The position numbers and the translations under genes are program-made. The notes beneath the pieces are model-generated. The model did not search any database. It had not been told where the DNA came from and saw only the letters and a program-made list of their open reading frames with translations. A stretch of DNA of 64,000 bases from Clostridiales bacterium. Its GTDB lineage: Bacteria; Bacillota; Clostridia; Oscillospirales; Oscillospiraceae. Position 1 is the first letter of the stretch. Each line of letters opens with the position of its first letter. The stretch lies in contig JALFLH010000019.1 of the NCBI GenBank assembly GCA_022774865.1, positions 1-64,000 of the forward strand, read 5' to 3'. Shown here piece after piece: positions 1-64,000 of the stretch.

Positions 1-1
1 A

Positions 2-577
2 TTTTGGCTGAATGTGCTGAATGACCTCAAAAGCCGGGGCGTTTTGGATGTTTATCTGTTCTGCACCGACGGCCTGTGCGGCATGATGGAAGCCATCCAG
101 GCGGTGTATCCAAAGAGCCGTTTGCAGCGGTGCATCGTCCACCAGATCCGCAGCTCTACCAAATATGTCAGCTACAAGGATATCAAGAAGGTTGTGGCAG
201 ATCTGAAGAAGGTCTACACCGCCGTCACGCTGGACGAAGCGGAGGAGAATCTGCGTATCTTCGGCAACACCTGGCGGAAGCAGTATCCTTCCTGCGTCAA
301 GAGCTGGGAGGACAACTGGGAGGTTCTGAACACCTTCTTTGAATATCCGCCGGAGATTCGGAAAATCATATACACGACGAACATTATTGAGGGCCTGAAC
401 CGGCAGTTCCGACAGATCACAAAGAATAGGCCGTCGTTTACCAACGACGATTCCCTGCGGCGGATGCTGTACCTGGCATCCCAGCGGATCGTCAAGCACT
501 GGCACGCCAGGTGCCAGAATTGGGACATGGTGCTCAGTCAATTGGAGATCATGTTCGCCGACCGGAAGGTGGGCTGA
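2..577 (+). CDS. IS256-family transposase, C-terminal part (5' end outside window)
   Basis: The reading frame is open from base 2, so the protein starts before the window; GTG at 14 is only an internal codon. It carries features of the mutator-type/IS256 DDE transposase: an FWL...LKSRG segment, a D (CTDG) followed by a helical region with C-x2-H (RCIVHQIR), and the C-terminal TTNIIEGLNRQFR segment containing the last acidic residue of the DDE triad. About 190 residues are visible of a usual 390-410. The C-terminus looks complete and ends at TGA 575-577, so the element may be intact. The first catalytic Asp is not visible. Confidence 0.93.
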   Translation, partial: FWLNVLNDLKSRGVLDVYLFCTDGLCGMMEAIQAVYPKSRLQRCIVHQIRSSTKYVSYKDIKKVVADLKKVYTAVTLDEAEENLRIFGNTWRKQYPSCVKSWEDNWEVLNTFFEYPPEIRKIIYTTNIIEGLNRQFRQITKNRPSFTNDDSLRRMLYLASQRIVKHWHARCQNWDMVLSQLEIMFADRKVG

Positions 578-600
578 TCCCCTTGCATTAGGATTCCCGC

Positions 601-651
601 GAGGTTGGGACGGCATTCACGCCGTACCGTCGCGCATACCGTCCCAACCTC
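601..651. repeat. 13-bp inverted repeat downstream of the transposase
   Basis: GAGGTTGGGACGG (601-613) is exactly complementary to CCGTCCCAACCTC (639-651), with a 25-base interval that includes a smaller ACGGC/GCCGT hairpin (610-625). There is no T-tract, so it is not an obvious intrinsic terminator. It lies inside the element, about 25 bp after the transposase stop, and may be a structural or regulatory feature of the IS. Confidence 0.6.
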
Positions 652-757
652 CCGGGAAAGAGATGGACAAGGAGAATAAGCCCCAATCATGCACATGGAT
701 TATGTGATATTCTTGATTTTGTCGAAAAACGCTTACACAAAATTTTCCGCCGGGCCC

Positions 758-932
758 CATCAAGCGTCTCCACTGTGTGGGTCTGAGTGTCCTTTCCGCG
801 CCCGATCTGCATGGTCTGGATACCGCGGCGCTTCTGCCGCCACTGTTTGACAAGGTAAAATCCGTAAAACACCGCCAGAACGAACAATGCCAGCAGGCGG
901 TAGGGTATGTATTCTTCCAAGGGTAGATTCAT
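758..932 (-). pseudogene. N-terminal fragment of an isoprenylcysteine carboxyl methyltransferase-like (ICMT) gene, cut by the IS element
   Basis: ATG at 932 has a CGGAG ribosome-binding site about 10 bases upstream and lies 17 bases after the stop of the gene behind it. About 58 family-like residues remain: a hydrophobic segment (residues 11-28) and a basic GIQTMQIGRGKDTQTHT stretch, which is typical of the start of small bacterial ICMT-family membrane methyltransferases (usually 180-230 residues). After about residue 58 the frame runs into the IS end and ends at 687. The catalytic C-terminal methyltransferase part is missing from the window. The family call rests on this short N-terminus and its pairing with a GyrI-like gene. 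Confidence 0.6.
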
Positions 933-949
933 AATCGCTGTCGCTCCGT

Positions 950-1516
950 TTATAAAATTCCCGTGATCGTCATAGTCGAAACGATCTCGGCTGTTTCCTG
1001 CTCATTCTGACCGATACTCTTGCAAATCGGCACCCAGATGCCGCACTCGTAATCCGGGCTTTGCATATTGCCGGGAGAGTAGACCTCCAGCATGGCGTTT
1101 CCGTTGCCCATGTATTTCTGCCCCTCCTTCGGATATCACTCCTGCCAGACCTGGGTATTCAGATCTTGAAGTGATTTTGGCAAAGCACCTTTCGCCGAGA
1201 ACATCGCCCAGTCGCTTTCCGGGAAGGTGTAGAGCTTCAACCCTTCCGGCACCTGGCCGCCCTTGTATAGTCCGGCGATCCAGTATTCGAAGGAGCCTTC
1301 CTTCTCATCGCAGATGGCAAACATTCCGATGCCGTTTTCAAGGATTGCTTCTTCCACCGGGGTTTCCGGCTGCATCGTCTGCCAGAGCCGGGCATATTTT
1401 TGCGCATACTCCCTGTCCCAGAACTCGGGGCACTTCTGATAGCCCTCTTCCGGGCGGATGGAGGTGGAATAGCCGATAAAGGTCATGGCGGGTTTGTGTT
1501 CGTATGTAACGTTCAT
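950..1516 (-). pseudogene. GyrI-like / AraC effector-binding-domain protein interrupted by an in-frame TGA
   Basis: ATG 1516 follows AAGGAGAC at good spacing, so the upstream in-frame ATG at 1597 is unlikely. Residues 1-127 resemble the stand-alone GyrI-like small-molecule-binding family. A TGA at 1136-1138 stops translation after VWQE, but the same frame continues for another 61 codons (YPKEGQKYMGNGNAMLEVYS..., then DYECGIWVPI) to TAA at 950-952. That continuation is the expected C-terminal strand region of the family. The TGA sits where a Trp (TGG) would be natural, so this looks like a G-to-A nonsense mutation. It forms an operon with the truncated ICMT-like gene. Confidence 0.75.
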
Positions 1517-1593
1517 TTGTATGTCTCCTTGTTTATTTGACGATGTAAGTTCATAGTGGTTATTCCGGCAAAAAATCTGCCCGTGTGAAACTC

Positions 1594-2277
1594 TCACATG
1601 ATTTCACTGAGTTTATCGACTGTGCATCCCTTGCTTGCATAGTATTCAAGCATCTCAGGGAGTTTCTTTTTGTCATAGCTGGTAATGCAGTCAGACAAAA
1701 CATGAACGGCATATCCGTCTTTGGTCATATTGTAGCAGGTGGATTTAATGCAAGCCGTAGCATCTGCTCCGGCAATAAAAAACTCGGTGATGTTGTGTGC
1801 GGTTACAAAGGCGGCAAATTCTTCACTTGTTAAAGCATTACTCTTTGTTTTGGTGAAAATGTGATCTGATACGATTTTCAGTTCCGGAACAAACTCTGCT
1901 CCGCGAGTGTCCGGTTTGAATGTCCTCGTTCCGGCAGACAGATTGTGATGCCGAATGTAAACAACATTCATGTTGTTTGCTGCAGCCCAATCAATCGCTT
2001 GATTGGTAGTCTCAATGATCTCCTTGTAGTTTTTTGTAATATCATTCTGAAGGTCGATCACGACCAAAGCTTTGTTATTCATAATATCAAGGTCTTTGGA
2101 AGTTATCAAAGAGATGTTAGAATCCACATCTAATCTCTTTGAAATAGCGTTGAAGTGTTGTTCGTAAGTTCTGAGCGTCTTGTCCTTGACCCCTCGTGCG
2201 GCAGCCGAAGCGAGGTAAAGGGTGAAAATCTCAGAAAGTTTTGTTTCTTGGGTTTTTCGCATGGTTATTCTAGCCAT
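1594..2277 (-). CDS. Tyrosine-integrase N-terminal domain fused to an isochorismatase-like cysteine hydrolase
   Basis: ATG 2277 has an AGAGGTG ribosome-binding site 8 bases upstream. Residues 1-65 (starting MARITMRKTQETKLSEIF) are the core-binding N-terminus of a phage/ICE-type tyrosine recombinase, ending at TSKDLDI. From the next residue (MNNKALVVIDLQND) the protein is a full-length cysteine hydrolase of the isochorismatase superfamily: the catalytic Asp is in VVIDLQND, a Lys is in FTKTKSNA, and the nucleophilic Cys is in GADATACIKST. The hydrolase ATG (2082) has no ribosome-binding site of its own, so it depends on the integrase start. No integrase catalytic domain is present. It is either a deletion scar that captured a translation start or a functional chimera. 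The substrate is unknown. Confidence 0.85.
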   Translation of the reverse strand: MARITMRKTQETKLSEIFTLYLASAAARGVKDKTLRTYEQHFNAISKRLDVDSNISLITSKDLDIMNNKALVVIDLQNDITKNYKEIIETTNQAIDWAAANNMNVVYIRHHNLSAGTRTFKPDTRGAEFVPELKIVSDHIFTKTKSNALTSEEFAAFVTAHNITEFFIAGADATACIKSTCYNMTKDGYAVHVLSDCITSYDKKKLPEMLEYYASKGCTVDKLSEIM

Positions 2278-2411
2278 AATTGCACCTCTTGAATGCTTCA
2301 AATTTCAGAAAAATTCAAGCGGTCTAGCCAAGGTGTCCCAATCATGAAATCTTTCTAAAAAGTTCGAAAAACAAAAGAAAAACACCGAAAACCCTTGAGT
2401 TCTCGGTGTCT

Positions 2412-2487
<76 letters not shown>

Positions 2488-2556
2488 ACATATAAATCCC
2501 CATAAAAATGAATGAGGATTATTTATAACAATTGAAGACAGGAAACGCGGGAAATG

Positions 2557-2629
2557 CCACTAAAGTGGTGCGATTTCGGAAGGAAATTAACCTTGTTAAT
2601 TTCAAGCCGACATCGCACGGAGTGCGATG
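2557..2629. repeat. Three tandem perfect palindromes (possible non-autonomous element or structured RNA)
   Basis: In 73 bp there are CCACT-AA-AGTGG (2557-2568), GAAATTAAC-CTT-GTTAATTTC (2583-2603) and CATCGCAC-GGA-GTGCGATG (2611-2629). The last two have 9- and 8-bp arms with 3-base loops. The block lies between the intact tRNA-Ala and a stray tRNA-Ala 5' end, in a 527-bp stretch (2278-2804) without a convincing gene. No coding potential or T-tract is visible. Confidence 0.6.
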
Positions 2630-2682
2630 GAGGCCACCGAAAAATTTTGAGGAGCCGGGGTCGTTCACCCGATAGCGTGCGC

Positions 2683-2703
2683 TCCCAGCTGAGCTATACC
2701 CCC
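2683..2703 (-). repeat. Duplicated 5' end of tRNA-Ala (21 bp)
   Basis: The minus strand reads GGGGGTATAGCTCAGCTGGGA, identical to the first 21 nt of the tRNA-Ala at 2412-2487. After this point the sequence no longer resembles a tRNA. It is probably the remnant of a tRNA-Ala copy split by insertion or recombination. Confidence 0.8.
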
Positions 2704-2804
2704 AAATTCAGATCGCCGTCTCAAGCAGCTTTTGTATTATATCACACATATCGGATTTGTCAAGGGGAAAAAGAAAAAAATTGCGAGTTTTGTGAAGATG
2801 GAGT

Positions 2805-3830
2805 TCAGCTATGCGGCAGAGAATCCACCGTGTCCGTCCCCAGTAAAAGTCCCAGCAATGCGGCATCCGTCAATGCGGGCGATGTACAGGCACCATCCAG
2901 AATCGCGTCCACGTTGTCAACATCGTTTTCAATCTCCTTGGAATACTGCTGCGCAGTCCGCACAAGGTCGCCGTCCAACGTGCGGATCACCAGACAGGAG
3001 GTGATGGCAAGCTTCACCCGGCTCACCAAATCATAATCGGCCACCGCCTGAAGCCAGTAACGGTCAACAAAATACCGGGCCAGCATCAGATATTCCCGAT
3101 GCCACTGTCCAGGGCTGGGAACTCGCAGCCGTTCCGCCCAGGAGGGGGACAGGATCTCCAGCCCCTCAAAGAATTCCAATAGTTTCGTTTCTCCACCGGG
3201 CGAAGCCAGCTGACGGGCGGAATCAAGCGCCGTTTCTGCATCAAATGGCTGCGCTGCTCCCCCGTCCAGCTCTCCCTGCGCCTGATAGCCGTACAGCAGC
3301 AGCTCTGCCAGAATTTCATTCACAGGACGCCCCGTCCCGGTCAGCATAGCGTGCGCTTTTTCCCGCGTCCGGAGAAGAACCGCCATGGCATCCGTATCAT
3401 ATTCCGGCTCCGTGCTGCCAGGTATCTCCATCCGCACCGTTTCCGGGTTTGGTTCACTCAGAATCAGCCGGGCAGCCTCCGGGCAGGACAGCTCCAGCCC
3501 CAACTCCCGGAAATCGCCGTAGTCATGGGTAAGCCGGGGGAATTCCCGGCAGGTTTGGCACAGGGCACCCTCTCCCAGACAAGCCTGGATTTCACACAGG
3601 CCATCGGCGCGCCACATGGGACAGCGTCCATCCACAATGGTCATCACGTATTCGCCGTGCTCTTTCTTCAGGCATCGGCGCAGTCGGTCGCCCAATTCGC
3701 CGGGCAGCGCACGGTAACGATCCGCTGTCTCTTCATCCACCTGAACATCCCACTCCTTGCAGCAACTGTCAGGGCAGGCGCCCGCAATGCAGCGAAACAG
3801 ATCATAATAGGCTGGTTTTCTGATTTCCAT
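2805..3830 (-). CDS. FliB-like (flagellin lysine-N-methylase family) cysteine-rich protein
   Basis: ATG 3830 is preceded by GGGAGG; the track of in-frame codons upstream to 3860 lacks a better site. The protein has 341 residues. N-terminal cysteines (C14, C19, C23, C24) form a C-x4-C-x3-CC cluster and a second cluster reads CPMW...GLCEIQACLG...CQTC, the pattern of the FliB/YkgJ-type metal-binding family. The C-terminal two thirds are helical. FliB methylates flagellin lysines in Salmonella, but no flagellar genes are visible here, and many clostridial homologues lie outside flagellar loci, so the substrate is unknown. It is probably co-directional with the DivIVA-like gene upstream, with a strong hairpin between them. 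Confidence 0.75.
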   Translation of the reverse strand: MEIRKPAYYDLFRCIAGACPDSCCKEWDVQVDEETADRYRALPGELGDRLRRCLKKEHGEYVMTIVDGRCPMWRADGLCEIQACLGEGALCQTCREFPRLTHDYGDFRELGLELSCPEAARLILSEPNPETVRMEIPGSTEPEYDTDAMAVLLRTREKAHAMLTGTGRPVNEILAELLLYGYQAQGELDGGAAQPFDAETALDSARQLASPGGETKLLEFFEGLEILSPSWAERLRVPSPGQWHREYLMLARYFVDRYWLQAVADYDLVSRVKLAITSCLVIRTLDGDLVRTAQQYSKEIENDVDNVDAILDGACTSPALTDAALLGLLLGTDTVDSLPHS

Positions 3831-3852
3831 TATGGCCTCCCGGGAAAGCGGC

Positions 3853-3877
3853 GGGCGCATACCGCTGGTATGCGCCC
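3853..3877 (-). terminator. Hairpin between the DivIVA-like and FliB-like genes
   Basis: An 11-bp perfect stem, GGGCGCATACC/GGTATGCGCCC, has a 3-base loop and begins just after the DivIVA-like stop. It is not followed by a clean T-tract, so it may be a weak terminator or an mRNA-stabilising structure. Confidence 0.5.
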
Positions 3878-3883
3878 GGAATG

Positions 3884-4567
3884 TCAGAGTTCTTCCATCG
3901 TGGGACGGATGGTGTACATGGTGGCGGCAGCGTCTCGCAGCGCCTGTTTGCTGTCCGCCACGGCGGTCTGAAGCTCGGCAAGCTGCTCCGCCACCCGGTC
4001 GGAAAGCTGACCGATTTGGTTGGCGGTATTATCCACCTTAACCGTGGCGTCAGCCAACGCGCCGTTGGCCTGCCGGTACAACTGCTCGGCACGCTCCCGC
4101 GCCAGGCGCTCCGTCCGCTCCGCCCGGCGGTAGGCTTCCAACTCCTGTTCCATGTTGGACTGGAAAGAATCCTTTTGCCTGCGTGCCTCTTCCAACTGGC
4201 TCGCTAACCGGGTTCTCTCTGTCTCCGCCCGCTCACCGGCCTGACGGGCTTCTTCAAGCTGTGCGGTGAGCTGTTCCTTCTCCGTGGTCAGGCCGGTAAC
4301 CGTCTGCTCCAACGCTTTGTTCTGGTCAAACAGTTCCCGAATCCGAGCGGCCTGCTGCTCCATCACGTCGGTTTCGTCCGCCGCCCCGCCGGAAACCGCA
4401 GCCGGTTCCCCCGTAACTTCGCTCTGTTTTCCACGCAGGAATTCCAGTTCGGTATTCAACTGCTGGATCTCGGCGGCGTGCTTTGCGTTGAGGTATTCGA
4501 TATATCGAACCACATCCTCCCGGTTAAAACCATTGAATGCGGATCGGAAATTCTGCTGTACTGCCAT
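3884..4567 (-). CDS. DivIVA-domain coiled-coil protein
   Basis: ATG 4567 follows GAGGAGG; the longer frame upstream runs through the tRNA-Arg gene and is not real. The 227-residue protein starts with the DivIVA-like lipid-binding motif (FRSAFNGFNREDVVRYIEYL), followed by long heptad-rich coiled coil (about residues 24-170, rich in E, Q, R and A) and a C-terminal helical tail. DivIVA-family proteins bind curved membranes at poles and septa and recruit division, chromosome-anchoring or wall-synthesis partners. The exact subtype (DivIVA, GpsB or SepIVA-like) cannot be told. It has its own promoter at 4629-4657 and is divergent from tRNA-Arg. Confidence 0.8.
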   Translation of the reverse strand: MAVQQNFRSAFNGFNREDVVRYIEYLNAKHAAEIQQLNTELEFLRGKQSEVTGEPAAVSGGAADETDVMEQQAARIRELFDQNKALEQTVTGLTTEKEQLTAQLEEARQAGERAETERTRLASQLEEARRQKDSFQSNMEQELEAYRRAERTERLARERAEQLYRQANGALADATVKVDNTANQIGQLSDRVAEQLAELQTAVADSKQALRDAAATMYTIRPTMEEL

Positions 4568-4628
4568 GGGAAGCGCCTCCTCAGAGTGGTGTGCCGGCGA
4601 TTGCCGGTAAAACTGATCTGTTTGTTGA

Positions 4629-4657
4629 ATTATAACACATGATCCGATGGAAAACAA
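4629..4657 (-). promoter_or_regulatory. Sigma-A-type promoter of the DivIVA-like gene
   Basis: On the minus strand there is TTGTTT (4652-4657), a 17-base spacer and TATAAT (4629-4634), about 60 bases before the ATG. Confidence 0.65.
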
Positions 4658-4706
4658 CTGTTTTCGAAATACGAATTTGAAAACCGTATATTTTTCGTTT
4701 TCCCCC

Positions 4707-4735
4707 TTTACAAAGTGGGAAATGCTTGCTATAAT
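4707..4735 (+). promoter_or_regulatory. Promoter of tRNA-Arg
   Basis: TTTACA (4707-4712), a 17-base spacer and TATAAT (4730-4735) lie 18 bases before the mature tRNA 5' end. Confidence 0.8.
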
Positions 4736-4753
4736 ATACAAGCTTTCAAAAAC

Positions 4754-4829
4754 GCGCCGGTGGCTCAATGGATAGAGCATCGGATTCCGGTTCCGAGGGT
4801 TGGGGGTTCGAGTCCCTTCCGGCGTACCA
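4754..4829 (+). tRNA. tRNA-Arg (anticodon CCG)
   Basis: A 76-nt cloverleaf with encoded CCA: acceptor GCGCCGG/CCGGCGT, anticodon stem TCGGA/TCCGA with loop TTCCGGT (anticodon CCG), and T-arm GGGGTTCGAGTCCC-like. An intrinsic terminator follows directly. Confidence 0.97.
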
Positions 4830-4836
4830 AGGCAAG

Positions 4837-4884
4837 ATAATCCGAACCTTATCTCAGCAGGGGAAAGGGTTCGGGTTATTTTTG
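4837..4884 (+). terminator. Terminator of tRNA-Arg
   Basis: ATAATCCGAACC pairs with GGTTCGGGTTAT around a purine-rich loop, followed by TTTTTG. Confidence 0.75.
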
Positions 4885-4967
4885 TATTTGGGACTCGAAC
4901 AAAAAATGCAAATGTCCGGTGGCCATTTGCTCGGCGGCGGCTCGACGATGCCGACACCATCATGTTG

Positions 4968-4989
4968 CGAGTCCCTTCCGGCGTACCAA
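4968..4989 (+). repeat. Duplicated 3' end of tRNA-Arg (22 bp), attachment-site-like
   Basis: CGAGTCCCTTCCGGCGTACC plus AA is an exact repeat of 4809-4830, the tRNA 3' end plus one flanking base. It is followed at 4994-5036 by a second hairpin (AATCCGAATC with GGTTCGGACTT) related to the one after the true tRNA. Between the copies, 4890-4900 carries the T-arm core in inverse orientation (GGGACTCGAAC). This pattern fits the residue of tRNA-targeted integration and later deletion. Confidence 0.75.
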
Positions 4990-5088
4990 GCAGCACAAAT
5001 CCGAATCTGACACCAGTTTGTGAAGGGTTCGGACTTGTTGTTTATTGATGACAATGAATTCTTTCTGTTTTTACGCAAGCTACGCCAA

Positions 5089-5121
5089 AGCCCCTGTTTT
5101 CGCATCGCGAAAACAGGGGCT
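5089..5121. terminator. Strong hairpin upstream of the rplT terminator
   Basis: The perfect 15-bp stem AGCCCCTGTTTTCGC/GCGAAAACAGGGGCT has a 3-base loop. It lies between the second tRNA-Arg repeat and the rplT terminator and may act from either side. Confidence 0.6.
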
Positions 5122-5133
5122 TCTTGACAAACC

Positions 5134-5167
5134 GAACGTCCCTGCCGTTTTCACGGCAGAGACGTTC
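5134..5167 (-). terminator. Terminator of infC-rpmI-rplT
   Basis: On the minus strand, GAACGTC and CTGCCGT pair with ACGGCAG and GACGTTC around GAAA, with a single mismatch, then GGTTTGTC. It starts 12 bases past the rplT stop. Confidence 0.7.
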
Positions 5168-5178
5168 AAACTATATCC

Positions 5179-5535
5179 TTAGTTCAGAGCAGCCTTGGCC
5201 TTCTCAACCACAGCGGCGAAAGCGGCGGAATCGTTGATCGCCATCTCGGACAGGCTCTTGCGGTTCATCTCGATGCCGGCCTTCTTCACACCGTTCATGA
5301 AGGTGGAGTAGTTCAGGCCGTAGGGAGCCACAGCGGCGCTCAGCCGGGCAATCCACATGGTGCGGTAAGCACGCTTCTTCTGCTTGCGGCCTTCGAAAGC
5401 GTAGTTGCCGGACTTCATGACGGCCTGCTTGGCCATCTTGAAGTGCTTGGACTTGGAGCCCCAGTAGCCCTTGGCCAGCTTCAGGGTTGCATTTCTTCTC
5501 TTGCGCGTCATCATCGCGCCTTTCACTCTTGCCAT
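5179..5535 (-). CDS. rplT: 50S ribosomal protein L20
   Basis: The 118-residue protein begins [14 protein letters not shown], has the basic extended N-terminus and globular C-terminus of bL20, and is of standard length. The start has an AGGAGG site. bL20 binds 23S rRNA early in 50S assembly and, in Bacillus and E. coli, represses its own operon by binding the leader. It is the last gene of infC-rpmI-rplT, 23 bases after rpmI. Confidence 0.98.
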
Positions 5536-5558
5536 TTCTGTATCCTCCTATTCTTGCC

Positions 5559-5756
5559 TTATTTGTACGGAATCATCTGCTTGATCGCGCTGACATTGGT
5601 CTGGTCGGCGTAAGCGGTGGTGCGCAGACGACGGGTACGCTTGGTGGTCTTTTTGGTGAGGATATGGCTCTTGTAAGCGCGCGCTCTCTTAACCTTACCG
5701 GTCTTGGTCAGGTTGAATCTCTTCTTTGCACCGCTATGGGTTTTCAGCTTGGGCAT
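5559..5756 (-). CDS. rpmI: 50S ribosomal protein L35
   Basis: This 65-residue, Lys/Arg-rich protein begins [14 protein letters not shown], the signature start of bL35, and is full length. AAGGAG precedes the ATG. It is the middle gene of the infC operon. Confidence 0.98.
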
Positions 5757-5790
5757 AGTAGGTTTCTCCTTCCGTATATCGTCTATCGTC

Positions 5791-6309
5791 TTATTTGCTG
5801 TTCTTGGGGGTCAGGAACATCGCCATAAAGCGACCCTCCAGCTTGGGGTTTTTCTCCATGCTGGCAATCTCTGCGCAGGCAGCGGCAAAGTCCATCAGCA
5901 GCTTCTCACCCAGGTTGGTGTGGGCCATTTCGCGGCCGCGGAAACGGACGCTGACCTTGACCCGGTTGCCGTCGCTCAGAAACTTCAGTGCGGCCTTGAC
6001 CTTGGTATTGAAGTCATTCGTGTCAATGCTGGGGCTCATGCGGATCTCCTTGATTTCCACAACCCGCTGGTTTTTCTTGGCTTCCTTTTCCCGCTTCTTC
6101 TGGTCGAAGCAGAATTTGGAATAGTCCATGATCTTGCAGACGGGGGGCGTGGCGTTGGGAGAAATCTTTACCAGATCCATGCCCTGTTCTTCCGCCAGAG
6201 CGTTGGCCTGGGCGGCGGACATAATACCCAACTGCGCGCCGTCGGAACCAATGACGCGAAGCTCCTTGTCGCGGATTTCTTCATTGAGCTGATGATCTAA
6301 TTTAGCGAT
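5791..6309 (-). CDS. infC: Translation initiation factor IF-3, with an ATC start codon
   Basis: The 172-residue protein contains the IF-3 N-domain ([12 protein letters not shown]...GAQLGIMS) and C-domain ([12 protein letters not shown]...RGREMAH). No ATG, GTG or TTG is well placed: a strong GGAGGTG lies 6-7 bases before ATC at 6309-6307, giving (M)[15 protein letters not shown]-3 discriminates against AUU/AUC-type starts, so an ATC start is the classic autoregulatory device known from infC in other bacteria. The ATG at 6360 is inside the leader hairpin and should be disregarded. A 140-nt leader with a terminator precedes the gene. Confidence 0.95.
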
Positions 6310-6327
6310 GGTAAGCACCTCCAATTT

Positions 6328-6358
6328 ACAACAAAAAAGCGGATGCCAAAGCATCCGC
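6328..6358 (-). terminator. Leader terminator/attenuator of infC-rpmI-rplT
   Basis: GCGGATGC-TTTG-GCATCCGC (6358-6339, minus strand) is followed by TTTTTTGTTG, ending about 20 bases before the infC start. Its place between promoter and infC fits attenuation as described for the Bacillus infC operon, where L20 promotes termination. Confidence 0.8.
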
Positions 6359-6456
6359 ATACTCGCACAGATTTCCCCCGCAGGGAAAGTGGAATATCAA
6401 CCGTTTTGCTTTTGCTGACGGTGAGGCGGATGTTCAGCCTTCTTGGTTACCCGGGT

Positions 6457-6485
6457 ATTTTATCACGCCGCAGCCTGTTTGTCAA
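6457..6485 (-). promoter_or_regulatory. Promoter of infC-rpmI-rplT
   Basis: The minus strand has TTGACA (6485-6480), a 17-base spacer and TAAAAT (6462-6457). This predicts a leader of about 140 nt. I see no feature between 6486 and the aspartokinase stop at 6641. Confidence 0.85.
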
Positions 6486-6640
6486 GAAGCTTTTTTCCTT
6501 TATTATTTGGGGATTTCTGGAAGAAACGGATGAAATTCCAGCTGACCACACCGCGGGAATTTCCTTTCACCCCGCCGGAAAGGCGCGATTTGAATTTACC
6601 CCGTGGCGCCGGAATATCTTTTAGCATATCTGGTAAAAAT

Positions 6641-7363
6641 CTATCCAACGACGGTTCCCGGCGCGCCGGTAAAAGCGGACAGAACCTCCACCTTGATGCC
6701 GTAATCCCGCGCCAACTCCACGCTCCGGTCATGGAGCACCTGCGCGCCGTTTTCAATCAGCCGGAGCATCCGCTCATAGCTGACCCGGCCGAAGCGCACC
6801 GCGTCCGGGTACCGCCGGGGGTCCCGGTCATAGACGCCGTCCACATCCGTAAAGATCTGGCACCGGTCGGCCTGGAGATACGCCGCCAGCGCCACCGCCG
6901 TGGTATCCGATCCCCCCCGTCCCAGCGTTGTAATATCGCCGCCGTCGGAAACGCCCTGAAAGCCGGCTGTTACCACAACCTTTCCGGCCTCCAGTTCCCG
7001 CAGAATCCGTTCGGGATTCACGCTGAGAATCCGCGCGTTTCCAAAAACCGCATCCGTATGGATCCCCGCCTGCCATCCGGTCAGGCTCACCGCCGGGCAG
7101 CCCAGCGCGCCCACCGCCATGGCCATCAGTCCCGCCGCCATCTGTTCTCCGGCCGCAAGGTACGCGTCCATCTCACGAACCGCGCCCCGCCGGTTCACCT
7201 GCATGGATTTTGCAATCATCTCATCCGTTGTGTTGCCCTGGGCGGACACCACTACAACCATCCGGCATCCCTGCATCGCCAATCCCGCTACCCGTCTGGC
7301 CGCGGCCTGAATCCGTGCCGTATCCGCAAGGGAGGTTCCCCCGTATTTCTGGACAATCAGCAT
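6641..7363 (-). CDS. Aspartate kinase, catalytic domain only
   Basis: ATG 7363 follows AAGGAGGG. The 240-residue protein begins MLIVQKYGGTS, the aspartokinase signature, and keeps the substrate and nucleotide motifs of the amino-acid-kinase fold (VVSAQGNTTDE, GFQGV...TTLGRGGSDTTA, FTDVDGVYDRDPR). It stops after the kinase domain, at ...LSAFTGAPGTVVG, where usual aspartokinases (about 400 residues) continue into two ACT domains. It would phosphorylate L-aspartate, the first step to lysine, threonine and methionine. A separate ACT-domain protein is encoded immediately upstream, which may supply feedback control. The end looks natural rather than truncated. Confidence 0.9.
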   Translation of the reverse strand: MLIVQKYGGTSLADTARIQAAARRVAGLAMQGCRMVVVVSAQGNTTDEMIAKSMQVNRRGAVREMDAYLAAGEQMAAGLMAMAVGALGCPAVSLTGWQAGIHTDAVFGNARILSVNPERILRELEAGKVVVTAGFQGVSDGGDITTLGRGGSDTTAVALAAYLQADRCQIFTDVDGVYDRDPRRYPDAVRFGRVSYERMLRLIENGAQVLHDRSVELARDYGIKVEVLSAFTGAPGTVVG

Positions 7364-7422
7364 GGCACTTCCCTCCTTACAGCCCATTGTATGATTGCCG
7401 GGAGGAAACCGTGCAGAAACGA

Positions 7423-7450
7423 CAAAAACTGCCGTCCCGCAGGACAGCAG
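7423..7450 (-). terminator. Terminator after the ACT-domain gene
   Basis: CTGCTGTCC-TGCG-GGACGGCAG on the minus strand is followed by TTTTTG, between the ACT gene and the aspartokinase gene. Read-through or a separate promoter must supply the kinase. Confidence 0.8.
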
Positions 7451-7462
7451 TTTTCCTTGCAT

Positions 7463-7903
7463 TCAGCCAGCCAGAACCTCCGCCTTGATCACGCCGGGGG
7501 ACACCCGTAGCTGCCGCAGCAGTTCCTCCAGTTCCACCGTCAGATCCATGGTTTCGGCGGAGATGGTCACCACGGCGGTGCCGTTGGTGGGTACGATGGA
7601 GTTGATGGTCATGATATTGGCCTTTCTGTCGGCAAAGATCGTCAAAATCTCCGACAGCATACCGGGCTGATCGTGAAGAAGTAATTGGAAGGTAATGATT
7701 CTTCCGTTCATCATATTCTGAAACGGCATCACCGAATCCCGGTATTTATAGAAAGCGCTCCGGCTGATATCCGTCATCCGGGTAGCTTCGTTCACGGTGG
7801 CCGCTTCTCCCGTGGAAAGCAGGCGCTTGGCTTCCGCCACCTTGACAAAAACCTCGGGCAGAGCGGATGCTTCCACAATATAGTATTCGGGTTTGGTAGT
7901 CAT
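7463..7903 (-). CDS. ACT-domain regulatory protein (UPF0735/PheB-like)
   Basis: ATG 7903 has an AGGAGGT site. The 146-residue protein starts with the PheB-like EYYIVEASALPEVF segment. Residues about 15-60 form a helical, possibly DNA-binding part (SRSAFYKYRDSV), and residues 70-146 form an ACT domain (LLLHDQPGMLSEILTIFADRKANI). PheB-family proteins often neighbour homoserine dehydrogenase or aspartokinase genes in Firmicutes, which fits the neighbour here. It presumably senses an amino acid; the ligand is unknown. Confidence 0.85.
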   Translation of the reverse strand: MTTKPEYYIVEASALPEVFVKVAEAKRLLSTGEAATVNEATRMTDISRSAFYKYRDSVMPFQNMMNGRIITFQLLLHDQPGMLSEILTIFADRKANIMTINSIVPTNGTAVVTISAETMDLTVELEELLRQLRVSPGVIKAEVLAG

Positions 7904-8029
7904 GGAGTGACCTCCTGATAGCATGATTTGAATTGTCTCTCCCGCAAAATCAATTGTCCGCAGATATTGTAGCATACTTTTTCAAAAAAGCAAGTCCTCT
8001 GTTGGAATAATCCCGGAAAGGGGGAAAAC

Positions 8030-9088
8030 ATGATGCGCAATCTTCGAAATATTCTGATTCCGGCCATTGGCCTGCTGGGGGCGTTTCTGGCCGTCAAGTA
8101 CCTGCTGCCGCTGGTTCTCCCCTTTCTTCTGGGGGCGGCGCTGGCATTTACGGCGGAGCCGGTCGTGCAGTTTCTCTGTGCCCGGCTGCATCTGAAGCGG
8201 GGACTGGCCGCCGGAATCGGCGTATCCATGGCGTTTTCCTTTCTGGCCTTTGCCGTGCTGATTCTGTGTGGACTGATTCTGCGGCAGCTTCGCGCCCTTG
8301 CGGGAATTCTTCCAGGCCTGGAGCAGACCGTGCTGGACGGAATGCGCTCCCTGTCCGGCTGGCTGCTTCGGCAGATTGACCACGCACCGGACGGAATGCG
8401 CGCCATTCTGAAGCGGAACGTGATCGATCTGTTTTCCAGCGGCTCCGCCCTGCTGGAGCAGGTCACCAGCTATCTGCTCCGTCTGGCGTCCGGTATTCTG
8501 AGTCAGGTACCGGACAGCGCCCTGACCATCGGCACCGCCATTGTCTCCAGCTTCATGATCTCCGCCAAGCTGCCCCGTATCCGGCAGTATCTTTCCCGCC
8601 GGCTTTCCACCCAGCGGCAATCCTCCATCCGCGCTACCCTGACCCGGCTGAGATCCGCTCTGGGCGGCTGGTTGAAAGCGCAGGCCAAGCTCTCCGGTGT
8701 CACGCTGCTGATTCTGACGGTGGGATTTCTTCTGCTGGGCATACGTTATGCGCCGCTGGCCGCCGCCGCCGTCGCGCTGGTGGACGCGTTTCCGGTTCTG
8801 GGCACCGGGACGGTACTGCTTCCATGGAGTCTGGTCGCGTTTCTCCGGGGTGAACGGCTGCTCTGTTTCGGCCTGCTGGGCGTCTACGCGGCGGTCAGTC
8901 TGACCCGGTCGGTGCTGGAGCCGCGTCTGGTGGGAAAGCAGCTCGGTCTGGACCCGCTGACCACGCTGGCCGCCATCTACATCGGCTACCAGCTCTGGGG
9001 ACTGGGCGGCATGATTCTCGCACCCATGCTGGCCGTCGCGGCCGCCCAGTTCCTGCCTGCCGTCAGGCCGAACCCGGAGGCGCAATGA
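8030..9088 (+). CDS. AI-2E-family membrane protein, sporulation protein YtvI-like
   Basis: The 352-residue protein has about seven to eight hydrophobic segments, arranged as an N-terminal pair (residues 8-45), a third (62-85), and a C-terminal group of four to five (205-345). The late motif VLEPRLVGKQLGLDPLTTLAA is the hallmark of the AI-2E/UPF0118 family. The length and N-terminus match the YtvI subgroup of spore-formers. An AAGGGGG site precedes ATG 8030 (a second ATG at 8033 is possible). Its transport substrate is unknown. Confidence 0.8.
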   Translation: MMRNLRNILIPAIGLLGAFLAVKYLLPLVLPFLLGAALAFTAEPVVQFLCARLHLKRGLAAGIGVSMAFSFLAFAVLILCGLILRQLRALAGILPGLEQTVLDGMRSLSGWLLRQIDHAPDGMRAILKRNVIDLFSSGSALLEQVTSYLLRLASGILSQVPDSALTIGTAIVSSFMISAKLPRIRQYLSRRLSTQRQSSIRATLTRLRSALGGWLKAQAKLSGVTLLILTVGFLLLGIRYAPLAAAAVALVDAFPVLGTGTVLLPWSLVAFLRGERLLCFGLLGVYAAVSLTRSVLEPRLVGKQLGLDPLTTLAAIYIGYQLWGLGGMILAPMLAVAAAQFLPAVRPNPEAQ

Positions 9089-9143
9089 GCTTCTTTCCGG
9101 GAACGCGGTTTGAGGGGAAATCAGATAAATTTGATACTGCCTA

Positions 9144-9172
9144 TTGTGCATCCGGCTCATTTTTGATATAAT
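9144..9172 (+). promoter_or_regulatory. Promoter upstream of recJ
   Basis: TTGTGC (9144-9149), a 17-base spacer and TATAAT (9167-9172) lie about 35 bases before the GTG start. Confidence 0.6.
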
Positions 9173-9207
9173 AGAGAGAAAATGTAATTATTGGATGTGT
9201 ATGGCTT

Positions 9208-11253
9208 GTGAAATACGGAATTTGGAATGTAGCGGAACCGAAAATGGGCGCGGTCAACGCGCTGGTGCAGAGCGGATACGCGCCCCTGACCGCCATGATC
9301 CTGTCTGCCCGGGGCATTGAGGACGCCCGGCAGGCGCACGCCTATCTGGGCTGTGACGCCCCGCTGGACGACCCTTTTCTGATGAAGGACATGGATCTGG
9401 CCGCCGGTCGGGTGGGGCTGGCCATGACCCGGGGCGAAAAAATCGCCGTTTTTGGGGACTATGATGTGGACGGCATCACCGCCACCTGCCTGCTGACGGA
9501 TTTTCTCCGCCGGCACGGCGCCAACTGCGTCTGGTATATTCCCGGGCGGCTGGAGGAAGGCTACGGCCTGAACCCGATTGCCATCCGGCAGCTCCATGCG
9601 GACGGCGTCAAGCTGATCGTTACCGTTGACTGCGGAATTACCGCCGTGGAGGAAGCCCGGCTGTGCGCCAGTCTGGGAATTGATCTGGTGATTACCGACC
9701 ACCATGAATGCAAGGACACCCTGCCCGCCGCGGCAGCCGTGGTAGACCCCCACCGGCCCGGCTGCGGCTATCCCCACCGGAACCTGTCCGGCGTGGGCGT
9801 GGCGTTCAAGCTGGCCGCGGCGCTGTGCGGCTCCCAGGAAGACGTGCTCACCGCCTATTCCGACATGGTCTGTCTGGGCACGGTGGCGGATGTGATGCCG
9901 CTGCAGGGTGAGAACCGGGTCTTTGTTTCCCGGGGACTGGACGCGCTCCGTCATACAAACCGGCCCGGGATCGCGGCGCTGATGCGTGAAAGCGGCTGCG
10001 CCCCCGACACAGTCAATTCCTCCTCAATCGGCTTTATTCTGGCGCCCCGGATCAACGCGGCGGGGCGGATGGGAAAAATCGAGCTGGCCGTGGAGCTGTT
10101 TCTGACTGACGACCCGGAACGCGCCGGGCAGCTTGCCCGTGCCTTATGCGAACTGAACCGCCAGCGGCAAGCCGTGGAATCCGAAATCTACCAGCAGGCC
10201 ATATCCATGCTCCCCCAGGGAAAGCCGCCGGAGGCCATCGTCCTGGCGGACGAGACCTGGCATCAGGGCGTGGTGGGCATTGTGGCCAGCCGCATTGCCG
10301 AGGAATACTGCTGTCCCACCTTTCTGATCTGTCTGGACGGCGAGCGCGGCAAGGCAAGCTCCCGCAGTTTTGGGGGTTTCAACCTGTTCTCCTCCCTGAC
10401 CACCCTGTCGCCGCTGCTGGAAAGCTACGGCGGACACGAGCTGGCCGCCGGCTTCACCATCTCCAAAAATCAGATTCCCGAATTCCGAAACCAGATCTGC
10501 CGGCTGGCCGGCGCATATTACCGGGATGACGTGCCCCGAACCGTGCTGGATATCGACTGCGCCATACCGCCGGAAATGCTGACCCTCAAAGGCATCGACT
10601 CTCTCTCCATTCTGGAGCCCTGTGGCAACGGCTGTCCCAAACCCGTACTGATGATGAAAAAGCTCGCTGTGGAGCGGATTACCATGGTGGGCGGCGGGCG
10701 GCACATGCGGCTGCGGCTGCGCTGCGGCCAGTACGGCCTGAACGCCATCTATTTCTCCGCCACCCCGGAAACCGCCTCCATTCAGGCCGGCGATCTTGTC
10801 GATGTGGCCTTCACGCCCCAGATCAACGAATACCGGGGCGAACGCTCCGTCCAGATGAACATTCTGGATATCCGGCCCAACTGCGCCGCCGAATGCTCCC
10901 CGGAGGTAAGCGCCTATCGGGCGCTGCTAGAGCACCGGCTCACCGCGGCGCTGGCCACCGCTCTGCTTCCGAACCGGGCGATGCTGGCCACGGTCTGGCG
11001 GTATCTCGCCTCCGTTCCCGGCTCCATTCAGGAATCCCCCATGTGCCTGTGCCGGAAAATCGTCCGCTGGTCCGGCGCACCCCTGAGTCTGGGGCAGTTG
11101 ATGACCTGTCTGGATATCTTCTCCGACGTGGGGCTGATGAAAGTCCAGCGTCTGCATAAATACATCACCATCCGCCTGACCCCCGGCACCGAAAAAGCCG
11201 ACCTGAACCGGAGTCAGACCATGCAAGCGCTTCTGCGTGCGAAAGAGAGCTGA
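9208..11253 (+). CDS. recJ: Single-stranded-DNA-specific exonuclease RecJ
   Basis: GTG 9208 gives (M)KYGIWNVAEP, the usual RecJ start; the ribosome-binding site is weak. The DHH phosphodiesterase motifs are clear: FGDYDVDG (residues 82-89), TVDCGI (139-144) and TDHH (163-166). They are followed by the DHHA1-type SYGGHELAAGF motif and an OB-fold region. At 681 residues it is full length, with a C-terminal extension common in Clostridia. RecJ degrades single-stranded DNA 5' to 3' in repair. It heads the run recJ-relA-dtd, with relA starting 8 bases after its stop. Confidence 0.96.
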   Translation: MKYGIWNVAEPKMGAVNALVQSGYAPLTAMILSARGIEDARQAHAYLGCDAPLDDPFLMKDMDLAAGRVGLAMTRGEKIAVFGDYDVDGITATCLLTDFLRRHGANCVWYIPGRLEEGYGLNPIAIRQLHADGVKLIVTVDCGITAVEEARLCASLGIDLVITDHHECKDTLPAAAAVVDPHRPGCGYPHRNLSGVGVAFKLAAALCGSQEDVLTAYSDMVCLGTVADVMPLQGENRVFVSRGLDALRHTNRPGIAALMRESGCAPDTVNSSSIGFILAPRINAAGRMGKIELAVELFLTDDPERAGQLARALCELNRQRQAVESEIYQQAISMLPQGKPPEAIVLADETWHQGVVGIVASRIAEEYCCPTFLICLDGERGKASSRSFGGFNLFSSLTTLSPLLESYGGHELAAGFTISKNQIPEFRNQICRLAGAYYRDDVPRTVLDIDCAIPPEMLTLKGIDSLSILEPCGNGCPKPVLMMKKLAVERITMVGGGRHMRLRLRCGQYGLNAIYFSATPETASIQAGDLVDVAFTPQINEYRGERSVQMNILDIRPNCAAECSPEVSAYRALLEHRLTAALATALLPNRAMLATVWRYLASVPGSIQESPMCLCRKIVRWSGAPLSLGQLMTCLDIFSDVGLMKVQRLHKYITIRLTPGTEKADLNRSQTMQALLRAKES

Positions 11254-11261
11254 AAAAGAAA

Positions 11262-13454
11262 ATGGAAACCTTTGAAGAACACTATGCCTCCATGCGAGAC
11301 ACCATTCTGAAGTGTATGCCCAATGCGGACATGGCGCTGATCGACAAGGCTGTCAACTATGCTCGGGTCAAGCACAGGGATCAGCTCCGAAAGGACGGTT
11401 CTCCCTACATCATTCACCCTCTGGCCGTGGCCGAGATCGTGGCGGAAATGGGTCTGGATATCGACGCCGTGCTGGGCGCCCTGCTCCACGACTGCATTGA
11501 GGACACGGATGCCTCCCACGCCGACATTGAAAAGATCTTCGGCCAGACCGTGGCCGAGCTGGTCGAGGGTGTCACCAAGCTGACCAAGGCCAATTTCTCC
11601 ACCACCGAGCAGGCGCAGATGGAGAATCTGCGTAAAATGTTCATGGCCATGTCCAAGGACATCCGGGTGGTGCTGATCAAGATCGCCGACCGGCTGCACA
11701 ATATGCGCACCATGCAGTATCAGACGCCGGAAAAGCAGCTCAAGAAATGTCAGGAAACCATGGACATCTACGCGCCCCTGGCTCACCGCCTTGGTATGCA
11801 GAAGGTCAAGTGGGAGCTGGAGGACACCTCCCTGCGGTACTTAAATCCCAAGGAATACAACGAAATCATGGGTTATCTGAACGCGCACAAGGAGCAGGAC
11901 GAGGCGTTCATGCACACCATCCAGAGCAAAATCACCGAGCGTCTGTCCGCCGTCGGCATCCGCAACACCACCTATGGCCGCATCAAGCACGTCTATTCCA
12001 TCTACCGGAAAATGCAGACGCAGGGCAAAACCATCGACGAGCTGTACGACATCTACGCGTTCCGGGTGATTGTGGACTCCATCCCGGACTGCTACAATGT
12101 GCTGGGACACATCCACGACCTGTTCAATCTGGTGCCCGGCCGGTTCAAGGACTATATCTCCACCCCCAAGCCCAATATGTACCAGTCTCTGCATACCACC
12201 GTCATCGGCTCTCAGGGCATCCCCTTTGAGGTGCAGATCCGCACCTGGGAGATGCACGAAACCGCCGAATACGGCATCGCCGCCCACTGGAAATACAAGC
12301 AGGGTACCGGCAGCGGTTCGGAGAAGGACTTTGAATGGGTGCGCCGCCTGCTGGAAAACCAGCAGGACACCGACGCGGAGGACTATGTCCAGTCCCTCAA
12401 AATCGATATGTTCGATGACGAGGTATTTGTCTTTACCCCCAAGGGGCGCATTGTCTCCCTCCCCGCAGGCTCCACGCCCATCGACTTTGCCTATGCCATC
12501 CATTCCGGCGTGGGCAACTCCATGGTGGGCGCAAAGGTCAACAACCGCATTGCCGGCATTGACGTGACCCTGAAAAACGGCGATATTGTGGAGATTCTCA
12601 CCTCCAAAGCCGCCAAAGGCCCCAGCCGGGACTGGCTGAACATCTGCAAATCCAATCAGGCCCGCACCAAGATCAAGCAGTGGTTCAAAAAGGAACGCCG
12701 GGACGAAAACGTTGTCCACGGACGCGCCTCCTTCGAATCCGAAATGAAGCGCGCGGGTCTGCCCCTGTCCATCACGCTGGATCCGGAAGTCTCTCCCCAG
12801 CTCCTGAAAAAGCTGTCCTTCGACAACTGGGAGGATATGTACGCCGCCATCGGCTACGGCGGTCTGACCGCCGTGAAGGCAGTCGGCCGGATCCGGGACG
12901 ACATCAACAAAGCGCTGAAGGTGCAGGCCAACGAGAAGATGCAGGCCGCGCCCCTGCGCATCAACCCGGACAGCGAAGCCGTACGGTCGAACCGCCACGC
13001 GGTCAACGGTGTGATTGTGGAAGATATCGACTCCTGCATGATCAAATTCGCCAAGTGCTGCACCCCTGTTCCGGGCGACCCCATCGTCGGCTTTATCACC
13101 AAGGGCTTCGGCGTCAGTGTCCACCGCTGCGACTGCCCCAACGCCGCGAACCGGAATCTGCCCATTCAGACCTCCCGCTGGGTGCGGGTTCGCTGGGCCA
13201 ACCAGGAGGAGCAGCCCTTTGAAACCACGCTGGAGTTGGACTGCATTACAAGAGACGGTCTGGTTCTGGATGTGGCCACCATCATGACCACCTCCCGGGT
13301 GCGTGTCAAGGAGCTTAACGCCAAGGATCTCCCCGGCGGCCGCAGTGCCATTACCATCCGCTTCGAGGTCAAAAACGTGGCGGAGCTGGAATCCATCCGC
13401 GCAAAGCTGCTCAATATCCGGGATGTGATCGGCTCCCGCCGGGGACAGAATTGA
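11262..13454 (+). CDS. relA: Bifunctional (p)ppGpp synthetase/hydrolase, RelA/SpoT family
   Basis: The 730-residue protein carries the complete long-RSH architecture. The HD hydrolase domain has H52, HD at 76-77 and ED at 80-81, so hydrolase activity is expected. It is followed by a synthetase domain (YDIYAFRVIVD; YQSLHTTVIG; EVQIRTWEMH), TGS (VFTPKGRIVSLPAGSTPIDFAYAIH), a helical/zinc-finger region with CC in KFAKCCTPVPGD, and a C-terminal ACT. It makes and destroys the starvation alarmone. Gene order recJ-relA-dtd-MBL-hemZ is conserved in Clostridia. Confidence 0.97.
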   Translation: METFEEHYASMRDTILKCMPNADMALIDKAVNYARVKHRDQLRKDGSPYIIHPLAVAEIVAEMGLDIDAVLGALLHDCIEDTDASHADIEKIFGQTVAELVEGVTKLTKANFSTTEQAQMENLRKMFMAMSKDIRVVLIKIADRLHNMRTMQYQTPEKQLKKCQETMDIYAPLAHRLGMQKVKWELEDTSLRYLNPKEYNEIMGYLNAHKEQDEAFMHTIQSKITERLSAVGIRNTTYGRIKHVYSIYRKMQTQGKTIDELYDIYAFRVIVDSIPDCYNVLGHIHDLFNLVPGRFKDYISTPKPNMYQSLHTTVIGSQGIPFEVQIRTWEMHETAEYGIAAHWKYKQGTGSGSEKDFEWVRRLLENQQDTDAEDYVQSLKIDMFDDEVFVFTPKGRIVSLPAGSTPIDFAYAIHSGVGNSMVGAKVNNRIAGIDVTLKNGDIVEILTSKAAKGPSRDWLNICKSNQARTKIKQWFKKERRDENVVHGRASFESEMKRAGLPLSITLDPEVSPQLLKKLSFDNWEDMYAAIGYGGLTAVKAVGRIRDDINKALKVQANEKMQAAPLRINPDSEAVRSNRHAVNGVIVEDIDSCMIKFAKCCTPVPGDPIVGFITKGFGVSVHRCDCPNAANRNLPIQTSRWVRVRWANQEEQPFETTLELDCITRDGLVLDVATIMTTSRVRVKELNAKDLPGGRSAITIRFEVKNVAELESIRAKLLNIRDVIGSRRGQN

Positions 13455-13472
13455 AATCAGGAGGAATCTGCC

Positions 13473-13694
13473 ATGTACGAAAAAGTGAAAAAGTTCTGGG
13501 TCTGTCTGAACCGGAACATCGTTGTGAACAAACGGGAATCGTTCCTGGGAATGGCCTGCTGCACTCTGGCGGGCATCCTGACCGGAATGATGGTCAGCCC
13601 AAAAAAGACAGTCACCATCGGCAGTCATAATACCGGCAACAGTGCCGGCCTGCCGCAGGCAGAAGATGCCGGTTCCACCACAGAAGGAGCATAA
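13473..13694 (+). CDS. Small membrane-anchored hypothetical protein
   Basis: The 73-residue protein has AGGAGG before ATG 13473. It has a basic N-terminus, one hydrophobic segment (about residues 25-42, GMACCTLAGILTGMMV) and a polar Gly/Ser/Ala-rich tail. It fits tightly between relA and dtd (18 and 2 bases), so it is almost certainly translated. I do not recognise a family. Confidence 0.7.
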   Translation: MYEKVKKFWVCLNRNIVVNKRESFLGMACCTLAGILTGMMVSPKKTVTIGSHNTGNSAGLPQAEDAGSTTEGA

Positions 13695-13696
13695 TC

Positions 13697-14164
13697 ATGC
13701 GCGCTGTATTGACAAGAGTCAAATCCGCCTCTGTCTCCATTGACGGACAGGTTGTGGGCAAAATCGGGCAGGGCTTTCTGATTCTGCTGGGTGTCGGCCC
13801 GGCGGACACGGAGAAGGAATGCCGGTATCTGGCCGAAAAAGCGCTGGGGCTGCGGGTTTTCGAGGATGAAAACGGGAAAATGAATCTGGGCCTGGACGCG
13901 GTCAACGGAGAAGTGCTGGTCGTCAGCCAGTTCACCCTCTATGGCAACTGCCGGAAGGGGCGCCGTCCCAGCTTCACCGACGCCGCCGCCCCCGATCTGG
14001 GCAACGCCCTGTATGAGAAATTTCTGGACGACTGCGCCGATCTGGGGTATCCCCCGCAGCACGGCCGGTTCGGCGCGGATATGCAGGTGGCGTCCGTCAA
14101 CGACGGCCCCGTGACCCTGATTCTGGACACCGCCCAGCTAATGGACACGCCAAGGAGGCCGTGA
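13697..14164 (+). CDS. dtd: D-aminoacyl-tRNA deacylase
   Basis: The 155-residue protein starts MRAVLTRVKSASVSIDG and has the two DTD active-site motifs SQFTLYG and VNDGPVT (the usual cross-subunit motif is NxGPVT). The length is standard. It hydrolyses D-amino acids wrongly attached to tRNA. It lies in the relA operon and overlaps the short leader of the next gene. Confidence 0.97.
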   Translation: MRAVLTRVKSASVSIDGQVVGKIGQGFLILLGVGPADTEKECRYLAEKALGLRVFEDENGKMNLGLDAVNGEVLVVSQFTLYGNCRKGRRPSFTDAAAPDLGNALYEKFLDDCADLGYPPQHGRFGADMQVASVNDGPVTLILDTAQLMDTPRRP

Positions 14165-14166
14165 TT

Positions 14167-14781
14167 ATGCTGAAGGTTCACACGCTGACGCTGGGTGATT
14201 ACCAGACCAACTGCTACATTGTCCACGAAGCGGTATCCAAGACCTGCGCCGTCATTGATCCCGGTTACGAGCCGGATACCATTCTGCGCAAAGTGGCCGA
14301 ACTGGGGCTGACGGTGGACGCGATTCTGCTGACCCACGGCCACTTTGACCATGTGGGCGGGGTAGAGGCGATTGTCCGTGCCACCGGCTGCGCGCTCTGG
14401 ATGCGCGAAAGCGACTATTCCCAGTTCCCGAATCCGATTAACGCCCATTACTATCCCATCGCCAACTGCGATTTTACCGAAGTCTGCTTCTGCGAAGATT
14501 TTGAGGAGATTTCCGCCGGTGGGCTGACCTTCACGGTATACGCCACACCGGGGCACACCTATGGCTCTGTTTGCTATCTGTGCGACGGAGCCATCTTCTC
14601 CGGCGATACCCTGTTTGCCGGTTCCTGTGGACGCACCGACCTGCCCGGCGGCGATCCGTCCGCCATGGGTTGTTCTCTGGCGCGGCTGTCCGAGCTGGCG
14701 GGTGATTTTGCCGTCTATCCCGGCCACGGGGAATCGACCACATTGGCGCGGGAAAAGCGGTATAATCCATATCTGAGATAA
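14167..14781 (+). CDS. MBL-fold metallo-hydrolase (glyoxalase II-like)
   Basis: ATG 14167 is 8 bases after AAGGAGG; the in-frame GTG at 14161 is too close to it. The 204-residue protein has the metal-binding THGHFDHVGG motif (HxHxDH), a third His in TPGHTYGS, an Asp in FSGDTLFAGSCGRTDLPGG and a last His in YPGHGEST, so both metal sites are intact. This small family follows relA-dtd in many Firmicutes. The physiological substrate is unknown, though glyoxalase II-like thioester hydrolysis is plausible. Confidence 0.92.
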   Translation: MLKVHTLTLGDYQTNCYIVHEAVSKTCAVIDPGYEPDTILRKVAELGLTVDAILLTHGHFDHVGGVEAIVRATGCALWMRESDYSQFPNPINAHYYPIANCDFTEVCFCEDFEEISAGGLTFTVYATPGHTYGSVCYLCDGAIFSGDTLFAGSCGRTDLPGGDPSAMGCSLARLSELAGDFAVYPGHGESTTLAREKRYNPYLR

Positions 14782-14810
14782 GAGAAAAGCGAACCCAGCG
14801 AGGTTAACTT

Positions 14811-16235
14811 ATGAAACTGACACTTTCCGGTCACGACGACCGTTACGCCGTGGAGCAGCTTCAGCTCTCCCTCTTTCCGGAGCAAGCCGGCGGTGAAGCC
14901 GTCTCGGCGCTGCACCGGGGGCAGACCTGGCTGACCGCCACCACCCGCATCACCCTGGACGGGAAAACCGCGGCTGCCTCCCGCCGTCTGAAAGCATCGG
15001 AGGAGACCGTCCGCCTGCGCCGCCGGATTCTGCAGCAGAGCTATTATCTGGCGGCGGTTCAGCTTCTTCCGGAGCCCCCGGCATGGGGCGCGCTGGCCGG
15101 GGTGCGGCCCACCAAAATTACCACCCGGCATCTGCTGGAGGGCGGCACGCCCCAAAGCGCGAACCGGCTGCTGCGGGACGTTTACTACGTCACCCCCGAA
15201 CGCCGGGCGCTGGCTGTGGACTGTTCCGTTTCCACCGTCCGGGCTGCGTCCCTTCTGGAGCCGGAGGATCTGTCCGTCTATGTGGGCATACCCTTCTGTC
15301 CCACACGCTGTGCCTACTGCAGCTTCGTCAGCCGCTCCATCGGAAAACGAACGGAGCTGCTGGAGCCCTATCTGCAGGCGCTGCTGAAGGAAATCGCCTG
15401 CACCGGCCGTTTGCTGGAGCACTCCGGCCGGAAGGTGCGCGCCATTTACATAGGCGGCGGCACGCCCACCACCCTGTCTGATCGTCAGATGGCCATTCTG
15501 CTGGACGCCATCCGGGACAATTTTGATCTCTCCCGCTGCATCGAATTCACCGTGGAAGGCGGACGGCCGGACACGCTGGACGAAGGGAAGCTGCGTACCA
15601 TCTTCGAGTACGGTGCCGGCCGCATGAGTATCAATCCCCAAACCATGGAGGATTCCGTGCTCCGCGCCTGCGGCCGCCCGCACAAAGCCGATGACGTAAT
15701 CCGTGCCTACGGCGAAGCCGTTTCCGCCGGGTTCGGGGCCATCAACATGGATCTGATCGCCGGACTTCCGTCGGACAGTCCGGATGGCTTCCGCCGCAGT
15801 CTGGACGCGGTGGCCGCCCTGAACCCCGCGAACATCACCGTCCACACGCTGGCTCTGAAAAAGGGCGCCGACCTGTTTGAACGCCGGGTTCCCCTCCCCG
15901 CCGCGGACGAGGTGTCCGCCATGGTGGACTACGCGGGACGGACGCTCCGCGCGCTGGGCTACAAGCCCTACTACCTCTACCGGCAGAAATATATGTCCGG
16001 CTCTTTTGAAAACGTGGGCTGGAGCCGGGACGGGCTGGACTGCCTGTACAACATCTATATGATGGAGGAGCTGCACACCATCTTATCCCTCGGAGGCGGC
16101 GGTATGAGCAAGCTGAATCTCCCCGGCGGCAAAATTGAGCGGTTCCACAACCCCAAATACCCTGAGCAATACATCGAAATGCTTGACAGCGTGCTGCAGC
16201 AGAAAGCGGCGCTCTTTGAGCGGATGAAAGGATAG
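14811..16235 (+). CDS. hemZ: Coproporphyrinogen dehydrogenase-like radical SAM protein HemZ
   Basis: The 474-residue protein has the radical SAM triad C163, C167, C170 in CPTRCAYC, a SAM-binding GGGTPTTL motif near residue 217, and a HemZ-type N-terminal domain of about 150 residues not present in HemN. The MSINPQTM and DLIAGLPSD motifs follow the HemN/HemZ family. HemZ is named for anaerobic coproporphyrinogen oxidation, but such proteins also occur in organisms without haem synthesis, and no haem genes are seen here. It sits in the conserved relA-dtd-hemZ neighbourhood. Confidence 0.92.
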   Translation: MKLTLSGHDDRYAVEQLQLSLFPEQAGGEAVSALHRGQTWLTATTRITLDGKTAAASRRLKASEETVRLRRRILQQSYYLAAVQLLPEPPAWGALAGVRPTKITTRHLLEGGTPQSANRLLRDVYYVTPERRALAVDCSVSTVRAASLLEPEDLSVYVGIPFCPTRCAYCSFVSRSIGKRTELLEPYLQALLKEIACTGRLLEHSGRKVRAIYIGGGTPTTLSDRQMAILLDAIRDNFDLSRCIEFTVEGGRPDTLDEGKLRTIFEYGAGRMSINPQTMEDSVLRACGRPHKADDVIRAYGEAVSAGFGAINMDLIAGLPSDSPDGFRRSLDAVAALNPANITVHTLALKKGADLFERRVPLPAADEVSAMVDYAGRTLRALGYKPYYLYRQKYMSGSFENVGWSRDGLDCLYNIYMMEELHTILSLGGGGMSKLNLPGGKIERFHNPKYPEQYIEMLDSVLQQKAALFERMKG

Positions 16236-16238
16236 ACT

Positions 16239-17552
16239 ATGGACACTTTGATTTCCAACGTCACCATTGTGACCATGAACGAACGCAACCAGGTGCTTTT
16301 CGGCGCGTTTCTGGGCATTCAGGACGGTAAAATCGTCTCCATCACCAGCGCAGCGCCCAAGGAGCCGCCCAAAACCATCATTGACGGCACCGGCATGGTA
16401 GTCATGCCCGGCCTGATCAACTGCCACACCCATCTGGCCACCGCCGTGCTGCGAAGCTACTGCGACGATCTGTCCTCCGCCGAGGCGCTGGACGCCCAAC
16501 TGCAGAAGGAGGACAAGATGGACTCCCGTGCCGCCAAAGCGGCGGCCAAGCTGGCCATTGCCGAGTGCCTGCGCTTCGGCGTCACCTCCGTGTCCGACCT
16601 GTATTACTACCCCAACGCCACTGCCGAGGCCGTGGCGGAGAGCGGTATCAAGGCCAATCTGGCGCTGTCCAGCTACCGCTTCATCGACCAGAACGAGGAT
16701 TTCGATTTCGACACCGATGAGCAGTGTCAGGAGCTGGTCAGGGTTGTGAACAAGTGGCACAACTACGATGCCGGGCGCATCAAAATCGACGCGGGCATCT
16801 ACGCCGAATACACCAGCAACTACAAGCTGTGGGAGGGACTGGCCGGGTACGCCGCCGAGCAGGGGCTTGGCGTACAGCTCCATCTGGCCGAAACCCGGAA
16901 CGAGGTGGATTCCTGCATGGATCGAACCGGCATGGGCCCCGGCGAGCTGCTGAATTGCCACCGGCTGTTCAACGTTCCCGCCACCGCCGCCGGCTGTACT
17001 TACCTGACGGAGGAGGAGCGCCGGATTCTGGGTCGGAAAAAGGTCACCGCCGTGGCCACGCCTCTGGCCTGCGCCAAGGCCGGTCAGGCTTCCACTCCCA
17101 TTCTGGAATGTGTGAAAGCCGGCATGAACGTGGCGCTTGGCACCGGCGGTGCCATTGAATGCGGCAATCTGGATCTGTTCGAGGTGCTCCGGGGCGCGGC
17201 CATGTCCGCCCGGGTGGCCTCCGGCGACCCCGCCGCCCTGCCTAGCACCGCCGCGCTGATGATGGCCACCGTCTGCGGCGCCCGGGCCCAGGGACGCAGC
17301 GGCGAATGCGGTATGCTCAAGGAAGGGCTGGACGCGGATCTGTGCCTGATCGATTTCTCCGCGCCCCACCTGATTCCCTGCCACAATGTGCTCAACGGAC
17401 TGGTCTACAGCGCCAAGGGCGGCGACGTGGCCATGACCATGGTCCGGGGGAAAATTCTGTATCAGAACGGACGCTTCCCCACCATCGACCTGAACGCCGT
17501 GGTGGAGGAATTGACCACCTACGCCCTGCCCCGGCTGTTCGACGGCAAGTGA
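16239..17552 (+). CDS. Amidohydrolase of the MTA/SAH deaminase family with degenerate active site
   Basis: The 437-residue protein is a full-length two-part amidohydrolase. It keeps H63 and H65 (NCHTH) and H215 and E218 (HLAE). The usual HCxH is G252-C-T-Y255, so the catalytic His is a Gly, and the metal-binding Asp of GTD is G303 (GTGG). Both are essential in characterised 5-methylthioadenosine/S-adenosylhomocysteine deaminases. It may be catalytically dead, use another metal arrangement, or have a different reaction. The reading frame is otherwise perfect and the gene sits 3 bases after hemZ, so it is under selection. Confidence 0.85.
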   Translation: MDTLISNVTIVTMNERNQVLFGAFLGIQDGKIVSITSAAPKEPPKTIIDGTGMVVMPGLINCHTHLATAVLRSYCDDLSSAEALDAQLQKEDKMDSRAAKAAAKLAIAECLRFGVTSVSDLYYYPNATAEAVAESGIKANLALSSYRFIDQNEDFDFDTDEQCQELVRVVNKWHNYDAGRIKIDAGIYAEYTSNYKLWEGLAGYAAEQGLGVQLHLAETRNEVDSCMDRTGMGPGELLNCHRLFNVPATAAGCTYLTEEERRILGRKKVTAVATPLACAKAGQASTPILECVKAGMNVALGTGGAIECGNLDLFEVLRGAAMSARVASGDPAALPSTAALMMATVCGARAQGRSGECGMLKEGLDADLCLIDFSAPHLIPCHNVLNGLVYSAKGGDVAMTMVRGKILYQNGRFPTIDLNAVVEELTTYALPRLFDGK

Positions 17553-17566
17553 GAAAGGAGTATTCC

Positions 17567-19162
17567 ATGGCTGAATCATCCAAAAAGCAATCCTTTCTCT
17601 ATGGCACCGCCATGCTGGCTATGGCGACCGCCATCGTCAAAATCATCGGTGCGCTGTACAAAATCCCCCTCAACGCCATTATCGGGGAGCAGGGCTTCGG
17701 CTACTACTCCACCGCCTATGAAATCTACTCCGTTCTGCTGATGATCTCAACGGCCGGTCTGCCCGTGGCCATGAGCCGCATGATCTCCCAGGCAAGCTCC
17801 CTGGGACATTACGGTCAGGTGCGCCGGATCTACAGCACCTCCCGCGCCATTTTTCTGGGACTGGGCATCGCGGGTAGCATCCTGATGACCGTGTTCTGCC
17901 GGGAACTGGCCGCGTTCCAGAACCAGCCCGACGCCTGGGCGGCCATCGGCTGTCTCGGGCCCTGCTGCCTGCTGATCTGCGTCATGAGCACCTTCCGGGG
18001 CTTCTTCCAGGGGCAGAGCAATATGCTGCCCACCTCCGTCTCTCAGGTCATTGAAGCGGTGGTCAAGCTGGTCATCGGAATGCTGGCAGCCGTCGCCATT
18101 CTCCATTTTACAAAAAGTATTCCTTTGGCCGCAGGCGGCGCGATTATGGGCGTCACGGCAAGCTGTCTGGTTTCCGCCGTCTATCTGTTCGGCTGTTTCC
18201 ACCGGGAATACCGGACGCTGCCGAGAACCGACGAGCCGGTGGATTCCTTCGGCACAACGGCAAAACGGCTCCTTGCCATCGCTGTCCCCATTACCATTGG
18301 CTCTGCCGGGCTGCAGATTCTCACCATGCTGGAAACCAGAATCTACATGGGTCAACTTCTGGGCCTGGGCTTTGCCCAGAAAGAGGCGGACACCATGCGG
18401 GGTATTTACTCCATGACCCAGACCATCTTCAATATGCCCTGTGCCTTCATCACCCCCATCACCATCTCCATCATTCCCGCCATCACCAGCCATCTGACCC
18501 TGATGGACAGCCGGGCTGCCAGAGCAACCGAGGAATCCGCCGTTCGGGTCACGGGTCTGATCTGTATGCCCTGCGCTTTCGGGCTGGTGGCGCTGGCCGA
18601 GCCGGTTACGGCGCTGCTGGGACTCTACAGCGGTGAAAAGCTGGTGCTGGCCACCCAATTGATGACTGTTCTCGGCATCTGCATCATCTTCAACGCCATC
18701 GTCCTTCTGACCAACGCCATGATGCAGGCGCATGGACACGCCGTTACCCCGGTCATCAATATGTTTGCCGGCGGTATTCTGAAGCTTGCCGCCGTGTATA
18801 TTCTCACCGGAAACCGGAATATCGGCATCGTGGGAACTCCCATTGGCACGCTGCTGTGCTACCTGTGCATCACCACGCTGAACCTCATCTCCATGCGGCG
18901 GTGCATGACCGATGCTCCCGCTGTGATAAAAAACCTGGTTCGTCCCTTTCTGGCGGCAGCCGTTATGGGGCTGTGCGCCTATGGAAGCTGGATGCTGCTG
19001 AAGCTGCTGCATATTGGAAGCCGCCTGATTCTGTGCGTCCTGCCCGTGATGGCGGGCGTGGCCGTGTACGCCGTGGCCGCCGTTGCGATGAAGGTGATCA
19101 CCCGGGAGGACTGCCTGCTGCTGCCCAAGGGAGAAAAAATCGCGAAGCTGCTCCATCTGTGA
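17567..19162 (+). CDS. spoVB: Stage V sporulation protein B-like lipid flippase (MOP/polysaccharide biosynthesis family)
   Basis: ATG 17567 has AAAGGAG before it; the longer frame into the amidohydrolase gene is not used. The 531-residue, about 14-helix protein belongs to the MOP superfamily, with the N-terminal GTAMLAMATAIVKIIGALYKIPL typical of SpoVB/YtgP. SpoVB moves lipid-linked peptidoglycan precursors for cortex synthesis. A vegetative YtgP/MurJ-like role cannot be excluded, but sporulation genes elsewhere in the window fit SpoVB. Confidence 0.85.
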   Translation: MAESSKKQSFLYGTAMLAMATAIVKIIGALYKIPLNAIIGEQGFGYYSTAYEIYSVLLMISTAGLPVAMSRMISQASSLGHYGQVRRIYSTSRAIFLGLGIAGSILMTVFCRELAAFQNQPDAWAAIGCLGPCCLLICVMSTFRGFFQGQSNMLPTSVSQVIEAVVKLVIGMLAAVAILHFTKSIPLAAGGAIMGVTASCLVSAVYLFGCFHREYRTLPRTDEPVDSFGTTAKRLLAIAVPITIGSAGLQILTMLETRIYMGQLLGLGFAQKEADTMRGIYSMTQTIFNMPCAFITPITISIIPAITSHLTLMDSRAARATEESAVRVTGLICMPCAFGLVALAEPVTALLGLYSGEKLVLATQLMTVLGICIIFNAIVLLTNAMMQAHGHAVTPVINMFAGGILKLAAVYILTGNRNIGIVGTPIGTLLCYLCITTLNLISMRRCMTDAPAVIKNLVRPFLAAAVMGLCAYGSWMLLKLLHIGSRLILCVLPVMAGVAVYAVAAVAMKVITREDCLLLPKGEKIAKLLHL

Positions 19163-19198
19163 TTTATTTGCGGGAAAACGCATATTTTCTCTTGCAAT

Positions 19199-19226
19199 TT
19201 GGAAACAATTGTGATAGGGTTATAAT
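19199..19226 (+). promoter_or_regulatory. Promoter of hup-rqcP
   Basis: TTGGAA (19199-19204), a 16-base spacer and TATAAT (19221-19226). Confidence 0.65.
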
Positions 19227-19263
19227 CCACGTCAGCGAAAAAGAAAAGAGGAATGAAGGAAAC

Positions 19264-19539
19264 ATGAACAAAACCGAACTGATCGCGGCCGTTACCCAGA
19301 GCGCCGGCCTGACCAAAAAGGATACCGAGCGGGTCATCAACGCCGCCATTGACGCCATCACCGCCAGTCTGACCGCCGGAGACAAGGTGCAGATTTCCGG
19401 CTTCGGCACCTTCGAAGTCAAGGAGCGGGAGGCCCGGATTGGCCGCAACCCCCACACCAGAGAGGCCGTGGAAATTCCCGCCACAAAGGTTCCCGCATTC
19501 AAGCCCAGCAAAGCTCTGAAGGACACCGTGGCAAAGTAA
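19264..19539 (+). CDS. hup: HU-family DNA-binding protein
   Basis: The 91-residue protein starts [20 protein letters not shown] and contains the HU/IHF signature ([20 protein letters not shown]...[13 protein letters not shown]). The length and the Pro at the tip of the DNA-binding arm are normal. It is a histone-like nucleoid protein. It is paired with rqcP, an arrangement common in Firmicutes. Confidence 0.97.
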
Positions 19540-19549
19540 GGGAGATACC

Positions 19550-19789
19550 ATGCGGCTCGACAAATATCTGAAAGTTTCCCGGCTCATCAAGCGCCGCACC
19601 GTGGCCAACGAAGCCTGTGACAACGGACGCATCAGCGTCAACGGCCGGGTGGTAAAGGCCGGCTATGACGTCAAGGTGGGCGACCGGATTGAAATTGCCC
19701 TCGGTGCCCGGGTTCTGGCCGTAGAGGTGCTGGCCGTAGTGGAAGCCGTCCGCAAGGACGATGCCGCCGCCATGTACAAAGAAGTATGA
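19550..19789 (+). CDS. rqcP: S4-domain RNA-binding protein RqcP
   Basis: The 79-residue protein is almost entirely one S4 domain ([21 protein letters not shown]...[20 protein letters not shown]). RqcP (formerly YabO) stabilises the P-site tRNA during C-terminal alanine-tail addition in bacterial ribosome-associated quality control. It follows HU as in Bacillus-like yabNOP regions. Confidence 0.92.
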
Positions 19790-19827
19790 AAACCGCCTGG
19801 AAAGTGCGCTGCTTTCCAGGCGGTTTT
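19789..19827. terminator. Bidirectional terminator between rqcP and the DUF1846 gene
   Basis: A 16-bp perfect stem, AAAACCGCCTGGAAAG/CTTTCCAGGCGGTTTT, has a 7-base loop. A- and T-tracts flank it on both sides, serving the two convergent genes. Confidence 0.92.
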
Positions 19828-19863
19828 CGTTTCGCGGACGGCAGGCAGTCCGGTATCTGCCGG

Positions 19864-21330
19864 TCATCCCTGATAACGCGGTTCGCAGGTCAGGTTCACA
19901 CCCAGCCGCTTGAAGATTTTTTCATCCACCGATGACAGAATCACCGTGGAATGCACCTCGCTGCCGCGCAGCTTGTCAAGCTGCTCCATGGCCAGCTCCG
20001 CCATGGGATTCGTCGCCGCGCAGATCGACAGGGCAATCAGCGTCTCATCCGTGTGCAGCCGGGGATTCCGGTTGCCCAGATGATCCACCTTCAGATGCTG
20101 AATGGGGCCAAGCACCACCGGCGAAATCAGATGCAGCCTGTCCCGTACCCCGCCCAACGCTTTCAGGGCGTTCAGCAGCAGTGCAGAGGAGGCGCCCAGC
20201 AGATCGGACGTTTTCCCCGTGATAATCCGTCCGTCAGGCAGCTCCATGGCGGCGGCAGGCGCACCGGTCTGCGCCTCCCGCTCCAACGCGGCGGAAACCA
20301 CCTTCCGGTCAGCGGGGGTCACCCCCACCTTCTTCATCAAAATCTCCAGCTTGGGCACCACATCATCCGGGATTTTACCCTGCTTCTGCTCACACAGCGC
20401 GGTGTAGTACCGGCGGATAATCTCCTGCCCGGAGGCAAACCGGCAGGCGTCGTCGTCGATCATGCAGTTGCCGGCCATGTTCACGCCCATATCCGTTGGG
20501 GATTTGTAGGGGCAATCGCCCAGAATCTTCTCGAACATGGCAACCAGCACAGGAAACGCTTCCACATCCCGGTTGTAATTCACCGCGGAAACACCGTAGG
20601 CTTCCAGATGAAACGGGTCGATCATGTTCACATCGTTCAGGTCGGTGGTCGCGGCCTCGTAGGCCAGATTTACCGGATGATTCAGCGGCAGGTTCCAGAT
20701 GGGGAACGTCTCGAATTTGGCGTAGCCCGCCTGAACGCCCCGCTTGTGCTCATGGTAGAGCTGGCTCAGACAGGTTGCCAGCTTACCGCTGCCCGGGCCG
20801 GGGCCGGTGACCACCACCAGCTCCCGGGTGGTTTCGATGTAGTCGTTTTTTCCATAGCCCTCGTCGCTGACGATGCCCGCAATGTTGTAGGGGTAGCCCT
20901 CGATGGCGTAGTGATGGTAGACCTTCACACCCATGCCCTCCAGCCGGGACTGGAACGCTTTCACCTGCGGCTGGGCGTGATAGCGGGTCAGCACCACGCT
21001 GCTGACATAAAGCCCGAAGCTTCGAAAAATGTCAATCAGGCGGATCACATCCCGGTCGTAGGTGATGCCCAGATCGCCCCGGATTTTGTTCTTTTCAATG
21101 TCGCCCGCATTGATGGCGATGACCATCTCCACCTGATCCCTGAGTTGGAGCAGCATCCGCAGCTTGGAGTCCGGCTGGAAGCCGGGCAGCACCCGGGCGG
21201 CGTGGTAATCGTCATAGAGCTTGCCGCCGAATTCCAGATACAGCTTGCCGCCGAACTGATCCAGCCGCCGCCGGATATGCTCCGACTGCATCTGAAGATA
21301 CTTCTCATTGTCAAATCCGCATTTTACCAT
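19864..21330 (-). CDS. DUF1846 (UPF0371) family protein
   Basis: The 488-residue protein is full length for DUF1846. A P-loop-like GPGPGSGKLATCLSQ lies near residue 175, followed by a conserved FPIWNLPLNHPVNLAYEAATTDLND block. The family is widespread in gut Firmicutes and actinobacteria, and its function is unknown as far as I know. The start is preceded by GAGGAAG and its own promoter. The gene stands alone, convergent with rqcP and divergent from lrgA. Confidence 0.9.
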   Translation of the reverse strand: MVKCGFDNEKYLQMQSEHIRRRLDQFGGKLYLEFGGKLYDDYHAARVLPGFQPDSKLRMLLQLRDQVEMVIAINAGDIEKNKIRGDLGITYDRDVIRLIDIFRSFGLYVSSVVLTRYHAQPQVKAFQSRLEGMGVKVYHHYAIEGYPYNIAGIVSDEGYGKNDYIETTRELVVVTGPGPGSGKLATCLSQLYHEHKRGVQAGYAKFETFPIWNLPLNHPVNLAYEAATTDLNDVNMIDPFHLEAYGVSAVNYNRDVEAFPVLVAMFEKILGDCPYKSPTDMGVNMAGNCMIDDDACRFASGQEIIRRYYTALCEQKQGKIPDDVVPKLEILMKKVGVTPADRKVVSAALEREAQTGAPAAAMELPDGRIITGKTSDLLGASSALLLNALKALGGVRDRLHLISPVVLGPIQHLKVDHLGNRNPRLHTDETLIALSICAATNPMAELAMEQLDKLRGSEVHSTVILSSVDEKIFKRLGVNLTCEPRYQG

Positions 21331-21367
21331 ATCGTCTTCCTCGTTTCCCCAGAGTCAATTCCCATTC

Positions 21368-21396
21368 ATTTTACCCCACCTTCGTCAAAATAGCAA
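21368..21396 (-). promoter_or_regulatory. Promoter of the DUF1846 gene
   Basis: The minus strand has TTGCTA (21396-21391), a 17-base spacer and TAAAAT (21373-21368). Confidence 0.6.
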
Positions 21397-21433
21397 GAAA
21401 TTTGACAGAAAAATCCCAGGTTCGTCCCGGGCG

Positions 21434-21462
21434 TTGACATTCCCGCCCTTCGCCGTTATAAT
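21434..21462 (+). promoter_or_regulatory. Consensus promoter of lrgAB
   Basis: TTGACA (21434-21439), a 17-base spacer and TATAAT (21457-21462) match both consensus hexamers exactly, which implies strong expression unless repressed. Confidence 0.88.
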
Positions 21463-21504
21463 CGAGATAACACACTGCACATGGGCGTCGAAGGGGGCTG
21501 TCCA

Positions 21505-21870
21505 ATGAACTATTTAAAGCAATTCTGCGTGATTATCATTTTTTCCTTTCTCGGGGAACTGTGCCGCTGGCTGATTCCGTACCCCATTCCCGCATCGATC
21601 TACGGAATGGTTCTGCTCTTCGCGGCGCTGTCCCTGAAAATTGTCCGGGTCGAGCAGCTTCGTGACGGCAGCAGCTTTCTCGTGTCCTGCCTGCCGGTAC
21701 TGTTCGTCGCGCCGGCTGTCAGCCTGATGGCGTGCTGGGATCAACTGAAGAACGCCCTGGTTCCGCTGCTGGTGATCGTGCTGGCCGCCACCGTGCTCAC
21801 CTTCGGCGTGGCGGGCGTTGTCACCCAATGGCTGCTGGGCCGCCGGAAAGGGGGCAGCGGTCATGCCTGA
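21505..21870 (+). CDS. lrgA: CidA/LrgA-family holin-like protein
   Basis: The 121-residue membrane protein has four hydrophobic helices and the CidA/LrgA motif LIPYPIPASIYGMVLLF. The start at 21505 follows AAGGGGG. LrgA-type proteins, with LrgB, modulate murein hydrolase export and pyruvate or overflow metabolism in other Firmicutes. The gene overlaps lrgB by 8 bases. Confidence 0.9.
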   Translation: MNYLKQFCVIIIFSFLGELCRWLIPYPIPASIYGMVLLFAALSLKIVRVEQLRDGSSFLVSCLPVLFVAPAVSLMACWDQLKNALVPLLVIVLAATVLTFGVAGVVTQWLLGRRKGGSGHA

Positions 21871-22555
21871 ATTTATCCAAAGCAGCGCCTATTTCGCCGT
21901 TGCCCTGACGCTGATCGCGTTTTCCATTGCCAGCGCCTGCCAGAAAAAATGGAAATCGGCGTTATTGAACCCGATTCTGATTTCCGCCGCGCTGATCATC
22001 GCGGTTCTGAAGCTGGCGGGAATATCCAACGAAGTCTATCAGTCCGGCTGCCGGTTCCTGAACTTTCTGCTCACACCCGCCACCATCTGCCTGGCCGTCT
22101 CTTTCTACGAGCAGTTTCAGCATCTCAAGCCTCATCTGCCCGCCGTATGCGCCGGGGTGCTGGCCGGAACCGCCGCGAGCCTGGCCTCCGTCTGGGGACT
22201 GTCCCGCCTGTTTGATCTGGAGCGGGTACTGACCCTGTCGCTGCTGCCCAAAAGCGTCACCACCGCCATTGGCGTAGCGCTGAGCGAGGAAATCGGCGGC
22301 ATTGCCGCCATCACCACCGCCGCCATTGTCATCACGGGAACCTTCGGCAACATCGCAGGCCCTGCCCTGTGCAGGCTGTTCCGGCTGCGCAGTGAGGTGG
22401 CGCAGGGCGTGGCCTTCGGCACCTCGTCCCATGTCATCGGCACCTCCCGCGCAACTGAAATGAGCCAGCTCGCCGGGGCGGTCAGCAGTCTTTCCCTGAC
22501 GCTGGCCGGCATCATCACCTGCATTGCGCTGTCGTTTCTGGCGCAGTATATCTAA
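21863..22555 (+). CDS. lrgB: LrgB/CidB-family membrane protein
   Basis: The 230-residue protein is polytopic and has the LrgB signature LLPKSVTTAIGVALSEEIGG and a late GTSSHVIGTSRA motif. ATG 21863 overlaps the lrgA end, so the two are translationally coupled. It is the second half of the LrgAB pair. Confidence 0.93.
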   Translation: MPEFIQSSAYFAVALTLIAFSIASACQKKWKSALLNPILISAALIIAVLKLAGISNEVYQSGCRFLNFLLTPATICLAVSFYEQFQHLKPHLPAVCAGVLAGTAASLASVWGLSRLFDLERVLTLSLLPKSVTTAIGVALSEEIGGIAAITTAAIVITGTFGNIAGPALCRLFRLRSEVAQGVAFGTSSHVIGTSRATEMSQLAGAVSSLSLTLAGIITCIALSFLAQYI

Positions 22556-22572
22556 GGAAAGGAAGCTGTTTT

Positions 22573-24006
22573 ATGATTGGTTATCTGATTGCAGGCATCA
22601 TTGTACTGTTTCTGGCGGTCATTCTCATCCGCACCGCCGCGTTCAAACCCAAGCCCCAGCCCGCCGCCTCCGACGAGCCGGTAAAAATTGACCATGACGC
22701 CGCCGTATCCGCTCTTGCCGCGCTGATCCGGTGCAAAACCATCTCCTATCCGGATCACGCCTTGGAGGATAACGCGGAATTTGACAAGCTGATCGGGCTG
22801 CTTCCCACGCTGTATCCCCATGTTTTCAAAGCCTGTACGTTCCAGCAGCTTCCGGACCGGGCGCTGCTGTTCCGGTGGCCGGGCAAAGCCGCCGGAGATC
22901 CCGCCGTGCTGATGGCGCACTATGATGTGGTACCCGTAAACGAGGAAAACTGGGAAAAGCCGCCCTTTGACGCCGTCATTGCGGACGGCTGTCTCTGGGG
23001 ACGGGGTACGCTGGATACCAAAGTCACCTTCAACGGCATCCTCTTTGCGGCCAACCAACTGATCGATCAGGGTTTTACGCCGGAGCACGACATTTACTTT
23101 GCCTTCTCCGGCGGTGAGGAGGTCAACGGCAAAGGCGCTCCCAACATCGTCCACTACTTTGAGACCCACGGCATTCATCCCGCCATGGTGGTGGATGAGG
23201 GCGGCGCGGTGGTGGAAAATGTGTTTCCCGGTGTCAAAGTACCCTGCGGTCTGATCGGTATCGCGGAAAAAGGCGCGATCAACGTCCGCTACCGCACGCT
23301 TTCTGCCGGGGGCCACGCCTCCGCCCCCAAGCCCCACACCCCAGTGGGCGTACTGTCCCGGGTCTGCACCCGGATTGAAAGCCACCCCTTCCCCGTACAC
23401 ATCGACGGCCCCGCCGCCCAGATGTTCGACACACTGGGACGGCACTCCACCTTCCTGTACCGGATGATTTTCGCCAACCTCTGGTGCTTCGGCTGGGTGC
23501 TGGATCTGCTGGGCAAAACGGCAGGCGGCGAGATGAACGCCCTTCTTCGCACCACCGTCGCTTTCACCCAGATGCAGGGCAGCAAGGCGCGGAACGTGAT
23601 TCCGCCGGAGGCCAGCATGGTGTCCAACGTCCGCCTGAATCCCGCCGATTCTGTGGAATCCGCGCTGAACCGTCTGCGCCGGATCGCGGATGACAGCCAT
23701 GTGGAAATCACCGCGCTGGAATCCTTCGAGCCGAGCCCCATCTCCGAAACAAACTGCCCCGCATGGGAAAAGGTCGCCTCCAGCGTAGCCGAGACATGGC
23801 CAGGCTGCGTAGTCTCCCCCTATCTGATGGTACAGTGCTCCGACTCCCGGCACTACGGCAAGCTCTCCAACCACGTGTATCGCTTCTCCGCCATGGATCT
23901 GACCGCCGAGGAGCGGGGCACCCTGCACGGCAACAACGAGCGAATCCGGCTGGAGGCTGTACCGCGGGCAGTGGAGTTTTTCATCCGTCTGATGAAAAAA
24001 TGCTGA
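22573..24006 (+). CDS. M20-family metallopeptidase (carboxypeptidase S/PM20D1-like)
   Basis: The 477-residue protein starts with one transmembrane helix (residues 4-22). The M20 metal site is complete: AHYDVVPV, GRGTLDTK, GGEEVNG and a distal H near the C-terminus (GTLHGNNE). The N-terminal anchor and length resemble carboxypeptidase S and PM20D1 more than cytosolic dipeptidases. The helix would put the catalytic domain outside the cytoplasm if oriented like these relatives. It may be transcribed with lrgAB, 17 bases upstream. Confidence 0.9.
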   Translation: MIGYLIAGIIVLFLAVILIRTAAFKPKPQPAASDEPVKIDHDAAVSALAALIRCKTISYPDHALEDNAEFDKLIGLLPTLYPHVFKACTFQQLPDRALLFRWPGKAAGDPAVLMAHYDVVPVNEENWEKPPFDAVIADGCLWGRGTLDTKVTFNGILFAANQLIDQGFTPEHDIYFAFSGGEEVNGKGAPNIVHYFETHGIHPAMVVDEGGAVVENVFPGVKVPCGLIGIAEKGAINVRYRTLSAGGHASAPKPHTPVGVLSRVCTRIESHPFPVHIDGPAAQMFDTLGRHSTFLYRMIFANLWCFGWVLDLLGKTAGGEMNALLRTTVAFTQMQGSKARNVIPPEASMVSNVRLNPADSVESALNRLRRIADDSHVEITALESFEPSPISETNCPAWEKVASSVAETWPGCVVSPYLMVQCSDSRHYGKLSNHVYRFSAMDLTAEERGTLHGNNERIRLEAVPRAVEFFIRLMKKC

Positions 24007-24019
24007 TATTTTTTCCTGT

Positions 24020-24055
24020 CACGCCATGCGGCAGCCGCCGCGTGGCGTGTTCTTT
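24020..24055 (+). terminator. Terminator after the M20 peptidase gene
   Basis: A 13-bp GC-rich stem (CACGCCATGCGGC with GCCGCGTGGCGTG, one G-T pair) is followed by TTCTTT. Confidence 0.75.
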
Positions 24056-24139
24056 AAACCCAGTGCCGTGAGACGGAAAATCCGGTAAAAACGGAAATTT
24101 TCTGATACCGATATTGTTGGTTCCGATACGAAATTCAAA

Positions 24140-24168
24140 TTGCTTTTTACCTTTTTTCATGCTAAGAT
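24140..24168 (+). promoter_or_regulatory. Promoter of the ROK-nagA genes
   Basis: TTGCTT (24140-24145), a 17-base spacer and TAAGAT (24163-24168). Confidence 0.55.
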
Positions 24169-24234
24169 ACATACGGACACGGCAGACGGATCTCCGTCCT
24201 TCCCTCAATTCTGATTGATTTTAGGAGGATTATC

Positions 24235-25617
24235 ATGCAGTATTTAGGCGTTCATTATGACATGAAGTACACCCCCGTTCTGGACCCCGGCTTCATTCCC
24301 TTCGGCGTCTGGATGAAGAACTATCAGGAGGGTGCTGCCGTTCCTCTGGCCATCGCCGTGGAACGGGACAAAGGACATATCTCCGTCCGACACACCAGAA
24401 TTCACGGCACTCCCGAAATGCGCGATGCCGATTACCGCTATGTGGAGCGGATCGTCAAATTCCTGCTCTACTCCATCGGTGGCTTCCGGGTCTACATCTG
24501 CGGCTGCTCCGAGCTGGCGCAGAAGCTGAGCCGCGCCTATAAGCCCGACGGCGAACGCGCCTTTGACTTTGACTTCGTACAGAAGCTCTATGAGCGGGAT
24601 CTGGAAGTGATCGACCTGCCCTACGAAAAAGCGCCTGCCGCCAACGAGGACCCCATGCCCATCGGCGGCCATCTGGACGGCTGCCGCATTGGCTTTGACG
24701 CCGGCGGTTCCGATCGGAAGGTTTCCGCTGTGATCGACGGCAAATGCGTCTATTCCGAGGAGGTCGTCTGGTTCCCGAAAACCCAGTCCGACCCCAACTA
24801 CCACTACGAGCAGATTCTGGACGCCTTCAAAACCGCCGCATCCAAAATGCCCCGGGTGGACGCCATCGGCGTATCCTCCGCCGGTACCTTTATCGGCAAC
24901 GCGCCCATGATCGCCTCCCTGTTCATTCAGGTTCCCCGCTCCCGCTGGGACGAAGTCAAAACCATCTATGACCGGGCCGGCGCAGCCATCGGCGATGTGC
25001 CGGTTGTGGTCGCCAACGACGGAGACGTGACCGCGCTGGCCGGCGCCATGGGCATGAATACCGGTTCTCTCATGGGCATCGCCATGGGCACCAGCGAAGC
25101 CGTTGGCTATGTCGACCAGAACCGACAGGTGCTGGGCTGGATCAACGAGCTTGCCTTTGCCCCCGTTGACCTGAATGAGGACGCCATGGCCGACGAATGG
25201 TCCTGTGATATCGGCGTGGGCTGTAAATACTTCTCTCAGGACGCGGTCATCAAGCTGGCGCCCCGGGCCGGTATTGCGCTGGACCCCGCCCTGTCCCCTG
25301 CCGAGAAACTGAAGGTGGTTCAAAAGCTGATGGAAGCCGATGATCCCCGCGCCCAGCGTGTCTTTGCCGACATCGGTATCTATCTGGGCTACACGGTCAT
25401 GCAGTATTCCCAGTTCTATGATATCCGCCATATGATGGTTCTCGGACGGGTCATGTCCGGGAAAGGCGGCGATACGATTTTGGCGTACTGCAACAAGGTG
25501 CTGGCCGACGAGTTCCCCGAACTGGACGCCCGCCTGCGCGTAACCCTGCCTGACGAAAAGACCCGCCGCGTGGGGCAGAGCGTGGCCGCCGCCAGCCTGC
25601 CCGAGCTGAAAAAGTAA
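24235..25617 (+). CDS. ROK-family protein with N-terminal extension
   Basis: The 460-residue protein is longer than usual ROK kinases (about 300). Residues 1-140 form an extra N-terminal domain of unknown fold. The ROK/ASKHA core starts at GFDAGGSD (near 150) and includes GVSSAGTFIGN, the catalytic-type NDGDVTALAG and an adenosine-motif-like IAMGTSEAVG. The zinc signature CGCGxxGCxE is not present; only WSCDIGVGC remains. It may phosphorylate an amino sugar or act as a sugar-binding regulator. Its neighbour nagA suggests an N-acetylglucosamine or N-acetylmannosamine role. Confidence 0.82.
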   Translation: MQYLGVHYDMKYTPVLDPGFIPFGVWMKNYQEGAAVPLAIAVERDKGHISVRHTRIHGTPEMRDADYRYVERIVKFLLYSIGGFRVYICGCSELAQKLSRAYKPDGERAFDFDFVQKLYERDLEVIDLPYEKAPAANEDPMPIGGHLDGCRIGFDAGGSDRKVSAVIDGKCVYSEEVVWFPKTQSDPNYHYEQILDAFKTAASKMPRVDAIGVSSAGTFIGNAPMIASLFIQVPRSRWDEVKTIYDRAGAAIGDVPVVVANDGDVTALAGAMGMNTGSLMGIAMGTSEAVGYVDQNRQVLGWINELAFAPVDLNEDAMADEWSCDIGVGCKYFSQDAVIKLAPRAGIALDPALSPAEKLKVVQKLMEADDPRAQRVFADIGIYLGYTVMQYSQFYDIRHMMVLGRVMSGKGGDTILAYCNKVLADEFPELDARLRVTLPDEKTRRVGQSVAAASLPELKK

Positions 25618-25624
25618 GTCATCC

Positions 25625-25653
25625 GGGCAGCAGCTCTCCCTGCTGCCCGTTCT
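25625..25653 (+). terminator. Hairpin between the ROK gene and nagA
   Basis: GGGCAGCAG-CTCTCC-CTGCTGCCC followed by GTTCTTT is terminator-like and probably lowers nagA expression relative to the ROK gene. Confidence 0.7.
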
Positions 25654-25674
25654 TTCAGGAAAGGAGCGTTTTCC

Positions 25675-26808
25675 ATGTTTTATAAAAATGCCCGCATTTT
25701 TGCCTCCGATTTCAAGTTCCACATGGGCGCGTTTGAAGTGACACCCGACGGCCGTTTCGGTCAGGTGCTTCCCGGCCGGGAGCCGGAGGATGCCTACGAT
25801 CTGGACGGCGCGACCGTCATCCCCGGCCTGATTGAAATTCACAGCCATGGCAACTCCGGCTGCGACTTCTCCGACGGCGACTACGAGGGTCTGAAAAAAA
25901 TGGCCGCGTACTATCTCTCCTGCGGTGTGACCTCCTTCGCCCCCGCTTCCATGACCCTGCCCTACGACGTTCTGGAAAAAGCCTTCGCCACCGCCCGGCG
26001 TCTGGTGGACGAAGCCCCCGCCGGCTGCGCCAGACTCCGGGGCATTCAGATGGAAGGCCCCTACTTCTCCTTCAAAAAGAAGGGAGCGCAGAACCCGGAT
26101 TATCTGAAAAATCCCGATTTTGAAGGCTTTAAGAAGCTGTACGACGGCTGCGGCGGGCTGATTCGGATTGTGGATGTGGCGCCCGAGCTGCCCGGTGCCG
26201 CGGAGTTTATCCGGCAGGCCAGCAAGCTGTGCACCGTCTCCGTGGCCCACACCGATTCCGACTACGCGCACGCGAAAACAGCCTTTGCGTCCGGTGCGAC
26301 CCACCTGACCCACCTGTTCAACGCCATGCCCGGCATCAACCACCGCAATCCCGGCGTCATCCCCGCCGCCGTGGAATGCCCCTGTGTCCGCGCCGAGCTG
26401 ATCTGCGACGGCCTGCACATCCATCCCGCCGTCATCCGTCTGGCCTTTTCCATGTTCGGCGGTGCGCGGATGATTCTCATCTCCGACTCCGGCCGCTGCG
26501 CCGGTCAGCCTGACGGCACCTCCTTCGAGCTGGGCGGGCAGACCGCCACGCTGAAGGACGGCGTGGCGCGGCTGGCCGACGGCACCATCGCCTGCTCCGC
26601 CACCAACCTGTGGCAGTGTCTGGTGAATGTGCTCTCCTTCGGCATCGGCGAGGAGGATGCCATCCGTGCCTGCACCTATAACCCCGCCTGCGCGCTGGGC
26701 GTGCAAAGCGAGGTTGGCTCCATTGCCGCCGGAAAAGCTGCGGACTTTATTGTCTGCAGCCCGGACTACGCCAAAAAACGCGTATTCCTGGCGGGAAAGG
26801 AAATCTAA
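25675..26808 (+). CDS. nagA: N-acetylglucosamine-6-phosphate deacetylase
   Basis: The 377-residue amidohydrolase has the NagA metal and substrate motifs: PGLIEIHSHGNSG, QMEGPYF (metal Glu), SVAHTDSDY (metal His), HLFNAMPGINHRNPG and ELICDGLHIHP. The usual catalytic TDA segment reads SDSGRCAG, with the Asp kept. It releases acetate from GlcNAc-6-P to give glucosamine-6-P. AGGAAAGGAG precedes ATG 25675. nagB is not in the window. Confidence 0.95.
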   Translation: MFYKNARIFASDFKFHMGAFEVTPDGRFGQVLPGREPEDAYDLDGATVIPGLIEIHSHGNSGCDFSDGDYEGLKKMAAYYLSCGVTSFAPASMTLPYDVLEKAFATARRLVDEAPAGCARLRGIQMEGPYFSFKKKGAQNPDYLKNPDFEGFKKLYDGCGGLIRIVDVAPELPGAAEFIRQASKLCTVSVAHTDSDYAHAKTAFASGATHLTHLFNAMPGINHRNPGVIPAAVECPCVRAELICDGLHIHPAVIRLAFSMFGGARMILISDSGRCAGQPDGTSFELGGQTATLKDGVARLADGTIACSATNLWQCLVNVLSFGIGEEDAIRACTYNPACALGVQSEVGSIAAGKAADFIVCSPDYAKKRVFLAGKEI

Positions 26809-26820
26809 TCCCACATCAGG

Positions 26821-26853
26821 CAGGGCGGCAGACCAGTTCTCCGCCCTGTTTTT
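26821..26853 (+). terminator. Terminator of nagA
   Basis: CAGGGCGG and CCGCCCTG form an 8-bp stem with a 12-base loop, followed by TTTTT. Confidence 0.75.
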
Positions 26854-26880
26854 GAGCAAAAATGATTCATTGAGGTTGTT

Positions 26881-28263
26881 ATGTTCCGTAAGTTTATTGG
26901 CGACCGGGCATTTTACCGGCGCGCCCTGATGGTTGCCGTTCCCATGATCATCCAGAACGGCATCACAAATTTTGTCTCCCTGCTGGACAACATCATGGTC
27001 GGTCAGGTGGGCACCGCCCAGATGAGCGGCGTTTCCATCGTCAATACCCTGATGTTTGTTTTCAACCTGTGTATCTTCGGAGCCACCTCCGGTGCGGGTA
27101 TTTTCACCGCCCAGTTCCACGGCTCCGGCAATCAGGACGGCATTCGCTACACGTTCCGGTTTAAGGTGCTGATCTGTCTGGTGCTGACGGCAACCGGGCT
27201 GGGAATCTTCTCGCTGGGCGGCCGCTCTCTGATTACGCTGTACCTGACCGGCGAGGGGGAACCGGAGGCCATCGCGGCATCGCTGGATTATGGCATGGGC
27301 TATCTGGAGATCATGCTGCTTGGGCTGCTTCCCTTTGCGCTGGCGAACGCCTACGCCGGAACCCTCCGGGAAACCGAGCAGACCATGGTGCCCATGGCGG
27401 CGGGAATCACGGCAGTGGCGGTCAATCTGGGGCTGAACTATGTGCTGATTTTCGGCCATTTCGGCGCCCCGGCCCTGGGCGTGAACGGTGCCGCCATCGC
27501 CACCGTGGTGTCCCGGTATGTGGAGCTGGCCATCGTGGCCGGATGGACGCACCTGCACGGGCAGAAGAATCCCTTCATCCGGGGCGCTTACCGTTCCCCC
27601 TACATCCCCGCCAAGCTGTTCCGTGCCATCTGTCTCAAGGGTCTGCCGCTGCTGTTTAACGAAGCGCTCTGGGCTACCGGCATGGCGTTTCTGAATCAGT
27701 GCTACTCCATGCGGGGGTTGGATGTGGTCGCCGCGCTGAACATTTCCTCCACCCTGTCCAACCTGTCCAGCGTGGTTTACATGGCCATGGGCAATTCCGT
27801 GGGCATCATCGTTGGAAAGCTGCTCGGCTCCGGCGCGCCGCCGGAGGAGGTGCGCGACACCGACCGAAAGCTGATCGCCATGGCTGTTGCCTCCTGTGCC
27901 ATATTTGGCGGTCTGATGGCGGCGGTTTCCGGTCTTTTCCCCCAAATCTACAACACCACGGCCAGTGTGAAGGCGATCGCCGCCGCGTTGATCTGTGTCA
28001 GCGCCGCCATTATGCCCTTCAACGCCTACACGAACGCCGCCTACTTCACCCTTCGCTCCGGCGGACAGACGGTGGTCACGTTCCTGTTTGACAGCTGTTT
28101 TGTCTGGGTGGTGGTTGTGCCCACCGCGTTTGTGCTGAGCCGCTTTACCGCGCTGCCCATCATTCCGCTGTACGCGGTCTGCCAGGCCACCGATCTGCTG
28201 AAATGCGCCATCGGCTTCTGGATGATCAAAAAAGGAAGATGGATTCAGAATCTCACCGCATAA
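26881..28263 (+). CDS. MATE-family efflux transporter
   Basis: The 460-residue, about 12-helix protein is of standard MATE length, with duplicated halves. NGITNFVSLLDNIMVGQVGT is the usual first-helix motif and the second half repeats it (FNEALWATGMAFLNQCYSM). It exports drugs or metabolites by Na+ or H+ antiport. GAGG lies just before ATG 26881. It ends at a clean terminator. Confidence 0.92.
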   Translation: MFRKFIGDRAFYRRALMVAVPMIIQNGITNFVSLLDNIMVGQVGTAQMSGVSIVNTLMFVFNLCIFGATSGAGIFTAQFHGSGNQDGIRYTFRFKVLICLVLTATGLGIFSLGGRSLITLYLTGEGEPEAIAASLDYGMGYLEIMLLGLLPFALANAYAGTLRETEQTMVPMAAGITAVAVNLGLNYVLIFGHFGAPALGVNGAAIATVVSRYVELAIVAGWTHLHGQKNPFIRGAYRSPYIPAKLFRAICLKGLPLLFNEALWATGMAFLNQCYSMRGLDVVAALNISSTLSNLSSVVYMAMGNSVGIIVGKLLGSGAPPEEVRDTDRKLIAMAVASCAIFGGLMAAVSGLFPQIYNTTASVKAIAAALICVSAAIMPFNAYTNAAYFTLRSGGQTVVTFLFDSCFVWVVVVPTAFVLSRFTALPIIPLYAVCQATDLLKCAIGFWMIKKGRWIQNLTA

Positions 28264-28265
28264 CG

Positions 28266-28293
28266 AAAAGCCACCCGATTGGGTGGCTTTTTC
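28266..28293. terminator. Bidirectional terminator between the MATE and DHHW genes
   Basis: AAAAGCCACCC-GATT-GGGTGGCTTTT is followed by TTCC on the plus strand. The last bases abut the stop codon of the convergent DHHW gene at 28294. Confidence 0.9.
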
Positions 28294-29388
28294 CTACTTC
28301 AGCGTACCGGAATTATTCAGCACCAGCGTGCTGTACAAAAACAGCACATCCTGTCCGTGGAAGTCAACAAACTGCCCCAGATAATCGCTGGCAAGATAGC
28401 GAATATCCACCAGCGTGACGGTCTTGTAGCTTTTCAGCAGCAAGGGGGTCAGGGAGCTTCCGAAGGAATCCCGGAACACAATCAGCTCCCGGTCTGTTTC
28501 CGCGTTGGGATTGTCGATGGTCAGCAGCGGTGTGGCGCCGGAAAGGTACACATCATACAAATCCCGGCTTTCCAGCTTATCCATGTTGTACACGGATGTG
28601 GTTTCCTTCGTCTCGTGGTTGTAGACCGTGCAGGCGGAAATCAGGCTGTTTTCCATAGTGTACATGGTGTCCGGCTTCATGGGAAGCGCTGCCTGGCCGC
28701 AGTAAACGCCGTAGAACGGCCGTTCCACCGTCGTCTGAGTCAGTTCCTCGGCTAAAAAGCTCTGCGCGTCCAGCGCCTGGCAGAGCCGTTGGGAAACGCC
28801 CAGAAGCCGCTCCTGCCGCCAGTGGGTGTCCGTGCGGTAGTAATCCTCCGCGCTGAGCAGATCGGTCAGATCCACATATTCCGCCCAATCCATGCCGTCC
28901 TCCACGGCGGCAAAGAGCGCCTCGTAATCCATGGCGGGATAGCCGTTTTTCTCCGCCAGATAGTAGCCCTTGTCCGGTACTACGGAAACGACCACCCGGC
29001 TGCCGCTCAGGTAAGTTTCGTACAGCGCGTTGAACTTCTTCAGCGCGTTGGAGACGGAAACCTCGTTCAGCGGATATTCCAGCTCCGCCGCGCTGCCGCC
29101 GGTGAGATAGATTCCGTTGTTGTCCCGCTGGCCCAGAAGGTCATAATGCACCACGGCCTTGAGCCGGCGGAAGGCATCCCGCAGGGGAAACTGATCCAGC
29201 GTGTAGCGCTCAAAGTCCGTCATAAAGCGGCCGCTTCCCACGGACTGTGCCGTCAGCGCCGGAAACTGAGCCAGTTTGCGCCGTTCCGCTTCGGAAATAT
29301 CCTTTGCCGGGGAAACCCACGCGGCGGCGCTCAGCGCCAGCCAGACCGCCGCTACGGCGGCCAGTCCCACAATTCTGCTTTTTTTCAT
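28294..29388 (-). CDS. DHHW-family (AlgX/AlgJ-like) exported acyl-transfer protein
   Basis: ATG 29388 follows AGGAGG; codons further upstream lie in the MBOAT gene. The 364-residue protein has an N-terminal signal-anchor (residues 5-24) and an SGNH-like fold: a DTHW motif in YYRTDTHWRQ and a catalytic Ser candidate in FRDSFGSSL. AlgJ/AlgX/DltD-type partners transfer acyl groups delivered by an MBOAT onto an extracellular polymer. The gene lies 11 bases downstream of the MBOAT gene. The acceptor polymer is unknown. Confidence 0.85.
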   Translation of the reverse strand: MKKSRIVGLAAVAAVWLALSAAAWVSPAKDISEAERRKLAQFPALTAQSVGSGRFMTDFERYTLDQFPLRDAFRRLKAVVHYDLLGQRDNNGIYLTGGSAAELEYPLNEVSVSNALKKFNALYETYLSGSRVVVSVVPDKGYYLAEKNGYPAMDYEALFAAVEDGMDWAEYVDLTDLLSAEDYYRTDTHWRQERLLGVSQRLCQALDAQSFLAEELTQTTVERPFYGVYCGQAALPMKPDTMYTMENSLISACTVYNHETKETTSVYNMDKLESRDLYDVYLSGATPLLTIDNPNAETDRELIVFRDSFGSSLTPLLLKSYKTVTLVDIRYLASDYLGQFVDFHGQDVLFLYSTLVLNNSGTLK

Positions 29389-29399
29389 ACGGCCGCCTC

Positions 29400-30782
29400 C
29401 TAAAACCGAAAATAGAGGAAGGGATTGAACGACCCGTCCACCAGATAAGCGGTGCACACCAGCAGCAGTCCGATCATCACCAGCGGCTGCAAAGCCGCCG
29501 CCGCCCGCTGCGGAAGGCGCTGCGCCAGCGTTTTCACCAGCGGCGTGGCGCCCAAAAAACCAAGCAGGAAAACCACCGCATAGCTGCGCAGATAATAGAG
29601 TGACTCTCTGGTTACAAGCGGCAGGCCGCCCAGGCCGATCATGCCAGCAAGATCGCCCCCCGCCTGTGCAAGGCCCTCCGCGTTGAATATCACAAAACTG
29701 ACGGTGACGGCCAGCAGCACATAGCACCGCCGGAGCCAGACAGGGCACTTCTGAATCGCCGGAATGCTTTTTTCCACCAGCAGTAGCGCGGCGAACAGCA
29801 GCCCCCAGATCACGAAATTCCAGCTTGCCCCGTGCCAGAGGCCGGTGAGCATCCACACCACCAGAATATTGAAGATCCAGCGGGGTTTGGATACCCGGTT
29901 GCCGCCCAGCGGAATATACACATAGTCCCGGAACCAGGAGCCAAGGCTCATGTGCCACCGCCGCCAGAATTCCGTGACGCTTTTCGAAAGGTAGGGATAG
30001 TTGAAGTTTTCAATAAAGTGGAACCCGAAGATCCGCCCCAACCCAATGGCCATATCGGAATAACCGGAGAAATCGAAATAGATCTGCAGCGTAAAGGCGA
30101 TGGCGTACATCCAGCAGAACAGTACGGACTTCTCTCCGGACGCGCGGAAAACCGCCGTGAGCTGTCCAAGCTGGTTGGCCAGCAGGATTTTCTTGCCCAG
30201 TCCGACGAGAAACCGCCGAACGCCACAGGACGCGTCCTCCCATGTGGTGACGCGGCTGTCCAGCTCCCGGGCAATGTCCGCGTAGCGGACAATCGGCCCC
30301 GCAATCAACTGGGGAAACAGCGCCACATACGCGCCGAAATTGATCGGATTTCGCTGGGGCGCAGCGTTTCCCCGGTATACATCCACCACATAGCTGATGC
30401 ACTGGAAGGTGTAGAAGCTGATGCCGATGGGCAGCGCCAGATGCAGCAGCGGCAGGCTCAGACCGGTGACGGCGGCGATATTGGCGATGAAAAAGTCGGC
30501 GTATTTGAACACGCCCAGCAACGCCACGCCGGTCACCACGGCCAGAATCAGCCAGAATCTCCGCGCAGCACCCTTCTTCGCCCATCCCACAGCCAGTCCG
30601 CAGCCATAGAAAACTCCGATGGTGAACACCATCAGCAGCACATATTTCGGTTCGCCCCAGCCATAGAAAAACAAACTCGCCAGCAGCAGAACGGCATTTT
30701 TCGCCTGCCGCGGAACCAGAAAATAGGCAGCCAGCACCGCCGGAAGGAAATAGTATAAAAACGGGATGCTTGAAAAAAGCAT
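29400..30782 (-). CDS. MBOAT-family O-acyltransferase (AlgI/DltB-like)
   Basis: The 460-residue membrane protein has about 11 helices, with LPIGISFYTFQCISYVVDVYRG, FFPQ-like LFPQLIAGPIVRY, and the catalytic His region WHGASWNFVIWG, all AlgI-type. It passes acyl groups (usually acetyl) across the membrane for polysaccharide or glycopolymer O-acylation together with the DHHW protein. GGAGG precedes ATG 30782. The pair is common in Clostridia near DUF4358 genes, as here. Confidence 0.95.
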   Translation of the reverse strand: MLFSSIPFLYYFLPAVLAAYFLVPRQAKNAVLLLASLFFYGWGEPKYVLLMVFTIGVFYGCGLAVGWAKKGAARRFWLILAVVTGVALLGVFKYADFFIANIAAVTGLSLPLLHLALPIGISFYTFQCISYVVDVYRGNAAPQRNPINFGAYVALFPQLIAGPIVRYADIARELDSRVTTWEDASCGVRRFLVGLGKKILLANQLGQLTAVFRASGEKSVLFCWMYAIAFTLQIYFDFSGYSDMAIGLGRIFGFHFIENFNYPYLSKSVTEFWRRWHMSLGSWFRDYVYIPLGGNRVSKPRWIFNILVVWMLTGLWHGASWNFVIWGLLFAALLLVEKSIPAIQKCPVWLRRCYVLLAVTVSFVIFNAEGLAQAGGDLAGMIGLGGLPLVTRESLYYLRSYAVVFLLGFLGATPLVKTLAQRLPQRAAAALQPLVMIGLLLVCTAYLVDGSFNPFLYFRF

Positions 30783-30817
30783 GGGCGTTTCCTCCGCTTG
30801 AAGAATGATATCGTGAC

Positions 30818-30846
30818 GAAAAAGGCAGCGGTGATTGGCCGCTGCC
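30818..30846 (-). terminator. Terminator of mntP-vanZ-DUF4358
   Basis: GGCAGCGG-CCAATCA-CCGCTGCC on the minus strand is followed by TTTTTCG, separating this operon from the MBOAT-DHHW genes. Confidence 0.88.
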
Positions 30847-30856
30847 TTACTCGGTT

Positions 30857-31450
30857 TTATTCCAGTACGAAATCCAGGCTTCCGCCGCAGACCGTCTCAA
30901 AGGCGTCCACAAAGCTCTGGGCGGTCAGGCCGCTTTCGGCATACTGGGAACCAATCATCACCAGCATCACCACATCGCCGTAGCCGCAGACCTTCAGGTC
31001 GTCCGCCTCCACGCAAATCCACTTCCGGGGGTCAATACCGGACTTCATGGCCTCCGCGACGCTCTGGGCATTGGCCGCGTCAGCCACACGCACCAGAACC
31101 AGAGAATAGGGAATGGAGCCGATCATGGCCTCAGAGGTCACGGCCTCGGTGATATCAGCGGCGCTGTCCAGGCCGGTGCCGTTCTTCAGCGCCCAAAGGC
31201 CGTCCTCGCTGGTGTCCGTCAGATCAAGCGGCATGGTGCCGACCATGAATTCGACGCTCTGCTGCGCATAGATCCTGTCAATCATCTCCTCCAGCGTTCC
31301 CTCGAGCGCCGGCTTGGGGGCTTCGGTGGGTGCCTCGGTGGGCGCTTCCGTCGCCGGGGCGGTGGTCTCGGCGGGCTTGCCCGCAGAGCAGCCGGCCAGC
31401 GCAGCGATCGCCAGCGCCAGAATCAAAAACATGGAAATTGTCTTTTTCAT
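30857..31450 (-). CDS. DUF4358 lipoprotein
   Basis: The 197-residue protein starts with a lipoprotein signal (lipobox LAGC, Cys 21) and a Thr/Pro/Glu-rich linker with three APTEAPTEA-like repeats (residues 28-48). The remaining domain is DUF4358, which is frequently encoded beside MBOAT/DHHW genes and has no known activity. ATG 31450 overlaps the vanZ stop (ATGA), so it is translated with vanZ and mntP. Confidence 0.85.
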   Translation of the reverse strand: MKKTISMFLILALAIAALAGCSAGKPAETTAPATEAPTEAPTEAPKPALEGTLEEMIDRIYAQQSVEFMVGTMPLDLTDTSEDGLWALKNGTGLDSAADITEAVTSEAMIGSIPYSLVLVRVADAANAQSVAEAMKSGIDPRKWICVEADDLKVCGYGDVVMLVMIGSQYAESGLTAQSFVDAFETVCGGSLDFVLE

Positions 31451-31926
31451 TGTGCTTCCTCCAAATGATGGTTTTTCTTCGTTCTTTTCATAACAAGATG
31501 ATGCCCCAAAAGCAGCAGTCCGATTCCCACCGCCACACCGCAGGTGTCAATCCACACATCCAGCACGCTGGGGCCACGGGCCGGAATCATGGTCTGGATC
31601 GTCTCATCCACGCAGGCAGCCATCATCCCGCCCAGCAGCGGCAGACTCCAGCCGTGAAATCCCCGCTCTCCGGCCATGCCGGCCAGCCACGCCAGCAGCA
31701 CGCCCAGACAGGCGAATTCCGAAAAATGAGCCAGCTTCCGCAGCAGGCCATGCCCGTTCTGCGAGGTATTCACCGGCAGATCGGTCAGGGTCTGAATGAG
31801 ACTGCCCACCCAACGGCTGATTGTCTCAGACACGCTGCCCGGCAGCAGGGAATTTCCCCAAATGAACACCAGATTCAGCGCCAGCAGACAGATACACAGG
31901 CGCTGCCGTTTTTTGCTGCGAATCAT
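31447..31926 (-). CDS. VanZ-family membrane protein
   Basis: The 159-residue protein has four hydrophobic helices and the VanZ motifs RKLAHFSEFACLG and DETIQTMIPARGPSVLDVWIDTCG. VanZ proteins confer low-level teicoplanin tolerance in some hosts, but most family members have no known role. Its start overlaps the mntP stop by 4 bases and its stop overlaps the DUF4358 start. Confidence 0.9.
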   Translation of the reverse strand: MIRSKKRQRLCICLLALNLVFIWGNSLLPGSVSETISRWVGSLIQTLTDLPVNTSQNGHGLLRKLAHFSEFACLGVLLAWLAGMAGERGFHGWSLPLLGGMMAACVDETIQTMIPARGPSVLDVWIDTCGVAVGIGLLLLGHHLVMKRTKKNHHLEEAQ

Positions 31927-32495
31927 CCGATCATCCCCAAATGCTCCAGCAGAATCTTCACGCCCAGCAGCACGAGAATCACACCGCCGGCAATCTGCGC
32001 CTTTTTCTCAAAGCGGCTGCCGAAGATGTTTCCGATTCTGACGCCGGCGGCAGACAGCAGGAATGTGACCAGCGCGATCAAAGCCACCGCCGCGAAAATG
32101 TTCACGTCGCCGGCCATGGCAAGGGAAACGCCCACGGCCAGCGCGTCGATGGATGTGGCCACCGCCATGACAAACATGGTTTTGGCCGACAGGTCGGCAT
32201 CGCCGCAGGTGTCGCATTCCTCATCGCCAAACGCCTCCCGGATCATGTTGACGCCGATCAGCGCCAGCAGTCCGAACGCAATCCAGTGGTCAAAGGTCTG
32301 GATGGCCTCCGCGAACAGAGTTCCCAGAAAATAGCCGATCAGCGGCATCAGCCCCTGAAAGCCGCCAAACCAGATGCCGCAGGTCAGCTCGCTTTTCAGC
32401 GTGGCGTGCTTCATCGCCAGTCCCTTGCACACGGATACCGCGAAAGCGTCCATGCTCAGTCCCACGGCCAGAAGCGCCAGTTCTCCCAAGCCCAT
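31923..32495 (-). CDS. mntP: Manganese efflux pump MntP
   Basis: The 190-residue protein has six helices and the duplicated Asp motif: LSMDAFAVSVCKG in the first half and TSIDALAVGVSLAM in the second. A central CDTCGDAD cytoplasmic loop may bind metal. MntP exports excess Mn2+. It is preceded by a yybP-ykoY riboswitch, the known Mn2+-sensing regulator of mntP, which supports the substrate. It heads the operon mntP-vanZ-DUF4358. Confidence 0.95.
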   Translation of the reverse strand: MGLGELALLAVGLSMDAFAVSVCKGLAMKHATLKSELTCGIWFGGFQGLMPLIGYFLGTLFAEAIQTFDHWIAFGLLALIGVNMIREAFGDEECDTCGDADLSAKTMFVMAVATSIDALAVGVSLAMAGDVNIFAAVALIALVTFLLSAAGVRIGNIFGSRFEKKAQIAGGVILVLLGVKILLEHLGMIG

Positions 32496-32542
32496 AAAAA
32501 ACCTCCGTACCGGTTTATTCTGTCGGCACAGAAGTCAATCCA

Positions 32543-32650
32543 AAGAGGACACTGAGCCGGCCGCAAAGTCTCGTCATTTCAGGCCGGGCCAGAAGGATTT
32601 CCTTCAGTATGTTGATCCTGCCGCGCGGTTCGCGCCGACTACTCCCTCTT
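32543..32650 (-). promoter_or_regulatory. yybP-ykoY manganese riboswitch
   Basis: On the minus strand the conserved core is visible: AAGAGG then GAGTAG (32649-32639), TCAACATAC in the second arm, and CGAGACTTTG in the 3' arm, closed by CCTCTT (32548-32543), which pairs with the first AAGAGG to form P1. The two conserved loops dock around Mn2+ in the characterised class. Here it would turn mntP on when Mn2+ is high. It begins within a few bases of the predicted transcription start. Confidence 0.85.
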
Positions 32651-32658
32651 CACCGGGG

Positions 32659-32687
32659 AGTATAGCAAACGGAGCCGGTTTTGTCAA
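32659..32687 (-). promoter_or_regulatory. Promoter of the mntP riboswitch operon
   Basis: The minus strand has TTGACA (32687-32682), a 17-base spacer and TATACT (32664-32659). Confidence 0.85.
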
Positions 32688-32771
32688 GCCCATGAGAAAA
32701 ACCGACATAAAAAGTTTATAATTCTCTCCATTTGCATATCCTTTTCCTGGGGCGTGGAGCAAGCGCCCGGT

Positions 32772-32800
32772 TTGACATCCGGGTTGGAATCTGCTATGAT
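32772..32800 (+). promoter_or_regulatory. Promoter of the Cys-rich small protein gene
   Basis: TTGACA (32772-32777), a 17-base spacer and TATGAT (32795-32800), divergent from the mntP promoter. Confidence 0.85.
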
Positions 32801-32819
32801 ACAAAAAGAGGTGAGGACA

Positions 32820-33173
32820 ATGAGCCATTGTGGGAAATGCGGCGGCTGCTGCGGCGGGTGCGGCGCCATGGAGCTGACGGCGGGAGAAATCGAAATGCTG
32901 CGCCTGCTTGCCCAATATCCCTTTCTGCCGGTCGCCCGGCGGGCGGACGACGATACGCCTGTCTATCTGGAGCAGCATGAACGTCCGTTGGAGGAATACA
33001 GTCTGATTTTGCAGTGTTTGGAAAAAAGGGGCCTGATTTCCATTGATTACGACCAGCCTTTGAAAAATTTCCGCACGGAAGCCTATGCCGCCTACCCGAT
33101 TCGGGGCAGCTTTGCCCTGACCGCCCGGGGCCAGCAGGCGGTGGATTTTCTGGAATATCAGGGCGCGGAATAA
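32820..33173 (+). CDS. Cys-rich N-terminus small protein, possible winged-helix
   Basis: ATG 32820 has an AAAGAGGTG site and a strong promoter directly upstream; the longer frame from 32754 would start inside that promoter. The 117-residue protein starts with six Cys in about 14 residues (CGKCGGCCGGC), a potential metal site. The remainder (SLILQCLEKRGLISIDYDQPL...FALTARGQQAVDFL) resembles a winged-helix/ArsR-like layout. I do not recognise a family. Its position opposite mntP, with its own promoter, makes metal sensing conceivable, but that is only an inference. Confidence 0.72.
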   Translation: MSHCGKCGGCCGGCGAMELTAGEIEMLRLLAQYPFLPVARRADDDTPVYLEQHERPLEEYSLILQCLEKRGLISIDYDQPLKNFRTEAYAAYPIRGSFALTARGQQAVDFLEYQGAE

Positions 33174-33202
33174 AAAAATTCTTCTGCGGTGCATATTTGT
33201 GC

Positions 33203-33231
33203 TTGACAAGCAGACAGAAACGCGCTACAAT
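33203..33231 (+). promoter_or_regulatory. Promoter of the metNIQ T-box operon
   Basis: TTGACA (33203-33208), a 17-base spacer and TACAAT (33226-33231). Confidence 0.88.
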
Positions 33232-33239
33232 GTGGCCAA

Positions 33240-33500
33240 TACAAAAAGGCAGTGAAGGGAAGAGTAAGCCTGCAAGCCTTCGTTCAGAGAGCCCCGGTTG
33301 GTGGAATGGGGTACGGCAGGTACAGGCTGAACATGGTCCCGGAGCCGCGCAGGCGATAGGTAGCCCGCGACGGGGTGCGCCCGTTAAAGCGCAGGAGTAT
33401 GTTGGTACTCTCTGAGGCAGCCGCTCGTGAGACGGCTGTAAAACAAGGTGGTAACGCGGGTTTCTTCCGTCCTTGTGCTTTGGCACAAGGACGTTTTCTT
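33240..33500 (+). ncRNA. T-box riboswitch, methionine-specific
   Basis: The leader between promoter and metN has the T-box layout: a start like AGTGAAGGGAAGAGTA (Stem I base), the specifier context CTGAAC-ATG-G with ATG at 33333-33335 (Met codon), the T-box sequence AAGGTGGTAACGCGG (33445-33459, UGGU for the uncharged CCA end) and a terminator GTCCTTGTGC-TTTG-GCACAAGGAC (33469-33492) with a T-rich tail. Uncharged tRNA-Met would favour read-through into metNIQ. Confidence 0.93.
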
Positions 33501-33518
33501 TTTGCGGGAGGGAATGAT

Positions 33519-34535
33519 TTGGAACCGATTATCGAATTGAAAAACCTGTCGAAAACCTTCGGCGCCGGAGACAATCAGGTGTCCGCGCTGAAGGATGTGT
33601 CCATTTCCGTGGAAAAGGGTGAGATTTTCGGCATCATCGGCCTGTCCGGCGCGGGAAAATCCACGCTGGTGCGCTGTATCAATCTGCTGGAGCGGCCGGA
33701 TGAGGGAAAGATCCTGTTCCATGGAAACGATCTGATGGCCATGACAGAAAAGGAGCTTCGCGCCCAGCGCCGGAAAATCTCCATGATTTTCCAGAGCTTT
33801 AACCTGCTGGATCAGCGGACGGCGCTGGAAAACATCTGCTTCCCGCTGGAACTGGTTGGAACACCGAAAAAGGAAGCCCGGAAGCGGGCGGCCGCGCTGC
33901 TGGAGACCGTCGGTCTGCCGGACAAGGCCGGTGCCTACCCCGTTCAGCTCTCCGGCGGCCAGAAACAGCGTGTGGCCATCGCCCGGGCGCTGGCCAGCAA
34001 TCCGGAAGTGCTGCTGTGCGATGAGGCCACCTCGGCGCTGGACCCAAAGACCACCCGGGAAACCCTGCGGCTGCTGCGACAGATCAATCAGGAGCTTGGG
34101 GTTACGGTGATCATCATCACCCATGACATGAAGGTTATCGAGGAAATCTGCGGCCGGGTCGCCATTCTGAACCATGGACAGGTGGCCGAAATCGGCGCGG
34201 TGGAAGAGGTTTTCTCCAATCCCAAAACGGAGGCCAGCCGCCGCCTGGTCTATCCCGACGGGCTGCCCTTCGAGATGCTGCCCGGTTCCAGCCGAATCAT
34301 CCGGGTGGCGTTCAACGGCGGCACCGCCTACCAGCCGCTGATCGCGTCGCTGGCCATCGACTGCGGCGTCAAGGTCAACATTCTGGGCGCGGATACCCGC
34401 AGTATTGACGGCAAGGCTTTCGGCACCATGCTGCTGGGGCTGCCCGAATCCGAGGCCGAGGCCGCCAAGGCGCTGGCCTACATTACATCCCAGAAAAACA
34501 TCACGGTTGAGGAGGTGCGGGATTATCATGGTTGA
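33519..34535 (+). CDS. metN: Methionine ABC transporter ATP-binding protein MetN
   Basis: The start is TTG 33519, placed after GGGAGGG; upstream in-frame codons belong to the T-box RNA. The 338-residue protein has Walker A (GLSGAGKST), Q-loop (FQSFNLL), signature (LSGGQKQR), Walker B ([12 protein letters not shown]) and H-loop (IITHDMKV), then a C-terminal NIL domain (about 260-338) that binds methionine and inhibits import in homologues. It energises D/L-methionine uptake with MetI and MetQ. metI starts within its last codons. Confidence 0.96.
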
Positions 34536-35274
34536 GAACATTGTCTCCCTGCTGGATTCCTGGGGCATTTCAAAAGCCGCGGAGCAGATGGAATTTCTGC
34601 TGAATCCCTCCAATATTCCCTTTGCCGTCTGGGAAACGCTGTACGCGCCCCTGCTGGCAACGGTGCTGGCATACGTCATCGGCCTGCCGCTGGGCATTCT
34701 GCTGGTCACCGGTGAGGAGGGCGGCATCCGTCCGCTGCCGAAGCCGCTGATGCAGGTGATCAATACAATCATCAACCTGCTTCGTTCCATTCCGTTTCTG
34801 ATCCTGATGGTTATGGTGTTCCCCCTGAGCCGCCTGATTCTGGGCACGGCCGTTGGCACCACCGCCACCATCGTCCCGCTGACCGTGGCCGCTGCGCCCT
34901 ATGTAGCCCGGCTGGTGGAATCCAGCCTCCGGGAGATGGATCATGGTGTGATTGAAGCCGCCCAATCCATGGGCTGCTCCACCTGGCAGATTATTACCAG
35001 GGTGATGCTCCCCGAGTGCAAGCCCGGCCTGATCAACGGCGCCACCAATGCCACCATCACCATTCTGGGTTACGGCGCCATGGCCGGAAACATCGGCGGC
35101 GGCGGTCTGGGCGCCATCGCCCTGATGCGTGGCTACGGTCGCAACCAGATTGTGGTGCTGTATGTGTCCGTCATCATTCTGATCATTTTGGTTCAGATCA
35201 TTCAATCCGTCGGTACCGCTTTGTGTGTGAAAACAGACAAGCGTATCAGAAATAAATCGAGAAAAGGAGAATAA
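34528..35274 (+). CDS. metI: Methionine ABC transporter permease MetI
   Basis: The 248-residue protein has five hydrophobic helices and the EAA loop VIEAAQSMGCSTWQIITRVMLPE typical of MetI. It overlaps metN by 8 bases. A short basic tail (KTDKRIRNKSRKGE) ends the protein, 4 bases before metQ. Confidence 0.96.
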   Translation: MVENIVSLLDSWGISKAAEQMEFLLNPSNIPFAVWETLYAPLLATVLAYVIGLPLGILLVTGEEGGIRPLPKPLMQVINTIINLLRSIPFLILMVMVFPLSRLILGTAVGTTATIVPLTVAAAPYVARLVESSLREMDHGVIEAAQSMGCSTWQIITRVMLPECKPGLINGATNATITILGYGAMAGNIGGGGLGAIALMRGYGRNQIVVLYVSVIILIILVQIIQSVGTALCVKTDKRIRNKSRKGE

Positions 35275-35278
35275 CAAG

Positions 35279-36082
35279 ATGAAAAAAATCATTGCACTGG
35301 TACTGGCCCTGACACTGGCCCTGTCCCTGGCCGCCTGCGGCGGTTCTTCCGACGATAAGACCATCAAGGTCGGCGCAACCCCCGCGCCCCACGCCGAGAT
35401 TCTGGAAGTTGTCAAGAAGATTCTGGCTGACGAAGGCTACGATCTGCAGATCGTGGAATTCGATGACTATGTCATCCCCAACACCTCTCTGGAAGAGGGC
35501 GAGCTGGATGCCAACTACTTCCAGCACATCACCTACCTGAACAACTTCAATGAAGAGCACGGCACCCATCTGGTAAGCGTGGCCGGCATCCACTATGAGC
35601 CCTTCGGCCTGTACGCCGGCAAGTGCGCCTCTCTGGACGCGCTGCCCGACGGCGCGAAGATTGCGGTTCCCAACGATGGCACCAACGAAGCCCGCGCGCT
35701 GCTGCTGCTGGAGCAGGAGGGCCTGATTCAGCTGAAGGACGGCGTTGGCCTGTCCGCCACCAAGTCCGACATCGCCGAGAACCCGCATAACTATGACATC
35801 GTGGAGACCAAGGCCGAGCTGATCACCTCCACCCTGCAGGACGTGGACGTGGCCGTCATCAACGGCAACTACGCCATTGACGCCGGTCTGAAGGTTTCCG
35901 AGGCGCTGGCCGTTGAGAAGGCCGATGGTGCCGCTGCCGAAGCCTATGTCAACGTGGTGGCCGTTAAGGAGGGCAATGAGAACTCTCCGAAGATTCAGGC
36001 GCTGGTAAAGGCGCTTCAGAGCGAGGAAGTCAAGACTTTCATCGAGGATACCTACGACGGCGCGGTTGTGCCCCTGTTCTGA
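35279..36082 (+). CDS. metQ: Methionine-binding lipoprotein MetQ
   Basis: The 267-residue protein has a lipoprotein signal (LAAC, Cys 20) and the NLPA/MetQ fold (KVGATPAPHAEILEVVKKIL, VEFDDYVIPN, LDANYFQHITYLN, AVINGNYA). It captures methionine at the cell surface for MetNI. AAAGGAG precedes the start, and a strong terminator follows. Confidence 0.96.
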   Translation: MKKIIALVLALTLALSLAACGGSSDDKTIKVGATPAPHAEILEVVKKILADEGYDLQIVEFDDYVIPNTSLEEGELDANYFQHITYLNNFNEEHGTHLVSVAGIHYEPFGLYAGKCASLDALPDGAKIAVPNDGTNEARALLLLEQEGLIQLKDGVGLSATKSDIAENPHNYDIVETKAELITSTLQDVDVAVINGNYAIDAGLKVSEALAVEKADGAAAEAYVNVVAVKEGNENSPKIQALVKALQSEEVKTFIEDTYDGAVVPLF

Positions 36083-36092
36083 TTGATTTTGG

Positions 36093-36123
36093 CAAGGGAG
36101 GCAAACGCCTCCCTTGTTTTTTA
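36093..36123 (+). terminator. Terminator of metNIQ
   Basis: CAAGGGAGGC-AAAC-GCCTCCCTTG followed by TTTTTT. Confidence 0.95.
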
Positions 36124-36143
36124 CGCATCAGGAGAAAACGGAT

Positions 36144-36638
36144 ATGAGTATTGTCAAAAACGAGCCGAAGTATCAAAACGGAATTCTGCAGGCTATCCGC
36201 GCCCAGTTGGAGCACCGGGCGCACTGGCTGTATCTGCTCTGCGACGAGGCGGGCAAACGCGGCCTGGACTGGAAAGAATTCGGGCAGCCCGCCGTCCGCC
36301 GCTGCGGTCTGTCTCAGGGCGCGGAGCTGGTGAAGAAAGGCGGCACCGACAGCCTGAAGGGGCTGAAGAAAACCCTGTTCACCAAGCCCGCCCAGTTGGT
36401 GTTTGAAATGGATATTCTGGAAAGCACCGATGACAAGCTGTCCATCGATTTTCACTATTGTCCGCTGGTCAAAGCCTGGCAGAAGGCCGGCTGCACCGAT
36501 GAGCAGATTGCCACCCTCTGCGATATCGCCATGTGCGGCGACCACGGAATTGGCGAGTGCTATGGCGCAACGCTGGAACTGCCCCGGTGCATCGCAAAGG
36601 GCGACGACTGCTGCGCCCTGCGGTATCACAAGAAATAA
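36144..36638 (+). CDS. L-2-amino-thiazoline-4-carboxylic acid hydrolase-like protein
   Basis: ATG 36144 has AGGAG about 9 bases before it. The 164-residue protein shows the ATC-hydrolase family pattern: an early YLLCDEAGKRGLDWKEFG, DFHYCPLVKAWQKAGCTDEQI and a C-terminal CDIAMCGDHGIGE plus DDCCALRYHKK. Named members convert the cyclic cysteine precursor ATC to S-carbamoylcysteine, but most gut homologues are untested. It lies just after metNIQ, which suggests a sulfur amino acid link if terminator read-through occurs. Confidence 0.8.
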   Translation: MSIVKNEPKYQNGILQAIRAQLEHRAHWLYLLCDEAGKRGLDWKEFGQPAVRRCGLSQGAELVKKGGTDSLKGLKKTLFTKPAQLVFEMDILESTDDKLSIDFHYCPLVKAWQKAGCTDEQIATLCDIAMCGDHGIGECYGATLELPRCIAKGDDCCALRYHKK

Positions 36639-36653
36639 CGCCGAAATCCATGT

Positions 36654-36680
36654 GCACCGCCCGAAATGGGCGGTGCTTTT
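36654..36680 (+). terminator. Terminator after the ATC-hydrolase-like gene
   Basis: GCACCGCCC-GAAAT-GGGCGGTGC followed by TTTTCTGTT. Confidence 0.92.
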
Positions 36681-36683
36681 CTG

Positions 36684-36712
36684 TTGATTTCAGTCCGGAA
36701 GCCTGATATAAT
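36684..36712 (+). promoter_or_regulatory. Promoter of azlCD
   Basis: TTGATT (36684-36689), a 17-base spacer and TATAAT (36707-36712). Confidence 0.82.
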
Positions 36713-36748
36713 ACTCGATACAGCAATCTGTAATAGAGAGATGATCAA

Positions 36749-37459
36749 ATGAATTGGAATCAATACCGTACCGGCGTCCGGCGCGGCCTGCCTGTTGGGG
36801 TGGGCTATTTTTCTGTCAGCTTTGGCTTTGGCGCCATGGCTGCCGCGCAGGGCATCCGGGCGCTGGATGCCGCACTGATTTCCGCAACGAATCTGACAAG
36901 CGCTGGGCAGTTCGCCGGCCTGACCCTGATTCTTGCCTCCGCCGGGCTGTGGGAGATGATCCTGACGCAGATCGTGATCAACAGCCGCTACGCGCTGATG
37001 AGTCTGGCGCTGGGTCAGCGGCTGAACAGCAACATCGGATTTCTCCCCAGGCTGGCAATTGCTTTTTTCAATACCGATGAGATATTTGCGCTGGCCATGG
37101 CGGAAAAGCAGCCGTTGACCGTCCCATTTCTGCTGGGGCTTGGGCTGATGCCGTTTTTGGGTTGGACAACGGGCACTCTGTGCGGGGCCTTGGCCGGTTC
37201 TGTGCTGCCGCTGGCCGTGCGGACGGCGCTGGCCGTAATGCTGTACGGTATGTTCATCGCCATTGTGGTGCCGCCTGCCCGGCAGGAGAAGCCGGTGCTC
37301 GCCTGCTGCGCTCTGGCGCTTGTTCTGAGCTGCCTGTTTACATGGGTGCCGGGGCTGAACGGAGTATCCGCCGGTCTGTCCATCGTGATCTGCACCGTGG
37401 CATCGGCCGGTGTCTGTGCCTGGCTGTTCCCCATTCCGGATGAGGAGGCAGCCCCATGA
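36749..37459 (+). CDS. azlC: AzlC-family branched-chain amino acid exporter subunit
   Basis: The 236-residue, six- to eight-helix protein has the family opening GLPVGVGYFSVSFGFGAMAAAQGI and a conserved NSRYALMSLALGQRL. AzlC works with the small AzlD protein to export branched-chain amino acids or analogues. Its stop overlaps the azlD start (ATGA). Confidence 0.94.
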   Translation: MNWNQYRTGVRRGLPVGVGYFSVSFGFGAMAAAQGIRALDAALISATNLTSAGQFAGLTLILASAGLWEMILTQIVINSRYALMSLALGQRLNSNIGFLPRLAIAFFNTDEIFALAMAEKQPLTVPFLLGLGLMPFLGWTTGTLCGALAGSVLPLAVRTALAVMLYGMFIAIVVPPARQEKPVLACCALALVLSCLFTWVPGLNGVSAGLSIVICTVASAGVCAWLFPIPDEEAAP

Positions 37460-37764
37460 AGATCTACCTCTATATTCTCGCCATGGCTCTGACCACTTAC
37501 CTGATCCGTGTGCTTCCGCTGACTGTTTTCCGCAAGCCCATTCAGAGTCGCTTCATCCGCTCGTTTCTGCACTATGTGCCCTATGCCTGCCTGACCGCCA
37601 TGACCTTCCCGGCCATACTCTATGACACCACCTACATCATCAGCGGCATCGCCGCGCTGATTGTGGCAATTGTGCTGGCCTTCCGCGGCAAGAGCCTGCT
37701 GACCGTTTCTCTGGCGAGCTGCGCCGCCGTTTTTCTCACCGAGCGGATTGTGGAGCTGTTCTGA
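37456..37764 (+). CDS. azlD: AzlD-family exporter subunit
   Basis: The 102-residue protein has three to four helices and the AzlD pattern (TTYLIRVLPLTVFRK, YVPYACLTAMTFPAIL). It overlaps azlC by 4 bases and completes the exporter pair. Confidence 0.93.
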   Translation: MKIYLYILAMALTTYLIRVLPLTVFRKPIQSRFIRSFLHYVPYACLTAMTFPAILYDTTYIISGIAALIVAIVLAFRGKSLLTVSLASCAAVFLTERIVELF

Positions 37765-37773
37765 TTTTCCGAA

Positions 37774-37802
37774 TTGCTTTTTTCGCTCCGGCGGGATATA
37801 AT
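37774..37802 (+). promoter_or_regulatory. Promoter of trxA
   Basis: TTGCTT (37774-37779), a 17-base spacer and TATAAT (37797-37802). Confidence 0.78.
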
Positions 37803-37832
37803 AGGAGAAAAGAAACCAAAGGAGGATTTTCC

Positions 37833-38144
37833 ATGCCCGTTCAAAAAGTAACCAAAGATAATTTTCAGCGGCTGGTAGTCGCATCCGAGAAGCCTGTCCT
37901 GCTGGACTTCTGGGCCACCTGGTGTGGGCCTTGCAGAATGATTGCCCCGATCGTGGAACAGATTGCCAGTGAGCGGGAAGATATTGTGGTGGGCAAGATC
38001 AACGTGGATGAGGAAATGGAGCTTGCCATTCAGTTCGGCGTTTCCAGCATTCCCACATTGATCGTGATGAAAGGCGGCGCCGTTGCCGCCACCGCCGTTG
38101 GCTACCGTCCCAAGGCCGACATTGAAAAGCTGCTGGATCTCTGA
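37833..38144 (+). CDS. trxA: Thioredoxin
   Basis: The 103-residue protein has the redox motif WATWCGPCRM at about residues 28-37, the cis-Pro in SSIPTLIVMKGG and standard length. It reduces protein disulfides. AAAGGAGG precedes the start, and the gene has its own promoter and terminator. Confidence 0.97.
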   Translation: MPVQKVTKDNFQRLVVASEKPVLLDFWATWCGPCRMIAPIVEQIASEREDIVVGKINVDEEMELAIQFGVSSIPTLIVMKGGAVAATAVGYRPKADIEKLLDL

Positions 38145-38151
38145 ATCATGC

Positions 38152-38184
38152 AAAACTCCCCGATGCGGTGCATCGGGGAGTTTT
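38152..38184. terminator. Bidirectional terminator after trxA
   Basis: A 15-bp perfect stem AAAACTCCCCGATGC/GCATCGGGGAGTTTT with a 3-base loop serves trxA and the convergent lipoprotein gene. Confidence 0.95.
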
Positions 38185-38232
38185 CCCTGTAACCTGATCG
38201 AAAGTATGAAAGGCTTATTCAGCAGGCATTTC

Positions 38233-39441
38233 TCAGGGGGTAAGCTTACCTTGCCACAGTTTGAGAATCCGGCTGTTGTCCGGCGCTGCAACAGGCGTCA
38301 GACTCCGGCCATCCGACGCGGCAAGCAGCCCGCACGCGCCGGAAATGGCAGATTCATTGGCCGGGTCTGCCGGAATTCCACCGCTCAGGTCAGCGCGGAG
38401 CTGATCAAATTCTCCCGTTGCCAGCAGAAGGATAAAGTCAAAAGCCGCTTGGGCATTGGGTGTTGTCCGGCAAACCGCCAGCACATCGGCATCCACCGCC
38501 GTTCCGGCGCCGTCTCCACTGCCCGGCCAGGCAAACACGCCCCAGGAAATATTGATAAGCGTTGCCTGTTCCACCTGACCGCAAAGCCGGTTGGAGCCTG
38601 CCGCCATCACCGCGTTGCTCAGGGCGATTTTATTCTGCCCCGCCGGATATTCCATCGGACAGCCGTCCATCAGAAACCCGCTTTGCGCAAGCCCGGCGAG
38701 CTGGCTCATCAGCTCGCCGGCGTCCTTTTCCCAGCCACCGGAAATCAGCGCATCCGCGCGATCCGCGTCCAGATTTCGCTTCAGATGCAGCGCCAGCGGT
38801 ATCCACGCGTTTTCGTTGTCCATGGTCAGCGGCGCCCACCCGCTTTCCGCAAGCCTGCCGCAGACATCCAGAAAATCCTCCCAGCTTTCTGGTGTTTTTT
38901 CAATCCCACAGGCAACAAAGGCGTCCCGGTTATAGTAAACCCCGGTCAGGTATGGCCGTATGGGAATGCCCGCCAGATATCCGCACCGCTGGAGCACCTG
39001 CTGCCTCAGCGGTGCATAGCTGTGGCTCTCGTAATCCGCAGCGGCCGTCAGTTCCGCCAAATCCATGGCATCGTCTTTCCGGCTTGCCAATTCCCCACCG
39101 GCAATCTCAAAAATGTCCGCCGCCCCTGTTTCCTCCATCGCAGCCGCCAGCGCCTGTCCGTCACCGCTGAACCACCGGAAAGAGACCTCCGCCCCGGTCT
39201 GCGCCTCAAAGAACGCAGCCGCCTGGTTCAGAGCGTCTGCCTCAGGTGCATCCCCGGACAAAAGCGAATAAAACTGAAGATGTGTTCCCAAATATTTCCG
39301 AAGATCCGGTTTCGTTTCAAACGGAACTTCCATCGCCTCCACGGCCGTCTGTGTAGGCGGTTCCGTCTCCGCTGCCATTCTCCCACCGCAGCCGGCCAGC
39401 ATCCAGGCTGCCAAGATCAGAAGCGCGATTATTTTTTTCAT
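38233..39441 (-). CDS. Orphan family-1 solute-binding lipoprotein
   Basis: ATG 39441 has GGAGG and a good promoter. The 402-residue protein has a lipobox LAGC (Cys 18), a Thr/Glu/Pro linker, and the carbohydrate-binding SBP fold (FFEAQTGAEVSFRWFSGDGQAL, YLAGIPIRPYLTGVYYNRDAF, TPESWEDFLDVCGRLAE). No permease gene is adjacent. It may serve the transporters of the alpha-glucan locus beginning at 40 kb, separated from it only by the SASP gene, or a permease elsewhere. The ligand is unknown. Confidence 0.88.
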   Translation of the reverse strand: MKKIIALLILAAWMLAGCGGRMAAETEPPTQTAVEAMEVPFETKPDLRKYLGTHLQFYSLLSGDAPEADALNQAAAFFEAQTGAEVSFRWFSGDGQALAAAMEETGAADIFEIAGGELASRKDDAMDLAELTAAADYESHSYAPLRQQVLQRCGYLAGIPIRPYLTGVYYNRDAFVACGIEKTPESWEDFLDVCGRLAESGWAPLTMDNENAWIPLALHLKRNLDADRADALISGGWEKDAGELMSQLAGLAQSGFLMDGCPMEYPAGQNKIALSNAVMAAGSNRLCGQVEQATLINISWGVFAWPGSGDGAGTAVDADVLAVCRTTPNAQAAFDFILLLATGEFDQLRADLSGGIPADPANESAISGACGLLAASDGRSLTPVAAPDNSRILKLWQGKLTP

Positions 39442-39469
39442 TGCTTTCCTCCGAACCGTGTTTTCATCT

Positions 39470-39498
39470 ATTGTACCCGGTTGCAGTGGATTTTGCAA
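39470..39498 (-). promoter_or_regulatory. Promoter of the orphan solute-binding lipoprotein
   Basis: The minus strand has TTGCAA (39498-39493), a 17-base spacer and TACAAT (39475-39470). Confidence 0.75.
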
Positions 39499-39704
39499 CC
39501 GGGTCCATGCGCGGCCGGTTTTGGATAAAAATGAGAAATCAATGTATTTTGAAATTTTTCATGGTATAAACTGTGATTATTTCCGTAAAGAACCAAGCAT
39601 ATGAAACTCAATCCGGGAAAAGCTAGTCATGCGGAAAGAAAAAGACGTTTTCTCCCGGAAAGCGCCTTGGCTTTCCGGAAAACGACAAAAGGAGAGACAA
39701 GCGT

Positions 39705-39962
39705 ATGAAAAGCAACAATCAGATCAACGTCCCTCAGGCACGTGAGGCCATGGACAAGTTCAAAATGCAGGCCGCTTCCGAGGTTGGCGTCAACCTGACC
39801 AACGGCTATAACGGCGACCTGACTTCCCGCGAAGCCGGTTCCGTCGGCGGCCAGATGGTCAAGAAGATGATTCCCATACGAACCGTAAAATTTACAAGAG
39901 CCGACCGAACCTCGGTTGGGCACGTGGCTGAGATCAGGTACATCGCTTCTTTCACACTGTAA
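39705..39962 (+). CDS. Alpha/beta-type small acid-soluble spore protein with atypical C-terminal tail
   Basis: The first 56 residues match alpha/beta SASPs of Clostridia: QAREAMDKFKMQAASEVGV then LTSREAGSVGGQMVKKMI, the DNA-coating helix-turn-helix core. A canonical SASP would end some 8-15 residues later with an acidic/aromatic tail. Here 29 unrelated residues follow (PIRTVKFTRADRTSVGHVAE...), suggesting that the 3' end was replaced by recombination or a frameshift. A leader hairpin (39655-39678, CCGGAAAGC/GCTTTCCGG) precedes the GGAG site. It indicates a spore-former. Confidence 0.88.
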   Translation: MKSNNQINVPQAREAMDKFKMQAASEVGVNLTNGYNGDLTSREAGSVGGQMVKKMIPIRTVKFTRADRTSVGHVAEIRYIASFTL

Positions 39963-39973
39963 CGCGTACGGAT

Positions 39974-40011
39974 AAAATGTCCAGGGGAAGCAGCCTTCCC
40001 CCGGACATTTT
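39974..40011. terminator. Bidirectional terminator between the SASP gene and the GH31 locus
   Basis: AAAATGTCC and GGGGAAG pair with CTTCCCC and GGACATTTT around CAGC (one mismatch), with T- or A-rich flanks on both sides. It ends both the SASP transcript and the 24-kb glycan operon. Confidence 0.9.
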
Positions 40012-40025
40012 TTATTCCGCTGTCA

Positions 40026-43000
40026 TCAGCCCGTCTTTACGAGTTTCACTCCGTCAATCTGGCATGTGGTTCCGCCGGGAGAATTGATATAGAATCCTAT
40101 ATCAACATCGCCGCTTAATGCCAGATTTCCAATCAAGTAGTGCTTCCATTCAGAAGTCTGGTCAATGTTTACATATGTCGTGGTTCCATCACCATTCTGA
40201 ATCTCAGCCCTTGCAATTGTAGGTGCAGTATTGAAACATCTGGCCCAGAATTCCAACTGATATGTTCCGCTTTCTATGGTATTGACCTGATGGATGCTCT
40301 GCTGGTACGCCGAAGCGAGATAGAAGTAAGCCCGCTGTTCCCCTTCACGCGCGGTTTCGGGTGGATTCATGCCGATGCCCTTATCTACACCGTAGGCCAG
40401 TTCCTGCCCGTCCGGATGCCACTGCGTCCACTTGGATGTCTCCCATGTCGGACGTTCAAAGCCCCCGTTATCCAGGATATTCTCTTCAAAACTTGCCGTA
40501 GATGTTCCATTCACGACGACCCGCAATTGATCCAGATTGACATAGCCGCTATTTCCGGAGTCAAAGGTGAAGGCAATCGTATTCTGCCCGGCATTCAGGT
40601 TCAGTGTCGTCTCCCAGTTGCCCCAGATATTCCAATCCGTTCCGAGACTTGCAAACGTTGCGGTTTTTACGAAGCTGCCATTCACATAAGTGTTCAATGT
40701 CTTGGCCGCTCCATTTCCATTGGCATAGCGCAGCGTTACAGAATAGGTTCCCGCTGTCGGAACCGTCACATTACGGAATTCCACACTGGTTCCCGCACTC
40801 TCCAGACCCGCGGCGAAGCCGGAACCTGTGTAGAACCAATGATTGGTTGATCTGGCAGGGCCGTTATGCAGCGCAGCAGCTTCCGCTTCATACGATGCAA
40901 TATCCGGGAAGAACGGCACGAAAACATGGTCGATGTTAAGATACCCGGTATCACCGGCATCCTCGTCGTACAGAATGGTAATACTGTTTGCCCCTGCAGC
41001 GAGCGGCAGATTTTCGGATACCGTTGACCAGGTATCCCAGCTTTCGGTTGGAGCAAACACAACCTGACGCACAAACGTACCGTTCACGTAGATGCTCATG
41101 GTTTTTCCTGCGGAATTTCCATTCGCGTAACGAATCGTAACAGGATAAACACCGGCTGTCTTACCATTTACACGGAACGTTACTGCCGCACCGGCAGTCT
41201 CAAATTTGTCCGCGAAGCCCGTTCCGGTATAGCCAGTGTGATTGGTATTCACGCCAGCCCGGGTCGCTGTTGAGCTGCCCCACAGAGTTCCTTCTTCAGC
41301 CTCATAATACAGCCCTGTCGCAGTCTGCGTCGTTGTACCCGTCGCCACAATGCTCTTTGCCGCACCGGCATTGATCTTAACGTAAGTAACGTCTCCGTAG
41401 ATATCCTTACCGACGGCATAGCCTTCTCCAGATGCCGCGCGGAGGGAAGCAAGATCGTGATATTTGGTCATGTCGCTGCCTCCCAGCCTGACACTGGAAG
41501 CCGCCTTGCCATGAATCTTCACAAGATAAGTTTCATAGCTGGATGCGTAGCTGCCGCTCTTTGCGGAGAAGTTTACGGCAATTCCGGAAGCGCCGTTATC
41601 CTGCGCTGTGATTGTCTGCTTGAAGAACGCGCCGTCCTCATAGTCATAACTGCTTCCGTCATCATCATACAGCAGGAAGGAGGATTGGGTGCTGTCCGCA
41701 AACACATCCACATCCACTTCAGTGACGGCTTCCTCACCGGTGTAATTCAGGGCTTTCTGCGTTGGAATGATCGCGCCCTCCTTGATAAACAGAGGCACAT
41801 CGGTCCAGCTCTCGCCATTTACCGCATACGCAATGTACTGACCGCCTTCGTATACCAGGCCAGTAAAGTAATCAATCCAGGTACCTGCCGGAAGATAGAT
41901 CCACTTGGTCGTCTGATAACGCTCGGTCACAGGCGCCACAAGCAGCCAGTCGCCAAACATCCACGCATCCGTATCGTTTGCCACATTGCTGTCATTCGGA
42001 TAATCAAACAGCAGCGGCTTAACCAGGCCGACGCCTTTGGCAAGGGCTTTCTGCTCATAAGAATAGATATAGGGCAGCAGACGATAGCGAAGCTGGATCA
42101 CGGCTTTGCTGTTTTCCTCCGCCGTAAAGCCATAGTACCATGGCTGGCGCTGATGGTTGAAGTTTCCATGGACACGGAACACGGGAGAGAATGCCGCCAA
42201 CTGCAGCCATCTGGTGTAAAGCTCAGGGGAGGGGTTCTCGATCGTGCCCGTATTCTGGTTGAAGCCGCCGCCATCGGAGCCCCATTTCATCTGACCGTTA
42301 TTGATCGTTGAAAGCATGGTTGCTTTCTGATCATTCAGTCCATTGGTCCACCAGATGTTTTCATCAATGGCAAACTGGGTTCCCACATCGCCGGACCAGA
42401 TGGTAGTGGCGAAGCGCTGGGTGCCGGGATAGTAGTTTCGGGCCGTCTGCCATACGCGAACCGCGTCATTGGTGTAAGCGCGCTGGCCTTCATAAAGCGC
42501 CTGAGAGAGATGCAGCGTCGTAAAGTTTCCAAACCAGTAGCTGGCGGAGCCGGAGGCAACCGTGTCGGTTTCATCGTTCCACCAGCCGGCAATTCCTTTG
42601 TCAAAGGCATCGATGGAATGCTGCCACCACCAGTCACGAACAGCCTGATCATAGGGATCAATGCTGCGCACGGTCACCGGATAGAAATAATCCGTATATT
42701 CAGCATGGCCCGGGTAGAAGAAGTCTCCATCGATCGCGGCCTGTCCCTGCTGCGTAACTGTACCGTCTGACAGCTTTGTCACAATCCGGGGTTTTGTGAT
42801 TCCGATCAGCTTAATGCCCTCCGCATCCATGTTGGTCTTCAGCAAAGAGGTGGCGGCGTCCGGGAAATTATTGGTATTCCAGGTGAACTCGCCATAATTG
42901 TCACTGCCATAGTTTTTCCAGTCATAGTCAATGCCGTAGCTGTCAATCGGGATTCCTTTGGCCCGATAGGTGTCGACCATCTCATACAATTCCGACTGGT

Positions 43001-43880
43001 TGATGCCCCATTCGTAGTTGGAAAACCCAAGCGACCATTCGGGCATCATGGGAGATTCGCCCGTAATGTGCGAATAATTCTCCATGATGTCCTCCGGGTT
43101 GCCCAGCATGATATAATACTCAACGTTTTCTTTGAAATACCTCCGCCCTTCGGTCGTGGTATCTCCGTAGTAGAACTCCATTTTATTTGTTGTGCTGTCA
43201 AGCACCGGATAGCCGCCATCGGAATCAATCAGAATGCCATACCCAGCGGTAGACCACATGAATGGGCCGCCGGAATTGCCCTGCTGCCCGGCCTGAACCG
43301 CAGCGGTCGTATCGTTTCTCAGGAGCTGCCCGTTCCCATCGAAGCAGGCGTAGCTGCTCAATCCATACATATTTTGTCCTGCGTTTCTGACAAAACGGAC
43401 ACCATCGTGAAATACGCCGCCGTCATCCGGTTCCCAGAACAAAACTGTTCCATCCGCCTTTTTCACGGTCATTCTGCAAGGATTTCTCTGGATGGATACC
43501 CGCATAGAACCCGTGGTGATGGTAATTGGATCAGCCGACACATTGATCTGCGCTCCAACCGTTCCCCAAACCCTGTCCGGGTCAATCATCGGAGTGGAAG
43601 CGCTGGAGGCAATTCCATTTGGGCGGTAGTTTACTCTGAGAATGTCATCTTCACATACCCGGATCTCAAGAATATCATCCCCTGTCTCCGCCCCATTATC
43701 AACAGTCAGTGTGAGGACATCCCCGCTGACTGTCGCCGCCAGCACATTGCCTAGTGTTTCCGCGTACGCTTTTACTTCCACAACACCTGCGCGGATGCAG
43801 GCGATTGTCAACACGAACACCAAAAGCAGGGAAATGATCCGAAGCCAGTGGCGATCGCCTGGATGCCATCGAACGTTCAT
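40026..43880 (-). CDS. ctsZ: Secreted GH31 alpha-1,6-glucosyltransferase-like enzyme (CtsZ/6GT type)
   Basis: The 1284-residue protein has a signal peptide (hydrophobic 14-37, cleavage near AYA-E), an N-terminal beta-domain and a GH31 barrel with nucleophile D436 (GWWNDETD) and acid/base D498 (TTIWSGDV). C-terminal modules are two CBM35/CBM6-like domains (starting YYEAEEGTLWG and SYEAEAAALHNG) and a last jelly-roll domain of CBM61/CBM4-like type (DNGGFERPTWETSKWTQW). This order (two CBM35, then CBM61) is that of 6-alpha-glucosyltransferases, and 1284 is the length I recall for CtsZ of Bacillus globisporus C11. Predicted role: moving a non-reducing glucosyl unit of maltodextrin or starch to a 6-OH. 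It is the last gene of the operon. Confidence 0.85.
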   Translation of the reverse strand: MNVRWHPGDRHWLRIISLLLVFVLTIACIRAGVVEVKAYAETLGNVLAATVSGDVLTLTVDNGAETGDDILEIRVCEDDILRVNYRPNGIASSASTPMIDPDRVWGTVGAQINVSADPITITTGSMRVSIQRNPCRMTVKKADGTVLFWEPDDGGVFHDGVRFVRNAGQNMYGLSSYACFDGNGQLLRNDTTAAVQAGQQGNSGGPFMWSTAGYGILIDSDGGYPVLDSTTNKMEFYYGDTTTEGRRYFKENVEYYIMLGNPEDIMENYSHITGESPMMPEWSLGFSNYEWGINQSELYEMVDTYRAKGIPIDSYGIDYDWKNYGSDNYGEFTWNTNNFPDAATSLLKTNMDAEGIKLIGITKPRIVTKLSDGTVTQQGQAAIDGDFFYPGHAEYTDYFYPVTVRSIDPYDQAVRDWWWQHSIDAFDKGIAGWWNDETDTVASGSASYWFGNFTTLHLSQALYEGQRAYTNDAVRVWQTARNYYPGTQRFATTIWSGDVGTQFAIDENIWWTNGLNDQKATMLSTINNGQMKWGSDGGGFNQNTGTIENPSPELYTRWLQLAAFSPVFRVHGNFNHQRQPWYYGFTAEENSKAVIQLRYRLLPYIYSYEQKALAKGVGLVKPLLFDYPNDSNVANDTDAWMFGDWLLVAPVTERYQTTKWIYLPAGTWIDYFTGLVYEGGQYIAYAVNGESWTDVPLFIKEGAIIPTQKALNYTGEEAVTEVDVDVFADSTQSSFLLYDDDGSSYDYEDGAFFKQTITAQDNGASGIAVNFSAKSGSYASSYETYLVKIHGKAASSVRLGGSDMTKYHDLASLRAASGEGYAVGKDIYGDVTYVKINAGAAKSIVATGTTTQTATGLYYEAEEGTLWGSSTATRAGVNTNHTGYTGTGFADKFETAGAAVTFRVNGKTAGVYPVTIRYANGNSAGKTMSIYVNGTFVRQVVFAPTESWDTWSTVSENLPLAAGANSITILYDEDAGDTGYLNIDHVFVPFFPDIASYEAEAAALHNGPARSTNHWFYTGSGFAAGLESAGTSVEFRNVTVPTAGTYSVTLRYANGNGAAKTLNTYVNGSFVKTATFASLGTDWNIWGNWETTLNLNAGQNTIAFTFDSGNSGYVNLDQLRVVVNGTSTASFEENILDNGGFERPTWETSKWTQWHPDGQELAYGVDKGIGMNPPETAREGEQRAYFYLASAYQQSIHQVNTIESGTYQLEFWARCFNTAPTIARAEIQNGDGTTTYVNIDQTSEWKHYLIGNLALSGDVDIGFYINSPGGTTCQIDGVKLVKTG

Positions 43881-43931
43881 AAGTTCCCTCCTGTCTTTTC
43901 AGTTGTGTAAACAAACGGTGTGATTTCGTGC

Positions 43932-43953
43932 TGCGGGGGAAGTATCCCCCGCA
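43932..43953 (-). promoter_or_regulatory. Intercistronic hairpin between the two secreted GH31 genes
   Basis: TGCGGGGGA/TCCCCCGCA, a 9-bp stem with a 4-base loop, starts at the stop codon of the 1093-residue protein. There is no T-tract, so it is likely an mRNA-stability or partial-termination element. Confidence 0.6.
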
Positions 43954-46900
43954 TTATGTGATTTTGATGTTGTCCAGATTGATTCCCGCGTAACAGTCCG
44001 TATCATACGTGATGCCAATCGTGCTCTTGCCGGCCGGAAGCGTTACCGTTACCGCCACGGTAGACCAGGTATCCCAATCTGCTGTCTTAGCAAGTACCGG
44101 TGCGGATACCCGGCTGCCATTGATGTAAACCGCCCGTTTCGCGTCCTCCGTTCCTGCGCTGTACCTCAATTCCAGCGTATAGGAACCGGCTGCGGGCGCA
44201 TAGACATCAAAGCTCACGGAGTCTCCGCTCTCGGCGAATCCGTCAACGAACCCGGTTCCTTCATAACCGGAATGATTGGTATTGGTACTCACATTTGTAC
44301 CCGCTGCATATTCGGCTTCATAGGGTACCTCACTGGTACCGGTTAATTCAACGGATGTGGTCGTGGCAGAGGTACCGGCGCGGATGATGGCCATATGCTG
44401 TTCCGTATCGTAATACCACCCGGTCGTACAGGTTTTGAACGCGTCAAAATCGGTAAAGTGTGTAATTGCAGCGCCGGCAATCTTTATCTGAGACGGCTCG
44501 GAAGTAAAAACCTGCAAGCTGCGCGCTGAGGTCATTCCGGGAACCTGTATGGTGATTGTCCCATTATCATAGTTCTCCTGAACGGTCAACTGCAGTTGCG
44601 CATTTCCAACATAGTCGTAATAGTCATAGCTGGTGGTGCCCTTTGGGTAAATCCGATAGGTGAAGTTTACATAGCTTTCCGTAGAATTGCCCACCGATTC
44701 ACCGAACTGATAGTCTGCATTGAGGTTCAAGGGAAGAACAGAGCCCGCTTTTACGAATACCGGGATCGCGTCAAGTCCGGCAGAATAAGTGATCAAGCTG
44801 CCACCGGGGCGCTTTGCACCCCAAAACAGGTCAATCCACTCCCCTTCCGGCAAATAGATCAGTTTTTCGGTCTGACCCTCATTTTCAATTGGCGCAACCA
44901 GCAGATTCTCACCGAGCATATACTGGAACTCCATATCATCCGCAGTCGTGTCTCCGGGGAACTCATATGCCATGGACCGCATCATCGGTACGCCTGTTGC
45001 ATTTGTGTACTTCGCCTGATTATACAGATAGGGAATCAGGCTCATTCTGTAGTTTGCGAACTTCCGATAGATATTGATGCATTCCATATCACCGGTGCGT
45101 TCATACATATTCCAGGGTGTCCGCGCAACGCTGGGAGACGGATCGCCGCCCCATTCCGAGTGAAGCTGCATGATGGGGGAAAACGCCGCCTGCGCAACAC
45201 TTCGCTTATAAAGCTCCGTGCTGGGGATCTCTCCGCTGAAACCTGCCAGATCCCATGTGACAAACGGCACTCCGGACATGGATGCGTTCATTGTGGCCCG
45301 CATGGCATCCCGGTAGGCGCTGAAACTGGAGGTCTGGTCTCCCACCCACGCAATGGGATGCTGGCCTGCGCCGGAGCCCCCGGCTCGGAAAAATACGATT
45401 CCGTCCGTGTTGTATTCCTTGACGAAATCAGAATAAGCCTGAACGTACAGATCCGGATACAGGTTCCGAAGTTCGTCGCCCTTCATGCCGTTGGAGGCGG
45501 TAATGTTTCTGCCCCAGACAAACTCGCCGCCGTCGCACTTAAAGCCGTCAATTCCAATTTCTTCCAGCAGATAGGCGCGTTTATTCATCCACCAGCTCAC
45601 TGCGGCGGAATTTGTAAAGTCCGGCATCACCGCATTGCCATACCATCCGCCTTTATTCCGATAAGGTGTGCCTGTCCCATTATCGAGCACATAGCCCTGA
45701 CTGATTGCATACGCCTCATCTGTTGCAAGCTGCTGAATCGGATCGGATGCCGATTTGATCACCGGCAACTGCCAGAGCAGCACCTTGATTCCATTCTCAT
45801 GGAGCGTGTCTACCATGCTTTCCGGGTCCGGCCATCTGCCCGTATAGGTGAAGTCGCTGGACGTAGGAACCCACGTTGCGCTGTGCGGTGTATACTGTGC
45901 ATCGCCCCAGATGTAGAACGTCTCTTCATCCGCCCATGCCTCAATCACCATAGCAGTTGTCGGAATGTGATACTGGTTCGTTTTTGCCACCTGATCCAGC
46001 ACTTCAGACTGCTTATTCCACTCGTTCGCAGAAATCCAGGGGCCAAATGCCCATACGGCGGGCAAAGCAGGCTTTTCAATCACATCGGTATACTTCTGTG
46101 AAATTTCCTTGGGCGTACCGGCAAAGTAATACAGATCCATCCCGGTATTCTTCGTGCCTCCTGCGGTTGCACGAATCGTGGCACGGTTGCTTGCATCCGT
46201 TGCAAGCCGATACTGCACATAATAGGTTGTGTTCAGATAGGTGCCATACCCCCGATTGCTGAAATAGAACGGAATCGGCAGATAGGTCTTATTTCCCTGA
46301 TTCAGGTACCAGTTGACTGTATAGATATCTACATTATTTCCACGCTGGTTCAGGGTATCATAACGCATCCCAAACCCGGCAAACGATTCGTCGCCTGGGG
46401 TATTCAGGTTTTGTTCCACCGCATTGATATAATTGGAGCCATTGGTGCGGAAGGCCAGACCCCGGTAATCACTCGTCTCCTGCGTCAACCGTGTACCCTC
46501 CCCGTCATAAATCTCCATGCGGTAAGGGTTCTTATGGATTTTGATCTTGATATCCGGACCGTTTATCCAAATACTGTCAGAGCCGGACTGGTCTACCGTA
46601 TAACTCGATAAACCGGTGGCAAAGCTGTCGCTGCCGAACGGCTCAAACTGCATACGGAAATAGCCTGTTCCGGGGAAAGCAATACTGATCCTGGGCTGAA
46701 TCGCAGACGCCGTCGATGCACAGGTCAGTTCCACACGGTTGCTGTAATTCACAACATTCGTCACTTGCGTCACATAATCCCAGTCTGTCACAATGAATGT
46801 GTATGGCCCCGTTGTCTTTTCATTCGCGCCGTTCTGGTTCGCATGGAGCGTATATGTGACCACATCACCTTTTGCGAAGCTCCCCATGTTTGCTTCCCAA

Positions 46901-47235
46901 TGGGTGTCATTGCCACTGTTGTACTTCCATTCCGCGTTGACCACCGGCTGCTCCACGCTGTTTTTCGTCCAGGTAACCCAAACCGCGTCTCCATCTTCAA
47001 TCGGCCAGGTTTTGGACTTCAGGTAAACCGTATCGCCTGCCACTGGATCCCGTGGATACCGTTCGCAGTCGTTGCTTTCTACCTCCGTGCCGCCATAGAG
47101 ATCATCCCAGCCGGTGGGTTCATGATAGATTCCTTCCACCGCATTCACTACCGTAAACGTTCCTGCCATCATTGCCGTGATGAGAATGAAGGCAACGATG
47201 CGGAAAACCATCCGTCTGCCGTGTTTCATTGTCAT
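43954..47235 (-). CDS. ctsY: Secreted GH31 isomaltosyltransferase-like enzyme (CtsY/IMT type)
   Basis: The 1093-residue protein has a signal peptide (residues 9-32, cleavage near VNA-V) and a mature N-terminus EGIYHEPTGWDDLYGG...RYPRDPVAGDTV, as in isomaltosyltransferases. The GH31 barrel follows, with nucleophile D568 (GFKCDGGEF) and acid/base D633 (AWVGDQTS). A CBM35-like module ends it (about 960-1093, YEAEYAAGTNVSTNTNHSGYEGTGFVDGF). The length equals that of CtsY as I recall it. CtsY transfers isomaltosyl groups to 3-OH and closes the cyclic tetrasaccharide cycloalternan. A second ATG (47229) has better ribosome-site spacing, giving 1091 residues. Confidence 0.85.
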   Translation of the reverse strand: MTMKHGRRMVFRIVAFILITAMMAGTFTVVNAVEGIYHEPTGWDDLYGGTEVESNDCERYPRDPVAGDTVYLKSKTWPIEDGDAVWVTWTKNSVEQPVVNAEWKYNSGNDTHWEANMGSFAKGDVVTYTLHANQNGANEKTTGPYTFIVTDWDYVTQVTNVVNYSNRVELTCASTASAIQPRISIAFPGTGYFRMQFEPFGSDSFATGLSSYTVDQSGSDSIWINGPDIKIKIHKNPYRMEIYDGEGTRLTQETSDYRGLAFRTNGSNYINAVEQNLNTPGDESFAGFGMRYDTLNQRGNNVDIYTVNWYLNQGNKTYLPIPFYFSNRGYGTYLNTTYYVQYRLATDASNRATIRATAGGTKNTGMDLYYFAGTPKEISQKYTDVIEKPALPAVWAFGPWISANEWNKQSEVLDQVAKTNQYHIPTTAMVIEAWADEETFYIWGDAQYTPHSATWVPTSSDFTYTGRWPDPESMVDTLHENGIKVLLWQLPVIKSASDPIQQLATDEAYAISQGYVLDNGTGTPYRNKGGWYGNAVMPDFTNSAAVSWWMNKRAYLLEEIGIDGFKCDGGEFVWGRNITASNGMKGDELRNLYPDLYVQAYSDFVKEYNTDGIVFFRAGGSGAGQHPIAWVGDQTSSFSAYRDAMRATMNASMSGVPFVTWDLAGFSGEIPSTELYKRSVAQAAFSPIMQLHSEWGGDPSPSVARTPWNMYERTGDMECINIYRKFANYRMSLIPYLYNQAKYTNATGVPMMRSMAYEFPGDTTADDMEFQYMLGENLLVAPIENEGQTEKLIYLPEGEWIDLFWGAKRPGGSLITYSAGLDAIPVFVKAGSVLPLNLNADYQFGESVGNSTESYVNFTYRIYPKGTTSYDYYDYVGNAQLQLTVQENYDNGTITIQVPGMTSARSLQVFTSEPSQIKIAGAAITHFTDFDAFKTCTTGWYYDTEQHMAIIRAGTSATTTSVELTGTSEVPYEAEYAAGTNVSTNTNHSGYEGTGFVDGFAESGDSVSFDVYAPAAGSYTLELRYSAGTEDAKRAVYINGSRVSAPVLAKTADWDTWSTVAVTVTLPAGKSTIGITYDTDCYAGINLDNIKIT

Positions 47236-47300
47236 ACCGCCCTTCTTTGGTTGAACCCCGATTGCTTCTGCGATCCGTTCAGTTTTCGTTTCTCCCCCCT

Positions 47301-47972
47301 TCAGTGCAATTTCCGTTCCTGATCGGGTGATACCGGGACAGACAATTGCCGAATCAAATCATCAGGCTTTTTCAGCGGGTAGGTTACGCCCTCCGACTGA
47401 GCCGCCCGGCCTACCGCCGCCACCTGACACCCCAACGCAAGCGCCGCCTGAACGCCGCTGACCGCGTCCTCCACCACCACACAGTTCGCATATCCCACCC
47501 CCAGCGCATCCGCCGCCTTTTGGAATACCTGCGGATCCGGCTTTGAGCGGGTGATCTGGCTGCCGTCCACAATTACAGTGAAATAGCCCTTCAATCCAGT
47601 TTTTTCCAGAATCAGCGGCGCATTTTTGCTGGAGGACGCAACCGCTGCGGGGATATTCTGCGTTCGCAGCCACGCAAGGAGCTCCACCACGCCGGGTATT
47701 ACATCCTCCCGTGTCATTCCCGTCAGCAAACTGACATAGTTTCTGTTTTTCTCTTCAGCAAACGCGGCAAGCTGATCCGCCGTCAGTTCCACGCCTCCCT
47801 GCGCGGCAACAATTCGCGCGCTCTCCAGCCGGCTGACGCCCCGAACCAGGTCGCCTGTGCCGTCCCCAAATGGGATTCCCCATTGCGCGCAGGTCTTCCG
47901 CCAGGCCGCCGTATGATAGCGGTCGCTTCTTGTCAGGACGCCATCCAAATCAAAAATCACAGCCTCAATCAT
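47301..47972 (-). CDS. pgmB: Beta-phosphoglucomutase
   Basis: The 223-residue HAD protein has the nucleophile motif FDLDGVLTRSDRYH (Asp 8, general acid Asp 10), the cap-domain RGVSRLESARI, motif II VASSSKN, and motif III/IV KPDPQVF...VVEDAVSG. This pattern is specific for beta-phosphoglucomutase, which converts beta-glucose 1-phosphate to glucose 6-phosphate. Beta-G1P is the product of GH65 phosphorylases, and a GH65 gene heads this locus. ATGA overlap with the lipoprotein GH31 gene. Confidence 0.95.
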   Translation of the reverse strand: MIEAVIFDLDGVLTRSDRYHTAAWRKTCAQWGIPFGDGTGDLVRGVSRLESARIVAAQGGVELTADQLAAFAEEKNRNYVSLLTGMTREDVIPGVVELLAWLRTQNIPAAVASSSKNAPLILEKTGLKGYFTVIVDGSQITRSKPDPQVFQKAADALGVGYANCVVVEDAVSGVQAALALGCQVAAVGRAAQSEGVTYPLKKPDDLIRQLSVPVSPDQERKLH

Positions 47973-50677
47973 GGATTTTCACCCCGAATCATCCAATTAT
48001 CAGTGGGCTTTCCCTCGACGGTAACTCCCCGCCCGTCTGATTCCACCGTAATCTTTCGGTCATTCACATAATCATACCAGGTATACGCCCCAGTTCCGGG
48101 GAACACCAGATACCATAAGTTTTCAAAGTCATCCGTTCCATTGCCAACATAGGTGGCCAGTTTGCCCGTTTCATCCGTGTTGACCGGGAGAATTGTCCCC
48201 GCCCGGACAAACACCGGAATTTCGTCCACGGCAACCGGGATCTGGTAAACGCCTGACTCATAACGCGCGCCGGTGAAAAAGTCGTACCAGATACCGTCCG
48301 GGAGATAAACTTCAATCTGCTTCGCGTTTGGCGTTGTCACGGGCGCCACCAGCAGATTTCTCCCAAGCAAATACTGAAACTCATAAGCCGCCGCAACCTC
48401 GTCCTTGGGGAAGGCGTAGGCCATCGCGCGCATCAATGGTTCGCCGGTCTCGGCAGACCATTTGGCTTCCGTATAGAGATAGGGCAGCAGGTTCATTCTC
48501 AGATTGGCATAAAATCGGTAAGTCTCCAGGCAGGCATCGTCGCCCTTGCGCTGGGCCATATTCCACGGCGTTCTTGACTGCGAGGGCTGCGGATCACCGG
48601 AATTCTCCGAATGCACCTGCATCACCGGAGAAAACGCCGCCTGCGCCACGCTGCGCTGATACAGCTCCGCCGTTGGAACATCCCCGCTGAACCCGGCAAT
48701 ATCCCATGCCACAAAGGGAATTCCGGACATATTTGCGCTGAGCGCCGCGCGGATCGCGGATTGGAACGCCCGAAAATCTGAATTCTGATCGCCAACCCAG
48801 CAAAGAGGATGCCGCTGCATGGCGCTTCCTCCCGCGCGGCTGAAGGTGATAATTCCGTCTGAAACCTGATTCCCAAAGTCATAATACGCCTGGGCATAGA
48901 GATCGGGGTAAGCGTTTCGCAGCTCATCGCCCCGGGTCCCGTCGGACGCGACCACATCCCGGCCCCAGACAAATTCGCCGCCGTCGGTTTTAAAGCCGTC
49001 TATTCCAATATCCTCCAGCAGATACCGGCGTTTTTCCAGGAACCAGCTTGCCGCCTTCCCGTTCGTAAAATCAAGCAGCAGGGAATTGCCAAACCAGGTG
49101 CCGCCCGGCAGACGGTAAATACCGCCATCCTCGTATTTCAGAACGTAGCCCTGTTCGGTCGCATAAATCTGATCCCGGACAGACTGGGCGGTTGCCTCCG
49201 TAGAATATTTCAGCACCGGAATCTGCCACAGCAGGCACTTGATTCCGCTGTCGTGAAGCGCCGCGACCATTCCTTTCGGATCCGGCCAGCGCCCTGTGAA
49301 GGTGAAGTCCTCATAATCCAGGGCTTCCGCGCCATCGGTGGTCTCGAACCGGGAATCATGAAAGGTATAAAATGTCTGCTCATCGCTCCAGGCTTCGATG
49401 ACGAGCACGCTGGTCGGAATTTCATAGCGGAGGGTTGCTTCCAACTGCTCCATGATTTCAGACTGTTTATCCCACTCATTGGCGGAAATCCAGGGTCCAA
49501 AGGCCCATACTGGGGGAAGCGCTGCCTGATCCGCCACCGCGGCATAGGATGCCGAAATCTGTCCGTTGTCGCCGGAAAACAGGTAAACCGGCAGTTCAAA
49601 CCCATCCGTGCCGCCCATATCCACTTCAATCACACAGGTATCCCCCGTATTGGCCGTGCACATTTCAAATCTGGAATAGTACGTGGAATCCACATACAGC
49701 CCGTATTTGTCGGGGACAAAAAAGTATGGAACCGGTGTATAGGTTTCTCCCCTCTGATCCTTATACCAGTTGACACAGTAGGTATCGACCGTCTTGCCGC
49801 GCTGATCGAGAGAATCATATTTCATGCCAAACCCGTAAAACCGATCCGTTTTTTCCGCTTCCAGCGTAAAACGGACAGCCTGCGCCCGCGTTCCGTCTGT
49901 CAGAATCTCGAACCCTTCCCCGTTCACCAGCGCTGCGCCGTCCCTGCGGAAAGAGAAGCGTCCGCTTTCCTCCACGGTAAAGGCCACACTTCCGGAGGAA
50001 AGGCTGGCGGGGAATGTTCCGCCGCTTTCATATACCTCGTTCGACAGTACCAGCCGAACGCCGTCAGAATTCCATTCAACGGCAAGGGATGCCGGTTTCT
50101 TCCCCGCTGTCCCGGAAATCAGCAGCCTTTCCCGGGAAACCTGTACGCCGACCGGTGTGAATTTTTCCCAGGTGGACACATGGAACGCAAAGGGGCCGAT
50201 GCTTTTCTGCGCGGCTCCGTCCTCACCGGCACAGATCATATATTCCACCCGGTCTCCGCTCTCCCCCTCCGGTATGAATCCCACATATCGGATTCTGTCA
50301 ACGCCGTCGGTCTGGAGATTGGCTCTGCGCTGGCAGGCAACCGGTTCCATCATCCTCCCGTTTTTTGCCCATTCGATCCAGATATCCCTTTCTTCAAGAG
50401 ACTTCGCCACCGCAATCCCAATTTCCGTCCCGGCTCCCGCCACAGGATCCCGGGGCGTGCGCTGCCACCAGACAGTCGGTACCTCCTTGCTGCCGTACAG
50501 ATTGTCCCAGCCATAGGGGTCATGCAGCAGCCCATCGGACGGCAGATCCCTGCAATCGGAGAAGGGCTCCTCCGGCGCAGCGCTCGTCTGTGCCGGAGTC
50601 GTCTCTTCGCCAGGGGGTGAACACGCTGCCAGGAGAAGTGCAAACAGGAAAAAGATCGCAGAAAATCTCCATCTCAT
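47969..50677 (-). CDS. Lipoprotein GH31, isomaltosyltransferase paralogue without CBM
   Basis: ATG 50677 is chosen (6 bases after GGGGGA); the ATG two codons earlier is jammed against that site. The 902-residue protein has a lipobox (LAAC, Cys 19), a short Thr/Pro/Glu linker, and the same N-domain (DPYGWDNLYG...RTPRDPVAG) and GH31 barrel as the 1093-residue enzyme. Its nucleophile motif is GFKTDGGEF (Asp 565) and acid/base CWVGDQNS (Asp 630). It ends without the CBM35 module. It would sit on the outer face of the membrane. It may be a surface transferase, or a cycloalternan-opening hydrolase as described for Listeria; sequence alone cannot decide. Confidence 0.85.
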   Translation of the reverse strand: MRWRFSAIFFLFALLLAACSPPGEETTPAQTSAAPEEPFSDCRDLPSDGLLHDPYGWDNLYGSKEVPTVWWQRTPRDPVAGAGTEIGIAVAKSLEERDIWIEWAKNGRMMEPVACQRRANLQTDGVDRIRYVGFIPEGESGDRVEYMICAGEDGAAQKSIGPFAFHVSTWEKFTPVGVQVSRERLLISGTAGKKPASLAVEWNSDGVRLVLSNEVYESGGTFPASLSSGSVAFTVEESGRFSFRRDGAALVNGEGFEILTDGTRAQAVRFTLEAEKTDRFYGFGMKYDSLDQRGKTVDTYCVNWYKDQRGETYTPVPYFFVPDKYGLYVDSTYYSRFEMCTANTGDTCVIEVDMGGTDGFELPVYLFSGDNGQISASYAAVADQAALPPVWAFGPWISANEWDKQSEIMEQLEATLRYEIPTSVLVIEAWSDEQTFYTFHDSRFETTDGAEALDYEDFTFTGRWPDPKGMVAALHDSGIKCLLWQIPVLKYSTEATAQSVRDQIYATEQGYVLKYEDGGIYRLPGGTWFGNSLLLDFTNGKAASWFLEKRRYLLEDIGIDGFKTDGGEFVWGRDVVASDGTRGDELRNAYPDLYAQAYYDFGNQVSDGIITFSRAGGSAMQRHPLCWVGDQNSDFRAFQSAIRAALSANMSGIPFVAWDIAGFSGDVPTAELYQRSVAQAAFSPVMQVHSENSGDPQPSQSRTPWNMAQRKGDDACLETYRFYANLRMNLLPYLYTEAKWSAETGEPLMRAMAYAFPKDEVAAAYEFQYLLGRNLLVAPVTTPNAKQIEVYLPDGIWYDFFTGARYESGVYQIPVAVDEIPVFVRAGTILPVNTDETGKLATYVGNGTDDFENLWYLVFPGTGAYTWYDYVNDRKITVESDGRGVTVEGKPTDNWMIRGENP

Positions 50678-50679
50678 GG

Positions 50680-51624
50680 TCATTCCCCCGTCAATCCGGT
50701 TCGCTCTATGCTCTCCACAAACTGCTTCTGGACAATAAAGTACAGAATAATCAGCGGCAAAATGGTGAGCAGCGTACCGGCAAGGCGAATGGATTCATTG
50801 AGCGCGCCACCCGTGCTGACGCCGACGGAGGCGAACAGCTTGTTAAACCGCTCCACAAACTGCTGCAAATGCATTGGCAGCGTTGTCACCGCGCCCGTGG
50901 AATACTGGGGCAGTTGTGTGGTGTCGTTCCAGATCCAGATAAAGGAAAACAGATAGGTCAGCACAAGCGCGGGCTTTGCCATTGGCAGGGCAATTTTGAA
51001 AAACACCTTGACCGGCCCGGCGCCGTCGATTTTCGCAGCCTCATCCAGCGATTTTGGATAGGAATTGAAGAAGTTATAATAGATGAGCAGGAAAACGGAG
51101 CTTTTTACGCCCTGCCCCAATGCGCTGATCAAATAGATGGGCCAGATGGTACCAATCATCTGATAGGTGTTGAACAGCAGGAAACGCGGGATCATGGTAA
51201 CCTGTGTGGGCACCAGGAAGATGAACACAGCCAGCGCCATCCAGAATTTTTTCCCTGGTACGCGGTAACGGGCGAGTCCATAGCCGGCCAATGCAAGCGT
51301 AAAGGTCTGCAGCCCCGCCGGGATTAACGTCATGATCAGAGAATCCTTCAGCCCGTCCCAGAAATCCAACGTTTTGGCCGCCTTGATGAAACTCTCCACA
51401 GACAAATGGGTTGGAATCCAGGTCACCGTTGCATCCACCAGATCCTCCGTATCCATAAAGCTGACGGAAATCATATACAGCAGCGGATACAGAAATACAA
51501 ACCCCATTCCGGTCAAAATGAAGTAGGTTGTAAATTTCCCCAGACGGCTGCCCTCATCTCCACGGTTGCCGACCAGCCAGTATGCTCTTCTTTTCCAGGA
51601 AGTTTGATCCTTTTTCAAAGTCAA
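50680..51624 (-). CDS. Carbohydrate ABC transporter permease, MalG type (second pair)
   Basis: The 314-residue protein has six helices and the EAA loop DEAAKIDGAGPVKVFFKIALPMAKPAL near its second half. It pairs with the MalF-type permease whose gene overlaps its start by 4 bases. It has a long polar N-terminus (about 28 residues) before the first helix. It imports a carbohydrate produced by the adjacent GH31 enzymes; no ATPase is encoded nearby. Confidence 0.94.
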   Translation of the reverse strand: MTLKKDQTSWKRRAYWLVGNRGDEGSRLGKFTTYFILTGMGFVFLYPLLYMISVSFMDTEDLVDATVTWIPTHLSVESFIKAAKTLDFWDGLKDSLIMTLIPAGLQTFTLALAGYGLARYRVPGKKFWMALAVFIFLVPTQVTMIPRFLLFNTYQMIGTIWPIYLISALGQGVKSSVFLLIYYNFFNSYPKSLDEAAKIDGAGPVKVFFKIALPMAKPALVLTYLFSFIWIWNDTTQLPQYSTGAVTTLPMHLQQFVERFNKLFASVGVSTGGALNESIRLAGTLLTILPLIILYFIVQKQFVESIERTGLTGE

Positions 51625-52511
51625 TCACTCCCTTTCCTCGGTTTCAGCAGCACAAACGCCAGCAGAATCAGCAGCAGCAGGCAGAACGCATAGATCCAGG
51701 ATAGCACGGCGGCATAGCTGTAAGGCCGGGCAATATCCCGAATCGCGCCGACAATTTTCCCATTTGTCGCATCATCGGAGGCGGTTCCCATCTCAATGAT
51801 GGTGTAAATCGTGTTCAGCAGAATGATCGGACGCAGATGGGGCAGCGTAATCTTCCAGAAGGATTCCCAGGCCGTGGCGCCGTCTATGGCGGCGGCCTCA
51901 TACATATTCCGGTCAATCTTCTGCAGCCCCGCCAGAAACACAATGATCTGAACACCGCAGAACCACAAGATCCGGACAAAGCTGTTCAAAAACGTCAGCA
52001 GCACATTCGCCCATCCATAGTTCAGCTCCATCAAAATGCTGCGGATTCCCATGATGTCCATATTGATGCTCATGGCCGAGGATTCGGACATCAGCTCGGA
52101 CATCACCGGGCCGGACATGATCACCACCGGCAGAAAAAATACGATCCGGTAAACCGTTCTTCCCCGGAACTTCCCGTTCAGCAGCAGGGCGATAACCAGA
52201 GAAAATACAACCACCAGCGGCGTACCCATGGCCACGCTACAGACCGAAGAGATCAGCTTGGTCGGATATTCCGTATCCACCGCGAACGCCTGCCGAAAAT
52301 ACTCCCAGCCGATGGGTTCCAGCTCAATGGCGCCCGGCCTGATCTGCACCTGGTTAAAGCAAATCACCAGAGAGTATATCAGCGGATACGCGGTAATCGC
52401 GAAAAAGCCGATGAGCCAGGGAAGGAAAAACATCGTCCCGGTGATGGTACTTCGGGCACGGTAGTTCAGCGTAAACCGTCTGTTTGTGTTTTTACTCTTC
52501 CGTTTGTTCAT
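51621..52511 (-). CDS. Carbohydrate ABC transporter permease, MalF type (second pair)
   Basis: ATG 52511 has a GGAGGAGG site. The 296-residue protein has six helices and the EAA loop YEAAAIDGATAWESFWKITLPHLRPII. The N-terminus is basic (NKRKSKNTNRRF). It overlaps both neighbours (DUF5696 gene and MalG-type gene) by 4 bases, so it is translated as part of one coupled unit. Confidence 0.94.
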   Translation of the reverse strand: MNKRKSKNTNRRFTLNYRARSTITGTMFFLPWLIGFFAITAYPLIYSLVICFNQVQIRPGAIELEPIGWEYFRQAFAVDTEYPTKLISSVCSVAMGTPLVVVFSLVIALLLNGKFRGRTVYRIVFFLPVVIMSGPVMSELMSESSAMSINMDIMGIRSILMELNYGWANVLLTFLNSFVRILWFCGVQIIVFLAGLQKIDRNMYEAAAIDGATAWESFWKITLPHLRPIILLNTIYTIIEMGTASDDATNGKIVGAIRDIARPYSYAAVLSWIYAFCLLLLILLAFVLLKPRKGSD

Positions 52512-54772
52512 GTTCCTCCTCCCCCCGTCACGGAAAACCATCCGGACTCCACCGTAATTCCGTCAGCCGTCAAGGGCTCATCCGTGTAATTCAGGTAAAT
52601 GCCCACACCATTGTCATATTCCACCCGGATCAGTCCATTCTGCAGGCACCGGTGAGATACGATACTATGGCCCCAAACGTCCCCAAGACCTTCTGATACC
52701 GTCCGGTAAGCCTGCACAATCTGGGGCTGCCAATCCAGGAAATTGGTTGAGAAATACCGTTCCTGCGCGGTATTGAACAGTTCGACACTCTCACAGCCTG
52801 TAACAACAAACGCCGGGGCCATGCCGTATTCGATCTGCCGCAACAGACGCTCCGTTGAATAGGAAGAAGCGTTGATCGTGCTGCCATACAGCTCCACGCA
52901 GCCGCTGAGTACGATTTGCAGGAAGGGAACGCAGTCCGTTTCATAGAGAATCTGACTGTTTGAGACGGGAAGATCAAACATTTTATCCGTGTATTGCCAG
53001 AGATACTGATTGGGCTGATACATCGCAATCCGTTTCCCGTCTGTCAGGGATTCCACCATGGCGATCACCCTGTCGAGGCTTTCCCCACGGGTCAATTCTC
53101 TGCCCGAGGTAAAGTCGCTGTAGAGCTTATTGGACACCTGCGCAAGCGCGAAGCCGCTGCCATAGTCATTGGTGATGGCTTTTTGAACGCGCTCTTCCAC
53201 TTCTGTCAGACGGTAGAGGTATGTGTATGGATAGATCCGGGAAGCCAGGTTGTCGATCCATTTGATCTCATTTTTGGACAGGTTGTTCGCCGCCTCCGTT
53301 CGCAGCGTAATCTGATCCTCATTGGCTGTCATGGGATTCAGGTAAAGGGAAAGAGCGCCGCCGGTCTCCGAAAGTGCCCGGCTCAACGCTGCCAGCTCCT
53401 TCCGGCTGCCAAGGGATGCCAGCAGTCTGCTGCCGCATTCATTGTTTTTGGTGTAGCCGCGCAGAACCATCTCCAGATTGGTGATGCCCGCATTGGCAAG
53501 GCTTTCCCGGATTTCCTCCGCCTGCGCAAATGTTGTAAAGACTTCCGTGGTATTCCACAGGAAGTTTTCCTTCTTGTCCGCGCCCAGAACTTCCAACTGC
53601 AGCGGAACGGAACGATCCTCTGAATGCAGCGGCGACAGCACGCCCTGCTGCATCAACATCTGCCGGTACATGACTGCCATCCCATCGTAGCGCGCCTGCT
53701 CTCCCTCCGTAAAATAGAAGGAAATCCGCGGAGTGACCTTATTGGGAACTTTCTGGGGAACATTTGCGCCGGCGCCTTCCTTCCGGTTAATATTCTTCAC
53801 ATATTTCTGCCGGAATTCAAACCGTGCAGCAGCCCAGTTGTATGGATTGCTTGTCTGGGCTGGCGCTGCCAGAATGGTGGCGTACGCCGCGCCGTTTTCA
53901 ACAACCGCCAGAAATCCGTTCTGGCCCACTCCATGCACTATGCCGTAAATTGGGAGCAGCGCCTGCGCTTCCGGCCGCGCCGTGTTGTCGGCGGTACTCG
54001 CCAGGGATTCAATTCCATAATCCTTGCCATAGATTCTCGCGGCGTAGGTGGAGCTGTAGTTGGCCGGCTGACGGTAACGGATCAATGCGCCGCTGCCGTC
54101 CGGAATCAGGATATACCCATCTACGGAATCTGAATAGGAACTGCCGAGAAACGGCAGGAAGGTCATGGATTTCAGGGTAAAAGGACTGTCGTGGAGTCCC
54201 TCCACCAGCGTTCCTTCCACCAGTTCCATGGTAATCTGACTGCCCTCCCAGCAAACCTTTACCTGGAAGGATATTCCCTGTTCCTCAAATAAAGCTGAGC
54301 AGAGCAGGCCATGATCCAGAAGCTCATACTGTGCCATGCCATCTTTTCCGATGCTGACGCGGCTTTCCACGCCCTCACTGTTAAAGCATTCGATGGAAAC
54401 CAGGCCGTTGCCATAGCAGCGCCAGGAAGAATTCAGCCCTTCCGCTTCTCCGATGGGAAGCGCGCCCCACAGGTAGCCCGTATCGATATTCCGAACCCGC
54501 AGCGCAGCCTCCTCCCGGTTCAGGAAAATTTCCAGCTTCTCCGTTTCCCCAATCTTCTCAAAGCCCTCGGTCGTAAACCGGCTTTCCACAATTTCCGTCC
54601 GGAAGGGATGTACCTGTCTGTTTGAGTTCGCTTCGAGCAGGCCGTTGGTCAAAGGGGTTCCAGACAGCGCAGCCGCCTCCGAATCCCCTTCTGCCGCAAA
54701 GACGCCGGTTGCCAGCAGACTTCCGATTAACAGGAGCGCACTGATTCTGACAATCCATTTACGGGAACACAC
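52508..54772 (-). CDS. DUF5696-family exported protein, possible glycoside hydrolase-like
   Basis: The start is GTG 54772 after GAGGAGGTG, overlapping the NHL/YIP1 gene end by 14 bases; longer in-frame starts to 54850 lack a site. The 754-residue protein has a signal peptide (IVRISALLLIGSLLATGVFA, about residues 7-26), a beta-rich region to about 270 (IPDGSGALIRYRQP), then an alternating beta/alpha region typical of a TIM barrel (LEVLGADKK...FAQAEEIRESLANAGITNLEMVL). I recognise it as DUF5696, found in glycan loci of Bacilli and Clostridia next to YIP1 and ABC genes. Function unknown; glycan binding or hydrolysis outside the cell is inferred only. Confidence 0.78.
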   Translation of the reverse strand: MCSRKWIVRISALLLIGSLLATGVFAAEGDSEAAALSGTPLTNGLLEANSNRQVHPFRTEIVESRFTTEGFEKIGETEKLEIFLNREEAALRVRNIDTGYLWGALPIGEAEGLNSSWRCYGNGLVSIECFNSEGVESRVSIGKDGMAQYELLDHGLLCSALFEEQGISFQVKVCWEGSQITMELVEGTLVEGLHDSPFTLKSMTFLPFLGSSYSDSVDGYILIPDGSGALIRYRQPANYSSTYAARIYGKDYGIESLASTADNTARPEAQALLPIYGIVHGVGQNGFLAVVENGAAYATILAAPAQTSNPYNWAAARFEFRQKYVKNINRKEGAGANVPQKVPNKVTPRISFYFTEGEQARYDGMAVMYRQMLMQQGVLSPLHSEDRSVPLQLEVLGADKKENFLWNTTEVFTTFAQAEEIRESLANAGITNLEMVLRGYTKNNECGSRLLASLGSRKELAALSRALSETGGALSLYLNPMTANEDQITLRTEAANNLSKNEIKWIDNLASRIYPYTYLYRLTEVEERVQKAITNDYGSGFALAQVSNKLYSDFTSGRELTRGESLDRVIAMVESLTDGKRIAMYQPNQYLWQYTDKMFDLPVSNSQILYETDCVPFLQIVLSGCVELYGSTINASSYSTERLLRQIEYGMAPAFVVTGCESVELFNTAQERYFSTNFLDWQPQIVQAYRTVSEGLGDVWGHSIVSHRCLQNGLIRVEYDNGVGIYLNYTDEPLTADGITVESGWFSVTGGGGT

Positions 54773-56810
54773 GATAACGCACCTCCTCAAAGACCTCGGA
54801 AAGGAAGGATAGGAGTTCTCTCCAAAGAATATAGAGAACGATCGCCGCAAGAATGGCCACTACCATAAAGAACAGCGTCAGCAGAATATTGGCAACCGTC
54901 TTTCGCAGGTTGTACACATGCGCTTCTTTGATGCTGATAAAGATCAGGACGCCTGTATAGCCAAGGATCAGGAAGGCCAGCAGCCGGTAGATAAAGAGCT
55001 CTGTCAGGGTGAACGCATGGGAAAGCAGCGTCAGCGCGGGCCAGCAGAGAATAAACGCGGACAGGGAATAGGCAAAGCAGACATAGACTGCCCGGAAGCT
55101 GCCTTCCCCATCATGGATGGCGCTGATCAGATAGCTGCCAATCAGAAACAGGACGGACGGGACGATGATGATCAGCAGAATCGCAACGGGATCATTGTCG
55201 TACGAGTAACCGCCGCCAAAGACAAAGGAAGTCAGGCCACGGCACACCATATAAACAGCGATCGCGGTAACATAGAGAATTGTTGCTGCCGGTACGCTTC
55301 CCCGTCTGCCTGTTTTCAAATAATATACGCCGTCAATCGGATGCCGGAGGAAATAGGAAACATCGCCGGTCAGTTCCTGCAGCAAGCGATGCTTCCGGCA
55401 GCATATCTCATACCGTTCCCGAATTGTCTCTTTCCAGCCATACCGTTTATCCAACAGATTCAAAGCAAAACACAGCGCGGCAAACAGGATGACCCCAATT
55501 AAAATTCCTTCCATGTGGGATCGCATCCATGCGCTTCTCGTTTCCCAGAAGCAGTCCGAATAGCCGGGCGCATATTCAATTTCCGCGAAGTGTTCTGCAG
55601 CCTCTTCATATCTTCCCAACTGAAACAGCGCCTTGGCATACCCCAAATTGGACATATAGGCATTGGGATTCATCCGAAGGATTTCCTTCCACCCGGCGAG
55701 GCTTTCCTCATAGCTTCCCCCTGTGAAGTCCGCTTCCGCTTTGTGCAGCAGCCGGGCATATTCCGTCGGATACCAGATCTGGATGACGCCGCGTTCTTTA
55801 TCCAGAATGTATAAATTGCCTGCTTCATCCGCCTCAATTGCGCTGACAACGGCTGTCAGGCCATTGCGGTCTGTTTTTTTGGCTTCACCGCCGAATTCAA
55901 GGAGAAACTCGCCTTCCTCATTGAATTCATCAATCCAGCCGGAAACCGAAACGACGTAGAATGTGCCGCCGGGCAGCACCGCCACATCCGCGTAGTCGTC
56001 AAGCCCCCAGATACTGTTATCCGCGTAAATGTTGACGCCCGCCATATTCAGTTTTTTGATCGCGCGCTTCGCGTCATTCTGCGTGACCGAAAACACCATA
56101 TCAGAATCCGAAACATCCAGAGCCACGATATTGGGTGGGGTTCGGAAGGTCATCTTTGCTTTCTGTTCATCCGTATAGAAGATCTTTTGAAACCACTCAA
56201 CCGCGCTCAGCCCTTTGGTTTTGTTCGCGCCGAAGAATCCGTTAAAAGTTCCGTTTTTATCGAACTGCAGGATACCCTCATAAGTACCTTCACTGATTAC
56301 AAACAGGTTCCCATAGCTGTCCAGATCCACCTTCTGTGGTTTATAGGGGCTTGTTCCGTAATAAACCTCTGCCGGGCGGGTCAGACACCGGGATACCGTA
56401 TAATCCGGCGCAAAAATCACAACCTGTTCCGCTCCATAATCCGCGACATAGATATTGCCGTTTCCGTCCACGCTGATGCCGGTCGGTTTCTTCAGTTCTT
56501 CCTCGCCAAAGGTCTCAATCCTGCCGGTGTCGAGGGAGCAAACCACAATCCGCCTGTTCCCGGTATCCGCTATGTACAACGTTCGCCCATCCAGAAACAT
56601 ATCTTCCGGAGAATTTAACCCGATGCCGCCAAGATAGGTTCCCGCAGGGAGATAGGCGTCCATAGTCGGAAGAAGCTTGGACTGGTCGGCCGACATCGTA
56701 AAGGTGTAGGCGGTTCCCTCCATCGCGTATCCGGGCACCGCGCTCACCAGCGTCAGGCAAACCGCGCAGGCGAGTAAAAAAGCAACACGCACAATTCGTT
56801 TTTGGTTCAT
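54759..56810 (-). CDS. NHL-repeat/TPR/YIP1 membrane protein
   Basis: The 683-residue protein has a signal peptide (to about residue 29), then an extracellular NHL-type beta-propeller (about 40-360: PEDMFLDGRTLYIADTGNRRI, PTGISVDGNGNIYVADYG, EADEAGNLYILDKE). TPR-like repeats follow (about 355-425, LGYAKALFQLGRYEEAAEHF), then one helix and a YIP1-type domain of five helices (about 500-665). This combination joins surface sensing or glycan binding to a membrane domain. It usually accompanies DUF5696 and sugar ABC genes, and its biochemical role is not known. AGGGAGG precedes the start. Confidence 0.78.
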   Translation of the reverse strand: MNQKRIVRVAFLLACAVCLTLVSAVPGYAMEGTAYTFTMSADQSKLLPTMDAYLPAGTYLGGIGLNSPEDMFLDGRTLYIADTGNRRIVVCSLDTGRIETFGEEELKKPTGISVDGNGNIYVADYGAEQVVIFAPDYTVSRCLTRPAEVYYGTSPYKPQKVDLDSYGNLFVISEGTYEGILQFDKNGTFNGFFGANKTKGLSAVEWFQKIFYTDEQKAKMTFRTPPNIVALDVSDSDMVFSVTQNDAKRAIKKLNMAGVNIYADNSIWGLDDYADVAVLPGGTFYVVSVSGWIDEFNEEGEFLLEFGGEAKKTDRNGLTAVVSAIEADEAGNLYILDKERGVIQIWYPTEYARLLHKAEADFTGGSYEESLAGWKEILRMNPNAYMSNLGYAKALFQLGRYEEAAEHFAEIEYAPGYSDCFWETRSAWMRSHMEGILIGVILFAALCFALNLLDKRYGWKETIRERYEICCRKHRLLQELTGDVSYFLRHPIDGVYYLKTGRRGSVPAATILYVTAIAVYMVCRGLTSFVFGGGYSYDNDPVAILLIIIVPSVLFLIGSYLISAIHDGEGSFRAVYVCFAYSLSAFILCWPALTLLSHAFTLTELFIYRLLAFLILGYTGVLIFISIKEAHVYNLRKTVANILLTLFFMVVAILAAIVLYILWRELLSFLSEVFEEVRYRVFP

Positions 56811-56824
56811 TTCCCGTTCCTCCC

Positions 56825-57751
56825 TTACTTCATACCGGAGTGGGACATGGTATTCATGACACGGGACTGGAGGATCACGAAGAGAATCAGATTTGGCAGG
56901 AACATGATGAGCGTGGCTGCGGCCTGCATTCCAAGACCCGCCACCGCGTTTCCTGCCAGTTGGCCAACCATGGCATTGGCATTACCCGAGGCCTGCGTCA
57001 AGGTGGACATATAGAAGGAAAAGCTCTTGAGCGCTTCGTTATTGATGTAGTAATTCGACGCTTCCATGCTGTTCCAGGAAGCCTGAAACGCCAAAATCGC
57101 AACGGTTGCCAACGTCGGTTTGATATTGGGCAGGACAATTTTCCCAAGTATATAGAAATCCCCGGCTCCATCCAGTCTGGCGGCTTCGATCATCTCATCC
57201 GGCAGGTCGTCAATAAACTGCTTGACGAGATACAGTCCCACCGGCATGGACAGCATCGGAATGATATGCGCCCAGATACTGTCCACCATGCCCAGGCGAT
57301 GCACAATGATGTATCTGGGAATGGCAACCGCGGCGGAAACAAACATCAGTGCCGCCTCATTGATTCCGAACAGGAAATTCTTCAGTCGATAATTCTTCTT
57401 CGACATACAATACGCGGCCATGGTTGTGATCATCAGGGTGAAGAACACAACCGCCAGCGTTGTCAGAACGCTGTTGAACAGATACCGGCTCATGGGAATC
57501 GCCTTGTTGGCGGAAGTCGCCATCAGGTTCTGGAAATTCTGAAGCGTGGGACGCAGCGTATAGAATTTGGGCGGATAATTGAGCAGCTCGTCCAGCGGCT
57601 TAAACGCGTTAAAGAAGATGAACACGATGGGAAGCCCCATCAGAATCGTAACCGGAATCAGATACAGGAAGAATTTAATCTGGGACCGGTCGAAGTGCTG
57701 CGGATTGATACCGATGACCTGTAATCGCTTGGGTTTTCTCATGCTGCTCAC
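56825..57751 (-). CDS. Carbohydrate ABC transporter permease, MalG type (first pair)
   Basis: The 308-residue protein has six helices and the EAA loop IEAARLDGAGDFYILGKIVLPNIKPTL. It is clearly diverged from the second MalG-type protein at 50680, so the locus encodes two distinct importers. The ATGA overlap with the MalF-type gene couples their translation. Confidence 0.94.
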   Translation of the reverse strand: MSSMRKPKRLQVIGINPQHFDRSQIKFFLYLIPVTILMGLPIVFIFFNAFKPLDELLNYPPKFYTLRPTLQNFQNLMATSANKAIPMSRYLFNSVLTTLAVVFFTLMITTMAAYCMSKKNYRLKNFLFGINEAALMFVSAAVAIPRYIIVHRLGMVDSIWAHIIPMLSMPVGLYLVKQFIDDLPDEMIEAARLDGAGDFYILGKIVLPNIKPTLATVAILAFQASWNSMEASNYYINNEALKSFSFYMSTLTQASGNANAMVGQLAGNAVAGLGMQAAATLIMFLPNLILFVILQSRVMNTMSHSGMK

Positions 57752-58698
57752 CCCTTTTCGGCGAAGAGTTTCTTCGATAGCTGCGACACGCCCCAGACGA
57801 TGATCAGGAGAATCACAGAAAGCGCCGCGCTGTACCCCATTTCATAACGGACAAATGCGTATTCCTCCGCATGGGTCACGATCAGTTGTCCGGCATAGCC
57901 GGGCGTTGGATTCGCGCCCGAGAGCTGGACGCCAATGCTGCCGTTCTGGAAGGCGTTGACGATGGCCATAATGGCGCCGAACATCATATGGGGCTTGATG
58001 GCAGGGATCGTTATGTAGATGATCTCCTGAATCCGGTTTCGAACCCCGTCAATATGGGCTGCCTCATACAGTTCCTTGTTGACATTCAGAATACCGGCCA
58101 GCATGGAAAGGAAACCGATTCCCATGCTGCTCCACAGGGACACGATAATCATGATCATCATCAGATATCTGGAATCTGACAGCCAGGTAATCGGACTTTG
58201 GATGACGTCCAGCTTCAACAGCAAGGCATTCAGATATCCCACCTTGTCGCCGGCGAAGAAAACCTGCCAGACGGTGGACAGCATGATGCCTGCGGTCATG
58301 GACGGCAGATAGAGAATGATCGCCATGACCGTCCGGGGGCCTTTGGGAATCTGGGCCAGTGACCAGGCCAGAAAGAACGACAGAAGATAGCCGCCCACAC
58401 CCACAATCACGGAATAGACAATGGTGTTGGGAATCGCGAATTCCGTAAATGTGTTATCATTGGTCAGAATATTGATGTAGTTTTCCAGACCCACAAAATT
58501 CGGCTTTTCGATGGAGTTAAAATCCGTAAAAGACAGCGCAATGGCGATGATAACCGGAATTATGATAAACAGGATAAACAGGATGACAAACGGCGCCTGC
58601 ATATAGAATACCGAGTGACGGTCAACATGCTTCTCCAGGGGAGAAACGATTTGCCGGAGGGAGAACGATGCCTCTTCCCTTTTCTCCTGTAGTTTCAT
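57748..58698 (-). CDS. Carbohydrate ABC transporter permease, MalF type (first pair)
   Basis: The 316-residue protein has six helices and an EAA loop YEAAHIDGVRNRIQEIIYITIPAIKPHM. A basic amphipathic N-terminus (about 30 residues) precedes the first helix. The start overlaps the stop of the giant binding-protein gene (ATGA), which suggests they form one transporter. Confidence 0.94.
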   Translation of the reverse strand: MKLQEKREEASFSLRQIVSPLEKHVDRHSVFYMQAPFVILFILFIIIPVIIAIALSFTDFNSIEKPNFVGLENYINILTNDNTFTEFAIPNTIVYSVIVGVGGYLLSFFLAWSLAQIPKGPRTVMAIILYLPSMTAGIMLSTVWQVFFAGDKVGYLNALLLKLDVIQSPITWLSDSRYLMMIMIIVSLWSSMGIGFLSMLAGILNVNKELYEAAHIDGVRNRIQEIIYITIPAIKPHMMFGAIMAIVNAFQNGSIGVQLSGANPTPGYAGQLIVTHAEEYAFVRYEMGYSAALSVILLIIVWGVSQLSKKLFAEKG

Positions 58699-61583
58699 CG
58701 CGCGGCCTCCTCTCTTTGGGCAATCAACTGGTCGATCAGGTGGATATTATAATCCCTGACCTTTTTCCCGTCCTTGTCCAGATATCCGAATTCTGTCAGC
58801 TTCCGCTGAATCTCCCGATTGGAGGCAAGGGTTGCCTCATCGATTCTCGCCTGGAACGGCTCGCCCTCCGTTACAATGGCAATCCATGCGTTCGACACCT
58901 CCCGCTCCAGGATATAGCTGGCCGGATGACGCAGCGCTTCCTTCTGCCATGCCCACTGTTCCAGAATCACTTTCTTGTGTGCCAGCGGGTAAGACATTCC
59001 GGCCAGCGCCACATGGTTGCCGGTATTCCAGATATAGTCAGGCCCGTACTTCATCTGCAGGTCCGTCGCGTATTTTAGTTGCGTCTCCGAGGAAAGCCAC
59101 CACTTCAGGAAGCGATACGCCTCCGTTTTTTTCGTCGAGTTTGAGAAAATCATGGATGACGTGGCGTCGGCTGACCAGTAGCGGCAAATTGTGCCGTCGG
59201 CCTGCTCCGTTCCCGGAACGAGCGCAATGTCCCAGCGCCCGTTCAGCTCTGGCGCGCCCACCTGGAGCTGCAGGTAGGTCGAGAAGTTTGACACACCGAT
59301 CGGGACGCTTCCCGATCGGAACGCATTGAAAAAGTTCGGGATATTCTGGGCAAGTCCGTAAACCTGGTACAGATCCACCATTTCCCGGAGTCCCCGGATG
59401 GTATTGGGATCGCCAAAATTGGCGGAGAACCCATCGTCGGAATAATAGTCGCCGCCGTTCTGGAAGATAAAGCCGCCGGTTGCCTCAAAGCTCTTATAGC
59501 CCACGTTATTTGCCAGCGGCAAATTGAAATTCATGGCGTTTCGATGGAGCACCGGCATCATAGCCTTTACATCCTCCCAGGTATCCGGCACTTCCAGCCC
59601 AAGGCTGTTCAGAATATCCGTGCGGTAGAACAGCACATAGAATTCCTGGGTTTCGCTGGCTCCGTAAACACCATCCTCGTAAGCCATGGGCGCCAGTGCC
59701 TGAAGATTGTATTCCGCGCCGTACCAATCCAGAAAATCCTCAAACTCCAGCAGGTTTACAGCCATGCCGCGCATGGCAAATTCCGCCGGCCGGTAGTAGC
59801 TCAAGCCCAGCGCGATGTCCGGATTACTCCCGGTCGAATTCGCCAAAGTGATCTTCTTTTCATCCGGCATGATGGAAAAGCTGACCTCGATTCCGGTTTC
59901 CGCAGTAAATTCATCGGCAGTTAACTGCCGAAGCGCCTCCACGTACTGGGACGGCTTGTTGATCCATACGGTCAGGGTATCCTGCTCATTGCCCACATCC
60001 ACTGCTTCGTTCATATCGTCGGAAAAGGAATACAGGAACTGCTTGATTCCGGTCGCCATATCCGCGAGGAATCCGGCGGAGGACGCGGGCAGCTTCGCGT
60101 TTTCCCCATGGAGGTAGATACAGTCAATACTCAGATTCTGTTCGTAAATATCCGTCAGGGTCAAAGCAGCCAACTGCGCCGCAGAGCTGGAATCGTCGCT
60201 GAGCAGGCTCAGCTTATTGGGAATCTCCCTGGGCTTTTCCGCCAGCCGCTCCAGATTCTGAACCGCCAGCATTAAATCAGAGACATAGGCCGGTTCCATA
60301 CCGCCAATGTCCTTCAGCGTGTCATAAACCGCGGTCAACCTGGCCGCCCAGTCATGGAGCCGATCCAGAATATCCGGCATATACTGCAGGATATCCCACG
60401 TACGGTTGGTGTCCACCCCTGCGCTCTCGTTGGAATTGTTGCCTTTGATTCTCTTTAATGCAATGCCAGTATCGTTAATCTCATTCACGACAGCCATCAG
60501 TTCCTGATACGGCGCTTCCATGGCACCGGCAGTGACTTCCAAACAGATCAGGTGAACGCCTCTGGTCAGATAAACGCCCGTTTTCAGTGTTTCAATTTGA
60601 TATGTATTGATGCCGGTATACGGAAATCCCACATCCCGCAGCTCCGCATAGGGCACATTGCCGTCAATTTCAATGGTTCGATAAGCGCAGCCGCCGGTTT
60701 TCTTCGGCTGGCTGTACTTAAAACTCAAAAAGTAGATCCCGTCCTCCGGCGCCTCCACCTCATAGTAGAGCTTCTGCCCCATCTGTTTGTTGGATTCGTC
60801 CGCGGTCGCGTTGATCAGCTTCACATAGGGGCTGGCAGGAGAAACGGATGGATTTGGAACATTGGTTCCCCGAATGGAACTGTCGCTTTTCGCGCGGTAG
60901 TCCTCACCCTGAATGGTCAGGTACGCGCCGGAATAGGCCTTGGCGTTTTGTAAGGTGGAGAGATAATCCGAATAGGATCGATCAGGCCGGGGTGCGACCG
61001 CATATATTCCATACAGGAGCAGCCCCTGGTTCTGCGGCCGGACGGTGATCTCCACTTCACCGGCCGGCAAATCAAATGACAGCGGAATGCCGGAAAAAGA
61101 CTCGTATTCTTTCAGAAAAGAGGCCGCGCAGGGAAGCTGGTACTGTTCCGGCAGCACTTCATTTCCATACCGGTCTGTCCTGATTCGGGTAATATCATCC
61201 GCCCACAGGAACGGAAGCGTGCTGGTAAAACCGGCTGCGCCAACCGTGAAATCAACCGGATTTTCAAACAGGTTCTTCTCCGGAGCGGCATAAACCACGG
61301 CCATGAGATATTCTCCCGGATTGCTCATCCGCAGAGAAACGGAGGCCGTTTCTTCCGCTTCAATATACAACCCATCGGGAAACTCCGTCTTCGCTTCGAC
61401 CGCATCCTGAAAATCCAGCTGTCTGGCAGTCACTTCCTCATCAGAAAGCAGATAGGTTCTCCCGAGCATTTCTTCCGCACTCAGGTTGGCTGTTTCCCGA
61501 TGCACGATGACCGCAAACACCGCCAGCACCACAAGGCAGATGATGAGCAAGGCGCTTATTATGGTTAAAGTGATTCGTTTCAT
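58695..61583 (-). CDS. Giant membrane-anchored solute-binding protein with N-terminal CBM-like domains
   Basis: The 962-residue protein has a single N-terminal helix (residues 5-28) without a lipobox, so it is membrane-anchored. Residues about 50-190 and 210-360 are two beta-sandwich, carbohydrate-binding-like domains (YLTIQGEDYRAKSDSSIRGT; LYYEVEAPEDGIYFLSFKYS). A helical spacer (about 390-510) follows, then a family-1 solute-binding fold (about 540-960: EFTAETGIEVSFSIMP, SNPDIALGLSYYRPAEFAM, VPDTWEDVKAMMPVL). Usual SBPs are 400-550 residues. It may hold an insoluble or large glucan near the importer. GGGGAGG precedes the start. Confidence 0.85.
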   Translation of the reverse strand: MKRITLTIISALLIICLVVLAVFAVIVHRETANLSAEEMLGRTYLLSDEEVTARQLDFQDAVEAKTEFPDGLYIEAEETASVSLRMSNPGEYLMAVVYAAPEKNLFENPVDFTVGAAGFTSTLPFLWADDITRIRTDRYGNEVLPEQYQLPCAASFLKEYESFSGIPLSFDLPAGEVEITVRPQNQGLLLYGIYAVAPRPDRSYSDYLSTLQNAKAYSGAYLTIQGEDYRAKSDSSIRGTNVPNPSVSPASPYVKLINATADESNKQMGQKLYYEVEAPEDGIYFLSFKYSQPKKTGGCAYRTIEIDGNVPYAELRDVGFPYTGINTYQIETLKTGVYLTRGVHLICLEVTAGAMEAPYQELMAVVNEINDTGIALKRIKGNNSNESAGVDTNRTWDILQYMPDILDRLHDWAARLTAVYDTLKDIGGMEPAYVSDLMLAVQNLERLAEKPREIPNKLSLLSDDSSSAAQLAALTLTDIYEQNLSIDCIYLHGENAKLPASSAGFLADMATGIKQFLYSFSDDMNEAVDVGNEQDTLTVWINKPSQYVEALRQLTADEFTAETGIEVSFSIMPDEKKITLANSTGSNPDIALGLSYYRPAEFAMRGMAVNLLEFEDFLDWYGAEYNLQALAPMAYEDGVYGASETQEFYVLFYRTDILNSLGLEVPDTWEDVKAMMPVLHRNAMNFNLPLANNVGYKSFEATGGFIFQNGGDYYSDDGFSANFGDPNTIRGLREMVDLYQVYGLAQNIPNFFNAFRSGSVPIGVSNFSTYLQLQVGAPELNGRWDIALVPGTEQADGTICRYWSADATSSMIFSNSTKKTEAYRFLKWWLSSETQLKYATDLQMKYGPDYIWNTGNHVALAGMSYPLAHKKVILEQWAWQKEALRHPASYILEREVSNAWIAIVTEGEPFQARIDEATLASNREIQRKLTEFGYLDKDGKKVRDYNIHLIDQLIAQREEAAR

Positions 61584-61614
61584 AGACGCGATCCTCCCCG
61601 GATACTGGGTGCCT

Positions 61615-61649
61615 CCGCCCGATTACCGGCTGAGCCGGTAATCGGGCGG
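61615..61649 (-). promoter_or_regulatory. Strong intercistronic hairpin after the sugar-binding lipoprotein gene
   Basis: A 16-bp perfect stem, CCGCCCGATTACCGGC/GCCGGTAATCGGGCGG, has a 3-base loop. It lacks a T-tract on the minus strand. It lies between the SBP and downstream transporter genes, the usual place for a stabiliser giving extra binding-protein mRNA. Confidence 0.75.
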
Positions 61650-61673
61650 GCTTTGATTGGATAAATCTGCTTC

Positions 61674-63185
61674 TCAGCCGACTTTCTCGTTGAAAATCTT
61701 CAGTTGCTCCTTGAGCGATGCATTGACAATGGAATCAATCTGTCCTGCCACATCGGCGGCATTGGCCTTTCCTTCCCGGACGGAATTCAACAGCGACCAG
61801 ACTTCGTCGTTGAAGATGTTGTTGTAGCCGGGAACAATCTTATTGATGTCGCCGCGCATGGAATGCTCCAGACTCTTGTACAGTGCCATCAGGCCCTCGG
61901 TCACATTGGGGGACTGCTCGAACTTGGCCAGCACATCGGGATGCTGGGTGCAGGGAATGAACCAGGTCTTGATGTACTTGGTATCTTCACCGGCGGTATC
62001 GCCATTGGCGCGGGCAGCGAAAATGTCCAGTCTCTGCATATTGCCTTCCACACCATAGGTCAGCCACTTCAAAAGCTGGAACGCCGCATCAGGGTCAGCG
62101 CAGGTGCTGGTCAGGTAAGCGCAGTCAACATGGATGGGGGTGTAGGTGGGCGTATTCTCGTCCACACGGGGGTAGGGCCAGTAGTCCCAGTTGACCTGGC
62201 ACTCGGCACGCATCCAGTTGTCATTCCAGGTTGCGTTGGTGCACAGCAGGGCCATACCATTCTTGAAAGTGTAGTGGTTGTCATCCTTACCGGCTTCGCC
62301 AAATTTGGCCACGTATTCGGAATCCAGAGAAGTGGTGCCGTCCTCATTCTTGGGGAACCGCATGGACCAGGCCTCCAAGCCGGGGATTGCCCGCAGCTCA
62401 GCAAGCTGATTCATGGCAGGTACCCACTTGTTGGTGAAGTCGAAAGACTGATTGACAAAGTCATACGCCGGATAGAACAGGCCGTCCGCCTGCGCGGAGT
62501 AAACCTGATCCCAATCTTCCAGTGTGGCGGCGGCGCAGGTATCCGCGGTAATCGCTTTTTTGCAGATGTCAATGAACTCATCCACTGTCCAGTCGTAACC
62601 GGGCTTTTCGATGTTCAGCGCCTCCAGCATATCCAGGTTCATGGTGATGCCCATGGCGTTCATCTGGCAAGGCAGCGCATACAGCTTACCGCCGTAAACA
62701 TAGGGGTCGGTCATGCCGCTGGGAACATACTCCGATTCGGGATCGGCGAAGAAATAGTCATCCAGAGGCATCACAAAGCCGCTTGCAACCTCAGGGGCAA
62801 AATCATTCCAGTCCAGCCACATCAGGTCGGGCATACTGTTCGCCGCGGCTTTCTGCGTCAGATACTCGTTGAAAGCGCCGCCGGTGGAACCGGGGAAGGG
62901 TTCCTCCACGACTTCGATGTTGGGATACTGCGCGCGGAACGCTTCCAGCACGGGCTGAATTTCCGCGATTTCCGCCTCGGGATACGCGATGGTGACGGAG
63001 CCCTTCATCTGGTACACATCGGTGGACGGTGCCGCCGTGGACGGATTATCGGGTTTCTGCGTGCCGGTGGCGGTGGAGCCGGGCTTGGTGTCTTCCGGCG
63101 GAGCAGCCGTATCGCAGCCCGCCAGAATACCGAAGGCCATCACCAGTGCCATGACCAGTGCCAACAGGGATTTCCAGTTCTTCAT
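61674..63185 (-). CDS. Sugar-binding lipoprotein, family-1 solute-binding protein
   Basis: ATG 63185 has GGAGGAAAAAG before it. The 503-residue protein has a lipobox (LAGC, Cys 24), a Thr/Pro/Ser linker and an extracellular carbohydrate-binding fold (FRAQYPNIEVVEEPFPG, PDLMWLDWNDFAPEVASGFVMPLDDYF, GGKLYALPCQMNAMGITMNLDML, many aromatic residues in the cleft region such as NWDYWPYPR). Predicted ligand: an alpha-gluco-oligosaccharide or cycloalternan. It lies between the GH65 gene and the giant SBP gene, near the head of the operon. Confidence 0.92.
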   Translation of the reverse strand: MKNWKSLLALVMALVMAFGILAGCDTAAPPEDTKPGSTATGTQKPDNPSTAAPSTDVYQMKGSVTIAYPEAEIAEIQPVLEAFRAQYPNIEVVEEPFPGSTGGAFNEYLTQKAAANSMPDLMWLDWNDFAPEVASGFVMPLDDYFFADPESEYVPSGMTDPYVYGGKLYALPCQMNAMGITMNLDMLEALNIEKPGYDWTVDEFIDICKKAITADTCAAATLEDWDQVYSAQADGLFYPAYDFVNQSFDFTNKWVPAMNQLAELRAIPGLEAWSMRFPKNEDGTTSLDSEYVAKFGEAGKDDNHYTFKNGMALLCTNATWNDNWMRAECQVNWDYWPYPRVDENTPTYTPIHVDCAYLTSTCADPDAAFQLLKWLTYGVEGNMQRLDIFAARANGDTAGEDTKYIKTWFIPCTQHPDVLAKFEQSPNVTEGLMALYKSLEHSMRGDINKIVPGYNNIFNDEVWSLLNSVREGKANAADVAGQIDSIVNASLKEQLKIFNEKVG

Positions 63186-63306
63186 TACTTTTTCCTCCAA
63201 TTTCATAATTTTTATTATTAACCCCTTGCGCATTTTTCGGCCGTTCGGCGCCTGCTCCCCGGGCAAAGCACCAAACGTCAAAGAAAGGGGTCAATTACAC
63301 GGTTAT

Positions 63307-63319
63307 TTTAACGGTTAAA
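63307..63319. promoter_or_regulatory. Operator-like palindrome at the GH65 stop
   Basis: TTTAAC-C-GTTAAA (minus strand) is a 6-bp perfect inverted repeat with one central base, overlapping the GH65 stop codon and 122 bases before the SBP start. It resembles LacI-type operators but has no confident -35/-10 pair beside it. The rest of 63186-63314 shows no gene. Confidence 0.3.
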
Positions 63320-64000
63320 TTTCGACAAATATTTCGGGTTTCTGATTCTTTCGAATCGTGATCCGATGGGGGATGCCCTTATGGAAGACGCGGTAGCGCA
63401 TTTCTTCAATTCCCGGCGGCAGCCGGTTCTCCACATTGAGAACACCATTACATATGGATAAGCCCCCGAAACCGAGCACCATGGCCTGCCATGTCGCCCC
63501 CAGAGAAGCTGTATGAATTCCCTCCCCGGCGGTGTTCTTCATCACATTTTTTAAATCAAGGAACAAGGACTTCTCCAGATAGTGGACTGCTTTTTCCTCA
63601 TAGCCCAGTCTGGCGGCTACCAAAGCGTGAATTCCGAAGCTCAGGGTAGAATCATGAAGTGTCTTTGGCTCATAGTAATTCCATGCGGCCTCCACTTCAA
63701 CTTTGCTGAACTTTTCCGGGCAGAGGGCCATGTACATCAGCACGGCCGGCTGTTTCAGAACCTGATACCTTTGCAGGCGGTCGAAGCCGATCTTGTGGTA
63801 AAGCGGTGCGTCGTCGTCCTTATGAGCCTGAATATCCAGCGGCTCCAGTAGATCGAAGGTGGCGTCCTGTTTCCAAAGCTCCCCCCTGCGCCGAAGTACA
63901 ACCTTCGCCGCAATGTCCATCCACTTTTCGGTTTCCTCCGGCTGAAACCCTGTTTTCTCAGCCAGCACAGTCCAGTCCTCCGGATAGGTTTTTTCCATCC
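63315..64000 (-). CDS. GH65 disaccharide phosphorylase, C-terminal part (5' end outside window)
   Basis: The frame is open to the window edge; the ATG at 63998 is an internal codon. The visible 228 residues carry the C-terminal GH65 hallmarks: KQPAVLMYMALCPEKF, an (AW)NYYEPKTLHDSTLSFGIHALVAA block, GEGIHTASLGATWQAMVLGFGG (phosphate-side His), and a final beta-strand domain. The catalytic Glu is upstream, outside the window. GH65 phosphorylases split maltose, nigerose, kojibiose or trehalose to beta-glucose 1-phosphate plus glucose. pgmB and the alpha-1,3/alpha-1,6 product chemistry here make nigerose or a related glucobiose a reasonable guess. Confidence 0.9.
   Translation of the reverse strand, partial: MEKTYPEDWTVLAEKTGFQPEETEKWMDIAAKVVLRRRGELWKQDATFDLLEPLDIQAHKDDDAPLYHKIGFDRLQRYQVLKQPAVLMYMALCPEKFSKVEVEAAWNYYEPKTLHDSTLSFGIHALVAARLGYEEKAVHYLEKSLFLDLKNVMKNTAGEGIHTASLGATWQAMVLGFGGLSICNGVLNVENRLPPGIEEMRYRVFHKGIPHRITIRKNQKPEIFVEI

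Follow-up and report, generated by a model that had tools for sequence, protein, structure and literature searches.

A 31-kb gene block that runs past the end of the window (the whole 64,000-nucleotide stretch that was analysed, from a Clostridiales bacterium) probably encodes enzymes that make cycloalternan, an importer, and an intracellular set predicted to open the ring and likely to salvage some of the glucose in it as sugar phosphate. The direct observations behind this reading are the gene content and order, the tree placements of four GH31 proteins, catalytic aspartates, the general acid and most of the phosphate site of a GH65 enzyme, the recurrence of a gene cassette in four genomes, and two candidate LacI operator matches. 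The first-pass annotation of this DNA is partly confirmed in its gene-level observations and partly supported in its interpretation.

That annotation described a complete-looking locus forming one minus-strand operon coupled by 4-base overlaps. The enzyme and importer genes are there, and all features described below with window coordinates lie on the minus strand; however, the GH65 gene is cut by the window end, beyond which the block extends as far as contig position 70987, taking in the rest of GH65 along with genes for a GH125-like protein, a cytoplasmic GH31 and LacI. Counted from longest-ORF starts, 4-base overlaps account for 5 of the 12 junctions inside the window (6 of 15 in the whole block), and the gaps upstream of the CAFE and 6GT genes are 65 and 73 bases. 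Profile matches bear out the other components listed: beta-phosphoglucomutase, GH65, two solute-binding proteins, two permease pairs, DUF5696 and an NHL/TPR/Yip1 protein. The description of the organism as a spore-former is consistent with a Spo0A_C match of 157.6 bits in the same genome.

Two adjacent GH31 ORFs, as annotated, have the same module content, GH31 with CBM35/CBM6. The 6GT homologue (40026–43880, 1284 residues, secreted as judged by eye from its N-terminus) has 5x7o as its best PDB match, at 1596 bits over residues 32–1282, and its aspartates D436 and D498 fall within GWWNDET and WSGDV. The CAFE homologue (43954–47235, 1093 residues) has Lmo2446 as its best PDB match, at 1061 bits over residues 29–1092, with entry 5f7u bearing the name cycloalternan-forming enzyme; here D568 and D633 fall within GFKCDGGE and WVGDQ. 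Clade placement, on which the first-pass annotation had staked its proposal, did not give the refuting outcome named there. It is clear for 6GT in both trees, the first of which puts 8 of 8 6GT rows together at 100/100. The CAFE side holds at 97/93 in the first tree but is left without resolution in the second. Judged by its full-length match, catalytic aspartate pair and clade, the first ORF is a predicted 6GT; the end-to-end match and the first-tree clade mark the second as a predicted CAFE. An IMT-6GT gene pair is also present in Bacillus globisporus, as CtsY/CtsZ. A third GH31 (47969–50683, 904 residues), absent from the earlier list, is CAFE-like and sister to the same lineage's CAFE in the trees; with a lipobox, LAAC, recognized by eye, it is a predicted surface lipoprotein and may be a cell-bound CAFE-type enzyme. 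Outside the cell, 6GT would transfer glucose to give isomaltosyl ends on starch dextrins, and CAFE would link two isomaltosyl units through alpha-1,3 bonds, closing the ring.

Import would depend on the binding protein at 61674–63281 (an internal ATG, chosen by eye, is its probable true start) and one of the permease pairs, D and C (50680–51624 and 51621–52541) or B and A (56825–57751 and 57748–58698), all four matching PF00528, with the ATPase encoded elsewhere. The second binding protein (58695–61583) has 962 residues, with the binding domain at about residues 548–847. Compared with Lmo0181, which we take to be the CNN-binding protein of Listeria, the two give E values of 0.00012 and 0.00025, and neither is a close relative. 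Between the permease pairs lie a DUF5696 protein (52508–54772, 754-residue form; PF18952, 499 bits; signal peptide by eye), for which an AF2 model predicts a GH129-like fold and which no paper found in a full-text literature search names, and the NHL-repeat/TPR/Yip1-like protein (54759–56810), whose TPR and Yip1 matches are below their cut-offs. This DUF5696/YIP1 importer module is found beside both CAFE-type and GH66-type 6GT loci; because it adjoins a GH66-6GT pair in locus L016, it is not specific to cycloalternan. A candidate LacI operator, TTTAACCGTTAAAA, lies at 63306–63319, at the GH65 stop codon and before the binding protein gene, and a second match to the pattern (L006:10992–11005) falls just before the LacI gene. 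Two matches in one sequence arose in 0 of 200 shuffles of L006, a figure that overstates the case because both stretches were known before the pattern was written.

Inside the cell, the cytoplasmic GH31 would open the ring at an alpha-1,3 bond. The reference rows for this assignment were TpCADE and Lmo0182, the latter presumably a CADE. The cytoplasmic GH31s of four cassettes and one further row form one clade (100/99, second tree), and the branch joining the cassette enzymes to the known cycloalternan-degrading enzymes has moderate support (89/85 in the first tree, 88/74 in the second); in the first tree they fall on the degrading side and not with the general alpha-glucosidase-like Lmo0183. 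The GH125-like protein, which has the GH125 profile and fold, would then remove the terminal alpha-1,6-glucose. Where structures of its GH125 relatives have been solved, the enzymes are alpha-1,6-mannosidases; from the alpha-glucan context we infer that this protein acts on glucosides. GH65 (C-terminal part at 63315–64000; the gene reaches contig position 65489) would phosphorolyse either the alpha-1,3-linked glucose left exposed or isomaltose as such, yielding beta-glucose 1-phosphate, which beta-phosphoglucomutase (47301–47972; TIGR01990, 197.4 bits against a cut-off of 189.4) would convert to glucose 6-phosphate.

GH65 phosphorylases are characterized by a general acid Glu and a phosphate site of Lys, His and two Ser (PMC8626586). 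The catalytic Glu and the phosphate-site Lys, His and first Ser are conserved throughout the 69 homologues compared, while the second Ser is replaced by Thr in 68 of them. The GH65 fingerprint is D64/M392/[SA]394/[EG]402, loop 3 being shortened, and the block's own enzyme has D, M, S, G, a gap and G at CsKP positions 64/392/394/402/416/585. Published fingerprints for kojibiose, maltose, trehalose, trehalose-6-phosphate and alpha-1,3-oligoglucan phosphorylases are EEAPxx, KV[MF]NES, TRIGPP, DQGQDE and FAITQA, respectively (PMC8537180), and the enzyme fits none of these five motifs, which are the ones that the comparison covers. Nigerose cannot be assumed as the substrate; in a full-text literature search, "isomaltose phosphorylase" occurred in no paper.

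The closest known system is in Listeria monocytogenes, where Light et al. (2016) reportedly described a cycloalternan pathway comprising Lmo2446/Lmo2444 and Lmo0179–0184; apart from 2446, 2445 and 0182, these lmo numbers are our presumption, assigned by position. Both systems have CAFE and 6GT homologues, an ABC importer and a GH31 on the degrading side, but in Listeria they occupy two separate loci, with an internalin gene separating CAFE from 6GT, and in the block a single one. Our block departs from Listeria in its breakdown route. The Listeria pathway ends with the GH31 Lmo0183 and a GH13, whereas profile matches reveal no GH13 gene within the block; the block has four kinds of gene (GH65, GH125-like, DUF5696 and lipoprotein CAFE-like) for which the two Listeria stretches carry no annotation. 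Nor is there a good match to the Lmo0184-type GH13 among the six GH13 genes found in this genome (96% complete): the highest TIGR02403 score, from a predicted lipoprotein, is 243 bits, whereas the Listeria gene reaches 728. The slot of the terminal GH13 is filled here by the GH125-like protein, GH65 and beta-phosphoglucomutase. As one paper documents both the Listeria make-import-degrade pathway and the privatisation idea for a cousin sugar, CMM, neither making and importing cycloalternan nor privatisation is new (PMC7676653). The CMM pathway of Arthrobacter globiformis, as set out there, likewise turns extracellular starch into a cyclic tetrasaccharide that is imported and broken down internally, but through GH13 enzymes and an alpha-1,4/1,6 ring (PMC7676653).

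The breakdown genes recur as a cassette of GH65, GH125-like protein, LacI, binding protein, two permeases and cytoplasmic GH31 in all four genomes in which a GH125-like protein of at least 52% identity was seen: that of the window, G523 (reached through its 6GT), and G235 and G024 (through the GH125-like protein). beta-Phosphoglucomutase accompanies it in three of the four. By comparison, no cassette-panel gene was found in the 5.5–20 kb fetched around any of 24 more distant GH125-like homologues (31–42% identity, from a phylum sample), from which the cassette clade is split at SH-aLRT 100. Three of these control genomes (G863, G932 and G1006) carry a degrading-side GH31 on another contig, so unlinked GH31 and GH125-like pairs exist. 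Uptake with phosphorolysis, as first annotated, is thus plausible and backed by the recurring cassette, as a prediction from genes. The accompanying idea that the cell privatises starch is kept but weakened, because neither 6GT nor CAFE was found in G235 and G024, which hold the catabolic cassette; these genomes look like scavengers, and the cassette's natural substrate could therefore be a related sugar.

The same two genomes lend some weight to the view that the cassette handles imported fragments of another alpha-1,3/1,6-glucan kind (nigero- or isomalto-oligosaccharides, for example) and is by chance a neighbour of the cycloalternan pair. So does Lachnoclostridium phytofermentans, whose nigerose phosphorylase cluster shares GH65, GH31, an ABC transporter and LacI with the block; its GH31 is, however, a GH31_u1 alpha-1,3-glucosidase, and the available text mentions no GH125-like protein (PMC9061262). 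We consider this view unlikely, given that two genomes from a single genus both have the cassette beside CAFE-6GT, with low identity and different gene order, and that the cassette's GH31 groups away from Lmo0183.

A further alternative is full hydrolysis as in Listeria, with the GH125-like protein a plain alpha-1,6-glucosidase and GH65 and beta-phosphoglucomutase serving an unrelated disaccharide (maltose or kojibiose from starch breakdown). The Listeria importer locus does hold hydrolase genes only, and maltose- and kojibiose-acting GH65 enzymes are well characterized (PMC8537180), but we give this little credence: the fingerprint and shortened loop 3 fit neither motif, and GH65 is retained in 4 of 4 cassettes. 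That the extracellular pair yields branched or linear isomaltosyl or alternan-like oligosaccharides and no ring is very improbable. Loci L016 and L017 have 6GT without an adjoining CAFE, and the block's predicted CAFE-like lipoprotein also leans that way; yet GH66 takes CAFE's place in both loci, and the block's CAFE aligns end to end with a structurally solved cycloalternan-forming enzyme.

Should the phosphorolytic reading be true, the cycloalternan pathway gains an energy-saving branch, and a GH125 clade and a GH65 clade whose fingerprint is unmatched both acquire a pathway. Gene content separates producers (the window's genome and G523) from cassette-only genomes (G235 and G024), which makes testable the public or private goods question of whether cyclic sugars keep starch private.

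The 6GT gene follows a cyclase gene, CAFE in the block and GH66 in the two other loci. In Paenibacillus sp. 598K, a 6GT 56% identical to the block's is directly downstream of its cyclase gene, but that cyclase is a GH66 and not a GH31 CAFE; we take this pair to make cyclic isomaltooligosaccharides. A broader reading, possible though short of probable, sees cycloalternan metabolism as assembled from interchangeable parts, with an invariable 6GT behind a cyclase from either GH31 or GH66, and with catabolism entrusted to GH13, to GH15 or, in the block, to GH125 plus a new GH65. The cassette-specific GH125 clade would be an alpha-1,6-glucosidase, GH65 would act on isomaltose or nigerosyl-glucose, and stand-alone cassettes would belong to scavengers living on ring sugar made by other bacteria. 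The cyclase type at 6GT loci, GH31 or GH66, suggests a simple predictor of the ring that a genome makes.

The genes listed in the first-pass annotation are all present where it placed them, and the block that they form extends beyond the window, covering C12:40026-70987 on the minus strand with 16 genes, in a genome of 1.87 Mb (35 contigs, 96% complete); the window itself corresponds to positions 1-64000 of contig C12. In order, these encode LacI, a cytoplasmic GH31, a GH125-like protein, a GH65 enzyme, two SBPs (a 535-aa ORF and a protein of 962 aa), permeases A and B, an NHL/TPR/Yip1 protein, DUF5696, permeases C and D, a lipoprotein GH31, beta-phosphoglucomutase (beta-PGM), the cycloalternan-forming enzyme (CAFE) and the 6-alpha-glucosyltransferase (6GT); six of the 15 gene junctions are 4-base overlaps. 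The explanation that we regard as best, and as reasonably probable, is that the block makes, imports and phosphorolytically degrades cycloalternan.

This reading begins with four GH31 proteins. The 1284-aa 6GT (40026-43880) matches PDB 5x7o over residues 32-1282 (1596 bits), an entry that we take to be the Paenibacillus 598K 6GT, and the Paenibacillus 598K genome contains a gene 56% identical to that of the window. The 1093-aa CAFE (43954-47235) matches, over residues 29-1092, Lmo2446, whose PDB entry 5f7u carries the name cycloalternan-forming enzyme. A tree of 29 rows places the eight 6GT rows, among them those of the window and of Listeria (the gene downstream of internalin, presumably Lmo2444 by its position), together on one side (100/100), and the window CAFE groups with Lmo2446, the CAFEs of genomes G523 and G727 and of the fetched locus L018, the lipoprotein GH31s and a Nonomuraea GH31 (97/93). 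A second tree of 27 rows keeps the 6GT clade and does not resolve the CAFE side, and for this reason we hold the best explanation slightly less firmly. The third GH31 (47969-50683; 904 aa) has a lipobox, judged by eye, and both catalytic motifs intact; it and its L018 counterpart form the sister group of the CAFEs from the window and L018 (100/99 in both trees). The fourth (868 aa), in which inspection by eye revealed no signal, falls, with moderate support, on the same side as Lmo0182, TpCADE and 5x3i (89/85 in the 29-row tree, 88/74 in the 27-row tree). The gene designated Lmo0182 here matches the PDB entry so named, and Lmo0182 and 5x3i are degrading-side GH31s. Entry 5f7s was taken as TpCADE because 5I0G, of the same length and near-equal score, is so named in PMC9061262.

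The synthetic half is rare. At E <= 1e-100, and with its own genome counted each time, 6GT was found in 1/391 class genomes, 3/400 family genomes and 2/136 genus genomes, the two further carriers being G523 (same genus) and G727 (same family). Among eight 6GT loci compared (the window, fetched loci L015 to L018, G523, G727 and Listeria), the gene immediately upstream of 6GT is CAFE in the window, L018, G523 and G727; an internalin gene separates the two in Listeria, GH66 takes the place of CAFE in L016 and L017, and the L015 contig starts at 6GT, leaving the upstream neighbour out of view. The L016 stretch (1-25465, an Oscillospiraceae MAG) joins GH66 and 6GT to a CBM21 protein and a DUF5696/YIP1/permease module, and is likely the equivalent of the window locus for cyclic isomaltooligosaccharides.

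The catabolic half recurs as a cassette. In G523, the GH65 and GH125-like genes share a strand, and the opposite strand carries LacI, SBP, two permeases, cytoplasmic GH31, beta-PGM, CAFE and 6GT; the proteins are 25-60% identical to those of the window. A GH125-like search at E <= 1e-100 returned 4/391 class genomes: the window, G235, G024 and G036, the last with a lone homologue of 33-34% identity. G235 and G024, which belong to two other families, each have GH65, GH125-like, LacI, SBP, two permeases and cytoplasmic GH31; beta-PGM is also present in G024, and none turned up in the 39.5 kb examined of G235. Because the window was the starting point and G523 entered through its 6GT, only these two are independent finds of the cassette by way of the GH125-like protein. 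Neither gave a 6GT match in the class-sample search of 391 genomes, and the CAFE search found only the cytoplasmic GH31 in G024 and, in G235, that protein plus three weaker GH31s (118-224 bits); both therefore carry the degradative half without the synthetic one. The four cassette GH31s and one further row form a single clade (100/99, 27-row tree). That row (L036/L048, genome G867) comes from a LacI, GH31 and SBP set in which the SBP, cut by the contig end, shares 48% identity with the 535-aa ORF of the window over 166 residues, which points to this SBP as belonging to the cassette proper.

GH125-like proteins also occur elsewhere. In the phylum sample, 25/274 genomes, window included, gave a hit passing E <= 1e-80; the 24 other loci (L069-L092; 31-42% identical to the cassette protein) were all fetched, and none of these stretches (5.5 to 20 kb, some ending at a contig edge) has the panel GH65, GH31, LacI or permease beside the GH125-like gene. 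In G863, G932 and G1006 a degrading-side GH31 lies on another contig, so the pair can exist unlinked. A tree of 38 rows sets all 25 lone proteins apart from a single clade (SH-aLRT 100) that unites the four cassette proteins with nine database proteins chosen by hand.

The nearest solved enzyme to the window's GH65 is a kojibiose phosphorylase (332 bits). At the specificity positions described in the consulted part of PMC8537180 it has D64, M392, S394, G402, a gap at 416 and G585, which fits none of the motifs that the text gives for characterised enzymes; the comparison covered motifs in the text, and that of nigerose phosphorylase appears only in a figure. D64, W391, M392 and the gap are common to 69/69 GH65 homologues compared, and a WM...EQC...HITAD stretch is common to all four cassette GH65s, whose overall identity is 36-53%. 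The general acid is retained, as are Lys, His and the first Ser of the phosphate site, and the second phosphate-site Ser is Thr in 68/69. Because a GH65 hydrolase described in PMC8626586 has Pro-Ala, Phe and Met at these positions, a phosphorylase is, from these residues, a better reading than a hydrolase, one phosphate-site change aside.

Other loci appear to solve the final step differently. Deinococcus sp. KNUC1210 has ROK, permeases, SBP, GH15 and GH31; G1121 and G963 have GH15, permeases, SBP and a GH31 on the same side of the tree. The Listeria locus has ROK, permeases, SBP, two GH31s and a TIGR02403-kind alpha-glucosidase, a GH13 enzyme. If, as we infer, these loci all serve cycloalternan, the finishing enzyme appears to be GH13, GH15 or GH125-like plus GH65. 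A scan of all six genes (seven PF00128 stretches) in the window's genome found no good GH13 substitute, the best TIGR02403 score being 243 bits, versus 728 for the Listeria gene; by eye, the 243-bit gene encodes a predicted lipoprotein. The GH13 enzyme at G000:C15:6288-7502 (locus L007), with a lipobox-like start and an apparent ABC permease gene adjoining it (by eye), may be a surface enzyme that provides starch dextrins.

Much of this pathway is already in print: PMC9061262 describes synthesis by 6GT and CAFE, degradation by the cycloalternan-degrading enzyme CADE, and a phosphorylase from another cluster, and PMC7676653 describes Lmo0181, which binds CNN, and the benefit gained by producing a cyclic sugar unusable by others. 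What we class as new is the predicted phosphorolytic, GH125-containing catabolic branch, which also travels alone. A full-text literature search, with most subscription journals outside its coverage, returned no paper that mentions isomaltose phosphorylase, and three that name both cycloalternan and a phosphorylase, namely PMC9061262 and two whose titles are unrelated; novelty is not thereby proven.

Candidate operators suggest that one regulator may govern both the catabolic unit and the uptake-plus-synthesis unit. One, TTTAACCGTTAAAA (63306-63319), sits at the stop codon of GH65, ahead of the SBP gene; another, TTGAACCGTTAAAA, lies just before LacI. The former is the sole match over 64 kb with up to one mismatch (0.23 expected; at least one match in 19/100 shuffles), and L006, the stretch holding the LacI end of the block, has two matches, a number reached in 0/200 shuffles; these odds are flattering because both stretches were known before the pattern was written. 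Similar palindromes (TTTAAACG[CG]TTAAA and kin) lie between divergent genes in G523 and G235.

A GC-rich hairpin between the two SBP genes (61584-61673, by eye) could determine how much binding protein is made relative to the other products of the block. DUF5696 (52508-54772), a Pfam family of unknown function, has a predicted GH129-like fold and is likely related to glycoside hydrolases. Immediately downstream of the block, a convergent plus-strand ORF (39705-39962) resembles, by eye, an alpha/beta-type small acid-soluble spore protein. The window also contains a T-box leader (33243-33477), downstream of which lie an NlpA-type lipoprotein gene (35279-36082) and an AzlC/AzlD pair (36749-37764).
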